From positions 30,753,501 to 30,817,500 of the forward strand of contig CM066998.1 in NCBI GenBank assembly GCA_033977485.1: a stretch of DNA of 64,000 bases. The letters are read 5' to 3'. The notes under the pieces are model-generated. The model searched no databases, was not told the origin of the DNA, and saw nothing but the letters and a program-made list of their open reading frames with translations. The translations under genes and the position numbers were made by a program. The stretch is from Hydrangea macrophylla. Lineage: Eukaryota > Streptophyta > Magnoliopsida > Cornales > Hydrangeaceae. Positions 1 through 64,000 of the stretch are shown here, piece by piece; position 1 is the first letter of the stretch, and the number at the start of each line of letters is the position of its first letter.

Positions 1-964
1 GAAGCAAGAAAAGAAAAAGGAAAAGAAACATAATAAAGAAGAGAAGGTTGAAAAAAAAAATGAAAGAAAAGAAGAAAAATGAATGAAAAGGAATGAAGAG
101 AAAGAAAAGATGAAAGTTTGTAGAAGAAGAATGAAAGAAATCGAACATGCCTTACAATGCCATTCTGAAAACTACCTAAAGAATCATTTCTATCCTTTTT
201 CATTACCTGAGCCACATTACAACCTTTGAAAAGTCCTATTTGATCCTGGGAAACATGGTTTGGATATATAAACGATGGGAAGGAGATTAAAACATGGTAA
301 CGATTAATTTTTCTTGATTGTTGGCATCTTATCCATGAGACTATTGTTCTTTCGTGTTATACGTCTTTTTCGTGTCGTATGTGAGCGTTATTCATCTTGA
401 AAACATAACTCCTTTGCTCACGTATACTAGAGAAATTACACATGTTTCTGAGTGTTTCATTTTAGAGTGTAATTGACATTGTGAGATTTGTAGTCAAGAC
501 ATAGTTAGATGGTCATCCGAGTTATATTCCAAGTTCATGATATGCGCGTGTTCATTTGACTACTATATCACACACGTGCAATTTTATGAGAAACTCTATT
601 GATTTATACGATGCATGTGCTTGGGATTGTTTTTTTTTATGATTTAAGTGAACGTTTGATTACGTTTCTTCTTGTTCGTTATTCTATTTCAAATCATTGT
701 TTTATAATAAGAAGTATTGAGTGTTTTAGTTTTTCGTTTTAATAAAAAAAATTTTAATTTTTAAGTTAATAAAGATGGTTGTGGGTGACTTGTTGATGAG
801 AACCCTCACGAGACTTTACTCGTCCGACTAGGGACACCTAGAGGTTTAAAAGGTTTGTTGCATACGCTAAATGCAATCGTGATCCATGCGAAAATGGAGT
901 AGTAGATTATTAGTAGATTTTATTTTAGTTTTGCTCGAGGACTAGCAAAATGTAGGTTTGGGGG
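1..964 (+). mobile_element. 3' non-coding end of a Ty3/gypsy element (partial)
   Basis: No reading frame of note is seen. The stretch begins with a purine-rich GAA/AAG tract and ends with a sequence class that in plant Athila/Tat-type elements sits just before the 3' LTR: a CTCGAGGACTAGCAAAATG-like string near 934-952, followed by a polypurine tract ending GGGGG at about 956-964. The next base starts an LTR with TGTGAT. The coding part must lie left of the window. Family assignment is by recognition of the polypurine context only. Confidence 0.65.
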
Positions 965-2325
965 TGTGATCGGGAGAGAACTAATCCTAATTATATGCCT
1001 TAATGTGCATTTGTTAGACCATTTTATCTTGTTTTTGTATATTTTTACTTTGTTTTCTAGTTTCTGACAGGTTTTGGAAGAAATCAACTAAATCAGGCTA
1101 AACAGGGTGAAAAAGCAGAGCTAAAGAAGCTGAAAAAGCCAAGTCGCGCGCGCGACCCGCGCCCGCGAAATCCGAGAATCGCTCGCGCGATCCGCTCGCG
1201 CGAGATCCCCAAAATCGCTCGCGCGATCCGCGCGCGCGAAAGTCCAAATGTCGCGCTCGCGCGATATGTGTAAAAATCAAAGTTGCGTATTTCAGTATAC
1301 TGAAGACTCCTGTGCAAACGAAACTGCAGAATGACGTCCAGACTGTAAATTACATACGTTTCAGTTCGTTTCGGGTTGGGAAGCCTTCCAAAGCTTGTTG
1401 TAACTCTATATAAACTCCAAATTTACTGAAGAAAAGGGTTAGCAATTGTTACACACCCATACATACACATTCTATACACATACTTTCAGCCATTGAAGAG
1501 AGGGAAGCAAGGAGAAGAAGAAGAAGACCAAGGGTTTCCATGGCCTCCTCCATCAACTACTTGCTATCTATCACTTCCATGGACGGCTAGATCATAGATC
1601 TAGGGTTTCAATGAAACCCTAGCCAAGTAATAGGGTTTTATTTATGTGTTTATTTTAGTTTTATTATGTATGGATGACAGTCACATGTTTAGAGGATTTT
1701 TTATAATAAAATCGTACTTCTATTGATTAAATCATTACTTTCAAAGTTTATTCTTGTCTTAGATCTATTTTGACTGTGATGTGCTCAACAATCTATTCTT
1801 GCTGTGCTTGTTTAGGTTGTTTACATGTGATGGTGCTTTATTGATTCGTGCTATCAAGTATCCGAATAGTCCATGCCTAGATTAGACGGATTAGATCACA
1901 ACCCTAGTTTAGTGTGAGATAATTCGTGCTAACCGAAGATGGATTATGTTGGTGCTTGAACCATGAATATCTTCTTGTCGGATGAATTGGGCTTGTAGCT
2001 ACAATTCCCCATTATCATCCAACATAATAAGCTAAAGTAATTCATAAATATTCCTATTATGAAGCTAGTGGTGGATTTGCAATCCTAGGTTCCCTTAAAC
2101 ATTATTTAAAACACTTTCAATTGCTTTCATAGTTTAGATTTATTTTTATTGTTATTAGTTTAATTAAATTCAAATTCAAATCCGTTTTTCCTAATTAATT
2201 AGACTTAGGTTTTAAAATTAAGAGCTGTAGTAAACAATCTCTGTGGGTTCGACCTTTACTTCCACACTGCAAATCTTTAGAAAAGTAAAGAATACTTTTT
2301 ACATCTTGATTCTGACAACATCACA
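965..2325 (+). mobile_element. 3' LTR of an Athila/Tat-like Ty3/gypsy retrotransposon
   Basis: The 1361-bp LTR starts TGTGAT (965-970) and ends ATCACA (2320-2325), a perfect 6-bp inverted terminal repeat. It follows directly on a polypurine tract. A TATA box (CTATATAAAC) lies near 1406. Near the end there is a CTGTGGGTTCGACC string typical of LTR ends in this lineage. A GC-rich palindromic cluster sits 140-265 bp upstream of the TATA box. The matching 5' LTR is outside the window, so neither age nor target duplication can be judged. It ends 840 bp upstream of the DOT4 start codon. Confidence 0.75.
1141..1265. repeat. Palindromic CG-rich motif cluster in LTR
   Basis: Repeated units of the type TCGCGCGAGCG / CGCTCGCGCGA and (CG)n lie in a run of about 120 bp inside an otherwise AT-rich LTR, upstream of its TATA box. 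The same motif class reappears in the unrelated Tekay LTRs at 47425-47730 and 56000-56310. Confidence 0.8.
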
Positions 2326-2599
2326 TACCCATAATATGTAATAACAATCAATAATAAATTTAAGCTTATAGACACCTGGTTTTACCACTTGATCTGACGA
2401 CTGAATGAGTAACCCATTCACGTGATAACCTAGCTGGATTGATGTCGGGCCGAGTTACCCACTTATGCATATACACACACTATTGACTATCGGGGGAAGA
2501 AGAAGTCGGAGCAGAAAGAAGAGACCCGAGAAGAAAGGAGGAGAAGCAGTGAATTCAATATAGGGTGATAAAGTGTAATTTTTCAAATTAAATTTATTA
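2326..2599. other. Host-gene upstream flank, no gene seen
   Basis: Sequence between the LTR end and the MITE. It shows no coding potential and no clear repeat. It is a probable distal promoter region of the PPR gene. Confidence 0.4.
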
Positions 2600-2891
2600 C
2601 TCTCTCTATATCATAATAAGTGTTTACATTTCTTTTTTTGGATGTCCTATAATAAGTGTTCACTTTCTTAAATTGACATATAGCTTTTACTTACTTTCCA
2701 AAACTACCATTATAATAAAGACAAAGAAGCATTTATTTGTGATCCCAAAATAAGCAAAAAGTCAAACACCCATCACATCTAAGGGTAAAATTGGAAAATG
2801 ACTCTTTAATGAACCAAATAAATTAATATAATACAATTTTTTTAAACATTGTGCAAAAAGAAAATAGACATTTATTATGTGACGAAGGGAG
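2600..2891. mobile_element. Stowaway-like MITE (Tc1/mariner type)
   Basis: The element is about 292 bp. Its terminal inverted repeats match the CTCCCTCCGTCCC class in degraded form: it starts CTCTCTCTATATCATAATAAG and ends with the complementary CATTTATTATGTGACGAAGGGAG. TA dinucleotides flank both ends (2598-2599 and 2892-2893), as expected for Stowaway. A second internal ATAATAAGTGTTCAC near 2650 echoes the terminal repeat. It has no coding capacity and lies 274 bp before the PPR start codon, so it may contribute promoter or leader sequence. Confidence 0.85.
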
Positions 2892-3165
2892 TATTATATA
2901 CTAATGATACCTCACATGTGCGTCATAAATAAAAATTATAAGGATCAAAGTGATAAATTTAAAATTACAAGCAACAAAGTGAAATTACAACCAAACTATA
3001 AGAATGCCAAATGTAATTTACCCTTAAATTTGGAATTTCAATTTCAGTCTTTCCCAAATACAAGTCCCCACCCTATTTAGCTTTCTGTTCAGGAAGCTTT
3101 CCCGGGCCATTTTTTTTTTTTATTTTTTATTTTTTCTATTACAGCACAGCGAAGGCATCTTAGGC

Positions 3166-5796
3166 ATGATAATAATGGCCAAAGCCACACCACACTTGTG
3201 GGTTTTTCCACCACATCACAATCACAGAGAGAGTTCTCTCAGATACCAAAATGGTTTCATTTTCTTCAAACAATCTTCAACTACTTCTTTTCTCTCTTCC
3301 AATTTGGGTAATTCATGTACCACCATGAATGCCTCTGTCTCACTTTTCCAAACAACCAAACACCCAATTACAGATTATGATGCCGAAATTTGCCGATTCT
3401 GTGAACTGGGTAATCTGAAAATGGCCATGGAATTGCTGCACAAGGCTGAAAAATCTGATCTTGAGTTGAGAACTTATTGTTCAATCTTACAGCTATGCGC
3501 AGATATGAAATCATTGAATTCTGGTTGTGAAGTTCATTCAATTATATCTTCCAATGGCATCCATGTTGATCATGTTTTGAGTTCAAAACTTGTATTCATG
3601 TATGTAACTTGTGGGGATTTAGTAGAAGGGAGGCGGATTTTTGATAAAATTGCCAATGAAAAGGTATTCTTATGGAATTTATTCATAAATGAGTATGCAA
3701 AGATTGGTGATTTTAGACAGAGTATATATATGTACAAGAAAATGCAGGAGTTGGGAGTGAAAGCAAATTCTTATACATTTTCTAGTGTTTTGAAATCTTT
3801 TGCAGCTCTAGGAAGTGTAGTAGATGGTGAATGTGTTCATGGGTATTTGCTGAGATTGGGATTTGGTTCTTATAATACAGTTGTGAATTCTCTGATTGCT
3901 TTTTACTTTAGATGTAGAAGAATAGAGAGTGCATGTAAGTTGTTTGATGAATTGACTGATAGAGATGTGATAACTTGGAATTCAATGATAAGTGGGTATA
4001 TGGCAAATGGTGTTTGTGAGAAGGGACTTGGGATTTTCAAAGACATGCTGACTTTGGGCATTGATGTGGATTTGGCTACAGTGGTTATTGTTCTTGGAGC
4101 TTGTGCAAATATTGGTTCCACATTACTCGGTAAAACACTTCATGCTCATGCAATGAAAGCCGGATTTGATGGCGAAATGATCTTCAATAATACTTTACTA
4201 GATGTGTATGCAAAATGTGGTGATATGGGTAGTGCAATTCAAGTTTTTGAGAGAATGGGTAAAAGAAGCGTGGTGTCGTGGACTTCGATTATTGCAGGTT
4301 ATGCTCGAGAGGGTCAATCCAATAAGGCGATAGATATATTCCTTGAAATGAGAAGGGAAGGTATAAACCCCGATGTTTATACAATCACGAGCATCCTCCA
4401 TGCTTGTGCTTGTAGTAGCTCATTAGAAAATGGAAGGGAAATACATGATTACATTCAGGTAAGCAATGTGAAATTGAGCTTGTTTGTATCTAATGCTCTC
4501 ATGGACATGTATGCAAAATGTGGAAGTATGGAAGATGCCCTTTCGGTTTTCTCTGAAATATCTGAAAAGGACATCGTCTCGTGGAATACTATGATTGGAG
4601 GTTATTCGAAGAACGGTCTTCCCAATGAAGCCCTTAATTTATTTGTTAGAATGCAACAAAATTTAAAACCCGACAATGTAACAATGACCTGTATACTTCC
4701 TGCTTGTGCTAGCTTAGCAGCTTTAGATAGGGGCAGAGAGATACACGGTTACATATTGAGAAATGGGTTATCTTTGGATAGATATATTTTTAATGCACTT
4801 ATTGACATGTATGTGAAATGTGGTGTGCTAGTTTTTGCTCGGCTACTCTTTGATATGATCCAAGTGAAAGATTTGATCTCATGGACGGTCATGATTTCTG
4901 GGTATGGTATGCATGGATTTGGGAGGGAAGCTATTGCTACATTTGGTGGGATGAGAAAAGCGGGTATCCAGGCTGATGGAGTTTCGTTTATATCTATTCT
5001 GTACGCTTGTAGTCATTCGGGTTTACTTGAAGAAGGGTGGAGATTTTTTAATATTATGAGAAATGACTTCAAAATTGAGCCCAAGCTTGAGCACTATGCT
5101 TGTATGGTGGATCTTCTTGCTCGTGCCGGGAAATTATCAAAGGCATATAAGTTCATCCAAACAATGCCTATTGAGCCGGATGCCACAATCTGGGGCTCTT
5201 TGCTCTGTGGGTGCAGAATTCACCATGATGTGAAACTAGCAGAGAAAGTTGCCGAACGTGTTTTTGAACTAGAGCCCGATAATACGGGTTATTATGTACT
5301 TCTTGCGAATATATACGCAGAGGCCGAAAAATGGGAAGAAGTGAAGAAATTGAGGGAGAGAATTGGAAGGCATCGGTTAAAAAAGAACCCGGGTTGTAGT
5401 TGGATTGAGATAAAAAACAAAGTTCATATCTTTCTTGCAGGAGATACATCAATCCCACAAGCCAAAAAGATCGAATTGTTCTTGAGGAAGTTAAGAATGG
5501 AGATGAAAGAAAAAGGTTTAGTTCAAAAATTAAAGTATGCTTTGATCAATGCCGATGAAATGGAGAAAGAAGTGGCCATTTGTGGGCACAGTGAGAAATT
5601 GGCCATGGCTTATGGAATTTTGAACTCGCCACCTGGCAGAACCATACGAGTCACCAAGAATCTAAGAGTTTGCGGTGATTGTCATGAGATGGCCAAGTTC
5701 ATGTCGAAGATGGTTGAGAGAGAAATTGTTTTAAGAGATTCTAATCGTTTTCACCATTTCAAGGATGGGTATTGTACTTGCAGAGGTTACTGGTGA
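3166..5796 (+). CDS. DOT4: DYW-class PPR protein, DOT4 orthologue (chloroplast RNA editing)
   Basis: Intronless 876-residue protein. The N-terminal ~50 residues are Ser/Thr-rich with few acidic residues, fitting a chloroplast transit peptide. From about residue 60 there are PLS-type PPR repeats. The C-terminus carries E/E+ motifs and a full DYW cytidine-deaminase-like domain: His808-Ser-Glu810, then Cys836-x2-Cys839-His840, then a C-x-C, ending RGYW rather than the textbook DYW. I recognise close similarity over the whole length, including the end (RGFW there), to Arabidopsis DOT4 (At4g18750, about 870 residues), known to be needed for editing of rpoC1 transcripts in chloroplasts and for leaf vein patterning. 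The family role is site-specific C-to-U editing. ATG at 3166 is the first in frame; an ATG at 3175 has a better context (AATAATGG). A T-rich tract (3111-3160) precedes the start. No disabling change is seen. Confidence 0.95.
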   Translation: MIIMAKATPHLWVFPPHHNHRESSLRYQNGFIFFKQSSTTSFLSSNLGNSCTTMNASVSLFQTTKHPITDYDAEICRFCELGNLKMAMELLHKAEKSDLELRTYCSILQLCADMKSLNSGCEVHSIISSNGIHVDHVLSSKLVFMYVTCGDLVEGRRIFDKIANEKVFLWNLFINEYAKIGDFRQSIYMYKKMQELGVKANSYTFSSVLKSFAALGSVVDGECVHGYLLRLGFGSYNTVVNSLIAFYFRCRRIESACKLFDELTDRDVITWNSMISGYMANGVCEKGLGIFKDMLTLGIDVDLATVVIVLGACANIGSTLLGKTLHAHAMKAGFDGEMIFNNTLLDVYAKCGDMGSAIQVFERMGKRSVVSWTSIIAGYAREGQSNKAIDIFLEMRREGINPDVYTITSILHACACSSSLENGREIHDYIQVSNVKLSLFVSNALMDMYAKCGSMEDALSVFSEISEKDIVSWNTMIGGYSKNGLPNEALNLFVRMQQNLKPDNVTMTCILPACASLAALDRGREIHGYILRNGLSLDRYIFNALIDMYVKCGVLVFARLLFDMIQVKDLISWTVMISGYGMHGFGREAIATFGGMRKAGIQADGVSFISILYACSHSGLLEEGWRFFNIMRNDFKIEPKLEHYACMVDLLARAGKLSKAYKFIQTMPIEPDATIWGSLLCGCRIHHDVKLAEKVAERVFELEPDNTGYYVLLANIYAEAEKWEEVKKLRERIGRHRLKKNPGCSWIEIKNKVHIFLAGDTSIPQAKKIELFLRKLRMEMKEKGLVQKLKYALINADEMEKEVAICGHSEKLAMAYGILNSPPGRTIRVTKNLRVCGDCHEMAKFMSKMVEREIVLRDSNRFHHFKDGYCTCRGYW

Positions 5797-6021
5797 ACCA
5801 AGTGGGACTATAATATTTTCGCTATGAAGGAGATACGTACACGAATATATATATATATATATGTGTGTGTATATTCCAGGACTCATACTTGCACAGGTTG
5901 TTTTTCCAAGAATTGTTCTGTAGATGGCCAAAACTTTGAGTTAAATCATATTCTTGAAAAGAGGTACTACTATTAGAGTCACATTTGTTCCTCTTTCTCT
6001 CCCTCTTTCCCTCTCTCTTAA

Positions 6022-6397
6022 GGCTCTGTTTGGTTCATTTAATCTATTATGATGAAAAGGAAAAGAAAGCATCGAGAAAAACAATTATCTTTGTTTAGTT
6101 AATATGCTTTTTTTTTGCTTGCAGATTTAAAAAACGAAAAGAAAAAGGAAAAGATTATGATCAGGAACATCGGTTCCCTACTGTTTACCTCAATGCTTAA
6201 ATAACATTTAGAAATTAAAATTTTGCAACATAGGGTGTTTAGAAAAGAGGTTAGGAAGTGACTTGCAAAAGCTAGAATTTTTAGTTTATTTTTCATCTTA
6301 TTTTCACTACCATTTTCCTTGTTAACCAAACAAAGGAAAGTATTTCCCTCTACTTTTGCCCTTCTTTTCCTTCACTAAAACAGTGAACCAAAGAGCC
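6022..6397. mobile_element. MITE with GGCTCTGTTTGGTTCA ends
   Basis: Terminal inverted repeats: GGCTCTGTTTGGTTCA at 6022-6037 and TGAACCAAAGAGCC at 6384-6397, differing by a 2-base length change. The interior is AT-rich and purine-biased with no protein. The end sequence resembles hAT- or PIF-type plant MITEs. No convincing target duplication is visible, so the superfamily is open. It lies 225 bp after the PPR stop codon and may supply part of the gene's 3' region. Confidence 0.7.
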
Positions 6398-6703
6398 CAA
6401 GGGAAATGGTGAGGAAAAAAGGACAATTATGGGGACGTAGGGTGCTTCCTGTTATTTACCAGCTAGAGGGTAGCTAAGATCTTAGAAGGTGTTTATTAAT
6501 CTTCTTGAGTGACTATTCTATGCTTATTTGCATTAAATTGCAACTTGGTATGTGTTTTCACGCATTATAAAGCGCATTGGAGTTTTGGCGATGCCTTTTC
6601 TTTGGGTCGAGCTGTTATGCTTATGTTGTTTCTCTGAAATTCACATTGTGAGAGAGAGTACAATCTTCAAGCAGCTTAAGGTCTCCAATTAACGTTGGCA
6701 GAA

Positions 6704-6740
<37 letters not shown>

Positions 6741-6816
6741 ACTGGGAGGGGTCTATAGGACCACCAACAAACACAACTCCTTGGCATCCAAATTTGCCAT
6801 TAGATCAGCACATATT
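6398..6816. other. Intergenic sequence with TA microsatellite
   Basis: No gene is seen. A (TA)n microsatellite runs from about 6705 to 6738. A shorter TA tract lies at about 5846-5862 in the 3' flank of the PPR gene. Confidence 0.6.
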
Positions 6817-9307
6817 TGTTGCACCCCAATTTTTAGACAAATAAATAAGGGAGAAACCGAAACCAATATATAGTTGTCAAATCATTAGAGGTGATCGTAA
6901 TGTAAAACATCACACAGTCTATACAGCATAAATCATAACTCACAAGTGCAATAGTAATAGTAAAATATCCAACCAATAAAGATAAAAACTAAGGTTTAAA
7001 AATCCGATAATATCTCTCCTAAAACTTCATTCAAACAATATTTGAAAATGTCAAATGGCCCACAATGCCAAAATCTAAAATACTGAAACCCTCTAAAATA
7101 CAATGAAAAAAAACTAATAAAGACAAACAACAATAAGAACTCCACATTCCTCCTCCTACAAGATGTCACGAACTCCCTACTATCCTTGCAAATTTCGATC
7201 GGCTACTCTCCAACAAGAACGCACCTGTGAGAAAAACTCAATGGGTCAGTCACATGACTGGTATGAGTTAAATAACGCTAGCCATACACAGTCTTAGAAA
7301 TCGCTCGCGGTCCCTTAAAACTAACACAACAACACATACAAGAGATTGGGTAGGAAAGTAGTTCCACTCATATAACGGAACAAGGGGTAATTTCCCTTTT
7401 ATGTGGCGGCCATATAGTTCCTACCCGAACTAACTAAATAAATACTTACCCTTCTTAGCTATGGTAGACTAATACCTACAAATACATTAGTGGGCCTACC
7501 ATCGTGCAGAAATAGAAGTTAGTACAATAATCGAAAAATCAAAATTTGGATGTTGTTTATAAAATGAATTTATCTCCAAGAAGGAGCTGGAATTACACAA
7601 AACTTAAAACGTGAAAGATGTTCAGAGTAAAATGAAAAGTCTCGCGTTCCCGTTCATTTATTCTAAACACGTAAGTCAGAAATCAATTATTAAACTCCTG
7701 CTCTTAAACATGTGAAGTCAACAGTTTCTGAAAATAGATTAAAACAGTGACAAGATGACGTTTTTTGGAAAAATGTAAAACCCGAAAGTTGATCGGATTG
7801 TCGTTTTACTTCAATTTAGGCGAAACGACCATCAATTGTGAAGTTAAGTGACCAAATTATCCAATTTACTATCTGATCCTGTTTATTATTAAATCATAAC
7901 GCTCTAGAAAAGGTTACGTTACACATAGAAGGCTACGTTTTAAGCTAACAGATACACACAAAAGTTGTTTGATATGACGATTACTAAACAACTACTAATT
8001 TTTAGGATTTTACTACAACATGATATAATGAATTACAATACAAATGTATAGCCGCAAATTTAAATACCACGAAGTATTTTATTGCATTATACCTTATGTC
8101 CACCACCTCGGCCACCCATCCATGGTCCAGTCTATACATATATTCCATGTGTCTCCTAAGTAACACTAACTCCCACTCTAGTCCCAACTCCCATAGGGTA
8201 TTACTGGGATTTGAGTATACACCGAAAGATTAGTCCTTATGTTCTTGACATCAATAAGAAAAATGTCTAGATACTCATGAAATAGACCAACAAGCTGGGT
8301 ATAAGGCTTAAAATAATGAAGAGACGGGTCATCCAAGTAGTCGTCGTCTAATCACACTAGGACAGGTCATCCACGAAGTCGTCGCCTAAAATCATAAGGA
8401 GTAGTGGTGGACACTAAAGCATTTCCTAATATTAACTTCTATTAGAAAACCTTCACATAAATGGTCACACATTCACAAATTCACGAAACCCAACATTAGA
8501 TGAGTATTCTTATATCTCAACGTAATTCCACGTTATATCATAATAATGAATATGAGTTGATACAAACATATAAACTACCTTAGACACTCACACAGTCACA
8601 AATCCACGAAGCCCAACATACATGATAACTACTAGATCTCTATGTGTAAATACGTTAAGTCATATAAACAAGCACGAAATCACCCAGAAATATAATTTAG
8701 CTAATAAGCACATTTTAACCATATAAAAGCTGTTACTGTAAATTAAATTTACAGCCTAAATGGTGCGGAATCGGGAAAATCTTAAAGAACGAAAAGTGTG
8801 AAGAATCACGTTTTACATAAACCAGAGGACAAAATGTCAAAATTCTAAACGCACGATTTTATAAAAATATTTTAGAATTTTCAGCCGTCGTTAAATTTTA
8901 CGAACGAATATGCAATCAATCTGAATTAAGTTCCTCAATCCCTATATTATTCCCTTGATCTTACATACTTGTTTATTAACTTATAAACATAGGACATTAA
9001 AAAAAAAACACTTAGGTTAAAACCACGAAGAATAATATAAACTTCAATCTACATACGTACGTATATTGTAGGTTTTGAACATGGATGAGCAACGATTAGA
9101 AACCCTGATTTTCACGTGTAAATACATATACACACATGTATGTATATACACCCGTATACACAAAATATTTAACTCACTTCGTTTGGATAAAAAAAGTGAC
9201 AACAACGAACTAGTATACACTCCGCGATTCCACACAAGATCATGAACCCGAGACCTTCTCATTCTTCCTCCTTTTTCTTCTTCTTTTCTCTCTCTCTCTC
9301 TCTCTCC

Positions 9308-9346
<39 letters not shown>

Positions 9347-9929
9347 GTGATAAGGGGCTAGGGTTTAATATATGTATATATATACTACATACACAACACA
9401 TATCAATAAAATACACACAAACATATAAATCCCATTTTTTTTTGGCTTTGGGCCTCACAAAAGGCTTCATATGGACCCGAAATGCATTCCAAATTACTTA
9501 AAACATTAGCCCAATGGGTATACATGACACAACGGCCCCTACATGCTACTAAGAAGTTTAGTATATATAGCTATAAGATATACACACTCAGTTAATATCC
9601 AAAACTTGAAAACAATAAAATAATTACTAAAAGTATTTAGAAAATTAGGATTCTCAAAATATGTATATGTGGGAACCTAAATTCTTGGGAGATAGACATT
9701 TTGCATGAAGTGACTACTGGTTTTGAACTTGGATTAGAACCAAGCTATGGTTATGAAATCACATTGAGAATTTGTTTCCCAAAAATGCTACGCATACACA
9801 CATTTTTACACACTAAATGACACAAAAGGTTGTCAAAGCAATAAACTAAAATTTTCTGTGGGACCCACACTCTAGTTACACACATTCTGCCCTAGCATTT
9901 CCCCCAAATCTGAAATCAAACTAAAATCC
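6817..9929 (-). mobile_element. Reverse-oriented chromovirus-like LTR region (boundaries partly uncertain)
   Basis: Read on the minus strand this resembles a long Ty3/gypsy LTR. Its U5 end at 6817 reads GGGGTGCAACA, the Tekay end GGGGCGTGACA with transitions only. A hairpin CAGTCATGTGACTG lies near 7250-7270, followed by a splice-acceptor-like TTTTTCTCACAG. Further up are a leader with a long CT/GA tract (9284-9341), a TATA-rich block near 9365-9390 and a GTGAGTTAAATATTTTG element near 9165-9185. No protein is encoded. The U3 end was not located, and the call of one LTR up to 9929 is an inference. Confidence 0.4.
9284..9341. repeat. (CT)n microsatellite
   Basis: Nearly pure CT dinucleotide repeat, interrupted once by CCCTAT. 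On the minus strand it is a GA-rich leader downstream of a TATA block. Confidence 0.9.
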
Positions 9930-10200
9930 TATCATGCCCTAGAATAGCAAAAATAGAGAAAAATAAATTTCCCTTTTGGGATATTGGGAATGACTGGTGA
10001 GAGTCACTAAATTGCCCACACCAGACAGTAACAAGAGTCGTAATAAAACCAACAGAGATATATTACAAAAGTCCTAGCTATTACAATAATTAGAGTCCAC
10101 GACAGTGGGAAATATAAAAGGTTTGAAAGCAACATATGCCCAAGTACCAATTATAACGAAGTACAACAGAAGTCTAAAAACTAAATATCTATCCTTATCT

Positions 10201-10350
10201 TCAGCTAGCGTAGACGTAATCGTCAGTGTAGTAGTCTTGTCCATCCTCGCCTTCGTCTCTAGGTCCATCTTCAGCATAGCCCTCCTCCACATAGTATCCG
10301 TCCTGATAGTGATCGTCACTTGCACGGTTTGGAACAGGGTAGCCTCGACA
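10201..10350 (-). other. LTR micro reading frame, acidic Tyr-rich tail (family A)
   Basis: Minus-strand frame of 49 codons plus stop, from a TGT codon at 10350 to TGA at 10203-10201. The start reads C-R-G-Y-P-V-P. It is followed by a tail rich in Asp, Glu, Gly and Tyr (for example YYVEEGYAEDG) ending DDYVYAS-stop. It lies just downstream of an acceptor-like CAG. The same pattern in the same frame occurs in the Tekay LTRs at 27701 and 48672. No known protein is recognised, and an initiating ATG in this frame is not seen, so it may be the second exon of a spliced transcript. Confidence 0.5.
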
Positions 10351-11039
10351 GCAGATGTCCAGGCATAAACGTAGTCAGCTTACTGAAAGTTGAGTAAGAA
10401 GTAACTAACACAGTCTCATAGGTATAAAGTAATTACCAATGAATGATATATAGTAGTGCTACTAATAGTATCTTTCCTTCTTTTATTCTGAACTCATTAC
10501 ATGATTCTTATCACCTTCAAATCCTAAGACTGACTATACCGACTGACTATACCAAGTGACTACCATAAACCAATTATATCATCACGACATACTAGTGCTC
10601 TTGTTCACCACTTTTAAGAGCTCTTACTATTCATCGCTTTTAAGAACTCTTATGAGTACCATACATTATTCCAATATAACGACTGGTCTATGGACATACC
10701 GTTACTCTTGTTCACCGCTTTTAAAAATGCTTACTGTTCACCGCTTTTAAGAATGCTTGCGAGTACGATACATACATAGCTCTGGCAAACACAATCCTGG
10801 CCAAACCTGCTACCTTCTTATTTGAGTTAACACGAGTGGACTATCAACTCGATTAAGCTTAACCCTTAATAATCTTCAGAACTCGAATACGTTACGCACA
10901 TACTATCTCAATCTCATTATCGCACTCCATTATCTCTTGTTTCCATAGTATCACATATAGATAGCATGTGTCGATATGGAGACATCTAAACAATATGTAT
11001 TATAATTAACAAGAAATAATCATGTTCTAAAATATTCGA

Positions 11040-11155
11040 TCGATATTAACCATTTCAATCAATTGAAGAAAAAAAGTTCTATCGATTGAAGAATCTTTAA
11101 GGGATTGAAGTTAAGATGGTTTTGAATGATTGAACCAAGTTTGATTGATTGAACG
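11040..11155. repeat. ATCGATTGA-type palindromic motif cluster (first)
   Basis: Several near-copies of TCAATCGATTGA (for example CAATCAATTGAAG, TATCGATTGAAG, TTGATTGATTGAAC) lie within about 115 bp of the reversed solo LTR, just after its TTCTAAACTCACT element in minus-strand order. That is the same relative place as the CG cluster of the Tekay LTR at 47425. Confidence 0.7.
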
Positions 11156-11340
11156 TCTTCTTCTTCTTCAGAAGTTTTGGGCAGTGAATGTCTAGAGTAG
11201 TGGGGGTGTGTTTGGGTCCATTACTTACACTCAAAACTTGTAAAACATTACACAAATGCTATTGAGTGAGTTTAGAACTCATTGAAGGTTGCTAAGGGCG
11301 TTTTTGGCTTGAGCTTGAGCTTGAGCTTGAGCTTAAGCTT

Positions 11341-11357
11341 CAGGCTCTAATGGAGTC

Positions 11358-11394
<37 letters not shown>

Positions 11395-11560
11395 CTTCAG
11401 TCTTTCTGTCTGTCTCTCTTCTCTTCTTTCTTCTTCCTCTTCTACTTCTCTCTATATCTCTCTCTCAGATTATATATATGGTGTGCTTGTATATATATAT
11501 ATGGTTGTCTGGTATATATAATCCAATCTCTCTCTCTCTCTCTCTCTAAACTCTCAACTC
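11341..11560. repeat. CT and TA microsatellites in reversed LTR leader
   Basis: (CT)n runs occur at about 11358-11392 and 11526-11549, with TA tracts between. On the minus strand this gives a GA-rich leader downstream of a TATATATAC block. The small frames that cross it are low complexity. Confidence 0.8.
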
Positions 11561-11689
11561 TTTCTCCAGACCAAACAAACCTCACACACATACAATTTGA
11601 ACAAATATATATAGAAGAGGGAGGGTGCAAGGTGGCAGCTTGTGCGTATACTGGGAAAATAAAATATGACATTTTTGATAGACCGAGGC

Positions 11690-11850
11690 GACTTCGATCG
11701 ATTGAACACATGTCATCCAGGTTCGATCAATTGAAAGTAGTTCAATCGATTGAAAAAGGGAACTACGTCATAAATCATGTCGGCAGGGTTTTGATCGCTT
11801 AAAAAATGAAATTATCAATCGATTGAAAACACTTCAATTGATTGAAAGAA
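11690..11850. repeat. ATCGATTGA-type palindromic motif cluster (second)
   Basis: Five or more copies of the TCAATCGATTGA class: CGATCGATTGAAC, TCGATCAATTGAAAG, TTCAATCGATTGAAAA, TCAATCGATTGAAAAC and TTCAATTGATTGAAAG. On the minus strand the cluster lies 170-330 bp upstream of the TATA block of the reversed LTR. Confidence 0.8.
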
Positions 11851-11924
11851 AATCATAAGTTTAGTCAAGGTATTCGTACAGAATCTTGTTGTATTGATAT
11901 ACACTGAAAATACAGGGTACTATA

Positions 11925-12430
11925 AAACCCCAGCACGAAGACCAACCCCTAGCACCCCCCTCCCTTTCTGTCGACCCTGAAGATGGAGTCGTTGCTGGAA
12001 CAAAGTCGTCAGCCATCGCCGGCACTGGAGTCGTGGACTCGGGAACTGTAAGTTCTCTCTCCCCTTTGTTCTTGTCTTCTTCTTCTTCTTCTTCTTCTTC
12101 TTCTTCTTCTTCTCTCTCTCTCTCTCTCTCTCCCCTTTCTTCTCTCTTACTGCATGACTACATTCATAGACCCTAAAGGCCCCTTTCTTCTCCATCAGCT
12201 CAAGTAAGCACTTTGATGTTCAAAGAACAATTTCTAAAGATGATACTATGGGCATTTTCTAAGTACTTACATTCCCTTTTATGACTGAATTATTAAAGCA
12301 ATTTTAGCTCTTGAAAAGAAAGTTACCTTTGAAATGTAATAAAACATTTCAATGCTAATCACCCAAAAAAGAGCTGCTTTAAGAATCACTCAGTTACATG
12401 ACTGAGCAAATTTCTTGATGATGGTGAATA
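11925..12430. other. Unassigned sequence with CTT/CT microsatellite
   Basis: A CTATAAAACCCC string at 11919-11930 could be a + strand TATA box. It is followed by a short ATG frame of 22 codons (11982-12050) and a GTAAGTT donor-like site. A (CTT)n run at about 12076-12112 passes into (CT)n to about 12132. No protein family is recognised. Confidence 0.4.
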
Positions 12431-12753
12431 TTTGATTTTTATAATACATTTATTTCATAGTAATGTGAGTATGCCAAGTGAAGTTTTGGATTTCAACCTC
12501 TGTACATTAAGTGTTAGAGTCTCAACCCTAATGTTGTACATCTATTCCATTTTTTTTAATAAAGGAACCCATGATCCAGTGCGCTCGGGACAGATGGTCA
12601 GTGATTGGTCAAATCTAGCGGTATTAGGAGCAAGGTTTGGGAACTTGAAGCTTTTCAAAAGTCAAAACGATGAACTTGAATAAAATCGTTTGGACATTAT
12701 TCGAAGTAAATCCCCCTAAGTTTAATAGTTCGATCAAAATTGGGGTGTCTACA
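12431..12753 (-). mobile_element. Reversed Tat-lineage LTR fragment (U3 side)
   Basis: On the minus strand the fragment starts TGTAGACACCCCAATTTTG at 12753, the same start as the Tat LTR at 16209. Just outside it (12754-12767) is the matching polypurine tract AAAGAGGGTCAAAC. The LTR extends left for an uncertain distance; I could not place its U5 end. Confidence 0.65.
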
Positions 12754-13570
12754 GTTTGACCCTCTTTGACAGAGCTTGTGATGCAACGCGTCTCATAAGC
12801 GAATGTCGAAGCCTGTGACAAGACAAGCCTTTGATAGGGCTGTTGAACTTAGGTAAAAAAACAAAAAAACAAAATATGTTGCAATAAAACATTCACGGAG
12901 ACGGTTGGTGCTGGTCGTGCTCAACAGTGAGCTGCCTATGTATCCTTTAAAGGAATCATACCAGGGCGTAGTTCAGGCAAGGGATAACACACAAGCACAA
13001 ATGGTCATACAGATGACTGCACCTATCCTATCATGATGCATGTGATCATGCAATGATGGCTGCCAATGCAATTTCATGCTCCAAATTTTCATGCTATGTA
13101 GTGATTTAAAAAAACTCATGTTGTCTCATTGTATATGGATACTTTTATGTCCTATGCTACTTAGTGCTTGTGGTCACTTTATTAAAGACGAGTTCTCTTC
13201 AAAACTCATAGTCTCCTTGACTATGGGTTGGTTTTCTTTAGCATTCATAGCCACCTAGGCCGACTGGTTGAATACAATCAACTAAACTATGCTTCACACC
13301 TTGCGCCCCGGTGCCAATGCAAGTTTGCTCTTTTAAAATGCAATCGGCTGGACTGTGCTTCGTGCCTTATGCCCCGATGCCAATGTAGATTTTCTCTTTC
13401 AAAATGCAATTGACTGGACTACGCTTTGCGCATTTTGCCCCAGTGTCAACGCAGGTTTGCTCATTCCAAATGCAATTGACAGGACTACGCTTCGCGCATT
13501 ACACCCTAGTGTCTACGTAGGTTTGCTCTCTCAAAATGCAATCGACTGAATTACGCTTTGCGCATTATGC
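12754..13570 (-). mobile_element. Reversed Tat-lineage element, 3' internal fragment
   Basis: Minus-strand relative of 44880-45089. The order is polypurine tract, a stretch with AAGGCTTGTC and GCTTCGACATTCGC matching 45013-45045, then the GGATACATAGGCAGCTC motif near 12935-12952. It contains a 66-bp tandem repeat at its far end. No protein is encoded. Confidence 0.6.
13273..13570. repeat. 66-bp tandem repeat, about 4.5 copies
   Basis: TGCAATCGACTGG-type starts recur at 13339, 13405, 13471 and 13537, exactly 66 bp apart, with a degenerate copy before them. Because 66 is a multiple of three, open frames run through the array, but they are Cys/Arg-rich low-complexity frames and not credible genes. 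Confidence 0.85.
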
Positions 13571-13831
13571 CTGCTAGAGTAATTAGTTATTTGTAAATCC
13601 TTGAATTCATGAATTATAATTGTATTTACATCATTGGATAATTAGCCTTGGAAGAAAAAAGGACTCTAGTTAAAGCATACATAATGTAATCTATCACCAA
13701 CCTATTATGAAGTATGAAATTGATTTTTCATTTCATTTTATTTTGCTTTCGAATTTTTTTTATGAAACTCATTAATGTAATCTCTATAAAAATCTAGATA
13801 AATTGATGACTGCATGATATATTGTAGAGAA

Positions 13832-14905
13832 ATGGAATAAGAAGTTTCAAGTTGCTCGATAAGCATTGATGAGGATCCTATTGAAATTGATCATGACAAA
13901 GAGCAAATAAGAGACGTAGAAAACCAAATCAATGTGCAGAATAAGGGGATGGAGTTTGATTCTTTGGATGAGCTCATGGCATTTTATGCAGGATATGCTA
14001 GAGACAAAGGTCTTGCTATGTCTAAAAGAACCTATACAAAGAAGAAAGGGGTCGTGGGATATATGGCGTTTCAGTGTACTCATGCTGGTACAACAAAGAC
14101 TAGATCAGCCAACCCGTTAAACGTGCGCCCAAACTCAAAAATTGGTTGCAAAGCTAAGCTTAGGGCATTTCATTATCCCAATGGCAAGTGGTCTATGAAA
14201 TCAGTTGAACTTTTTCATAACCATGAAATGAGTCCATATAAATCTCAATATCTTAAATGCAATCGATTCTTACAACCATATGTGAAAAGGAGACTAATGT
14301 TGAGTGATAAAGCTGGAATTAGAACGAACAAGAATTTTAATTCTATAGTTATTGAGGCAGGGGGCATAAAAATTAGTCATTTATTGAGAAAGATGTAAGA
14401 AACTATATCAATAAAGTTGGACATCTACAACTTGGGGAAGATGACACTAATGCAATACACAACTATTTTTTGAAAATGCAATCAAACAATTCTGACTTCT
14501 TCTACATGATGGATTTGGATGAAAAGGGTTGCCTAAAGAATTTTTTTTGGGCTGATGCAAGGAATAGGGCAGCATTCAGAGAATTTAGTGATGTGGTTAC
14601 TTTTGGTACAACATATTTGGTTAATAAATATGACATGCCATTTGTGCCTTTCGTAGGGGTGAACCATCATGGCCAGTCGATATTGCTAGGGTGTGGGTTG
14701 ATCTCAAGTGAAGATACTGAGACCTCCACTTGGTTATTTCAGTCTTGAATTAAATGTATGTATGATTGTCCGCCCATTGCAATTATACCAGATCAAGATA
14801 GAGTTATGTAGAAAGAAATAGAGATTGTTTTTCCTAATGCACGACACCGATGGTACTTATGGCATATCATGAAAAAGCTGCCTAGAAAATTGAAAGGGTA
14901 CAAGG
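13832..14905 (+). pseudogene. FAR1/FHY3-related (MULE transposase-like) pseudogene, truncated
   Basis: The ATG at 13832 is followed by an in-frame TAA (13838). The frame then reads an acidic N-terminus and, from about 13950, a FAR1 DNA-binding domain: EFDSLDELMAFYAGYA, a GC-KAKLR core and an H-NHEMSP end. A frameshift near 14398 moves into a second frame (14470-14748) with the MULE transposase core start (FFWADARNRAAF, DVVTFGTTYL, FVGVNHHGQSILLGCGLI). Further stops lie at 14746 and 14808, and a HRWYLWHIMKKLP segment continues to 14905. There a SIRE-type LTR begins and the gene is cut. FAR1-type proteins are transcription factors derived from Mutator-like transposases; whether this was a host FRS gene or a transposase cannot be told. 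Confidence 0.8.
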
Positions 14906-15931
14906 TGTTAGCCCCAAGGGTTTTACCTTAAGTAATTTTGATGATTAACATACTATGAAGTTGAGTACTTATGTTTATCTTTAGTGCTTTTCCAAACAGA
15001 GCTTTATAATCTTGATGAATATTCAAGTGGAAGTTTCATGGAAGATCATTTCACTTGTATTGTAATTATAGGATTCTATGTAATGTGAGTTAGATTAAAA
15101 CTTTGACTAAATCATTCAAAATAGAAAAACTATTTTTTACGAGAATAACAGTCAATTGGATCGTTTCTCCAGTTAACTGGACACTTTAAAGTTCAGTTGA
15201 CCGAGAGTGAAAATAGTCGACTGATTCGTGGTTTTGAAAGGTAGTTTCTGCCTCAACATTCTAGTTGATAGGTCCTGGTTTTCAGTCGACTGGTTTAATG
15301 GCGCCTTTTAAAAGATTTGAAAAGTCGTCGATTGGATCACGACATCAGTCGACTAGATTACTGCGTAGAATAGCAACGACTCTTTTTCCAGGATTTTGAC
15401 TTAGCATTTATTGCTTCCAACTACCTCAAACGTTCTGATTTTGAAGAGAGAGTATTTACACACATTTTGAATTTAGTTGTTGGGTACCTAATTACTATCA
15501 TTCAATACTCATCAATTGCAATCAAAGATTCAAGCTCTAGTTTGTGAGATTCATTCTACTAGCTCTAGATTTCTTTTAAGAGTGAGAGTATTTCAGTTGT
15601 AATCAAACAATCTATTATCCTTGAACTCCAGGTGAAAGGTTTCTTCATTGGAGGAGTAAAGAAGTTCAATAAGAACTTGTAAGAGAGGTTTGACCTTTAC
15701 CGAATGAAGGTTTGTCTAGTGGAATCCTCAAGAGGTGTTCTTGAGGGGTGGACGTAGGCCGTGGATTGCGAATTTCCGAACCACTTGAAAACTCGATTTG
15801 CAAGTGTCTCTTTCCCTCTATCTTTACTTTTACTATTTTTAATTGCATATTGTAGTTGTTTAACTTTTAATTTGCCATTAGTCATAAGAAATCTTATTCA
15901 CCCCCATCTAAGGATTACTTTTGGGCCAACA
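14906..15931 (+). mobile_element. 5' LTR of a Copia SIRE-type retrotransposon
   Basis: The 1026-bp LTR starts TGTTAGCCCCAAGG and ends GGGCCAACA. It is followed after two bases by a primer-binding site resembling initiator Met-tRNA (TGGTACCAAAGC, 15934-15945, two mismatches from the usual TGGTATCAGAGC). A gag-like frame follows at 15991. It interrupts the FAR1-like pseudogene. The 3' LTR is not in the window because the element is split by later insertions. Confidence 0.8.
15140..15370. repeat. AGTCGACTGG-type palindromic motif cluster in SIRE LTR
   Basis: Repeated near-copies of the palindrome CAGTCGACTG: CAGTCAATTGG, CAGTTAACTGG, CAGTTGACCG, AGTCGACTGATT, CAGTCGACTGG and CAGTCGACTAG. They lie within 230 bp in the first third of the LTR. 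Confidence 0.8.
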
Positions 15932-15990
15932 ATTGGTACCAAAGCAAGGGCTCTTGTATTGATTTTACATATCTTTGAGTTAAAGATCAC

Positions 15991-16208
15991 ATGGAAAACA
16001 CTAATACCAATATCACTTATGTTGAGGGACAATCATCACAAAGACAGAGAATTTATAGAAAAATAGAAAAATAGGAAGAGAATGTATATTGTTGCTCAAG
16101 ACTTTGATTTATGGCAAATCATAGTCAAAGGACCTCACATTCCCACTAAGACTGTAGGCACTGACATTGTTCCTAAAATGGAAGATGACTTTCCCACTAA
16201 GACCGTAG
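15991..16208 (+). pseudogene. SIRE gag, 5' fragment
   Basis: The ATG at 15991 opens a frame starting M-E-N-T-N. After a frameshift near 16070-16090 a typical Copia gag start follows (AQDFDLWQIIVKGPHIP). A 51-bp in-frame tandem duplication is present: the block at 16141-16191 repeats from 16192. The frame is cut at 16208 by the Tat element and resumes at 58729 in the same phase. Confidence 0.75.
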
Positions 16209-17873
16209 TGTAGACACCCCGATTTTGACCAAATGTCAAATCCAGGGATTGGTTGCCTCTAAAAGACCGATGACGATGATGACCGAGGAAATTCGAAGTT
16301 TTTCCAAAGAATTCCAATTCTTCAAAGATTCCTTAAATCAAGTTTCAAAAATCAAAAGAGAAATTGGGTGTTTGGGAGAAACCCGAATATTGAAGAACGT
16401 ATGAGAAAGTCAGTCTGGGGATTTATCCTGGAAAAAAAATAGAAAAGAAAAAAGAGAAAATGAAAAGAAGTTTTGCAAAGAAAAGAGAAAAGGATAGAAG
16501 AAAGAAAGAAAGAAATAAAATGATATATTAAAGTATATACTATGCATATAGATGTATCATAGTGAAGTACATTACAAATACAAGTACACTAGTATATACT
16601 TTGATAATAATTAAGTTTGTGTTAATATATATTTTGAAAATTAAAAAGAATGTAAGAATTTTGTTAGCCACGGCACGCGGCGAAGCCGGCGGCACTCACT
16701 GAGTGCCGTGTCGGCATTCACTGAGTGCCGCAGGCAAGTCGTCGAGTGCCGCATGCTGTAACAGACTGCTTTTCTCACATGTTCTAGAAGAAAACTTTGC
16801 ACATGGGTTTACCCGAATTTACCCATTTAACCTTGAAATGTTGGTCTATATAAACAGATCTGCATCTCCATTTTTGGGACTTTTCTCACTTAACCTTTGA
16901 ATCAAATAGAGATACACATGAGAAATATATAGAATTGAGAGAGAAGAAAAGTATTTCTTGAAGAATAGTTGAAGAATTTGAAGATTTTTGGAAGAACTTC
17001 ACAAGAGATAGAAGAAATCCTTGAGGTCATAGAGGTAACCTCTCAATCCTTGGTAGAAATTGGTATAATTCAATCACAAGTTCATAACTCTAGGACTTTT
17101 ATATCTATAGAGACTTGTATATCTATAGAGATGCTATGGCTCCAACTAATCAAAATGAATTCATAGTTTTATCAACTCTTCCTCTACTTGATAGATCCAA
17201 GCTAGAGATTTATGATTGATTATTTGATGTCATATTATTGTGTGAAGCGTGTGGACTAACCCTTGGTTTGTAGCGCTTTGGAGGTATGACTTCTCATCTC
17301 TTTTCTAGTTTATTTCATTTGTTGATTTCATTGATTTTCGACTCCATGCACGACACCTTAGCTTAGGTCTTGCCTTATGTGTATATGTGATTAGAGACAT
17401 TTTTCCTAGGATTTCTATTTTTTGTGTGCATTGCACGTTTAAATTCACAACTGGATCCCGGGTAAGTTTTCTAGTTTCCTATTTGCACATCATTTTGCTT
17501 GCTACTTGAAATACGTGATTTATGAATGAAATTTTATCGTTAGCAATCTTACACCCTTTTTAATATGCTTTTGTAATGTATATGTATATATGTATTAATA
17601 GAGGGCATGCTTAGATTAATAATTCGATTAAAAAGGATGTTGAGTAGAGGCCTATCATGTGATAGGATGAGAGGGGGTGTTTTAGTCCGCAGGGCTCCTT
17701 CCCCTCTCATTCCATAATCCCCGGACCCAGATTATCTTTGGTTTCGCAAAAGATCAGTTTGCTTTCAAAATGGTTTCTTAATTTTCCTTTTAAAAATTAA
17801 GTAGCGACTCGTCTTTGAATTTGAAAAGAAATTGTTTTGAAATCAAAAGTGGGCCCAAATGCTGGTATCCACA
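16209..17873 (+). mobile_element. 5' LTR of the Tat-lineage Ty3/gypsy element
   Basis: The 1665-bp LTR starts TGTAGACACCCC and ends GGTATCCACA. The flanking 5-mer CGTAG (16204-16208) matches CATAG (58724-58728) after the 3' LTR, apart from one CpG-type transition. The TATA box TATATAAA is at about 16847-16854. A palindrome cluster lies at 16671-16752. Close relatives of both LTR ends are found at 45090-45283 and 57960-58723. Confidence 0.9.
16671..16752 (+). promoter_or_regulatory. Palindrome module upstream of the LTR TATA box
   Basis: It contains GGCACTCACTGAGTGCC (16691-16707; 8-bp perfect arms around one base), GGCATTCACTGAGTGCC (16713-16729) and a final half-site TCGAGTGCCGC (16742-16752). 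The TATA box lies about 95 bp further on. The same order, palindromes first and TCGAGTGCCG last before the TATA box, is found upstream of the two antisense genes of this element. Confidence 0.75.
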
Positions 17874-17875
17874 AT

Positions 17876-17893
17876 CTGGCGACTCTGCTGGGG
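17876..17893 (+). other. Primer-binding site, tRNA-Arg-like
   Basis: CTGGCGACTCTGCTGGGG lies two bases after the 5' LTR. Sites of this type, complementary to the 3' end of a tRNA-Arg, are characteristic of Tat/Ogre elements. Confidence 0.7.
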
Positions 17894-19500
17894 ATCTAAC
17901 CCAAGTTTTGCAGGCCAGAATTTTTGATTTTGGGTTCACTCGAGGATTAGATTTGAAAGCATCCTTTTAATCGAATTAATTAATTTTGTGTGCCCGTTGC
18001 ATTGCACTTGCATGTTTTGCCAGTTGATTGCACGGAACTATGATCTTGGAGGCTCCGGGCAACCCAATCAATCAAGCCATCATGGGGTCGTGTGATCACC
18101 CTTGATCTCGTACCATGTGTTGGTATATAAAGCATCCTATCGGGTGTGTGTCAAGGGTCCCTTATTTGATCAAAACCCGGCTTTTGCATAGTAGCTTCCA
18201 TAGAACCTTTCAAATCTTAGGAAATCAATTCTTGATTAGGATTTATGTGCTAGGGAGTTTTGTATGCCCGAAAGGGATTGTTTAAGATGATGACGATGCT
18301 TGCTTGATGAAAGATGTGTAACCCTTTAATCACCTTTTAGCAATTCCTTCTCATGTCCCACGATATTTGGGAACATGCTGAATGTTGATTATAAGATTAC
18401 ATCTCTTACATCTTGTTAGCTAAGTATCATTGACCTTGTATGCATCCAAATCCATGAAAAGTGCAATAATTATCCGATCATGTGATCCTCCTATCCAAAG
18501 AATCTTAAATCCATTTTTAAAAGCAAACGACTTTTGCCATCTTTATTCCAAAACATTCAATTGCTCTTTCAAAAAAAAAAAAAAAAGAAAAGAAAAAAAA
18601 GAAAAACCTTTTCGGAGTTTACTTTTTGAATAAAATTTCAAATCAACCCTTGTTGAGGTATATTTTCACATTCTCATCTTTGAAGGAAGAACCCGAAAAT
18701 CTTGGGAATAATTTTTATGACAAATGCTTTTCAAATGGATTTCAAAGCAAAATTTTGACCCAATCACTTTGGTTGAGAAATATAATCCAAAATTCTTGAG
18801 AATTGTATTGAGAGATCTCCGTAATTAAAGAAATGCTTTTCAAATAAATTTTAAAGCAAAATCATCTTTTGTTGAGAAATGTTGTTGCCTTTAAAGGAAA
18901 GCTTCTTAAGAATTTGAAAGATCCCATCATCTAGGGAAATGCTTGTCAAATAAATTTCAAAATTTCTAAAATTTTCAAAACTATGAAGGGGTGAAGAGGA
19001 TCACAATGAAACGAGAAATTAGCACACTTGACATGGGTGAGGATTTTATGTGCTTATATGTTTATATGTTAGGATTAGAATTTTCCTTTCTTTTGCATAT
19101 AGAGTAGGCACACACGCACACATGCATTTGCATCCGCATGATATATGAGCCATTCATGAAAATTTCTTAAAAAGCATTAGCAAGCAAAATAACAAAATTT
19201 CTTTGATTTTGAAATTTAAAAAATTAAATAAAAAAAATAAAATATGTTTGTAGGAAAAGATAGAATCAGCTACAAACACAGTTTGGTACAGGGACTCCAC
19301 TACGAGGTTAGTCAGAAGAGAGACGGCACAAGAAGCAAACACAAGAGAGATAGCAAAATTGAGGGCCATAGTGGAACAGCAAGCAGGTCAGATGACAAGG
19401 ATAATGACCATGATGGAAACACTAGTATGACAGCCGCCAGTTGTTGATCCTCCTCCACCTGTTAGGGAGGATGATTGGTTTGATGATCCAGAAAGAGCTG
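17894..19500 (+). other. Tat element leader, no clear gene
   Basis: Long non-coding stretch between the primer-binding site and gag. It is AT-rich with an A-rich tract at about 18570-18606 and repeated TTTCAAA/AATTTCAAAGC phrases. Tat/Ogre elements often carry a long leader or an extra first frame here, but I see no credible protein. Confidence 0.5.
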
Positions 19501-19502
19501 AA

Positions 19503-20500
19503 ATGCCGAGGGCAGAAAAGGAAAAGATAAAGAAAGAAAAGGCTGAGAAAGAGAAGCTGATGACCGAGAAAGTAGAGAAACTGGAGAGGGTAGTCCGAAA
19601 GGCCCAAGGAGTAGACACCTACTTGCTGGAACTAGAGGGATTATATGAAGGGGTTTGTGAAGTACTAGCCGTAGGATTCAAAATGCCTGTGTTTGATAAA
19701 TTCGATGGGACAGGAAACCCCCGTAGCCATATCAGGATGTGTATAGGGGCTTTTCAGCCAAGCGGCTTGAGTGCGACTATGATGACTGTTTTGTTTCAAT
19801 AGACATTAACTGGAGCTGCCTTATCTTTGTACCTTACATTCGAGCCTGGTAAGACCAGAATTCGGGAGAAGGTTGTCAAGTCATTCGTAGCCCAGTATGA
19901 GTATAATCAGGATTTGGATGTTACCATCAGAGATCTAGAGACCACCCGGCAGGGAAATAATTTCTTTTGCTGAATATCTGAGCCGTTGGAGGGAAAAAAC
20001 AGCCAAAATGGTACAGAGGCCAATCGAGAATGAACAAATCTGGATGCTAATAAAAAATCTCCAACCCGTCTATCAAGAGAAGATGAGGTTTCAACACATC
20101 AACACCTTTGCTGAAGTGTTCGATGTGGGAACTAGGATTGAGGATGCGATACAAGAAGGATTGATCAAGAGAGAAGAACCGGTAAACATGTATAGGCGTC
20201 CAAATTACGGGACAGGAGGAGGACATTAGGAAGTCATTCAAGTCCTACAGATGTGAACGCGCTAAGCGAACCTGAGAAGAAGTTCGATATGGTCAGGAAT
20301 TACCCAAAGAGAGAAGGAGATAAGCCTATGAGGAAGTTCTCAGACTTAGGAGTGTCATTGTCCACCGCTCTGAATAGGCTACTAGCAAAGGGGCACCTTC
20401 ACCTATTGGAGCCTCGACTGAGACCAAATCCACCACCTCCAAATTTCAAAGCTGATCTATACTACAAATTCCATCAAGAGCAGGGAAACTCAACCGATTG
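19503..20500 (+). pseudogene. Tat gag (degenerate)
   Basis: The frame opens with a Lys/Glu-rich coiled-coil-like segment (about 30 residues), then the Tat gag core: MPVFDKFDGTGNPRSHIRM, LTGAALSLYL, the DLETTRQ region, and PIENEQIWMLIKNLQPVYQ. It is broken by a TAG at about 19801, a frameshift near 19950-19970 (DLETTRQ to the YLSRWREKTAKM segment) and a stop at 20227-20229. The product would be the nucleocapsid/capsid polyprotein of the element. Confidence 0.8.
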
Positions 20501-20510
20501 ATGCTTAAGG

Positions 20511-22170
20511 TTGAGACATGAAATCCAGGATCTGATAGATAAGAAGGTAATATCTGAACCACCCACCAACCCATCGAACATCACCAAGAATCCATTACCA
20601 AATCATCATGCGATACCGCCACCCGAAGTTTACTATTTAGAAAGTGAAGGAAGCTCTTTTGACCCATCAACATTGATCACTAAGTTGGGATGTCCGAAGA
20701 AGATTTACCAGATGCCGGGAGATTTGAACATCTGCACTTTGGATAGACTGGCAGATAGAAACAAGGGGAAAGTGATAGAAATGCCTCCTGCTATGGATTG
20801 GTGGGCACCCGAAGATGACATCTCTATTTGGTATAAAGGGGATGACAGTCAGGACATCAATAAAGTTAAGGAGGATCTTTGGTATGAAAGCGAGAAAGAA
20901 GAAAAAAAATCCAGAAGTCACTAAAGCACAAAATGATCTTTGGTTTAAAGAAGAGGTCAGTCATTTAACGCGATCAGGAAGGCATTTCAAACCATATGAA
21001 CTTGAGGAAGACCACTCAGGCCAAGAATTAGATAAGGGGAAAGGGAAACTGAATGAGGAAGAAGAGGAAGATAGGGTCTTGAGACAGATAAAGAAGACAC
21101 AAGCGAATATCACTATTTGGGGATTATCAATTTCTTCCAAGTGTCATAGATAAGCGGTTGTCGATGCTCTTAATCAATTTGATGTCTCCTTCAACATCAC
21201 CCCAGAGGATCTCATCGGCATGATCAACAAGAGCTCGACTCTCGCCATCTCCTTTACTGAAGCTAACTTACCTCCTGGAGGACCTGCTCATAATGAGCCA
21301 TTGTACATTACCGTCGAGTGTCTAGGAAATTCTTTGCCCACTTGTCTCGTTGACAACAGGTGTGAATTGAATGTATGCCCATTCCGAATAGCCAAAAGGA
21401 TGGGGCTTGATGAATCTACGTTTATACCATCAGAGCAAAAGGTAAGGGCCTATGACAATACTCAGCGAGCGATTATGGGGATCATTTTTTTGAATCTCTC
21501 TATTGGGACCGGGGAAAAGGAGGCAGAGTTCCAGATTATCGATATTCCTGCATCTTTCAATCTACTTCTGGGAAGGCCATGGCTGGACAGTTTGGGTGCC
21601 ATCCTGTCAACCATCCATCAGAAAGTCAAGTACATTTGGAAGGGTAAAGTTTGTGATGTTCTAGGGGATAGTTGGATACATGCGTCTGGAGCTTCATCTA
21701 GTGCCCCAGTTTTGGAAGTACAAATGCAAGAGGAAGAGACAAGCTTGGGCGGGTTCGAATTCATTAATGTGATAGAAGATAGCAAGACAAAAGACTTTTT
21801 ACCGCTTTACTTTGATCAGTATGCAAGTCCGTTGGTAGCCGAAATTATGAGAAAAATGGGATTCTTCCCAGGGATGGGTCTGGGTAAGAAGCACCAAGGA
21901 TTGCCCGAGTTTTCAAACTTTGTCACGCAAGCGCATACCCGTGGTTTGGGATATCAACCAACAAGGGAAGAAATGAAGAAAAAGAAGAAATCGGCCGATG
22001 CGCCAATAGAACTATACTCAAAGACTCTCAATGGATACTTTGTCAAAGAAGGAGAGGATTTTCCATTTTGCGGTTTTCCGGAGCTGTGGTTGGATAAAGT
22101 TGAAAAATGTATGAAGCCGGGATTTGAGATTTTCTTTGCATATGACTTCTCTGACTATAAGGACCCTTAA
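20511..22170 (+). pseudogene. Tat linker and aspartic protease with G-patch domain
   Basis: 20511-20924 matches the region between gag and protease in Tat elements (HEIQDLIDKKVI, TKNPLPNH). It is frameshifted near 20900. The protease frame (21220-22170) shows TVECLGNSLPTCLVDN-, LNVCP, and a FNLLLGRPWLD flap/C-terminal motif. The catalytic triplet reads D-N-R where Asp-x-Gly is expected, so the enzyme is probably dead. A G-patch-like motif follows (MRKMGFFPGMGLGK), as is usual after the protease in this lineage. The frame ends at 22170. Confidence 0.8.
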
Positions 22171-22293
22171 TTGCAAGTACCGACAAAATCCACCACTATT
22201 CAGGATTGGGTGTGCACTTTGGATGGCTTGGCGATGAAGGACTTACTAGAAGAAGAGCATTGAGGAATCGAAAAGGGTAGTACCGGGGAAAGT

Positions 22294-24280
22294 GTGAATA
22301 AAGATGGAAGCAAGGAAAAGGCAGAAAGGGGAAATCAGAACTTGGAAAAGAATCAGAGTAAGAAGAAATGTGGGAAATTACTCAGACAGGGAACCTGGAA
22401 GAATGCTTCATCACTGATCTTGGAGGAGAAAAGAAGAAGGAATTGGTTTTTGAGTCTAGTGATAGGTATCCCCCTTACCCAGAGTCTGTATTAGCCCAAA
22501 TAAGGCGTCTTTCAATTTTTATGTCTGTTGTAATTGCTCCTAAGAAAGTTAATGAGAATATGACTAATTCTGCTTACTCGACTGCGCATAATAATTATGA
22601 TGCATGTGATGAATGTAGTGAAATACCAGATGAATTGCAAAAATTAATTGAAAAGGAAAATGAATCTGCATGTAAAATCATTGAAGGCACTTTAACGATT
22701 AATTTGGGAAATGAAGATAATCCACAAAATGTTTCTATTGGCTCCACACTTAGTAATGAGGAAAGCAAAGAGTTAGTCAATTTATTAAATGAATTCAAAG
22801 ATGTCTTTGCATGGTCCTATGATGATATGCCAGGGATTGATCCATAAATAGTCCAACATCATATTCCCCTCTTCCCAAACTCAAAACCCGTAAAACAAAA
22901 ATTGAGGCAAATGAGGCCTGAATGGGCGCTAAAAGTGAAAGAGGAAGTTGAAAAGTAGTTAGGAGCTGGATTCTTGATTGTCACCGAGTATCCAGAGTGG
23001 GTCACTAATATTGTACCAGTCCCAAAAAAAGATGGTCGCATTAGGGTTTGTGTGGATTTCCGAGATTTGAATAGAGCCAACCCTAAGGACGATTTCCCCT
23101 TACCCCACATTAATGTGTTAGTAGACAATACGGCAGGACATGAACTCTTATCTTTCATGGATGGATTCTTAGGGTACAACCAGATATTAATGGCATCTAA
23201 GGATAGGGAAAAGACTACCTTTATCATACCCTGGGGAACTTATTGTTATAGAGTTATGCCAGTTGGGCTTAAGAATGCAGGGGCAACTTATCAAAGAGCT
23301 GCCACTACCCTACTACATGACATGATCCATAACGAAGTAGAGGTGTATGTGGATGACATGATAGTAAAGTCCAAAGAGAGGGAAGGACACTTAAAGCCTT
23401 TAAGAAAATTCTTTGAGAGGTTAAGAAAATTCAGAATGAGATTAAACCCACAGAAATGTACTTTTGGGGTCACCACGGGAAAATTGTTAGGGTTTCTGAT
23501 TACACTGAGGGGGAGTGAGGTAGATCCAACCAAAATTCAAGCCATAACCGAAATGCCGTCACCCCAAAATGAGAAGGAGTTGAGGGGATTCTTAGGAGGA
23601 ATACAGTTTATCAGCCGTTTCATATCCAAACTCACCATGACCTGTGACCCACTATTCAAATTGTTGAGGAAAGGGGAAAAGTTTGAATGTGATGACCAAT
23701 GCTAGAAAGCCTTCAAAAAGATCAAAACCTACCTTCAAATCCCACCTGTCCTATTACCTACCAAACCTGGGAAACCTTTATTGCTATATCTATCTGTTAC
23801 CGAGAATTCCATGGGGTGTATGTTGGCCCAAGAAGAGGAAGAGGGGCGTGTGGAGAAAGCCATATATTACTTAAGTAGGAGAATGACTAGGTATGAGTTG
23901 AACTATTCACCGTTGGAGAAAGCATGCTGGGCTTTGGTGTGGTGTATACGTCGTCTTAGGCATTACATGTTAGCCTTCCCTGTCACCCTAATATCTCGAA
24001 TGGCCCCACTGAAATACCTCTTTGAAAATCCAGCCTTAACTAGTAGAATCTCACGCTGGACCATGATGCTGGCCGAATTCGATATTAGATATGTCACTTC
24101 CAAATTTGTCAAAGGGAGAGCCGTCACCTTGCCATAGAATCCGAAGAAAGAGGAGAATTCAAGTTTCCTGATGAGGAGGTTATGAAAGTAGAGGAAGACC
24201 TATCAAAAATGTATTTTGATGGAGCAGCCAATCATGTAAGATACGGGGTTGGAATCATCCTCGTATCACCTAATGGGGCC
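22294..24280 (+). pseudogene. Tat reverse transcriptase and RNase H (N-terminal pol part)
   Basis: 22368-22847 is the pre-RT linker (LLNEFKDVFAWSYDDMPGIDP). It is followed by stops at 22845 and 22956, then the RT palm (22974-23705): VPVPKKDGRIRVCVDFRDLN, a YVDDMIVKS active site near 23345 and the thumb (GFLGGIQFISRFI). After a stop at 23703 the first RNase H continues in 23781-24137 (PLEKACWALVWCIRRLRHYM). A TAG at 24135 ends it. From about 24200 a second RNase H starts (YFDGAANH) and is cut by the Tekay element at 24292. Two RNase H domains are typical of the Tat lineage. Confidence 0.85.
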
Positions 24281-26381
24281 CCCACCCCATTTGTAATACC
24301 TATAATTTTCTTTTCTTTAATAAATATCAGTTTTTGAATTTTTGCATTTGCCTGTCTAATTTTAAATTATTATTTTAATATTGTGATGATTTTTACGTAT
24401 CATAAGATTATTGACTAAACTGTAGTAACCATACCGACTCGACTGTAATTAGAATTAACTTAGTCCCGTACCTGGACCCGGACATTAGAAATAATACCCG
24501 TTTGCATGTAAATCGAGATCGACACGCATAATGAGGAACTTATGCATGCAAATTGAGAAAGTAGTACACAACCCAAAGTGGACCCCACCTGTCCGGCAAT
24601 ATGGCAGCCCCATGTGCCACTCCTTATACTTGTCATCTCCTCCCATGACATTTATCCACATATTGGACATGTGTCTTTGCATGAACTCATGCAATTGACA
24701 CCTAGCCATGCCAATCTCCTATATATCATGCACATACACACAATTGAGACACTTTTGTCTCTACAATCTGCACATAATTGAGAGGGAGAGAGAGCTAGAC
24801 TTATAGCTCCATGGAAGAATAGAAGAAAGAGGAAGTCCATCCTTGAAGTTTGAAGATTCAAGCTGCACTAAGCTTCAACCAATATCAAGCTTAAATTTCA
24901 AGCTTTGGTGAGTATTCTAACTCACTTTAGAACCTATATAGTATGTAGTAATGTTTAGCAAGTGTTTGATGTTGTTTTTTGAAGTTCTATGCAACATGCA
25001 AGTCAAATCTTCAAATCTGGGAAGCAGAAACATCCAGCAGAATGTTGTTTAGTAAAATGAACATTTTGAGCAGTTCAAAAATGGGAATGAGGGTAGGTTT
25101 TTTTGTAGAGAAATCTAACTCATTTATCTACAAATAACTCTTCTATAGCTTAGTCTAAATATTACTCCTTCATAGGTGAAATGTATGTACAATGTAGTAT
25201 TATCAATCTGAGAAGTAGAAACTTCCACCAGAATGTTGTTTAGAAAAATGAACATTTTGAGCCGTGCAAAAATGGTAATGAGGCTAGGTTTTGTGGAGAA
25301 AGCTAACTAATTTATCTAAAAATAACTCTTCTTAAGCTCAGTCTAGAAATTAATACTTCATAGGTGAAATGCACATGCAACATAGTACTATAAATTTGGG
25401 ACAGAGCAGTCCGAAAATATAGAAATGTCTAAGTAAAATAAATATTTTGAGCAGCTCAAAAATGTACATGAGGCTAGATTTTTTTTTGTACATGAAGCTA
25501 ATCCAATTATCTACAATGTTTTAGTTTTGAGTTTGATCTACAAATCAATTTATCATGCCCAAATAAATTATATCAATTCAGTCGACATAGTAAAATTATT
25601 TCCTGACAGATTGTACAACTACTTGTATGATGTGTTTATTGATGATGATTGTTTTCCGATACCTGTGTGGTTATGAATATCTTGTACTATGGTAGTGCTA
25701 TCGAGTAGATGAGTATGTTAAGGGTCTATGTAGTTTTGTTAGTTTTATAGACATGATAATGAACCCATGCATGTATTTTACAAGTATAACTAAGCTGATG
25801 CTTTGAAATCTTAACATAAGCTTGAATTAGTTGTACATAGACCCATGCTTGGATATATATATATGGAGTATCTACACTACTGTAGACATGTTATACTACT
25901 CATAGGAGTATATAGTTTGTGTACCTTGAGCTTAATTGATTGTACATTGCATAAAAATAGAGGATTTAAGAATCTGGCGCCAGAAATCGATTTATGGGAG
26001 AAATCGATTTCTGGAAAGTTTTTCTGGGAAAAGTTTCCTTAAGGAACTATTAAAGCCGTAAGCTGAACGACGACGTTAATTCTAACTTCATGGGTATATT
26101 ATGACATAAAACAGAACAACGGACGTAGGAGCGCAACCTTGTATGTGTAAATGAAAGTTATTAACAAATTAAACCACAGAATGAGTGATGCGAATGCGGT
26201 CAAGGATGTAAGGATTGATTGTGCTTGGTTAAGAACAGCGTATGTCAAGGATAAGTGTTGGATAGGTAAACCAATCCGCGGAGGCCGGGATAGTGAGCAA
26301 AGGATGTGTTTGATGGGTTGTAAGGTGATGAGTATTGTGTATCCTTTCGGGTCTTCGTGACGAAAGGGGGTACGGTTAACA

Positions 26382-27332
26382 CTTCGGTTCTTCATGATGG
26401 CAAAGGGATGTTTCTTAGAGTGAAGACTCCTTTCAATTCTTAGTGATGGAATGGATGTTCTTGCACTCCATAAACACTTCGGTTCTTCGTGATGGCAAAG
26501 TGGTGTTTCTTAGAGTGAAGACTCCTTTCGGTTCTTAGTGATGGAATGGATGTTCTTGCACTCTGTAAACACTTCGGTTCTTCGTGATGGTGAAGTGGTG
26601 TTTCTTAAAGTGAAGACTCCTTTCGGTTCTTAGTGATGGAATGGATGTTCTTGCCTTCTGTAACCACTTCGGTTCTTCGTGATGGCGAAGTGGTGTTTCT
26701 TAGAGTGAAGACTCCTTTAGGTTCTTAGTGATGGAATGGATGTTCTTGCACTCCGTAAACGTTTCGGTTCTTCATGATGGCGAAGTGGTGTTTCTTAGAG
26801 TGAAGACTCCTTTCGGTTCTTAGTGATGGAATGGATGTCCTTGCACTCCGTAAACGCTTCGACTCTTCGTGATGGTGAAGTGATGTTTCTTAAAGTGAAG
26901 ACTCCTTTCGGTTCTTAGTGATGGAATGGATGTTCTTGCACTCCGTAAACGCTTCGGTTCTTCGTGATGGTGAAGTGGTGTTTCTTAGAGTGAAGACTCC
27001 TTTTGGTTCTTAGTGATGGAATGGATGTCCTTGTACTCCGTAAACGCTTCGGTTCTTCATGATGGTGAAATGGTGTTTCTTAGAGTGACGACTCCTTTCA
27101 GTTCTTAGTGATGGAATGGATGTTCTTGCACTCCATAAATGCTTCGGTTATTCGTGATGGTAAAGTGGTGTTTCTTAGAGTGAAGACTCTTTTCGGTTCT
27201 TAGTGATGGAATGGATGTTCTTGCACTCTGTAAACGCTTCGGTTCTTCGTGACGGCGAAGTGGTGTTTCTTAGAGTGAAGACTTCTTTCGGTTCTTCGAG
27301 ATGGAATGGATATTCTTCCACTCCCTAACATT
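26382..27332. repeat. 95-bp tandem repeat, 10 copies (5' LTR)
   Basis: Units contain CTTCGGTTCTTCGTGATGG, a GTGGTGTTTCTTAGAGTGAAG core and TGATGGAATGGATGTTCTTG. Starts at 26382, 26477, 26572 and 26667 show the 95-bp period. The last start is near 27329. The period is not a multiple of three and no protein is implied. Confidence 0.95.
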
Positions 27333-27700
27333 TCAGTTCTTCGTGACGAGGTGTTTGTTAAAAGATGTTTCGGTTGGTGGAAGGTGTTTTGGTAAATGAA
27401 AGATGGTTTAGTTAGTAAGAGATGTTTTAGGTTAGTAAATGATGTCTGTTGTTGGCAACAGATGATAGGGGCGTTAAGAATGTCGAGAAGAGTTTTCTCA
27501 GTTGGACGTTTTCTTTTCGAATACGTGATCGGGTATATTGGTAGTTATAACTCGACGGTGAGAATGCAAAGATTTTTAAAGACGTGTTAAAAAAGTTATA
27601 AGGGTATCTTTGTTGTGCTTTACTATATACGTTCCATTTGATTTTGTTTTCTCACTCAGCTTTCATAAGCTGACGACGTTCTTGTCGCTGGACATTCCCA

Positions 27701-27802
27701 TGTCCAGCTTATCCAGGTCACCAGAACACAGGCTATGGAGCTACTCAAGAATATAATGTGGAAGAAGATTATACTGAAGAGGATTATGGTTATGCGTGTT
27801 AG
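27701..27802 (+). other. LTR micro reading frame, acidic Tyr-rich tail (family B, 5' LTR)
   Basis: Thirty-three codons plus TAG. The start reads C-P-A-Y-P-G-H-Q, then GYG, then NVEEDYTEEDYGYAC-stop. The 3' LTR copy (about 35386-35487) keeps frame and stop and ends YAS. It lies about 40 bp after an acceptor-like CAG. Compare 10201-10350 and 48672-48743. No in-frame ATG is seen in this copy, so it would need an upstream exon. Confidence 0.5.
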
Positions 27803-28115
27803 GAAGAAGACCAGTAGTTTCCCTTTGTAAATATTTTTGTTGTAATCAGAAGACTTATCATATTTTTGTAATAGTTTTTGTAAGGCCCAGAGCCATAAGA
27901 CTCTTATGTATTTAATTAGCTAGTACCGTTGTAGCCTTTCATTGTAACATATTCCAGTAGTAGATGATGCTTTTACCCTTTTGTCATAGCATTTAGTTAT
28001 TATTATTTTGGTCATGGACAATTCGGTACTTCCACCAGTCACGTGCCTCAGGGTCCAAGATGAAAATTTTAAAATTTTCCATATTTTGGCTACGCCGGGG
28101 CGTGACAGGTATTTT

Positions 28116-28127
28116 TGGTATCAGAGC
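28116..28127 (+). other. Primer-binding site, initiator Met-tRNA
   Basis: TGGTATCAGAGC, eight bases after the 5' LTR. It is the standard plant Ty3/gypsy chromovirus priming site. Confidence 0.85.
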
Positions 28128-28230
28128 CTAGGTTTAGGCTTTTACCGTCTGTCCAACACACTTAAGCTATAAACCGTAAGATTTCTTAGACTAATACTGG
28201 TCATAGTTAGTTTTGTTAAGCAGGTAAGTT

Positions 28231-31200
28231 ATGGAGCCGTACATAATACTAGACGTCTTCGAAGGATATAAGGTTAGCCGTTAGACGATAGATGCTTAGT
28301 TTATGTGAATGGCTTCCTTAGATATTTTGTTAGAACGACTTGTTATATCGACAAGATGTTTAGGCTTTGACGAATTTCCTGAGACAAATCTCGGAACAGT
28401 CACCTTAGCCTAGAGTCTGGAAAGACTAAGGATAAGATACTTCATCTCCTTAAATTAAATGTTAGTTGAGTGGTTCCACTTATAAGTTAGATAACGTCAT
28501 AACACGAAACTTAGAAATAAAAATTTCCTAGTCGTATATAGAAGTACAAATAGGCCTTGTGGATAGATAGACACCTTATATGCTTGGATTTCTCTATATT
28601 GCCTAGATAGTATGCGATGTACGAAATAAGATAAGTTGGGATAAACTTATGGACACCAACTCATACATAAGAACACGCGAATCTTTGCAACGTCTGCTAC
28701 ACTTGTAATCTACCAGGACACATGCACAAAGATTGTCAAACTCCCAATATCTATCGCCGACCAAATTTCAATTGCTAATACAACAATAAGAAGGGTCATC
28801 TTCTCAAGGACTATTGGATGCTGAGGGCACACAACGATAATGCTTTTCTACAGCAAGGAGCACATGAGATATTGACTTAATTAAATACCCGAGTCAATGG
28901 AAAAGACGCAAGAGTGGAACGTACCTTCGACAAACCGAACGACCTCATAGACTGCTAACATCGACCACGTTCAATCACAATGAACGACTCGCACTGGGAA
29001 CATTAGTAAAGATGAGTACTGCATTCCACCTTCAAGCCAACGATCAGATAGCACATGGCCTACCGAGAAAAGGCACGTTTTGGGTTCATAACATCGACGT
29101 TCCATCAACACGCTAAAGAAATGCATCTCTGACCCTAGTGCACATTACAAATTAAGACCATATAAGGCTGAGTAATTAGATCCATCTCTCTGATTTAACT
29201 CCTTTTGGGTACACCCATTATTTTTCTATCATTGGTTGCGTTAGATCAATTATTCTTATGATGAACCTTAGGACGTCCTTTATTGTTCCACTACTTGACA
29301 GTTATTCAATGTCCCCTCTGATTTCACTTAACAAGATTTTGGATCATTCTGATCAATGTTAAATCCAATTGTGAATTCATTTCCTTTCTAATGCTATAAG
29401 TCACCTCTTTGGGCTTATCCTCAAGTAAATCGATTCCAACAATTCATTTATAAACCACTCACTGTAAGTCATTTGGACTTATGATCTGTTAAATTAATCT
29501 GTATGAATCGTTTAGACTGTCAACTGTTTGACCAACTCTTGCAAGTGCATATATCCCTTGACATTATTGCAAAGGAGCTCTCTGTATTTGTTCAACTAAG
29601 GAACTCAAGCATATTGTACCCCTTTGTAAACTAGTCTTCATTTCCCTTCATTTCACGAATTCTTCTTAACTTTTATCATTAAGACTTCACCTAAATTATT
29701 GGCTCATAAGACAAGAATTCTTATGTCCTACCTGGAAGGCCTTACGCCTTTAGTCATTGCATTACTTTGATTGTCCTATAGTAATCATCTGATGATCATT
29801 CTCAGATACTCATTCTATACATCGTGATCCTACAAGTGAGAAATCACGAATCTCTTCGTTTCTAACTCAGTACACTATGAGTATTCATTTTGTTATGAAT
29901 TCAACTCCTTATAAGTGAATTAAATCCTACTCCAACTACCAGTAACACCTTATATGCTATGTATTAATTAATGCACAGGGAAATTGCTTAATGGCTTGTG
30001 TCATCGCCTACGATGCTGAAACTCCACAACGATTTCATGTTGACACGTAAAGGAACTCAATCACAACAACACACTTAAGAGGACGCTATGACCCCTACAA
30101 GTTATAAAAGACAATCTTGAGACCAACTAGGCATCTCAACCATCACATCAAGAAGCTGGGAGGTAAGAATCTTGCCGATTAAAGACGCAAAAAAAAAAAA
30201 AAAAACCAGTGACACCAACAATTACTATAATGCAGTCCACAATCACTAAAGGAAACTCTAGGTATATCAAGAACAAGTACCCCTTCCCAGGATAGACGAC
30301 TTATTTGACCAACTCTAAGGAACGAAAACCTTTTCAAAGATCGATATACGATCAGGTTACCACCAGTTACTTGTTAGATCGGGAGACATACCGAAAATGA
30401 CTTTCAGAACAAGACATGGGTATTATAAATTCTTAGTTATGCCTTTTGGATTAACTAATGCCCTAGCGGTATTCATGGATTTGATGAATCGAGTGTTCAG
30501 ACCCTTCTTAAATTAATTCATCATTGTGTTCATCGACGACATCCTTATTTACTCAAAGAGTGAAGAAGAACACAAGGAACATGTACAGATTGCACTCCAG
30601 ACACTTGGAGAGAATCATCTCTATGCCAAGTTTAGTAAGTGTGAATTTTGGTTAAAAGAAGTTAAATTCTTGGGAGATGTAGTTTCACAAAATGGAATTT
30701 CAATGGACTCAACCAAGATGGACGCAGTTTCTAGTTGGAATAGACCAACCAATGCATCAGAAGTACGAAAATTCCTCAGATTGGCCAGATACTACAGGAG
30801 ATTCGTGAAAAGATCCTAAAGGATTTCGTCTCCTATAACCGGACTAACAAAGAAGAATTCGAAGTTTGAATGGAAAGATAAGCACGAACGCGCCTTTCAA
30901 GAACTAAAGGACTAGGATGTGTACTTATGTAGAATGGTCAGGTGATCGCTTATGGATCCAGGTAATTAAAGCCACATAAATTGATCTATCCTACACACGA
31001 CCCAAAATTGGCTGCAATTGTCTTTGCACTTAAGGTTTGGAGACACTATCTCTATGGAGAGAAGTCGCAAAATACGTAGCCAAATACCCTACTTGCTAGC
31101 AAGTCAAGGAGGAACACCAATGACCTCCAGGATTACTACAAAACCTCTACCAGTCCCTGATTGGAAAAGGGAGCATATCATCATGGATTTTGTTGTGGGA

Positions 31201-31945
31201 TTGCCAAGATCCCAACAGAACCATAATGCTATTTGGGTAGTCATTGATCAACTGATCAAATCTGCCCATTTTATTGCCTACAACATGACCTATCCTGTCA
31301 AGAAAATGAGTCGACTATACCTGCAACAGGTTGTGCGGTCGCATGGAGTACTGGTATCAATCGTATCAAATTGAGATTCAAGATTCACCGCAGCATTTTG
31401 GGAGTGTCTTCAGAAAGTAATGGGAATGCCTTTGACGTTGAGTTTCACATTTCATCCACAAACTGACGGATAAAAGGAAAGGATGAAAGCAGCGCAAAGC
31501 AGATATAAGAACCTAGAATTTGAAGGCGGAGATCATGTGTATCTGAAAGTTTCCCCGGTTTGAGGCGTTGTAAGGTTTGGACAGAAGAAGGGAAAACTAT
31601 CGCCGCGTTGGACCGTTTAAAATTATGGATCGCGTGGGAAAAGTCGCCTACAGGTTGGCGTTACCACCAAAGATGTTGGGGGTTCATAACGTCTTCCATG
31701 TAAGCATGCTGAGGAAATTTCTTCATAACCCGGCACACGAGATTGATTTCAGAGATATCGAAGTAAACGACAATGCTACGTTCATTGAAGGACCTGTAAA
31801 GATTCTAGATCATGGAATCAAGAAGTTGAGAAACAAAGAGATTCCACTGGTAAAGATTCAGTGCAAACACCATAACGAAGGAGAAGCCTCTTGGGAGCTG
31901 GAATCTGAGATGTGGGAGAAAACTTCTTTTCTATTTAATGACTAG
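28231..31945 (+). pseudogene. Tekay element 1 internal region, gag-pol remnants
   Basis: Heavily decayed. A remnant of a pre-gag frame starts at 28231 (M-E-P). A gag zinc knuckle C-x2-C-x4-H-x4-C survives at 28695-28736. Stretch 28740-30240 shows no coding signal that I can follow. The RT is readable from about 30262 ([15 protein letters not shown]) through a [11 protein letters not shown] active site to 30819, with stops. Most of RNase H and the N-terminal integrase are deleted. Integrase core pieces (31140-31375) and the C-terminal part with GPFKIMDRVGKVAYRL and a chromodomain (about 31795-31945) remain. The element cannot be autonomous. Confidence 0.85.
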
Positions 31946-31991
31946 ATAGTCCAGATTTCAAGGACTAAATCCTATAATAGGTGGTAGGAGA

Positions 31992-34900
31992 TGTAATACA
32001 TGTAATTTTCTTTTCTTTAATAAATATCAGTTTTCGAATTTTTGCATTTGACTGTCTAATTTTAAATTATTATTTTAATATTGTGACGATTTTGACGTAT
32101 CATAAGATTACTGACTAGACTGTAGTAACCATACCAACTCGACTGTAATTAGAATTAACTTAGTCCCGTACCTGGACCCAGACATTAGAAATAATACCCG
32201 TCTGCACGTAAACTGAGATCGACACGCATAATAAGGAACTTATGCACGCAAACCGAGAAAGTAGCATGCAACCCAAAGTGGGCCCCACTTGGCCGGCCAC
32301 ATGGCAGCCCCATGTGCCACTCCTTACACTTGTCATCTCCTCCTATGACATTTGTCCACATATTGGACATGTGTCTTTGCATGAACTCATGTAATTGACA
32401 CCTAGCCATGCCAATCTCCTATATATCATGCACATACACACAATTGAGACACTTTTGTCTCTACAATCTGCATATAATTGAGAGGGAGAGAGAGCTGGAG
32501 TTATAGCTCCATGGAAGAATAGAAGAAAGAGGAAGTCTATCCTTGTAGTTTGAAGATTCAAGCTTCACTAAGCTTCAACCAATATCAAGCTTAAATTTTA
32601 AGCTTTGGTGAGTATTCTAACTCACTTTAGAACCTAGATAGTATGTAGTAATGTTTAGCAAGTGTTTGATGTTGTATTTTGAGGTTCTATGCAACATGCA
32701 AGTCAAATCTGGGAAGCAGAAACTTCCAGTAGAATATTGTTTAGTAAAATGAACATTTTGAGCAGTTCTAAAATGGTAATGAGGCTAGGTTTTTTGTAGA
32801 GAAAGCTAACTTATTTATCTATAAATAACTCTTCTATAACTTAGTCTAAATATCAATCCTTCATAGGTGAAATGTGTGTACAACGTAGTATTAGCAATCT
32901 GAGAAGCAGAAACTTCCAGCAGAATGTTGTTTAGCAAAATGAACATTTTGAGCAGCTCAAAAATGGAAATGAGGCTAGGTTTTTTTGTGAAGAAAGCTAA
33001 CTCATTTATCTACAAATAGCTCTTCAGTCTAGAAATCAATACTTCATAGGTGAAATGCACATGCAACGCAGTACTATAAATCTGGGATAGAGCAGTCCAA
33101 AAATATAAAAATATCTGAGTAAAATAAATATTTTGAGCAGCTCAAAAATGTAATTAAAGCTAGATTTTTTTTGTACACAAAGCTAATCCAATTATCTACA
33201 ATGTTCTAGTTTTGAGTTTGATCTACAAATTAATTTATCATGCCCAAATAAATCATATCAATTCAGTCGACATAATAAAATTAATTCCTGGCAGATTGTA
33301 CAACTACTTATATGATGTGTTTATTGATGATGCTTGTTCTCTGATACCTGTGTGGTTATGAATATCTTGTGCTATGGTAGTGCTATCGAGTAAATGAGTA
33401 TGTTAAGGGTCTATGTAGTTTTGTTAGTTTTACAGACATGATAATGAACCCATGCATGTATTTTACAAGTATTACCAAGATGATGCTTTGAAATCTTAAC
33501 ATAAGCTTGAATTAGTTGTACATAGACCCATGCTTGGATATATATATATGGAGTATTTACACTACTATAGACATGTTATACTATTTATAGGAGTATATAG
33601 TTTACGTACCCTGAGCTTAAATGATTGTACATTGAATAAAAATAGAGGATTTGAGAATCTGGCACCAGAAATTGATTTATGGGAGAAACTGGTTTCTGGG
33701 AAATTTTTCTGGGAAAAGTTTCCTTAAGGAACTATTAAAGCCGTAAGCTGAACAACAATGTTAATTCTGACTTCATGGGTCTATTATGACATAAAACAGA
33801 ACAATGGACGTAGGAATGCAACCGTGTATGTGTAAATGAAAGTTATTAACAAATTAAACCACAGAACGAGTGACACGAATGCGGTCAAGGATATGTAAGG
33901 ATTGATTGTGCTTGGTTAAGAGCAGCGTATGTCAAGGATAAGTGTTGGATAGATAAACCAATCCACAGAGGCCAGGATAGTGAGCAAAAGATGTGTTTGA
34001 TAGGTTGTGATGTGATGAGTATTGTGTATCCTTTTGGGTCTTCATGACGAAAGGGGGTACGGGTAACGCTTCGATTCTTTGTGTTGACAAAGTGATGTTT
34101 CTTAGAGTGAAGACTCCTTTCGATTCTTAGTGATGGAATGGATGTTCTTGCACTCTGTAAACACTTCGATTCTTCGTGATGGCAAAGTGGTGTTTCTTAG
34201 AGTGAAGACTCCTTTCGCTTCTTAGTGATGGAATGGATGTTCTTGCACTCCGTAAACACTTCAGTTCTTTATGATGGCGAAGTGGTGTTTCTTAGAGTGA
34301 AGACTCCTTTCAGTTCTTTGTGATGGAATGGATGTTCTTGCACTCCATAAACACTTCAGTTCTTCATGATGGCGAAGTGGTATTTCTTAGAGTGAAGACT
34401 CCTTTCGGTTCTTAGTGATGGAATGGATGTTCTTGTACTCTGTAATCGTTTTAGTTTTTCAGGATAGGGAAGTGGTGTTTCTTAGAGTGAAGACTCTTTT
34501 TGGTTCTAAGTGATGGAATGGATGTCCTTGCACTCCGTAAACGCTTCGGTTCTTCGTGCTAGTGAAGTGGTGCTTCTTAGAGTGAAGACTCCTTTCGATT
34601 CTTAGTGATGGAATGGATGTTCTTGCACTCCGTAAACGCTTCGGTTCTTCGTGATGGCGAAGTGGTGTTTGTTAGAGTGAAGACTCCTTTCGGTTCTTAG
34701 TGATGGAATGGATGTCCTTGCACTTAGTAAACACTTCAGTTCTTCGTGATGGTGAAGTGGTGTTTATTAGAGTGAAGACTCCTTTTGGTTCTTTCTGATG
34801 GAATGGATGTTCTTGCACTCCGTAAACGCTTCGGTTCTTCGTGATGGCGAAGTGGTGTTTCTTAGAGTGAAGATTCCTTTCGGTTCTTAGTGATGGAATG

Positions 34901-35794
34901 GATGTTCTTGCACTCCGTAAACGCTTCAGTTCTTTGTGATGGCGAAGTGGTGTTTCTTAGAGTGAAGACTCCTTTCAGTTCTTCATGATGGAATGGATAT
35001 TCTTGCACTCCCTAACACTTCAGTTCTTCGTGACTAGGTGGTTGTTAAAAGATGTTTCGGTTGGTGGAAGGTGTATTGGTAAATAAAAGATGGTTTAGTT
35101 AGTAAGAGATGTTTTGGGTCAGTAAATGATGTCGGATGTTGGCAATAGATGATAGTGGCGTTAAGAATGTCGAGAGGAGTTTTCTTAGTTGGACGTTTTC
35201 TTTTCGAATACATGGTCGGGTGTATTGGTGGTTATAACTCGACTGTGAGAACGCAAAGATCTTAAAAGACGTGTTAAAAAAGTATTAAGGGTATCTTTGT
35301 TGTGCTTAACTACATACGTTCCATTTGATTTAGCTTTCTCACTCAGCTTTCATAAGCTGACGACGTTCATGTCGCTAGACATTCCCATGTCCAGCTTATC
35401 CAGGTCACAAGAACACAGGCTATGGAGCTACTCAAGAATATAACATGGAAGAAGATTATACTGAAGAGGATTATGGTTATGCGAGTTAGGAAGAAGACCA
35501 GTAGTTTATCTTTGTAAATATTTTTGTTGTAATCAGAAGACTTATCATATTTTTGTAATAGTTTTTGTAAGGCCCAGAGCCATACGACTCTTATGTATTT
35601 AATTAGCCAGTACCATTGTAGCCTTTCATTGTAACATATTCCAGTAGTAGATGATGCTTTTACCCTTTTGTCATAGCATTTAGTTATTATTATTTTGGTC
35701 ATGGACAATTAGGCACTTCCACCAGTCACGTGCCTCAGGGTCCAAGATGAAAATTTTAAATTTTTCCATATTTTGGCTACGCCGGGGCGTGATA
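31992..35794 (+). mobile_element. 3' LTR of Tekay-type element 1
   Basis: 3803 bp, starting TGTAATACA after a purine-rich tract (GGTGGTAGGAGA). It ends GGGGCGTGATA, the final CA having become TA. It carries the same landmarks as the 5' LTR: a donor-like GTGAGT at 32608, ten 95-bp repeats (34069-35018), an acceptor at 35346, the hairpin, and the Tyr-rich frame. The target duplication CCATT follows at 35795-35799, after which the host Tat reading frame resumes. Confidence 0.9.
34069..35018. repeat. 95-bp tandem repeat, 10 copies (3' LTR)
   Basis: Same unit and same copy number as the array in the 5' LTR. Single copies differ by scattered substitutions. Confidence 0.95.
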
Positions 35795-35799
35795 CCATT

Positions 35800-37457
35800 A
35801 GCCGTTAAACTTAAGTATAACTCAACCAACAACACGGCAGAATACGAAGCATGCAAAATTGGGATGGAAGCAGCCTTGGCCTTAAAAATTGAGAAGATTG
35901 ATGTTTTTGGGGACTCGAATGTGATAATATCGCAAGTGAGGGGTAATTAGAGAATAAAGCATGAGAGATTCAGACCTTACCCTGAGTACCTGGATAGCCT
36001 AAAAGTGCAGTTAGAAAAATCTCATTCTATTACCTTCCTCGTGAGGAAAACCAACTAGCTGATTCTTTAGCAACCTTGGCCTCGATGATCCAAATCCCTA
36101 TAGGAGTTACCATGATTCCCCTGTCCATAGAAGAGAGTACCCAGCCCTCATTCAAGACAATCACAGTCATTGAAGGGAGAGAAGAGATAGAAGTACCGTG
36201 GTATATGGATGTTTGGAGTTTCATTGAGAAAGAAAAGTACCCTGAAGGGGCGTCAGAAAAGGACAAGAAGGCTATCCGGAGGTTTTCTGCTCAGTTTGTG
36301 ATTTATGCGGGAAAGTTATGGACAAAGTCCTATACCGGTTCTAACCTAGAATGTCTATATGGAAGGGAAGCGAGAAAAATGATGGAAGAAGTACATGAAG
36401 GAGTCTGCGGGCCCCACATGAATGGACACATGTTGGCCAAAAAGATAATTCGATAGGGATACTATTGGACAACTCTGGATAAGGATTGTTGTGAGTATGT
36501 GAGAAATTGTCATAAATGTCAGATCCATGCAAATCTTATGCATACCCCACCTTCCCAACTTTACAACATGACCACCCCTGGCCGTTCTCTATGTGGGGTA
36601 TTGATACCATTGGGGAAGCAGTCCCGAAAGCTTCAAATGGACACCGGTACATAATCGTGGTAATAGATTATTTCACCAAATGGGTGGAGGCGGCATCGTA
36701 TGCAACTCTAAAAGCCAAGGATGTGGCAAATTTTATCGAGAAGAACATAGTCTGCAGATATGGGGTGCCGAATGAGCTTATTTTTGACCATGGGAGCCAC
36801 TTTCAGGGAGAAGTTATCCCACTCTTAGAGAAGTATAGGATTACCCACCACCAATCCTCACTATATAGACCCCAGACGAATGGAGCAGTAGAAGCCGCAA
36901 ACAAGAATGTAAAGACAATCCTGGGAAAGATGATAGATACATACAGGGATTGGCATGCGAAGTTACCATTTTCTTTATGGGGATACCGAACTTCCGTAAA
37001 AAATTCAACAGGGGCTACTCTATATTCATTGGTTTATGGGATAGAAGTTGTTCTCCCAGTTGAGGTCGAAATACCATCTTTGAAAGTCTTGGCGGAGTGT
37101 GAGGTAACCGAACTTGAGTGGCTGCAGGGGAGATATGAGGAATTGATGCTATTAGATGAGAAGAGATTGGCTGCTATAAATCATACTCGGGGATATCAGA
37201 AAAGGATAGCGCGTGCTTTCAACAAAAAGGTTCACCCAAGGAAGCTTGCTGAGGGTGACCTAGTCCTCAAAGAACTTAAAACGCCCATTTATGACTCCAG
37301 AGGAAAATTCAAACCTAACTGGGTCGGACCATATATCATCAAGACACTCCTCTCCGGAGGAGCTGCCTACCTCATGGACCTGGATGAAGTTGAGTTTAAA
37401 AACCAATCAACCTCAATCGCCTCAAGAAATATTTTGCTTAAGACCTTGTCATTTTAA
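35800..37457 (+). pseudogene. Tat second RNase H (3' part) and integrase
   Basis: It resumes in frame after the Tekay insertion: TAEYEACKIGMEAAL and DVFGDSNVIISQV mark the archaeal-type RNase H of Tat elements. A stop lies at 35948, and a frameshifted spacer follows. Integrase has an HHCC zinc finger split by TAG at 36454 and by a shift near 36530. The catalytic core shows Asp in GIDTIG, Asp in LIFDHGSHFQ and Glu in NGAVEAANKN. The C-terminal GPYII module (about 37325) ends at 37457. There is no chromodomain, as expected for Tat and unlike Tekay. Confidence 0.85.
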
Positions 37458-38099
37458 AACCTCCAGAGTTGATAAACTACGATTGACCTGATTACCGCTA
37501 GGGGATACGTAGGCAACCTGCTTGGTTCGGTCACATAAATAAACTTGCTTAGAAGGCACTTCCCTTCTGACCTTAGCTGAACTACTATGGACCTGATACC
37601 CATTCGGGGATAAGTAGGCAGGCCCACAAGGCCCTCGATCCAAATAAAAAAAAACTCTCGGTGTAACCCAATGTCCTGAGTTTCCCTATGCCAAACTAGG
37701 GGTAAACTTGCGTTTGCCCAGAATTAGAATCAAAGCCCCTATACTAGGGGCAAACTTCGTTTGCTAAACCAAAGAACCCAGAAAATACCTTAACCCATTT
37801 CTGGATCTACTGGCTGTCAAAATAGGTATTGTGTGGAAGCACATGAGGATTCATAGTATAGAATGATTAAAACTCTAAAGCAAAACTCAAAGCAAAGTAA
37901 TAAAAGCTAAGAGAGACATTAAAAGGAAAATTTTCATAATCTGAAGAGATGAGAGAAGTGCAAACCATGATTTGACATGATTAGAACATTTTCCTGATAC
38001 AAAGAAAAATCCTTTTTGAAAATTGAAAAATACATCATAAAATAAAAGCGCAGTAAGAGCCAAGCAGGATTTATCGGAAGTTTTAGAATCTTGTTTTTT
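37458..38099 (+). other. Spacer between integrase and antisense genes, with GGGATACGTAGGCA motifs
   Basis: No protein is seen on the + strand. Two copies of a conserved phrase occur: an ACCTGAT lead followed by GGGGATACGTAGGCA (37501-37515) and GGGGATAAGTAGGCA (37606-37620). A third + strand copy lies at 44902-44915 and a reversed one near 12935-12952. The TAGGGGCAAACTTCGTTTG phrase recurs in variant form near 37697-37720 and 37744-37765. Confidence 0.6.
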
Positions 38100-39209
38100 T
38101 TTTTTCCCTTTTTGTTTGTCTAGAAGCAATTTCATAACCAAAGTCTGAATCTCAAAAAGGTACTCGATAGTGGGAACAACTGAAGAAGGGACCCTCCGGA
38201 AAGGAGCTGACACTCTGTCATGCCAAGCCTCGGCAAATAATCTCATGGTAGAAGGGTGCAGAGTGAAGCTCCTCGAAAAATCTGCAGTAATAATGTCTGG
38301 GATATCCTGAAGCAAACCAAACTGGCGAACCACCCGTCCGGGGATGTAAAAAGTGGTAGCATGTAGACCAGGTAGCCAAACCCCCGGACGCCCGGGAAGC
38401 CGCACAGTGACAGAGCAGTAAGTCCATCGGGGGCACACCCAACGAATGTCCTCACAACATAGGCTCTGAAGTGAAGTAAGCCAGCCGTCAGCCGTGTAAT
38501 AAAGGAAATGAACATCCAGATGATCATAGGGAAGCAGTCTTCTAGCAGGAGAGTGAGCGAAGAGGACTAAATGCTCGAGAAGCCAGATCTGCAAAACATG
38601 AGGTGACCCCAAAAGCAACATCGATCTGGTGCTCTGTGCATGATCCAAACCTAGTAAGGTTTCTCCTAGAACAAGCATGATAGCACTCCGCATCTCTCGA
38701 AGACCACAAATAATAGGGATAAGGATGTCGGAGGAAGACTGGAATAGGAAATGGGAGAGCATAGCCAAAGAAAGGGCACTGCGTCCGATGATTTGATGCC
38801 CTCCGTCATCCGGATTGCCAATGGGAGCATAAATAGAAGAAAGGTAGTAAAAGTCAATTCATCGATCACGAACAAAAGAGTTGGTGGCACCTCGGGAAAT
38901 ACGAAGAAGAGCCACTAGATCTTGGATGTACCCTGCCTGTATCTGGGGGATGATCAAATCAGCATAAGGGTCGGTATGGAGAATGGCACTAAATTCCTTG
39001 ATGAGTGGACAAACCTCCGTATGGCCAAATCGGAAGACATGAAAAGAGGGGTCCAAACATATGATAGCAGCTCGGAGTAAGCTCTCGTCTAGAGCCATAC
39101 GGCGGAATGCAAAGAGGTCTATCAATCTGTAACACTCAAAGTTGAGTCGGTCAATGTCGGAAAGAGAATCCATCCACGGGTATAGAATAATAGAACTTAT
39201 GGGAGCCAT
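38100..39209 (-). pseudogene. Antisense extra gene 2 of the Tat element, DUF7745-like
   Basis: The minus-strand ATG at 39209 starts M-A-P-I-S-S. The frame shows a CLDPSFHVFRFGHTEVCPL segment and a long Leu-rich helical region (GSPHVLQIWLLEHLVLFAH, then HLDVHFLYYTADG). One in-frame TGA at 38859-38861, most simply a CGA-to-TGA change, interrupts an otherwise continuous frame down to a Lys-rich end near 38100; the open frame goes on to 37887. The pattern matches the plant DUF7745/plant-mobile-domain-like family found in many transposons; its function is unknown. It has its own promoter-like region (39297-39424). Confidence 0.65.
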
Positions 39210-39296
39210 GAAGAAGGAAAGTAAATATAGAAAAAAGTGTGAATGAGGAAGAGAAAAAAAGGGCCTTAGGAGTCTTAAATGGGTATTGGCAAATGA

Positions 39297-39424
39297 CACT
39301 TTATATAAGAAAATGGCACAAACCGGCACTCGATGAAAAACAGCGGCACTCACTGAGTGCCGGCCGGCAGTCACTGAGTGCCGCACGGTAGTCAGTGAGT
39401 GTCGGTCAGCCTCTCTGAGTGCCG
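39297..39424 (-). promoter_or_regulatory. Promoter module of antisense gene 2
   Basis: Minus-strand order: degenerate GGCACTCAGAGAGG, GACACTCACTGACTACC, GGCACTCAGTGACTGCC and the perfect GGCACTCAGTGAGTGCC (39345-39361). Then comes the half-site TCGAGTGCCGG (about 39323-39333) and, 13 or so bases on, a TATA box TCTTATATAAAG (39299-39310). The start codon is about 90 bp further. The arrangement is the same as upstream of antisense gene 1 and, with a longer spacer, in the LTR. Confidence 0.75.
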
Positions 39425-39734
39425 GCCAGGTTTTAAAATGTTCATGGGTTAGTTTATAATCTGAATTAGCCCAAACCTACATAGAAATTTGAACAAGAGT
39501 ATCACCATTTTTATCACTCCAGCACCATTCATCAATAAGTAATAAAGGCATTCACATTTTGAGTAAGCAAGGGGAGTAGAGCCTAAATCATAAAATAGTA
39601 TTCAAGCATGAATATAAACAGAATTCAAAATTGGCGCACAGGCCACCATGCATGAATACTATTGAACTGCCTAAATAAATCCGCTAAAGAGATAAAAGTT
39701 TGGAGTTCTCGTCCTCACAAGGACGTAATATAAA

Positions 39735-42709
39735 AGAAAAAGAGATCGGCTATCCTCGTTGGTGACGAGAATTTCTTCTAGGTGCCTGCAGAGCTGCTTG
39801 ACTTCCCCCAACTCCGCCATCTCCGCCATCTCCACCATCACCACCATCCCCACCGTCACAGCCTTGGCCACTACCGCCAGCACCTCTTTGATAACCACCG
39901 CCTTGACCTAACTGAAACTCTTGAATTTGCCTCCTCAAGGCAGCAAGCTTGGCCTCCTAAAAAGCCAAAATAAAATAAAGAATAAGTGAAATAAAAAAAG
40001 TGAAAAGAAGAAGAAGAAAATGTATAAAAATGGTGATACCATAGCTCTGGCCTGAAGATCAGCAGTGGCCCTTGCTCCATTAGCCTGAAAAAGAGTTTGG
40101 ATACAGTAGTCAGTATAATGATAAAATTTGAGTTGTGAAAAAGTAATAAGAAGGTTGTTTCCAGAAAGAGATGTACCCTCCATTCGCGTCCATGAGCCCA
40201 ATGCTGGACAATATGTGCATATGATAAACCCTCCTCTGCATAGTCTCTGGGGACTGTATCATATTGTAGGGGGGATGGACGGGACATTCTGAGTATAAGG
40301 GGTCAGCTGATACATGGTCTCCTGGCCCATATAGACCATGGGAACATTCCAGTTCCACTGTGGGAGAGCTGGAGGGTCGGTAACCCCAGGAATAGGCTGT
40401 AAATGAGAATTTGAATATTAATAAAAGTGGTCGCGTATCTAAAAAAAGAGAGGAAAAGAAAAGCAAAAGTAAAAAAAATCAAAGTCTCTTACTCGAGTGA
40501 CATCCATAAGAGGAAAATTATGCATGAGAGAATTTAATCTGAAGGCAGGATAATCGTCTGGACCATCCAAGAAGTTTGCAATGCCCTCCTTGTCTAGAGC
40601 AGCCACCAGGTCATCATGATCCAAAGTCTCCGTACTCCTCATAGTCGCCGGGGGAGCTCTCGACACATAAAAAGCCGGGGCTACAAGGGATTGCTAGGTC
40701 ACCCTCTCACCAAGGTACAACTCTCGGCATGCCTCGCCTACCATCAGGGTCCTCATCCTGGAAAAACCTACATTAGCTTGGATTTCTTCGCTGGCCTCTG
40801 GAAGGGTCGCCTCTCAAGGATTCCACACCATATGAACCTCACGTAAGTTGATAAGGAGGTTTCTGTAGCCTATGAAGTCGTGGGCCCCGACCTTTCGGCC
40901 TGTCGCTCCCTTCCTCCATTTCAAACCCTGAGGCATTATCGTAGCCTCACCTTCCCGGGTACTGGGAGCCCTCATGCGAAGGTATTCATGAGACCATATT
41001 TGCAAAAGAAAAAATAGTGAATTCGGTTTTTGAAATAAAATCGGAGGAGATGGATAAAATAAAAGTGTGATTGAAATATAATAATAAAGTTTTACCTCCC
41101 AAGCTCTCCAGTACTCGCAAGTGGAAGGAGAGTTTCCCCTAGAGACCTCACTCATGTGGTTGTAAAGAGTAGCCAGCCCTACCCCTCCCCAGTTATACTG
41201 AGTGATATGGTCGATGTTTGCAAGAGAGGCCAGGTACCCGAGGTTGATCCTATCCCCCTTTGTGCTCATCAGCGAGCAACCCAGCACATACATGATAAAG
41301 GCCCTAGCCATCTAGTCGTCGATAAAGACTTGACCCTTGAAGGTATCCAGGAACCATTTTGCGGGCACTATGAACTCTCCTGGGTGAGCCCCGAGCAGGT
41401 CAATAATCTCCTCATGGCGAGTCTGGAGATCGTCATAGAGACCAACCGAAAGGCCACCGAAGGGGATGCCAGTGATCATGGCGAAATCTAGAGGAGTCAT
41501 CGTCATCTCCCTGAAAGGCATATGGTATGTGTTTGTTGTGTCCCACCATCGTTCCGCCAGAGCCAAGATGTGGGTCATATAGTTCGAACTCTTCTCTAAA
41601 AGTAGTGAAAAAAGCCCAAATCCAGCATTGTTGACCAGGGTTCTAACCTCATCGGAAAGCTTCTCGTACCATCTCCGGCCGTGAGCCAGGCTCCCATGGC
41701 CTTTGAGGACGAATTCCGGAGTCTGCAAGAAAAGGAAAAACGAAAAACAAAATAAGAGGAAAAAAGAAAATAAATGATTTTTAGAATCTAAACAGCTCGA
41801 TTTTTTTGTAAAAGGAAAAATAAGTGGTGATCTACGAGTCTAAGCAACTCAAATAAAGTTTTGATTTCTGGGTCTAAGCGACTCGATTATTCAAAAAAAA
41901 AAAGAGAAAAAGTGAGTGATGATTTTCAAGTCTAAGCGACTCATTTTTTTTAAGAAAAAAAAGAAAATTCTTTTGAGTCAAAGCGACTCGTTGATTTGAA
42001 AATTAGAAAATTCTTGAGTCTAAGCGACTCGTTGTTTTGAAAATAAGAAAATTCTTTTGAGTCTAAGCGACTCGTTGATTTGAAAATAAGAAAATTCTTT
42101 TGAGTCTAAGCGACTCGTTGATTTGAAAATAAGAAAATTCTTTTGAGTCTAAGCGACTCGTTGATTTGAAAATAAGAAAATTTTCGAGTCTAAGCGACTC
42201 GTTATTGAGAGGAAAAATAAGGTTCTTGGTTCTGCAACAATAGGCTTAAAGTTCAATAAAAGCAAGGTCTACATGAAATTTGAGTGCTTCACAGGGTCGG
42301 TACGCCCCTTCATTAGCAGTGAACAAATGGAATAAAGGAATTTGTGAGCATGGAAAATAAATGAATCCAAATAAGGGTGGTAAGCGAAAAGCCCAATACC
42401 AAGCATTGAACCCCAAATCATGACAAGAAAATCAATTCAGGAAGAGGGGATATCACAAATAAGTTTTAATACATTCAAATACACAAAGTCATGGGGTCAC
42501 TCATACATGCATTGTTCATCATGGATTGGATTGCATTGTATTATTTTATCATAAGCATAAAAAAGGGGGGTTTGGGAGTATACCAATCTGTTGAAGGCTC
42601 GTATTGAGATATGCGCCCTGGGGTTGGCAAGTATAACTGATGAGTTATGGCCAGGGTGGGGCTTATACTTCTTTTTGGGGGGACCATGGGACCCTGAACC
42701 ACTAGCCAT
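39735..42709 (-). pseudogene. Antisense extra gene 1 of the Tat element, plant mobile domain (PMD) protein, multi-exon
   Basis: The ATG at 42709 opens exon 1 (to 42584), which starts MASGSGSHGPPKKKYKPH. A GTATAC donor follows. Exon 2 runs from 41722 (after TTTTCTTGCAG) to 41096 (donor GTAAAA), both in phase 0. It holds the PMD hallmarks: GFGLFSLL, a RWWDTTNTYHMPFREMTMTP segment, LDFAMITGIPFGG, and YNWGGVGLATLYNHM. Exon 3 starts at 40999 (IWSHEYLRMRAP), but its acceptor reads AA instead of AG. Later coding pieces include VYMGQETMYQLTPYTQNV (about 40285-40345) and a Gly/Asp-repeat tail ending at 39735. An in-frame TAG lies at 41312-41314. PMD proteins occur as host silencing/development factors (MAIN, MAIL) and inside transposons. 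This copy is inactive. Confidence 0.75.
41835..42210. repeat. GAGTC-TAAGC-GACTC tandem repeat, about 43 bp
   Basis: GAGTCTAAGCGACTC plus an A-rich AAAATAAGAAAATTC spacer is repeated about nine times; neighbouring copies at 42061 and 42104 are 43 bp apart. Each core is an inverted repeat with a 5-base loop. The array lies in the first coding intron of the antisense PMD gene. Confidence 0.9.
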
Positions 42710-42717
42710 TGTAGAAT

Positions 42718-42843
42718 CTACAAGCAAAGGAGGAGAACAGTTAAGATTCATGTGAAAACTTGTGAGGGAAACATAAAAATATTTATGATCTTAAGTATAA
42801 ATCAAGCAAAGATGAAATCTTGATGATTAAGGAGTGAACATAC
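42718..42843 (-). other. Predicted 5' UTR intron of antisense gene 1
   Basis: On the minus strand a donor ACCAAG|GTATG lies at 42843 and an acceptor TTTGCTTGTAG at 42718, nine bases before the ATG. Prediction is by consensus only. Confidence 0.5.
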
Positions 42844-42950
42844 CTTGGTTTTGAGTGGTTCTTGAGTAGAGAATTAAGAGGGAGTGAGATCCTAGAGAGA
42901 AAATCCGAAATAGGGAGAAGAAGAGAATGAAAAAGAAAGGAGAAGAATCA

Positions 42951-43085
42951 AGTTTTATGCACTGCTAGTCAGGCCGGCACTCGATGGAAGGTCACCGGCA
43001 CTCAGTGAGTGCCGCGCGGCATTTGACGGAGTGCCGGCTGGCACTCAGTGAGTGCTGGTGTAGAACACTGAGTGCCGCCGCATGT
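42951..43085 (-). promoter_or_regulatory. Promoter module of antisense gene 1
   Basis: Minus-strand order: GGCACTCAGTG, GCACTCACTGAGTGCC, GGCACTCCGTCAAATGCC, the perfect GGCACTCACTGAGTGCC (42997-43013), then half-site TCGAGTGCCGG (about 42973-42983). A TATA-like GCATAAAACT (42951-42960) follows about 13 bases later. A pyrimidine-rich leader and a 5' UTR intron precede the ATG at 42709. Confidence 0.75.
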
Positions 43086-43279
43086 GCCAGGTGGCCCTCT
43101 TCCTCCTAATTTTCATATTTATGATGAGGACCACCGAATTTTGCTCCCATGTCCCTAAAGATTTTCCCTCGTTTCAAAAGGACCTCCGAAGTTTGAAAAA
43201 TGAGTTCTTAACCCCTTTTCCAAATCAGAATGAGCCCTAATTATGAGGAATTTTTGTCAAAAAACACTCAGTTTTGGTA

Positions 43280-43930
43280 AATAAACTTAATTGAATCAAA
43301 TCGACTTCGGAATTTGAAAATTTGATTTAATTGGAGTATGATTGACTCCAGAGTTTTGAAAATTGAGTTGATTGGAGTCTGATTGACTCCAGATTTTCGA
43401 AGACTGATTTAAGTGGAATCTAATTGACTCCGGATTTTGGGAAGAGGATAAATTAGAGTTTGATCGGCTCTGGATTTTTTAAAAATTTAATTTAATTAGA
43501 GTATGATTAACTTTGGATTTTTGAAGACTGATTTAATTGGAGTCTAATTGACTCTAGATTTTGGGAAGTGAATAAATTTGAGTCAAATCGACTCCGAATT
43601 TTGAAATTCGATTTAATTGGAGTATGATTGACTCCGAAATTTTGAAAATTGAATTGATTTGGATTTTGAAAGATTGATTAATTAGAGTCTGATTAGCTCT
43701 GAACTTGGAAATTTGATTTGATTAGAGCCTGATTGACTTCGGATTTTTGGAAATATGAATAAAGCTGAGTCTAATCAACTCCAGATTTTGAAAGAATTTT
43801 GATTTGATTGAAGTCTAATTGGCTCCCGATTTTGGAATTTAATTTGATTTGAATCTGGTAGACTCTAGATTATGGGAGAATTAAGCCGATTTAGATCCTC
43901 AATTTCAGAAATTGAAAGCTGATACGAATC
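43280..43930. repeat. GGAGTC-N5-GACTCC tandem repeat, about 40 bp
   Basis: About sixteen diverged units of the form GGAGTCTGATTGACTCC-AGATTTTGAAAATTGATTTAATT. The inverted-repeat core with a 5-base loop is the best-kept part. It is related in core design to the array at 41835-42210 but has a different loop (TGATT or AAATC) and spacer. Confidence 0.85.
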
Positions 43931-43989
43931 CAAGTGCTTCCAAATTTAGGAAAAGTAATTCGAAATTGAATCTCGAAAAAGTAACCCCT

Positions 43990-44700
43990 GAAAAGGAGAC
44001 TAAACTAGGAATAGGCATGAAGCGGCTCAGTTGATCAAATGATTTTTGGAGGATTATGGAGTGTAAGGCATGAAGCGACTCAATCTTTCAGCGTGCTACC
44101 TGATTCAACTATGGAGTATAAGGCGTGAAGCGGCTTAGTTGATAAGATGATTTTTTGAGGATTATTGAGTGTAAGGCATGAAGCGACACAATCTTTCAGC
44201 GTGCTACCTAATTCGACTATGGAGTGTAAGGTGTGATGCGGCTTAGTTGATCAGATGATTTTTGGAGGATTATGGAGTGTAAGGCATGAAGCGACTCAAT
44301 CTTTCAGCGTGCTACCTGATTCGATTATGGAGTATAAGGTGTGAAGTGGCTCAGTCGATTAAATGATTTTTGGAAGATTATGGAATGTAAGGCATGAAGT
44401 GACTCAATCTTTTAGCGTGCTACCTGATTTGACTTTGGAGTGTAAGGCGTGTAGCAGCTCAGTCAATCAGATGATTTTTGAAAGATTATGGAGTGTAAGG
44501 CATGAAGTGACTCAATCTTTCAGCGAGCTACCTGATTCTACTATGGAGTGTAAGGCGTGAAGCGCTCAGTCGATCAAATGATTTTTGGAGGATTATGGAG
44601 TGTAAGGCATGAAGCGACTCAATCTTTCAGCGCGCTATCTGATTCGACTGTGGAGTGTAAGGTGTAAAATGGCTCAGTCGATCAGATGATTCCTCAAAAC
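43990..44700. repeat. 108-bp tandem repeat, about 6.5 copies
   Basis: Units contain GATTTTTGGAGGATTATGG, AGTGTAAGGCATGAAGCGACT, CAATCTTTCAGCGTGCTACC and a second, related TAAGGCGTGAAGCGGCT phrase. Neighbouring starts near 44048, 44156 and 44264 give the 108-bp period. No protein is implied. Confidence 0.9.
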
Positions 44701-45089
44701 TATAATCGGAGAATTTGAAGCATAAGGCACATTTATGATAATAGCAAGAGCAACATGACTCCGGATCATCACATTTGGGAGCATGAGACATGAAACTGTT
44801 TGAGCATATGCATCACGATAAGATAGGAGCATCCATCTGTGTGGTTATTTATGTTTATGAGTTGTCCTTTTCCCGAACTACGTCCTGGTCTGATTCCCGA
44901 TGGGATACGTAGGCAGCTCACCATTGAGCACGACCAGCTTTTTGGCTCTCTGTGCACCTGATTTTTTGCAACGCACCTTTCGTTTATACCTGGATTCGAT
45001 AATTTGGTTAAAGGCTTGTCTTTCACACAGGCTTCGACATTCACTTGTGATGCACGTTACTTTACAAGCTCTGCCGAAGAGGGGCAAAC
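44701..45089 (+). other. Tat element 3' end with polypurine tract
   Basis: Non-coding. It carries the third GGGATACGTAGGCA motif (44902-44915) and ends in the polypurine tract GAAGAGGGGCAAAC (45076-45089), immediately before the 3' LTR. Confidence 0.75.
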
Positions 45090-45283
45090 TGTGGACACCC
45101 CGATTTTGACCAAACGTCAAATCCAGGGATTGGTTGCCTCTAAAAGACCGATGATGACGATGACCGGGGAAATTCAAAGTTTTTCCAAAGAATTCAAATT
45201 CTTCAAAAATTCCTTAAATCAAGTTTCAAAAATCAAAAGAGAAATTGGGTGTTCGGTAGAAACCTGAATATTGAAGAACGTAT
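45090..45283 (+). mobile_element. 3' LTR of the Tat element, first part
   Basis: It starts TGTGGACACCCC and matches 16209-16400 closely down to GAAGAACGTATGAG. Beyond 45283 the similarity stops abruptly. Confidence 0.9.
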
Positions 45284-46075
45284 GAGGGGGTTCATGCTAT
45301 ATTCTATGGGGTTCATGCTATATTCTATAGAGGTTTATGTAGATTTGGGTTCATGCTATGAGATCTATGATGGAAATCCATTAAGGCTAAACTCATGAAC
45401 ATATTCATATTTCATTATTTACTCCAATGATCATAATCATACTTGATCCTAGTTCTCTCTAGAATCATGGATCAAGTTTGATTCGAAATATGAACATCAA
45501 CTTAACAAAGGTGCAGTGAATTCATAAACCAACTATGGTCAAAGATTTTTATAAAATCATGGTTCATTGGAAATTGAATGAGACCAATTAGAGGATGTTC
45601 ACAACTCATTTAAGCACCTCTGTGATTTTTGTTTTGATGAAATTCCATGCTTAATATGGTTTGGTCTTGTGATTTCAAAATAAGTAACTCTCTGTCCAAA
45701 ATTCCAGAACAGTAAGCCCATTTTAAAATTAATAAATCAGAACCTTTATCGAACTTCCTTGGCCTCTAATAATTTTTTATAAGTACTTTAATGTGTTAGG
45801 AAGGTACCCTAAAAAGTTCTAAGTGTTTCTCATTTGTTTACTATTTTTAAAAAATTGTACAAGATCTCTGGACAGAGAGTTGTAGATTCCTAAGTGATGT
45901 CTAGTGTTTTTCTTATTTCCTGAGATCTAACCGTTCAATCTTCAAATTTCTTCTTGAGTTAGAAACTAGACTCACAGAGGAATATTATATCCAAAAATCA
46001 TTAAGATCCAACCGTTGGAAGTATAGTTTTTTTGCCTTTTAAAATCTGGTCTGCTCTCTGTAATTTAGGAAAAAC
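45284..46075. other. Unrelated sequence inside the Tat 3' LTR (left part)
   Basis: It has no match to the 5' LTR. It begins with a short duplication (GGGTTCATGCTATATTCTAT twice, 45290-45335). It shows no coding potential and is otherwise AT-rich. It ends with the target duplication AAAAC (46071-46075) of Tekay element 2. Confidence 0.6.
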
Positions 46076-47424
46076 TGTAATAACCTGCATTTTCATTTAA
46101 TTTAAAATTCATTTTTATATTTAATTGGTATTTACATTGTCATATTTAACTTCAATTATTATGGACTGCTTCATTTAAATACATTTCCCATGTTCTAATT
46201 ATTATCCCTTGTGTTATTTCATATTAAAATTCTTGTTGGGGTCAAATTGTAATTTTTTTTTTTTACAAATTAATAATACCTGTATGGATTTCAAAATCTG
46301 TATTTCAAAACGGTGAAAGTAACTTCTATTGACCCAATCAGTATTTTTATGAAACCAGAAAATCACTTCCTACGTTAAAACGAATTTCCTGTATTTTTGT
46401 GGTGACCACCGCGCCCCGAAAATACCAGTTTATGTCTAAAACTGTCCGTGTTGTGTTTAACTTCCACAGATTTTGGAAGTGACCGATTTAGACATTTACT
46501 TTATTTCCAATTATGGCAAGTAATCATTTGATAAGGCATTGTTTGGGAATGTTTAGCTTATATGTGCAAATGTTGTGTCCATAAGCTATATTGCCAAACA
46601 CCTCAAGATTGACCCTATTGATCTACACTTGCCTCTTCAAAATCTGATGGTGTATATATGTATATACGTATGTATATGTGCTGTTAGTATTAGAGAGTTT
46701 AAGGTTTTGTTAACTTAATTAGAGAAGTGCTAAGTGAGCTTAAAAATTCTTGGAGCCCAAGTTCTCCAATTGGCTCTCTCTATATATATATTCATTACAC
46801 ACACACATTCTCATCACTGCACTTCATTTACACAGAGAGAAAAGAGAGAGCTTGAGAGTTATATTCTGGAGATTTTCTGGAGAAAGAAACTACACAACTC
46901 CATAGCCAAGCTTGATTGGGCCTCTTGTATTTCTTGAATCTTTCTCAACACACACACTTTCTTATCAATCAGTGAGTATTCTAAACTCACTAAGAATGTA
47001 ATTTTATATTGATTGCTGTGTAATTGTTTAATGTTGTAAATCCCCATTGATGATTTTTACGTATGAAGTTCATAGCATAAAAATCATGAATTTCTAAACC
47101 CAATCAAAATTCGTTTTTAGAGATGAATATGGAAGATTATAGTATGTATTGACTATGTTTGAAGTTTTAGAGCTTAATTCGTTCATATAAGAAAGTATAT
47201 TAAAAATGAAATTTTGACATGTTTTAGTTTATCATAAAATTGGAGAGTTATAGTTAGAATCATGTTAAATTAAGCATAGATTCTTAATCCTTGTTTAAAA
47301 AGGAAGAGATCCCTATATAACATGACATACATACTTACAGAATTGAAAATGGGTCAAAAAGACCCCTGTTTTACTGAACCAGAGCAGTTTCTGCGGAGAA
47401 GATGAAGCCTCAGCTTCATCTCGC

Positions 47425-47730
47425 ACCACGATCGCGCGCGCAAATATCGCGCGAGCGGCCCGCGCGAGCGACCCTTCGCGCGAGCGGCCCGCGCGCGCGA
47501 GGTAGGCTTCCCCAGGCAGACGTAAGAGTTTATATATATATAATTGAAAATTTGGCTGATCGCGCGAGCGAGGGTCGCGCGATAACCCCTTCGCGCGAGC
47601 GATCCACGCGCGCGACCTTGCTTTCCTCAGGCAGACAGCAAAGTTTATTAATAAAAGGAAAATGGGCTTATCGCGCGAGCGGCCCTCGCGAGCGACCCTT
47701 CGCGCGAGCGGCCCGCGCGCGCGAGGTATT
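47425..47730. repeat. TCGCGCGAGCG palindromic cluster in Tekay LTR
   Basis: More than ten copies of TCGCGCGAGCG, GCCCGCGCGAGCG or (CG)n variants lie in three bursts separated by AT-rich spacers (about 47425-47505, 47558-47620 and 47667-47730). The 3' LTR copy is at about 56000-56310. The Arg-rich frame across it is a by-product of the repeat. Confidence 0.9.
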
Positions 47731-48020
47731 GCAGTTTCTGTTTTTGTCTGTTTTTCTGTTAAGGGACTGTTTGGATGAAATTTATATATTGTTGAGGTTC
47801 TGTTTGGGAAACTTGGTTAATCAGAACTCTATTTGGGTAGGTTTGAATGATTAAAACATTGTAGTATGACTCATTAATCCCCGTACGCATGTTGTTCCTT
47901 TAATTTAGCATTTTTGTTTAAGTGTATACCATTCATGTGGGTCAGTGGTACATGCATAGGGGTGTCAGTCTGTGTGGAAAAGAGTAAAGGTAGTGGGGAA
48001 AGAGTATGAGTTTGTGTTTA

Positions 48021-48092
48021 TGGTCGTGGTTGTGGTTGTGGTTGAGTTTGTAGTTGTAGTCGTGGTTGTGGTTGTGGTTGTGGTTGAGTTTG
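48021..48092. repeat. GTGGTT hexanucleotide repeat
   Basis: GTGGTTGTGGTTGTGG runs, interrupted by GAGTTTGT. The other LTR has the same at about 56598-56669. The Val-rich and Thr-rich frames through it are artefacts of the repeat. Confidence 0.9.
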
Positions 48093-48130
48093 TGGAGAGG
48101 GTATCTTTGAAATGCGACGGTGGCAAATAT

Positions 48131-48392
48131 GGACACTCCCTGACGCTCATGGAAGCGTTAAAGTGTGTGAAGCCGAACTCGGACACTCCCTGGCACCCAT
48201 GGTAGTGCTAAAGTGTGGCCTACGTACACTCCCTGATAACTCGAGTCTGGATACTGTGTGAGAGGTCGCCCCGGTATTTGCATGGCGGTTAGGGTATTCA
48301 AAGTGTGAGGCATTGGACACTCCCTGGTACCCCGGACCAAAGTGTGAGGCAAACTGGACACTCCCTGGCGCCCCGTTGCTAAAGTGTGGCTA
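48131..48392. repeat. ACACTCCCTGG...AAAGTGTG hairpin units, five copies
   Basis: Five irregular units each start (G)ACACTCCCTG and end AAAGTGTG or a close variant after a variable 20-40 base loop, so each can fold with at least ACACT/AGTGT. The 3' LTR copy is at about 56708-56969. Confidence 0.8.
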
Positions 48393-48671
48393 TCTGAGTG
48401 TTTCAAAGATACCAGGAGTAGGATAGTGGGTTGTTGTGGCTGTCGAGAGAAAAGAGTCTGCAAGATGAGTGTGGTGCATTGTTCTCATACACGGTCCCAT
48501 CTGTTTAAATTACCCTCTTTAAATAATGTTGTGAATGTTTTCTAAATGAGCTCCTTACTTCAATAATAAACTTGTGGATTTAAATGGGAATTGGAAAAAG
48601 GTAAGTTGGTATGTTTTACATTCAAAGTTATGTTTTTAATACTCACCAGCTTCTTGAAGCTGACGACGTTG

Positions 48672-48743
48672 ATGCGTCCTGGACATTCGTGTTCAGGCTT
48701 TTCAGGTTACAATCAGGAGGAATCATACGATTATGCTAATTAA
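48672..48743 (+). other. LTR micro reading frame, acidic Tyr-rich tail (family C)
   Basis: ATG at 48672, 23 codons, TAA at 48741-48743. It reads MRPGHSCSGFSGYNQEESY then DYAN-stop. It aligns with the frames at 27701 (C-P-A-Y-P-G-H and a tail ending DYGYAC) and 10350 (C-R-G-Y-P-V-P and a tail ending DDYVYAS). The 3' LTR copy (about 57249-57320) is identical. It lies 22 bp after the acceptor-like CAG. Product and function are unknown. Confidence 0.5.
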
Positions 48744-49073
48744 GAATGGCTGCTGTTGGGACGAGAAATTAATTATTATGTTTTAAGTTTATCTGTTTTA
48801 AATTACGAACTGTTTTGTTCTAAGGATGACTGTAACAGACTCTAAGATATTATTTTATTTTCAAGGCGGTCTGTGCCTTAGTTGACCCCGGTTTATAAGA
48901 TGTAATAAGATAGAAAATTTTTGTAAGCCTTGATTGCTTTACTCTGATTATTATGTTTTGTTGTTTGACGTTTGGGACGGAATCGATCCTTCAAACTGTC
49001 GCGACCTACGGGTCCATAAAGGAAATTAAACGCTTTCCTTATTTATGCTACGTCGGGGCGTGACAGGATTTAG

Positions 49074-49085
49074 TGGTATCAGAGC
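49074..49085 (+). other. Primer-binding site, initiator Met-tRNA
   Basis: TGGTATCAGAGC, eight bases after the 5' LTR, identical to that of element 1. Confidence 0.9.
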
Positions 49086-49256
49086 TAGGTTATTATTTAT
49101 CACAAGATAGTTTAGCCAGGTTAGGGTTTACCAGTATAGACCCGATTCCACATTCCATTAAGTGTTACACACCCGATGATACGACAGGGAGGATAGACTC
49201 AGAACCCAAACGCCTAAGATTATTCTGTTCTGACTTTAAGTAGTACCTTTTCAGGT

Positions 49257-49871
49257 ATGGATCCAGCTCCCCCACTTTATGTACCAGACAGGTTTGGAGG
49301 ACACTTCGTGTTACCTAGGGCAGTGATCCCAGCTTTTCTCGACTTATATCAGGCGGCCGTAGAGCAGTTGGCCGTGACGACGGTAGTATCTGAGGTTTGG
49401 CACCAAGTTCACGTGGTAGGCCTAGTTGACCTGACCCGTATCCGTTTTGAGCTTCGATATTTCGCAGAGGCTCAGTGTCTAGTTTTGGTCAAGATTCTGA
49501 GGTTGGTCGATAGCGATGCTTTCTACCTTCCCCTCGAGATCCAAATCGTGCATGCCCACCTGGCTCAGTTGGAGATGCCTCCGCCGGTGGTACCCATTGC
49601 TGAGGACGATGCAGAGGTTGTTCACGTGGTCCCAGTAGGTGGGGAGATCTTGGAGGACGGCATAGGTCTGGACGATCTTGCCGCTGAGCTCGAGGCTGAG
49701 CTAGCACTTGAGCTAGCCCTGCCTGAGGAGATGCTAGATGAGGCGGATGCTCCTGTACCTGCTTCATCGTCCACCTCTCACCGCTATGACGGGGTTGGAC
49801 CATTCGTTGTTCAGCGATTTTGCCCTGTCGATTCGCTAGATCTCCTGATAGCCGCTTATGGAGATGATTGA
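49257..49871 (+). CDS. Pre-gag open reading frame of Tekay element 2, unknown function
   Basis: Intact 204-codon frame between primer-binding site and gag. I do not recognise a domain. It begins MDPAPPLYVPDRFGG. The middle has a predicted amphipathic region (PAFLDLYQAAVEQLAV), and residues ~120-165 are strongly acidic with AELEAELALELALPEE, coil-like. There is no signal peptide or membrane segment. It is GC-rich relative to its surroundings. Element 1 has a remnant at the same place (ATG at 28231, M-E-P, with a similar CAGGTA lead-in), so the frame is probably ancestral. Standard Tekay elements are described with a single gag-pol frame. The 300 bp to gag are AT-rich and could be an intron. 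It could be a separate protein or an N-terminal extension of gag. Confidence 0.6.
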   Translation: MDPAPPLYVPDRFGGHFVLPRAVIPAFLDLYQAAVEQLAVTTVVSEVWHQVHVVGLVDLTRIRFELRYFAEAQCLVLVKILRLVDSDAFYLPLEIQIVHAHLAQLEMPPPVVPIAEDDAEVVHVVPVGGEILEDGIGLDDLAAELEAELALELALPEEMLDEADAPVPASSSTSHRYDGVGPFVVQRFCPVDSLDLLIAAYGDD

Positions 49872-50173
49872 CGTTTTAGTTATGACTTGTACATATTAAC
49901 CACTTTTGACTATTAGCTCTGTCTCTTTTTGCAACTGTAATTACATGCATTAGAATGTAGGGCAATGACCCCATTTTTGTAACATTAACTCTTGCATGCG
50001 TCCTAACCCATGCAGATAGGGTAGGCATTGATCTGACCATACATGCTTTTTGTATCTACTTGACAGAAGTTATATATATAAGATATACTCTTTTGAATGT
50101 TGTTGTCATTTAAATTACTTCATAGCACTGTTGCATGCATGTTTCTCATTCTACTACCACTATCATGCATAGA
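49872..50173 (+). other. AT-rich spacer between pre-gag frame and gag
   Basis: No protein is seen. It contains ATGCATG phrases and a TATATATAAG tract, and could be an intron or a leader. Confidence 0.5.
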
Positions 50174-53100
50174 ATGGCTGGAGGAGTCAGGAGGAACAGG
50201 AACCTGATCGAGGGAGCGCCGAGGCTGCTGATCCTACAGGGATGTTTGAAGCGTTTATCAGACGGTTAGAAAGAATCGGTAATACGAACGACAACCGAAG
50301 AGACCGTCAAACGGGAGACAAGTTGCTAGAAAGATTTCGTGCTCTAAGGCCCGAACAGTTTGCGGGTACCGCGGAACCCTGGAAGGCGGAACAGTGGTTG
50401 AGACAGATGGACCGGATGTTCGAAGCTGTCCAATGCAACGAGATAGACAAGAGAAGATTAGCTACATTTCAGTTGACCGATGCTGCCGCAGATTAGTGGG
50501 ATTCGGTCATAGCTACTATCGGGAATGGAGCTGCAACGGGAATGACGTGGACTGCGTTCAAGGGGAGATTTTTGGAGAAGTATTTCCCGGCCACGGAGAG
50601 GCACAGGAGAGAGAAGGAATTCATGGACCTGATGCAAGGAACCAAGTCGGTGCAAGAGTACACCACACAGTTCGAAAGACTGTCTCGGTTTGCTCCACAC
50701 CTGGTTGATACTGAAGAGAAGAAGATCTGCAAGTATAATCAAGGGCTGACACCGCAGATTCTCCGCTTGACTCTCGGCCACTTGGATGAATCGTTTGAAG
50801 GACTTGTTGGTTTGGCTACCGATCTGGAAGAGGATGCTCGAGTGAGCCGAAAACAATTTGAATTCCGACCGCCTCAAAGGGGTAATTTTGGGAATAGACC
50901 ACCAATGAACCGTACCCAAGGGCAGAAGAGGAATTTCGACGGAAGCAAGAAGACCCAGGCTATTACCTATCCGACTCAACCCCGAGTAGGAGAAGGAAGT
51001 GGTAGTGGAAAGTGTTTCAACTGTGGCAACCCTGGTCATGTGGCTCGTGATTGTAAGGCACCAAGGCGTGCTACTCAGCAAGGGATAGTCTGCTTCAACT
51101 GTGGTGAACCAGGTCACATCAGCAGGTTCTGCACTGCTCCAAAGCAGGTGACTTATGGTCAACAGGGACAGACCCGCTTGAATGCTGTTATCCCTGATGT
51201 CGCTGGATATGATGGAACTGCGTATGAAGAAGGAGATTTTGGAGAAGCTCAACCTGATCAGCAAGCAGTAGAAGGTACATTAACTCTGTTTAACTCCCAT
51301 GTTAAAGTGTTATTTGATACGGGTGCTGCTCTTTCGTTCATATCTGTTAATACAATTCGGAGATTGGGTATTTTACCTCATCGCTTAGAGAAAGCTTTGA
51401 GGGCTACCTCGCCACTAGGAGCTGCAGTCAGATTAGGACACGTGTGCAAGGATTGTCCCTTACGGTTAGGAGACCGTGAAATCCCTGCTAGGTTGATTGT
51501 CCTATCAATGAAGGAGTTTGACATAATCCTAGGAATGGATTGGCTCTCTCAGAATCAAGTGAAGTTAGATTGTGCGAGGAAGAGAATTACATTCCCCGAC
51601 AATGAGAATCAACCCTTTGATTTCCAATGTAACCCTTCGGGAGATATGTTCCTCACGAGATGCTTAGCCAACATCGAAGTCGTCAGTACAGAGGTGACAG
51701 CGTCATCTATACCTGTAGTCAAGGACTTCGAAGAAGTGTTTGAAGATGTTTCTGGTCTACCGCCCGAGAGAAGTATAGAGTTCTGTATCGAGCTTATACC
51801 GGGTACCGTACCGATCACCAAGGTTCCCTACAGAATGGCCCCCACAGAACTGTTGGAACTGAAGGAACAAGTTCAAGAGCTCGAGAACCTAGGTTTTGTA
51901 CGCCCAAGTACATCGCCTTGGGGAGCACCGGTGTTATTTGTAAAGAAGAAGGACGGAACACTCAGATTGTGTATCGACTACAGAGAACTGAACCGTATGA
52001 CTATCAAGAACAAGTATCCCCTGCCTCGGATTGACGATTTGTTTGATCAACTACAAGGAGCTACGACATTTTCCAAGATCGACCTAAGGTCGGGATATCA
52101 TCAGTTGAGGGTACGAAAAGAAGACATACCTAAGACTGCTTTCAGAACCCGATATGGTCATTATGAATTTCTGGTAATGCCGTTTGGAATGACGAATGCC
52201 CCGACAGTATTCATGGATTTGATGAATAGAGTGTTCAAGCCTTATTTAGATCAGTTTGTCATCGTCTTTATTGATGATATTTTGATCTATTCTAAGTCAA
52301 GAGAAGAACACGAGCAACATCTACGGATTGCGATGCAGACGCTCAAGGACCAACAGTTGTATGCCAAGTTCAGTAAGTGTGAATTCTGGCTGCAAGAAGT
52401 GAAATTTTTGGGACACAAGGTGTCATCTCAAGGAATTTCAGTGGATTCATCCAAGACCGATGCTGTATCAAACTGGGTTAGGCCGAGCAACCCTACAGAA
52501 GTTCGGAGTTTTCTTGGACTCGCAGGCTATTACAGGAGATTCGTTGAGGGATTCTCAAAGATAGCAGCACCTTTAACTGGGTTGACGAAGAAGAATTTGA
52601 AGTTCGAATGGACAGAGAAGCATGAGCGAGCCTTTCTAGAGTTGAAAGAAAGACTCACTACCGCACCGGTACTAGCAATACCCAAGCCTGATGAGAAGTT
52701 CACCATCTTTAGTGATGCATCATATCAAGGGTTAGGGTGTGTACTTATGCAAGATGGCAGAGTTATAGCCTATGGATCCAGACAGCTGAAGCCGAATGAA
52801 TTAAACTATCCCATTCATGATTTGGAATTGGCAGCAGTAGTTTTTGCGCTCAAGATTTGGAGACACTATCTCTACGGTGAGAAGTTTGAATTGTTCTCCG
52901 ATCACAAGAGTTTGAAATACTTGTTCACGCAGAAAGAGTTGAACATGAGGTAGTGCAGATGGATGGAGCTGATCAAAGATTACGACTTCACATTAGAATA
53001 TCACCCGGGTAAAGCTAATGTGGTTGCTGATGCCCTGAGTCGACAGACTCGTGAGACGATCGCCTCCTTAATGGTTAGAGAGTGGCGAGCTTTGGAGACT

Positions 53101-54608
53101 TTGGTGGAATTCGATGTACAGAGTGCTGAAGAAGGAGAAGGACAATTGTTCGGATGTCTTATCCTACAGCCTGTTCTTATCGACCGCATTATTGGAGCTC
53201 AGAAAAAAGATGAGAAGTTTCAGACGTGGTTCATGAAGATGTCAGAAAAAGACCCGACATAATGGAAAGTGGGAGTCGATGGAGGATATCGGTGCAGGAA
53301 TAGATTATGTGTGCCAGGAAATGAAGAGTTAAGGAAGGATATCCTGGAAGAAGCATATAAGTCAAGATATACAGTTCACCTGGGAGGACAAAGATGTACA
53401 AAGATTTGAAGAGAAATTTCTGGTGGGAAGGTATGAAGAAAGACGTGGCCGAATTTGTATCCAAGTGTTTGACATGCCAGCAAGTCAAGGCCGAGCATCA
53501 GAGACCGTCAGGATTGTTGCAACTGCTACCTATTCCTGGTTGGAAGTGGGAGCACATTACGATGGATTTTGTAGTAGGATTATCTCGATCGCAGCAAAAT
53601 CATGACGCCATTTGGGTAATCGTGGATCGATTGACGAAGTCAGCTCATTTCATTGCTTATAGTATGACATACCCGGTAGAGAAGATGAGCCGGATGTACA
53701 TACAACAAGTTGTGCGACTTCACGGTGCACCTGTGTCAATTGTGTCAGACCGTGACGCACGTTTTACCTCTGGATTTTGGGAAAGTCTGCAAGAAACTAT
53801 GGGAACTTCGCTCAAGATGAGCACTGCTTTTCACCCTCAGACAGATGGGCAAACTGAGCGCGTTAATCAGATAATGGAAGATATGCTCAGGGCTTGTGTG
53901 ATCGATTTTGAAGAATCTTGGGAGACGCACTTGCCATTGGTAGAATTTGCCTATAACAACAGCTATCACACGAGTATCGGTATGGCTCCGTTCGAAGCAT
54001 TGTACGGACGACCATGTCGTTCCCCTTTGTGTTGGGCAGAAGTTGGGGATACAGAGTTGTTGGGACCAGACTTGGTTAGAGAAACCAACGAGAAAATTTC
54101 TTTGGTCAGGGAGAGGATGAGAACCGCTCAAAGCCGGTATAAGAGTTATGCTGATCGACGCCGGAAAGATTTGGAGTTTAGTGTTGGAGATCACGTGCTT
54201 CTCAAGGTTTCACCAACCCGAGGAGTAGTACGTTTTGGTCTCAAGAGAGGGAAGTTGGCTCCGCGTTTTATTGGACCGTTTGAGATTTTGGATCGTGTTG
54301 GGAAAGTAGCTTATCGACTGGCGCTACCACCGAAGATGTCTGGGGTTCACAACGTGTTTCACGTGAGTATGTTGAGGAAATACATACGAGACCCCTCACA
54401 TGTGGTTAGTTATGACGACATTGAGACAAGTCATAACGTTTCTTACAAGGAGAGACCTGTGAAGATTTTGGATCAGAGTACCAAGAAGTTGAGGAATAAG
54501 GATATTCCGTTGGTGAAGGTTCAGTGGAATCACCATGACGAGAACGAAGCCTCGTGGGAAGTTGAAGCTGATATGAGGAAAAAGTACCCAGAGTTGTTTC
54601 AGGACTAG
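50174..54608 (+). pseudogene. Tekay element 2 gag-pol polyprotein with few disabling changes
   Basis: Gag likely starts at 50174 (MAGGVRRNRN). A shift before 50242 leads to the main frame. Domains in order: gag core (EQFAGTAEPWKAEQWL), two zinc knuckles C-x2-C-x4-H-x4-C (51013-51054 and 51091-51132), protease with DTGA (about 51318), RT with [11 protein letters not shown] (about 52270), RNase H ([16 protein letters not shown]), integrase (zinc finger, Asp in MDFVVG, Asp in SDRDARF, Glu in TERVNQ) and a C-terminal chromodomain (about 54455-54600). Breaks are TAG at 50494-50496, TAG at 52951-52953, TAA at 53260-53262 and a frameshift near 53370-53390. The rest is well kept. The chromodomain and initiator-Met priming put it in the Tekay/Del branch of chromoviruses. 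Confidence 0.9.
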
Positions 54609-54640
54609 TTAGTCTTGATTTCGGGGACGAAATCCTGTTT

Positions 54641-54653
54641 AAGGGAGGAAGGG
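54641..54653 (+). other. Polypurine tract of Tekay element 2
   Basis: AAGGGAGGAAGGG immediately before the 3' LTR; plus-strand priming site. Confidence 0.85.
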
Positions 54654-57642
54654 TGTAATAACCTGCATTTCCATTTAATTTAAAATTTATTTTTATATTT
54701 AATTGGTATTTACATTGTCATATTTAACTTCAATTGTTATGGACTGCTTCATTTAAATACATTTCCCATGTTCTAATTATTATCCCTTGTGTTATTTCAT
54801 ATTAAAATTCTTGTTGGGGTCAAATTGTAATTTTTTTTTTACAAATTAATAATACCTGTGTGGATTTCAAAATCTGTATTTCAAAACGGTGAAAGTAACT
54901 TCTATTGACCCAATCAGTATTTTTATGAAACCAGAAAATCACTTCCTACGTTAAAACGAATTTCCTGTATTTTTGTGGTGACCACCGCGCCCCGAAAATA
55001 CCAGTTTATGTCTAAAACTGTCCGTGTTGTGTTTAACTTCCACAGATTTTGGAAGTGACCGATTTAGACATTTACTTTATTTCCAATTATGGCAAGTAAT
55101 CATTTGATAAGGCATTGTTTGGGAATGTTTAGCTTATATGTGCAAATGTTGTGTCCATAAGCTATATTGCCAAACACCTCAAGATTGACCCCTATTGATC
55201 TACACTTGCCTCTTCAAAATCTGATGGTGTATATATGTATATACGTATGTATATGTGCTGTTAGTATTAGAGAGTTTAAGGTTTTGTTAACTTAATTAGA
55301 GAAGTGCTAAGTGAGCTTAAAAATTCTTGGAGCCCAAGTTCTCCAATTGGCTCTCTCTATATATATATTCATTACACACACACATTCTCATCACTGCACT
55401 TCATTTACACAGAGAGAAAAGAGAGAGCTTGAGAGTTATATTCTGGAGATTTTCTGGAGAAAGAAACTACACAACTCCATAGCCAAGCTTGATTGGGCCT
55501 CTTGTATTTCTTGAATCTTTCTCAACACACACACTTTCTTATCAATCAGTGAGTATTCTAAACTCACTAAGAATGTAATTTCATATTGATTGCTGTGTAA
55601 TTGTTTAATGTTGTAAATCCCCATTGATGATTTTTACGTATGAAGTTCATAGCATAAAAATCATGAATTTTTAAACCCAATCAAAATTCGTTTTTAGAGA
55701 TGAATATGGAAGATTATAGTATGTATTGACTATGTTTGAAGTTTTAGAGCTTAATTCGTTCATATAAGAAAGTATATTAAAAATGAAATTTTGACATGTT
55801 TTAGTTTATCATAAAATTGGAGAGTTATAGTTAGAATCATGTTAAATTAATCATAGATTCTTAATCCTTGTTTAAAAAGGAAGAGATCCCTATATAACAT
55901 GACATACATACTTACAGAATTGAAAATGGGTCAAAAAGACCCCTGTTTTACTGAACCAGAGCAGTTTCTGCGGAGAAGATGAAGCCTCAGCTTCATCTCG
56001 CGCCACGATCGCGCGCGCGAATATCGCGCGAGCGGCCCGCGCGAGCGACCCTTCGCGCGAGCGGCCCGCGCGCGCGAGGTAGGCTTCCCCAGGCAGACGT
56101 AAGAGTTTATATATATATAATTGAAAATTTGGCTGATCGCGCGAGCGAGGGTCGCGCGATAACCCCTTCGCGCGAGCGATCCGCGCGCGCGACCTTGCTT
56201 TCCTCAGGCAGACAGAAAAGTTTATTAATAAAAGGAAAATGGGCTTATCGCGCGAGCGGCCCGCGCGAGCGACCCTTCGCGCGAGCGGCCCGCGCGCGCG
56301 AGGTATTGCAGTTTCTGTTTTTGTCTGTTTTTCTGTTAAGGGACTGTTTGGATGAAATTTATATACTGTTGAGGTTCTGTTTGGGAAACTTGGTTAATCA
56401 GAACTCTATTTGGGTAGGTTTGAATGATTAAAACATTGTAGTATGACTCATTAATCCCCGTACGCGTGTTGTTCCTTTAATTCAGCATTTTTGTTTAAGT
56501 GCATACCATTCATGTGGGTCAGTGGTACATGCATAGGGGTGTCAGTCTGTGTGGAAAAGAGTAAAGGTAGTGGGGAAAGAGTATGAGTTTGTGTTTATGG
56601 TCGTGGTTGTGGTTGTGGTTGAGTTTGTGGTTGTAGTCGTGGTTGTGGTTGTGGTTGTGGTTGAGTTTGTGGAGAGGGTATCTTTGAAATGCGACTGTGG
56701 TAAATATGGACACTCCCTGACGCTCATGGAAGCGTTAAAGTGTGTGAAGCCGAACTCGGACACTCCCTGGCACCCATGGTAGTGCTAAAGTGTGGCCTAC
56801 GTACACTCCCTGATAACTCGAGTCTGGATACTGTGTGAGGGGTCGCCCCGGTATTTGCATGGCGGTTAGGGTATTCAAAGTGTGAGGCATTGGACACTCC
56901 CTGGTACCCCGGACCAAAGTGTGAGGCAAACTGGACACTCCCTGGCGCCCCGTTGCTAAAGTGTGGCTATCTGAGTGTTTCAAAGATACCAGGAGTAGGA
57001 TAGTGGGTTGTTGTGGCTGTCGAGAGAAAAGAGTCGGCAAGATGAGTGTGGTGCATTGTTCTCATACACGGTCCCATCTGTTTAAATTACCCTCTTTAAA
57101 TAATGTTGTGAATGTTTTCTAAATGAGCTCCTTACTTCAATAATAAACTTGTGGATTTAAATGGGAATTGGAAAAAGGTAAGTTGGTATGTTTTACATTC
57201 AAAGTTATGTTTTTAATACTCACCAGCTTCTTGAAGCTGACGACGTTGATGCGTCCTGGACATTCGTGTTCAGGCTTTTCAGGTTACAATCAGGAGGAAT
57301 CATACGATTATGCTAATTAAGAATGGCTGCTGTTGGGACGAGAAATTAATTATTATGTTTTAAGTTTATCTGTTTTAAATTACGAACTGTTTTGTTCTAA
57401 GGATGACTGTAACAGACTCTAAGATATTATTTTATTTTCAAGGCGGTCTGTGCCTTAGTTGACCCCGGTTTATAAGATGTAATAAGATAGAAAATTTTTG
57501 TAAGCCTTGATTGCTTTACTCTGATTATTATGTTTTGTTGTTTGACGTTTGGGACGGAATCGATCCTTCAAACTGTCGCGACCTACGGGTCCATAAAGGA
57601 AATTAAACGCTTTCCTTATTTATGCTACGTCGGGGCGTGACA
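54654..57642 (+). mobile_element. 3' LTR of Tekay-type element 2
   Basis: 2989 bp, nearly identical to 46076-49065 and carrying all the same landmarks. Differences are mostly single transitions, many at CpG or TpG in the palindrome cluster. AAAAC follows at 57643-57647. Confidence 0.95.
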
Positions 57643-57647
57643 AAAAC

Positions 57648-57959
57648 AGTCACTATTTTTTGGCTAGTCTCATTGATTTAACTTAAATGGTATCCTAATG
57701 TTTTGGGACCCAAATCATGTTTTGAATAATGATAATTTAACTTAAATCCAAAGGCTAAGTGATCCAAATTAGTGAATAAACTCATTTCTCATTCTTGTTC
57801 ATATTCATTCGTTCATTCATGTACATTGCTGCTTATGATTAGAACTAGTTATTGGATAAAGTTGGACTTAGTTGAACCAAATTGAACATAACCATGGATT
57901 CCTTATGATCATGTCGTGATTATAGCACACTTATATGGACATCACATTGGCTCTTAGTT
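57648..57959. other. Unrelated sequence inside the Tat 3' LTR (right part)
   Basis: Together with 45284-46075 it forms about 1.1 kb that takes the place of roughly 700 bp of the 5' LTR (about 16400-17108). It is non-coding and AT-rich. Confidence 0.6.
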
Positions 57960-58723
57960 GAGACTTGTATATCTATAGAGATGCTATGGCTCCAACTAAT
58001 CAAAAGGAATTCATAGTTTTATCAATTCTTCCTTTACTTGATAGATCCAAGCTAGATATTTAGGATTGATTATTTGATGTCATATTATTGTGCGAAGCAT
58101 GTGGACTAACCCTTGTTTTGTAGCGCTTTGGAGGTATAACTTCTCATCTCTTCTCTAGTTTATTTCATTTGTTGATTTTATTGATTTTTGACTCCATGCG
58201 CGACACCTTAGCTTAGGTCTTGCCTTATGTGTATATGTGATTAGAGATATTTTTCCTAGGATTTCTATTTTTTGTGTGCATTGCACGTTTAAATTCGTAG
58301 CTGGATCCCGGGTAAGTTTCTTAGTTCCCTATTTGCACATCATTTTGCTTGCTACTTGAAATACGTGGTTTATGAATGATATTTTATCGTTAGCAATCTT
58401 ACACCCTTTTCAATATGCTTTTGTAATATATATGTAGATATGTATTAATTGAGGACATGCTTAGATTAATAATTCGATTAAAAATGATGTTGAGTAGAGG
58501 CCTATCATGAGATAGGATGAGAGGGGGTGTTTTAGTCCGCCGGGCTCCTTCCCCTCTCATTCCATAATCCCCGGACCCAGATTATCTTTGGTTTCGCAAA
58601 AGATCAGTTTGCTTTCAAAATGGTTTCTTAATTTTCCTTTTAAAAAAGAAGTGGCGACTCATCTTTGAATTTGAAAAGAAATTGTTTTAAAATCAAAAGT
58701 GGGCTCAATTGCCGGTATCCACA
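57960..58723 (+). mobile_element. 3' LTR of the Tat element, second part
   Basis: It matches 17109-17873 with scattered substitutions and ends GGTATCCACA. The next five bases CATAG are the target-duplication partner of CGTAG at 16204-16208. Confidence 0.9.
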
Positions 58724-59408
58724 CATAGGCACGAACATTGTTCCTAAAATGGAAGATGAATATATTGATAGTGACAAGAAACTCCTTAAAATAACTACTA
58801 TATCTATGAATCTCATATGTTGTGGCTTAGGCCCAAATGAGTACAATGTAATTTCCTCTTGTGAATCGGCTAAAGAAATTTGGGATAATTTAGAAGTCAC
58901 ACATGAAAGAACCAACCAAGTCAAGAAGTCTGATTAGCTTACTTGTTCAATCACATGAAATGTTTAAAATGCTTCCTAATGAAACATTTAGTGAAATGTC
59001 TGCTCGTTTTACTACAATTACTAATAGTTTGAAAAATCTCGGTAGAGTTTATCCTAATGAAGAAATGGAGAAAATGCTTAGGTCTCTACCAAAACCTTGG
59101 CAACAAAAGATCACGGCGGTCCAAGAAACAAAAGTACTTACAAAGCTTTCAATTGAACAACTCATGGGATCTCTCATCACTCATGAAATGGAATTGGCCA
59201 TCTTCAACAATGAAGACAAGAAGAAGAACTTGGGTCTAAAAGCTTCAAATGACCAAGATGATGATAGTGATGGAGATGATGAAATGGCTGTGATCACTCG
59301 TAATTTCAAAAGGTTCTTGAGCAAAGACAAAACCTTCGGAAGAAGGGGACAAAAATATAATGATGCTAAGAAGGAACCAATCATTTGCTTCAACTGCAAA
59401 ATGCCCAG
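58724..59408 (+). pseudogene. SIRE gag, 3' fragment (UBN2-type domain and zinc knuckle)
   Basis: It resumes the Copia gag frame cut at 16208. It shows a UBN2-type gag domain (ESAKEIWDNLEVTHE, then NETFSEMSARFTTI, MLRSLPKPWQQKITAVQE, LSIEQLMGSLITHEMEL), an acidic linker (DQDDDSDGDDEMA) and the start of a zinc knuckle (CFNCKMP). A stop at 58935 is followed by continuation in another frame. The knuckle is cut by an LTR at 59409. Confidence 0.85.
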
Positions 59409-62022
59409 TGTAGACACCCCATTTTGTCGGCTATCAGATTTAGGAGACCCATATCTTGGTGGTTCACGATGATCGAAAAAGACTCAAAAAGGACTCTTGG
59501 AAGTTAGTTCTATCTCTCAAAATACTCAAAAAGTGGTACAAATGACTAAAATACCCCTGAAATCCAAAATACTCCCAATTTTGGACCAAAGGTTCTGAAA
59601 ACACTCTACGTTATAAGAAAAAGTAATAAAATGAGTTTTAAAGTAAAATTGGATGAAATCCTCACCTCCCAGAGACCCCCAGAAGTCCCGGAAGTTCTTG
59701 AAAAGTTTCCGTTGATCGATTTGACCCAGGTTTGACCAGGGCTTGACCGAATCCATCCAAATTTATTGAAAGTTCGGAGATCATTCAAGATCATGTAAAA
59801 GTACTAAAATGAGTTTTAAAAGAAAGTCGAACAAAGACGTCAGCTACAGGGAGCACACAGAGGTGCCCAGAACTTCCTAGAGATCCCTGGTTTGACTAGT
59901 TTGACCTAAAAGTTGACTCAGAGAACAGATCACCGTATCATTTTTCAAACATTTTTCATGGATACTAGAGGTCAATAGCTTTTCAATGGTATATCACACA
60001 TAATTTATGGATTTGAAACGGATTTATTAGGAATTTTGAAATGTGAAAAAGCTATCAAATCAGCTTTTATAGCAAATACCGCAAAACTTTCCAAAGTGAC
60101 CTACCTTCGAACTATTGTTTATGAAAATTAGACTCCATTTCCTTTCCAATAGTATATCAAAACCTTAGTTTGGAGTTCGTATGCATTTTCTGTGAATTTT
60201 GGATAAAATAGGGTCTTTTTGCGAATACCGGAACCTCTGGGGGCCTAAATAGAATAATCTGGGCTTCTGAGGAGCTGTGCCTCCGCGGCACTGGCCCACT
60301 ATCATAGCGGCACAGGTCTAGTGCCACTGCGACACTTTTCCCCTGAAGTCCATTTTTTGTAATTTTGTTTTGTGGCCCCAAATTGAATAATTGAAAACCA
60401 AAACGACGTAATTTTATGTTCACAGATGTTTGGGACGAATGGGAGCACTTTCTAAATCCCAAAACCACCCCAAATTGACCTATATAACCCCCCTTTGCTC
60501 TTCATTTTTTTTTTTGGGGGGGGGGGCAAGTGCAAAGCTTGAGAAAGTTTTAGAGAGAATAAGAGATATAATTAGAGTTAGAAGTGAGAAAGTGAGCTTT
60601 TCCCACTGATTTCCTACAAGAAAGTGAGTTCTAATCTTGTTTTCTTCCATTACCTCTCTTATGCTTCATATTCAAATCCTCCCCAACCACCACTCTTGAG
60701 AAATCTTGAGTTAGGAATCTAATTCCATGTCCAAATGTCAATATATATGAGTGACACATTAAGCTACAAGTCCAACATCTCAATGATTATCAACTATTGA
60801 TTGCTATTTACTTGATTACATACTATGTTCATCTCTTCTTACCTCATTTCTTTTTGATTTTCTTTGTTTACTTACATGTTTATCATCATCTAGATGACAT
60901 GTTATTTAAGAGAGTGAATCCTTATGGATAGTAGCTCTTGACCTCAAAGACATGTTTGATGGATGATGATTCTAACTTCAATACATTCATATGCATTCTT
61001 GAAGTAATATTCTCAAACAAACTATATTTGTGCAAACTCTCTGCAAAACAGTGAGTTCTTCAACTTTAAAATGTCATTCTGAGTTCAATACTCATAGATG
61101 ATTACAGACCACTTGAAAAGTCTTACTAATTCATTAGAGAACACCCATGATTTTTAGTTTGATTTAAAAACACTTGGAAGGGTTCTATTTTGACCCAAAC
61201 ATTCCTTCCAGACATTCTGTTTTTCTGTCATAGTAGCTGGTTGACTTTAAACTTGTTTTCCAGAATACTTTCAAGGAGAGTGGTCCCAACTCATTTTTTC
61301 CTTGAACTTCAGTGTCTTTGGGAACTTTCTTTATAATATGGGCCTCCAAATTGTTTGTTTTCATTTTCATAATTTTTTTGACATTTCAGTCAACATTACA
61401 AACTCTATTTATGAGTAACCTATCTTGTTTATATGATTTCTCTCGATCTGTATATACAATCTTGATTTATCTTTTTGATTTGTATTCTAGACACAGTAGG
61501 GATGATATCCAAAAAAAATCATGAATTGTGCACACTTCTAACCTTACTTTTCTATTTTTACAAAATCAACTCACTGTTCTGTGCACTATTCATAGTAAGC
61601 ATGTTTTTATTTTAATTCTTTGATTAGATGTTCACATGCAATCCAAATTAGCCTGTCTTAGGAATTAGTTCATACTACATTTGTACATATCTTACAATGA
61701 CATTCTCCATGCATTCATGCGTATTTTGGATTTCTAAATTACTTTAGCAAAATCATGAACACAAACACACTACAACCTTTGTACATTCTAGGATCATGCA
61801 TTGCATCCATGCAAGATTTGGAGTTTTTGTGACTCCCAATCTAAGAAGATTATAAGGAATGAACTTGATCACACGTTCATGCTCCCCTGATCTAATCTCC
61901 CTTTCTCATCTGTCCTGGGGATTGAGAAATCTTCTTTTCTCAAAGATTGACATGCATCATTCTAGGATGCTAAGCATATTTTGTTTTGTTTGATTGTTTG
62001 TTTCAAGAACAATCTATGCCCC
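59409..62022 (+). mobile_element. LTR of a further Ty3/gypsy element, forward, interrupted
   Basis: It starts TGTAGACACCCC inside SIRE gag. It has a palindromic cluster (60277-60335), TATA box TATATAA at 60481, a G-run, then a long AT-rich R/U5. No proteins are encoded. At 62022 it stops short of its U5 end because a related element is inserted in the opposite orientation. About 490 bp of its end should lie right of the window. Confidence 0.7.
60277..60335. repeat. GTGCCnnnGCGGCAC palindromic cluster
   Basis: GTGCCTCCGCGGCAC (60277-60291), a half-site GCGGCAC (about 60307), and AGTGCCACTGCGACAC (60320-60335). It lies about 150-200 bp upstream of the TATA box. Confidence 0.65.
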
Positions 62023-64000
62023 TGTGGACACCGGAAGTGGACCACTTCTCTCTTGTTTGAAATTGTTTTGAAAAGGAAAAGAAAAGGTCTATTGAAAACA
62101 GATACAGAGTCGCCACTTGGTCTTTAAGGAACCAAGAAACCTAATTTGACTCACCCAAATGGATAAAGGGCACCGGTCCTTCATAACCAAAGAACATGGC
62201 TCGGGGTTTTGGTACGAGAGAGGAAGGAGCCTTTGTCGCGACTAAAACACCCTCAACTCGCCCCGTCTCTCGACGGGCCTCAATTAGCATCCAAATAATC
62301 ATCTTATACTATGTATGGTTCGGCAATTAATACTATGATAGTATATTACATTACATAAGAATCTTGAAATTGGAAGATCTAAAGATAAAATATCATTCAT
62401 AAGATCTAAGTCAAATATTATACAATGTAAAGTGAAAGATCACACAAATAAACCTAGAAAAAATCGTCTATTCATATATCAATTAATCAAGTTTTCCTAA
62501 TCTAAAGGGGACATGAATTGTTCTTGAAACAAATAAACAAAGAAATCAAAATATGCTTAACAAGCTAGTATGATGCGTGTTAATCTTTGAGAAAAGAAGA
62601 CCTCTCAATCCCCGGGACAGATGAGAAAGGATGATTAGATCGAGGGGAAGCATGAACGTGTGATCAAGTTTATTCCTTATAATCTTCTTAGATTAGGAGC
62701 CATGAAGGCCCCAAATCTTGCATGGATGCAATGTATGTATCTAGAATGTGTCAAGGTTGTGGTGTGCTTTGTGTTCATGGATTCCTAGAATGACTTAGAT
62801 GTCTAAAATGTGTATGAATGGATGAATGAAATCAACATGGGATGTGTACAAATGTAGTATGAAGTACTCCCTAAGATATGAACTAATTTAGAATACATAT
62901 AAGCATCAAATCAAAGAAAAAAAGTTAAAATGTGTTTGCTGTGAATAGTGGACAGAACAGTAGCATCATCTTTGGAAATTTGAAAAGAGGGGTTAGGAAT
63001 GTTTTCAATGCATGATTTTTTATGGAGATGTTCATTATTGTGTCTAGAACACAACCCAAAAAGCCAATCTTGAATAACTATCACAGATTGAGAGAAATCA
63101 TTTAAACAACAGAGGTCACTCAGAAACAGAGTTCGTACTATCGACTGAAATGTTGAAAAATCTTAGAAAATGAAAACGAATGATCTAGAGGCCCATTTTA
63201 TACAGAAAGTTCCCTAAGACATTGAAGTTTAAGGGGAAAATAAGTTAGGACCACCCCTTTTGGAAAGGTTTTCTGGAAAAGAGGTTGGAAGTGGACCTAG
63301 CTGCTGTGAAAGCAAAAACAGAATGTTTGGAAGGAATGTTGGGATCCAAATGGACCATTTCCAAGTACTTCCAAGTCAAACCAAAAATCATGGGTGTTCT
63401 CCAATGAGTTAGGAATACTTTCCAAGTGGTCTTGCATCCATATGTTGAATATTGAGTTCTAGAAAAATCTTTGAACTCGGATTACTCACTGTTTTGACTC
63501 ATTGTTTTGAAAGTTTTGGAAAAACTAGAGTTTTCTTTTCTTGATGTTGAAATGAGGGGGTTTTAAGAGGGGTTTTGAAATAGAGATTTTGAAAGTATGT
63601 TTTCAACATCAAATGGAGATTATGACCTCTTGGAATATTAACATCAAACTCATCATCAAGAACCTCCAAGATTGTTGGAGAGATTTATTTTTATTAGAAC
63701 ATAACTTCAATACACTTCAAGAATACCTTGGAGGTATTGAAGTTATGATCATCATCTATCAAACATGTTTTTGAGGTCAAGAGCTACTATCCATAAGGAT
63801 TCACTCACCTCAAACTTCATGTCATCATTTAGATGATGAAGAACAAGTAAGTAAATAAAGAAAAATAAAAAGAAATGAGGTAAGAAGAGATGAACATAAT
63901 ATAAACAAGCAAACAAATAGCAATCAATAGATGATAATCAATGTGATCTTGGACTTGTAGCTTGGTGTTTCACTCATAGATTTTGACATTTGGACATGGA
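62023..64000 (-). mobile_element. Reverse-oriented LTR of the same family, running off the window
   Basis: Its U5 end is at 62023 (reads ...GGTGTCCACA on the minus strand). The next ~490 bp contain the GAGTCGCCACT and GAGAGAGGAAGGAGCC strings typical of a Tat-type U5. From about 62512 to 64000 it is the inverted counterpart of about 60690-62022. The preceding five bases GCCCC (62018-62022) may be a target duplication. No proteins are encoded. Confidence 0.7.

Follow-up and report, generated by a model that had tools for sequence, protein, structure and literature searches.

Palindrome arrays as putative shared operators of the LTR and two antisense accessory genes in a Ty3/gypsy retrotransposon family of Hydrangea macrophylla

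The element and its antisense genes

The window analysed here, a stretch of 64 kb (C17:30753501-30817500), contains a Tat-like Ty3/gypsy element that extends from position 16209 to 58723. Its 5′ LTR (16209-17873, plus strand) is 94.4% identical to 45090-45286 and 95.0% identical to 57960-58723, and it is followed by TGGCGACTCTGCTGGGGATC, which we take to be a primer-binding site. The 3′ LTR, of which the left part (45090-45286, plus strand) resumes at 57960-58723, is split by a nested element with repeats at 46076-49065 and 54654-57642, and has no equivalent of 16406-17109, the palindrome module of the 5′ LTR included. The domains for reverse transcriptase (PF00078), RNase H (PF17917) and integrase (PF00665) follow each other in gypsy order, so that the LTR pair and all three enzymes of a Ty3/gypsy LTR retrotransposon are present. 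The integrase end of pol (36516-37457, plus strand; PF00665, 4.4e-10) is the sense gene that precedes the antisense genes. At 35998-36453, where a second (archaeal-type) RNase H before the integrase was looked for in a region split by a nested element, no Pfam family was found. Placement of the element in the Tat clade rests on the initial annotation, the layout and the antisense genes. Divergence between the LTR halves amounts to 5.1% (Jukes-Cantor 0.053), which at plant substitution rates corresponds to an insertion a few million years ago.

Several other features surround or interrupt these sequences. The nested element in the 3′ LTR (46076-57642) is young, its repeats being 99.2% identical, and has CGCGAG-rich units inside its long repeat. 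Another nested LTR element (24292-35792) is the older one, and each of its long repeats contains tandem arrays with ten copies of a 95-bp unit. The protease-side ORF at 21154-22170 includes a G-patch domain (PF01585, 3e-08). A minus-strand remnant at 12734-13048 resembles the element end (73% identity to 45109-44801) and has no palindrome array, and 60724-64000 is a large inverted repeat with arms that are 80-86% identical and a centre that resembles the U5 part of an LTR.

Extra frames between integrase and LTR, which according to the initial annotation Tat-lineage elements can carry, are present here as two genes on the minus strand. Gene 2 (38130-39209) encodes a DUF7745/PMD-like protein and has an in-frame stop near 38860; open copies of 360 amino acids exist elsewhere in the genome. 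Two such open copies score 28.1 and 32.2 bits with DUF7745 (PF24924, cut-off 26), as against 16.6 and 12.7 bits for the pieces of the broken window copy, which are under this cut-off. Gene 1 (39750-42709) encodes a spliced PMD protein, with stops near 41313, 40815 and 40695. Its exons, with borders drawn by eye, are located at 42584-42709 (exon 1), 41096-41722 (exon 2) and about 40493-40998 (exon 3), with more to about 39750, all on the minus strand. A basic PPKKKYK stretch is found near the N terminus, in exon 1. The gene 1 piece at 40814-41311 matches PF10536 with 58.8 bits (7.1e-16; cut-off 34.9), and a second piece, with 34.1 bits, is slightly under the cut-off. No PF04195 domain was detected in four pieces of genes 1 and 2 at E-values up to 1, a scan that covered gene 1 up to its later exons, nor in two open gene 2 copies at E-values up to 10.

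Rhododendron and Camellia have the PMD proteins nearest to gene 1. When gene 2, with its stop replaced by X, was used as a protein query, no relative was obtained, and a search with an alignment of six open gene 2 copies gave one match, in Saponaria. The alignment profiles of the two genes matched each other only weakly (probability 1.4). Eight genomic matches of gene 2 share an E-value of 2.9e-56, 82% identity and a 402-amino acid frame, which may indicate that one subfamily has been amplified recently.

Palindrome arrays at three promoters

A 17-bp near-palindrome and its near copies are confined to three modules of the element: the window contains 13 matches with at most three mismatches, whereas shuffled sequences gave a mean of 0.08. 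Similarly, all 15 copies of GGCACTC/GAGTGCC in the 64 kb fall in these modules. The palindromes can be described as pairs of 9-bp arms, a left arm (<), CGGCACTCA, and a right arm (>), TGAGTGCCG. With at most one mismatch the window has 19 arms, five in the LTR module, seven each in the gene 2 and gene 1 modules and none elsewhere, in agreement with the initial claim that the cluster occurs at exactly three places. In 60 first-order Markov simulations the mean number of arms was 5.83 and the maximum 11, with at most two per 130 bp as compared to seven observed.

The LTR module (16671-16751, plus strand) consists of a lone left arm at 16671, palindromes at 16690-16708 and 16712-16730, and a lone right arm at 16743-16751. 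On the minus strand, the gene 2 module (39324-39424) has the arrangement < <> <> <> > and the gene 1 module (42975-43077) the arrangement < <> <(>) <> >, both with a period of about 21 bp. In the direction of the nearest TATA element, and with three degenerate arms included (the lone left arm of the LTR and one gene 2 arm with two mismatches each, and one gene 1 arm with three), the LTR module reads < <> <> > and each antisense module < <> <> <> >. The polarity that had been noted before, with palindromes first and the half-site nearest the TATA box, is the same at the three modules, and a lone arm is also present at the far end of each. Arm starts are 10 bp apart inside a palindrome and 11-12 bp apart between palindromes, giving a tandem period of some 21 bp (19-22), about two helical turns.

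In the LTR the TATA box TATATAAA (16847-16854, plus strand) is located 95 bases downstream of the module. The distance from the last half-site is 16 bases for the gene 2 TATA box TATATAAA (39300-39307, minus strand) and 15 bases for the gene 1 TATA-like element CATAAAAC (42952-42959, minus strand), so that the initial value of about 13 bases was slightly off.

Tandem repetition as such has a trivial explanation, in which the arrays are functionless minisatellites, multiplied within the element by slippage or recombination. The 21-bp structure at the gene 2 module was picked up by a tandem repeat finder, and related elements carry other tandem arrays near the 3′ LTR (PMC11963269; here and below, citations refer to the accessible parts of the papers). 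We nevertheless consider this explanation very improbable, in view of the constancy of the arrays across copies that is described in the next sections.

Tandem arrays of other types are present in the same region. At 41956-42203, in intron 1 of gene 1, there is an array of 43-bp units with a second palindrome, GAGTC-TAAGC-GACTC, which may represent another operator type. Two more arrays, at 43313-43659 and 44013-44691, are situated between the gene 1 promoter and the 3′ LTR, one of 41 bp with GGAGTC-TGATT-GACTCC palindromes and one of 108 bp.

Recurrence of the arrays in the genome

With one mismatch allowed, the 17-mer matches the 2.22-Gb genome at 14,222 places on the forward and 13,965 on the reverse strand, where one place often matches on both strands because the sequence is near-palindromic; the reversed control has 1 and 1. 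The module is thus not the property of a single element, as was initially thought, but of a very large family. The sample studied, the first 30 listed of the 14,222 places in order along C1, comprises 25 separate arrays (19 if copies that are at least 95% alike across 1,200 bases are counted once), several being LTR pairs or neighbours in the same element. BLAST comparisons with the window and among the loci, together with the LTR terminus and the sequence preceding it, assigned 20 arrays to LTRs, four to gene 2 promoters, one to a gene 1 promoter and none to other locations. A scatter of the palindromes over the family, named in the initial annotation as an argument against its own reading, is therefore not what this sample displays.

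The arrays also persist where the surrounding sequence has diverged. In six of eight tested LTR loci, U3 aligns with that of the window over the first 19-22 bp only, and the array is still present, an observation that does not fit minisatellite spread. In a diverged copy of which the PMD exon is 56% identical, arrays were found in the LTR, about 1.2 kb before the PMD exon and before gene 2, and the array at locus L047 lies some 300-400 bp inside the minus-strand LTR terminus of a diverged family. The motif is much alike across families whose proteins are 56-66% identical. The sharing of one module by the LTR and both accessory genes is thus kept across copies and diverged families, and since the same three sites are used, the arrangement looks old; a recent move or copying of the module by the element, as proposed earlier, is doubtful.

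For gene 2, an N-terminus protein search yielded 8,712 candidates, and 30 copies, the window copy being one, were taken from the best 150. In every one of the 30 the array is located at -242 to -102 relative to the ATG. A further cluster of at least two arms was found in none of the 30 stretches of 3.3 kb, and an isolated arm is present at another position in 14 loci. A lone right arm at +520 from the ATG, inside the gene 2 frame, recurs in ten of the 30 loci. When the copies were scored with a ten-slot template, the outermost arms were present with at most one mismatch in 23 and 23 copies and the inner terminal slots in 0 and 1, so that at both array ends the outer arm is better preserved than the inner one. 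Such loss of inner terminal slots with retention of the outer arms is not expected from slippage either. For gene 1, 20 stretches were taken down the list of the best 150 of 9,646 matches of a PMD exon search; 18 have the array (17 within the stretch, one just beyond) and in the fetched stretches of the other two it is absent. Among five stretches placed by their distance from gene 2, a small sample, one is an LTR with array, one, L110, has the TATA region but has lost the array, one runs into other sequence after 155 bp and two are without LTR. Of the two LTRs with a TATA region that were obtained independently of the motif, one thus has no array.

A TATA box is present upstream of the ATG in 21 of the 30 gene 2 copies. 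The gap between array and TATA box, in the 20 copies that could be scored, is 16 bp in 12, 18 bp in four and 36-38 bp in four, the last being longer by one 20-bp step, as would be expected if the final arm had been missed. The recurrence of a 16-18 bp gap in 16 of these 20 copies is a further point against minisatellites. Among the 17 other gene 1 copies, three have a TATA-like match close behind the array. Of 20 LTR loci scanned, nine have a TATA match 93-127 bp downstream of the array and 11 have none within 160 bp. TATA elements are thus less constant across copies than the arrays. In one diverged LTR family (L013-L018, L022-L024, L027) the array mostly consists of two clusters about 200 bp apart, and there is no TATA[AT]A[AG] within 160 bp of the larger cluster.

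The arrays are strongly non-random and family-wide. An explanation that accounts equally well for their promoter position and conservation is that they are enhancers for a dimeric host plant transcription factor, which would give all promoters the same tissue- or stress-related expression. Many plant LTRs borrow sites for host factors, and the stability of the motif across families would suit a slowly changing host protein. On the other hand, all 25 arrays examined among the first 30 listed places are within the element superfamily, and the element's own genes, one of which belongs to a family with a predicted DNA-binding-like fold, have the same array at their promoters, which makes a host factor the less likely but still plausible binder in our opinion. 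Searches of viral contigs gave 12 single matches of the exact 17-mer, which were taken as chance, and, with a reverse transcriptase query, no relative.

Conservation of arms and reading frames

In 29 distinct gene 2 promoters the mean pairwise identity is 0.882 in the arms, 0.798 between arms, 0.771 upstream and 0.745 from the array to the ATG, a comparison that somewhat favours the arms since their columns were picked by match in the window copy. Arms that are more conserved than spacers again argue against functionless repeats. In the coding start of gene 2, identity is 0.935 for first and second codon positions and 0.717 for third positions. For exon 2 of gene 1, two other copies differ from each other at 4, 1 and 21 of 136 sites at positions 1, 2 and 3, and the window copy differs from these two at 20, 10 and 48 and at 18, 9 and 51 sites, respectively. 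This codon-position pattern indicates that both proteins have been under past constraint, even though the window copies carry stops.

A different role for the palindromes would be at the RNA level, as hairpins of the genomic transcript that serve in packaging or as a source of small RNA. A 7-bp stem is possible in each 17-mer, and all modules would be within the genomic RNA. However, of 278 mirrored positions that are changed in 180 distinct units (counted without L043-L051, L102 and five overlapping loci), 257 are changed on one side only, with 169 breaking the pair and 88 giving a wobble. The 21 changes on both sides are complementary in nine cases and not in 12, near the chance expectation of one third. 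Such mostly one-sided, uncompensated change fits half-sites that are read in DNA, not RNA stems, and the polarity of the modules follows the antisense TATA elements. A role as RNA hairpins is accordingly hardly credible.

Candidate binding proteins and proposed regulation

The model of a Rhododendron relative of gene 1 (36% identical over 95% of the query) matches DNA-bound VANC21, with a mean pLDDT of 63.9 for the model and Foldseek TM-scores of only 0.31 and 0.47. A fold by itself is no proof of function. The gene 2 model is poor (pLDDT 44); it gave no meaningful fold match, VANC21 being absent from the matches, and these matches were set aside. A sequence-only search of the PDB with the PMD alignment had a best E-value of 0.098. 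The suggestion in the initial annotation that the DNA-binding factor is encoded by the accessory genes thus gains new support from the predicted fold of the gene 1 homolog, whereas the binding itself and the identity of the binder are what we infer.

On balance, we favour the view that the arrays are putative operators for one dimeric DNA-binding protein, probably made by the element, through which the LTR and the accessory genes would be switched jointly. Each palindrome, with 9-bp arms one helical turn apart, would accommodate a symmetric pair of subunits, and the 21-bp repeats, at two turns, would allow the pairs to line up along the same side of the DNA, ahead of the TATA elements of the three predicted promoters. 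The most likely binders would be element products, either or both of the gene 1 PMD and gene 2 DUF7745 proteins. By occupying the LTR as well as the two accessory promoters, such a protein would create a feedback loop in which accessory genes and genomic RNA are switched together. Points that weigh against this view are the low scores of the fold match, the inconstancy of the TATA elements, the stability of the motif across families, the absence of the array from L110 and from two of the 20 gene 1 stretches, and the isolated arms at 14 of the 30 gene 2 loci.

The sign of this regulation would most likely be activation or un-silencing, a preference based on the analogy to VANC proteins and VANDAL transposons. 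Repression is conceivable as well, given that the host-encoded PMD proteins MAIN and MAIL1 are required for transposon silencing (PMC5418596, PMC7156037). The same PMD/DUF7745 binder might then act as a brake on the LTR and on its own genes and so limit copy number; half-sites at 15-16 bp from the TATA element could block initiation, and phasiRNAs arise from PMD genes in tea (PMC10673657). Such a brake seems unlikely, since the closest DNA-binding fold, that of VANC21, un-silences its own element (PMC5735166, PMC10398659) and arrays occur in very large numbers in the genome. More tentatively, and with somewhat less than even confidence, PMD and DUF7745 proteins may be VANC-fold array binders that activate or un-silence the LTR and their own promoters, with PMD as the ancestral array reader and MAIN/MAIL1 as descendants or relatives. 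The overall interpretation of the initial annotation is in this way partly supported.

Comparison with known systems

Antisense ORFs between pol and the 3′ LTR, as found here, also occur in the Tat elements Retand and Grande. In Grande, gene23 is equipped with a promoter of its own and its product is nuclear (PMC7264820). The Retand ORFs have been suggested to act as DNA-binding regulators (PMC11963269), but they encode TRP28 (PF04195), in contrast to PMD and DUF7745 here. The occurrence of PMD in gypsy elements was known already (PMC5418596, PMC9289625). In the literature searched, mostly without subscription papers, neither a promoter module shared by LTR and accessory genes nor a link between VANC and PMD was found; the 9lnj paper may state the fold relation.

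A related case is that of MAIN and MAIL1, where PMD loss lowers the expression of genes with one promoter motif, the DOWN motif (PMC7156037). These are host genes, and direct binding to the motif was left open in the same study; the papers on the two proteins treat their molecular activity as an open issue. The role of antisense accessory genes in large plant retrotransposons is likewise called unknown (PMC7264820, PMC11963269). A shared operator and a VANC21-like fold would give these genes a concrete candidate role, self-regulation, and if this is true, three lines would be joined: anti-silencing by VANC in DNA transposons, the PMD accessory genes of retrotransposons, and the silencing factors MAIN and MAIL1.

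The closest parallel is the VANC/VANDAL system of Arabidopsis Mutator-like elements, in which an element-encoded protein is combined with tandem clusters of a 9-bp motif in upstream regions and introns (PMC5735166, PMC6419827, PMC10398659). The motif bound by VANC21 forms arrays in noncoding regions of the transposon that encodes the protein (PMC5735166). Here too, the arrays are located in noncoding parts of the encoding element; the predicted structure of a gene 1 homolog may correspond to the VANC21 fold. The systems differ in that the carrier is a Ty3/gypsy LTR retrotransposon instead of a VANDAL DNA transposon, that the arms are palindromic, phased at 21 bp and positioned at the LTR and two antisense genes, and that the motif is stable between families, whereas VANC targets diverge fast. 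As far as can be judged from sequence and modelled structure, the system may well work like the self-targeting arrays of the VANC type, in this case in an LTR retrotransposon with phased palindromic sites.
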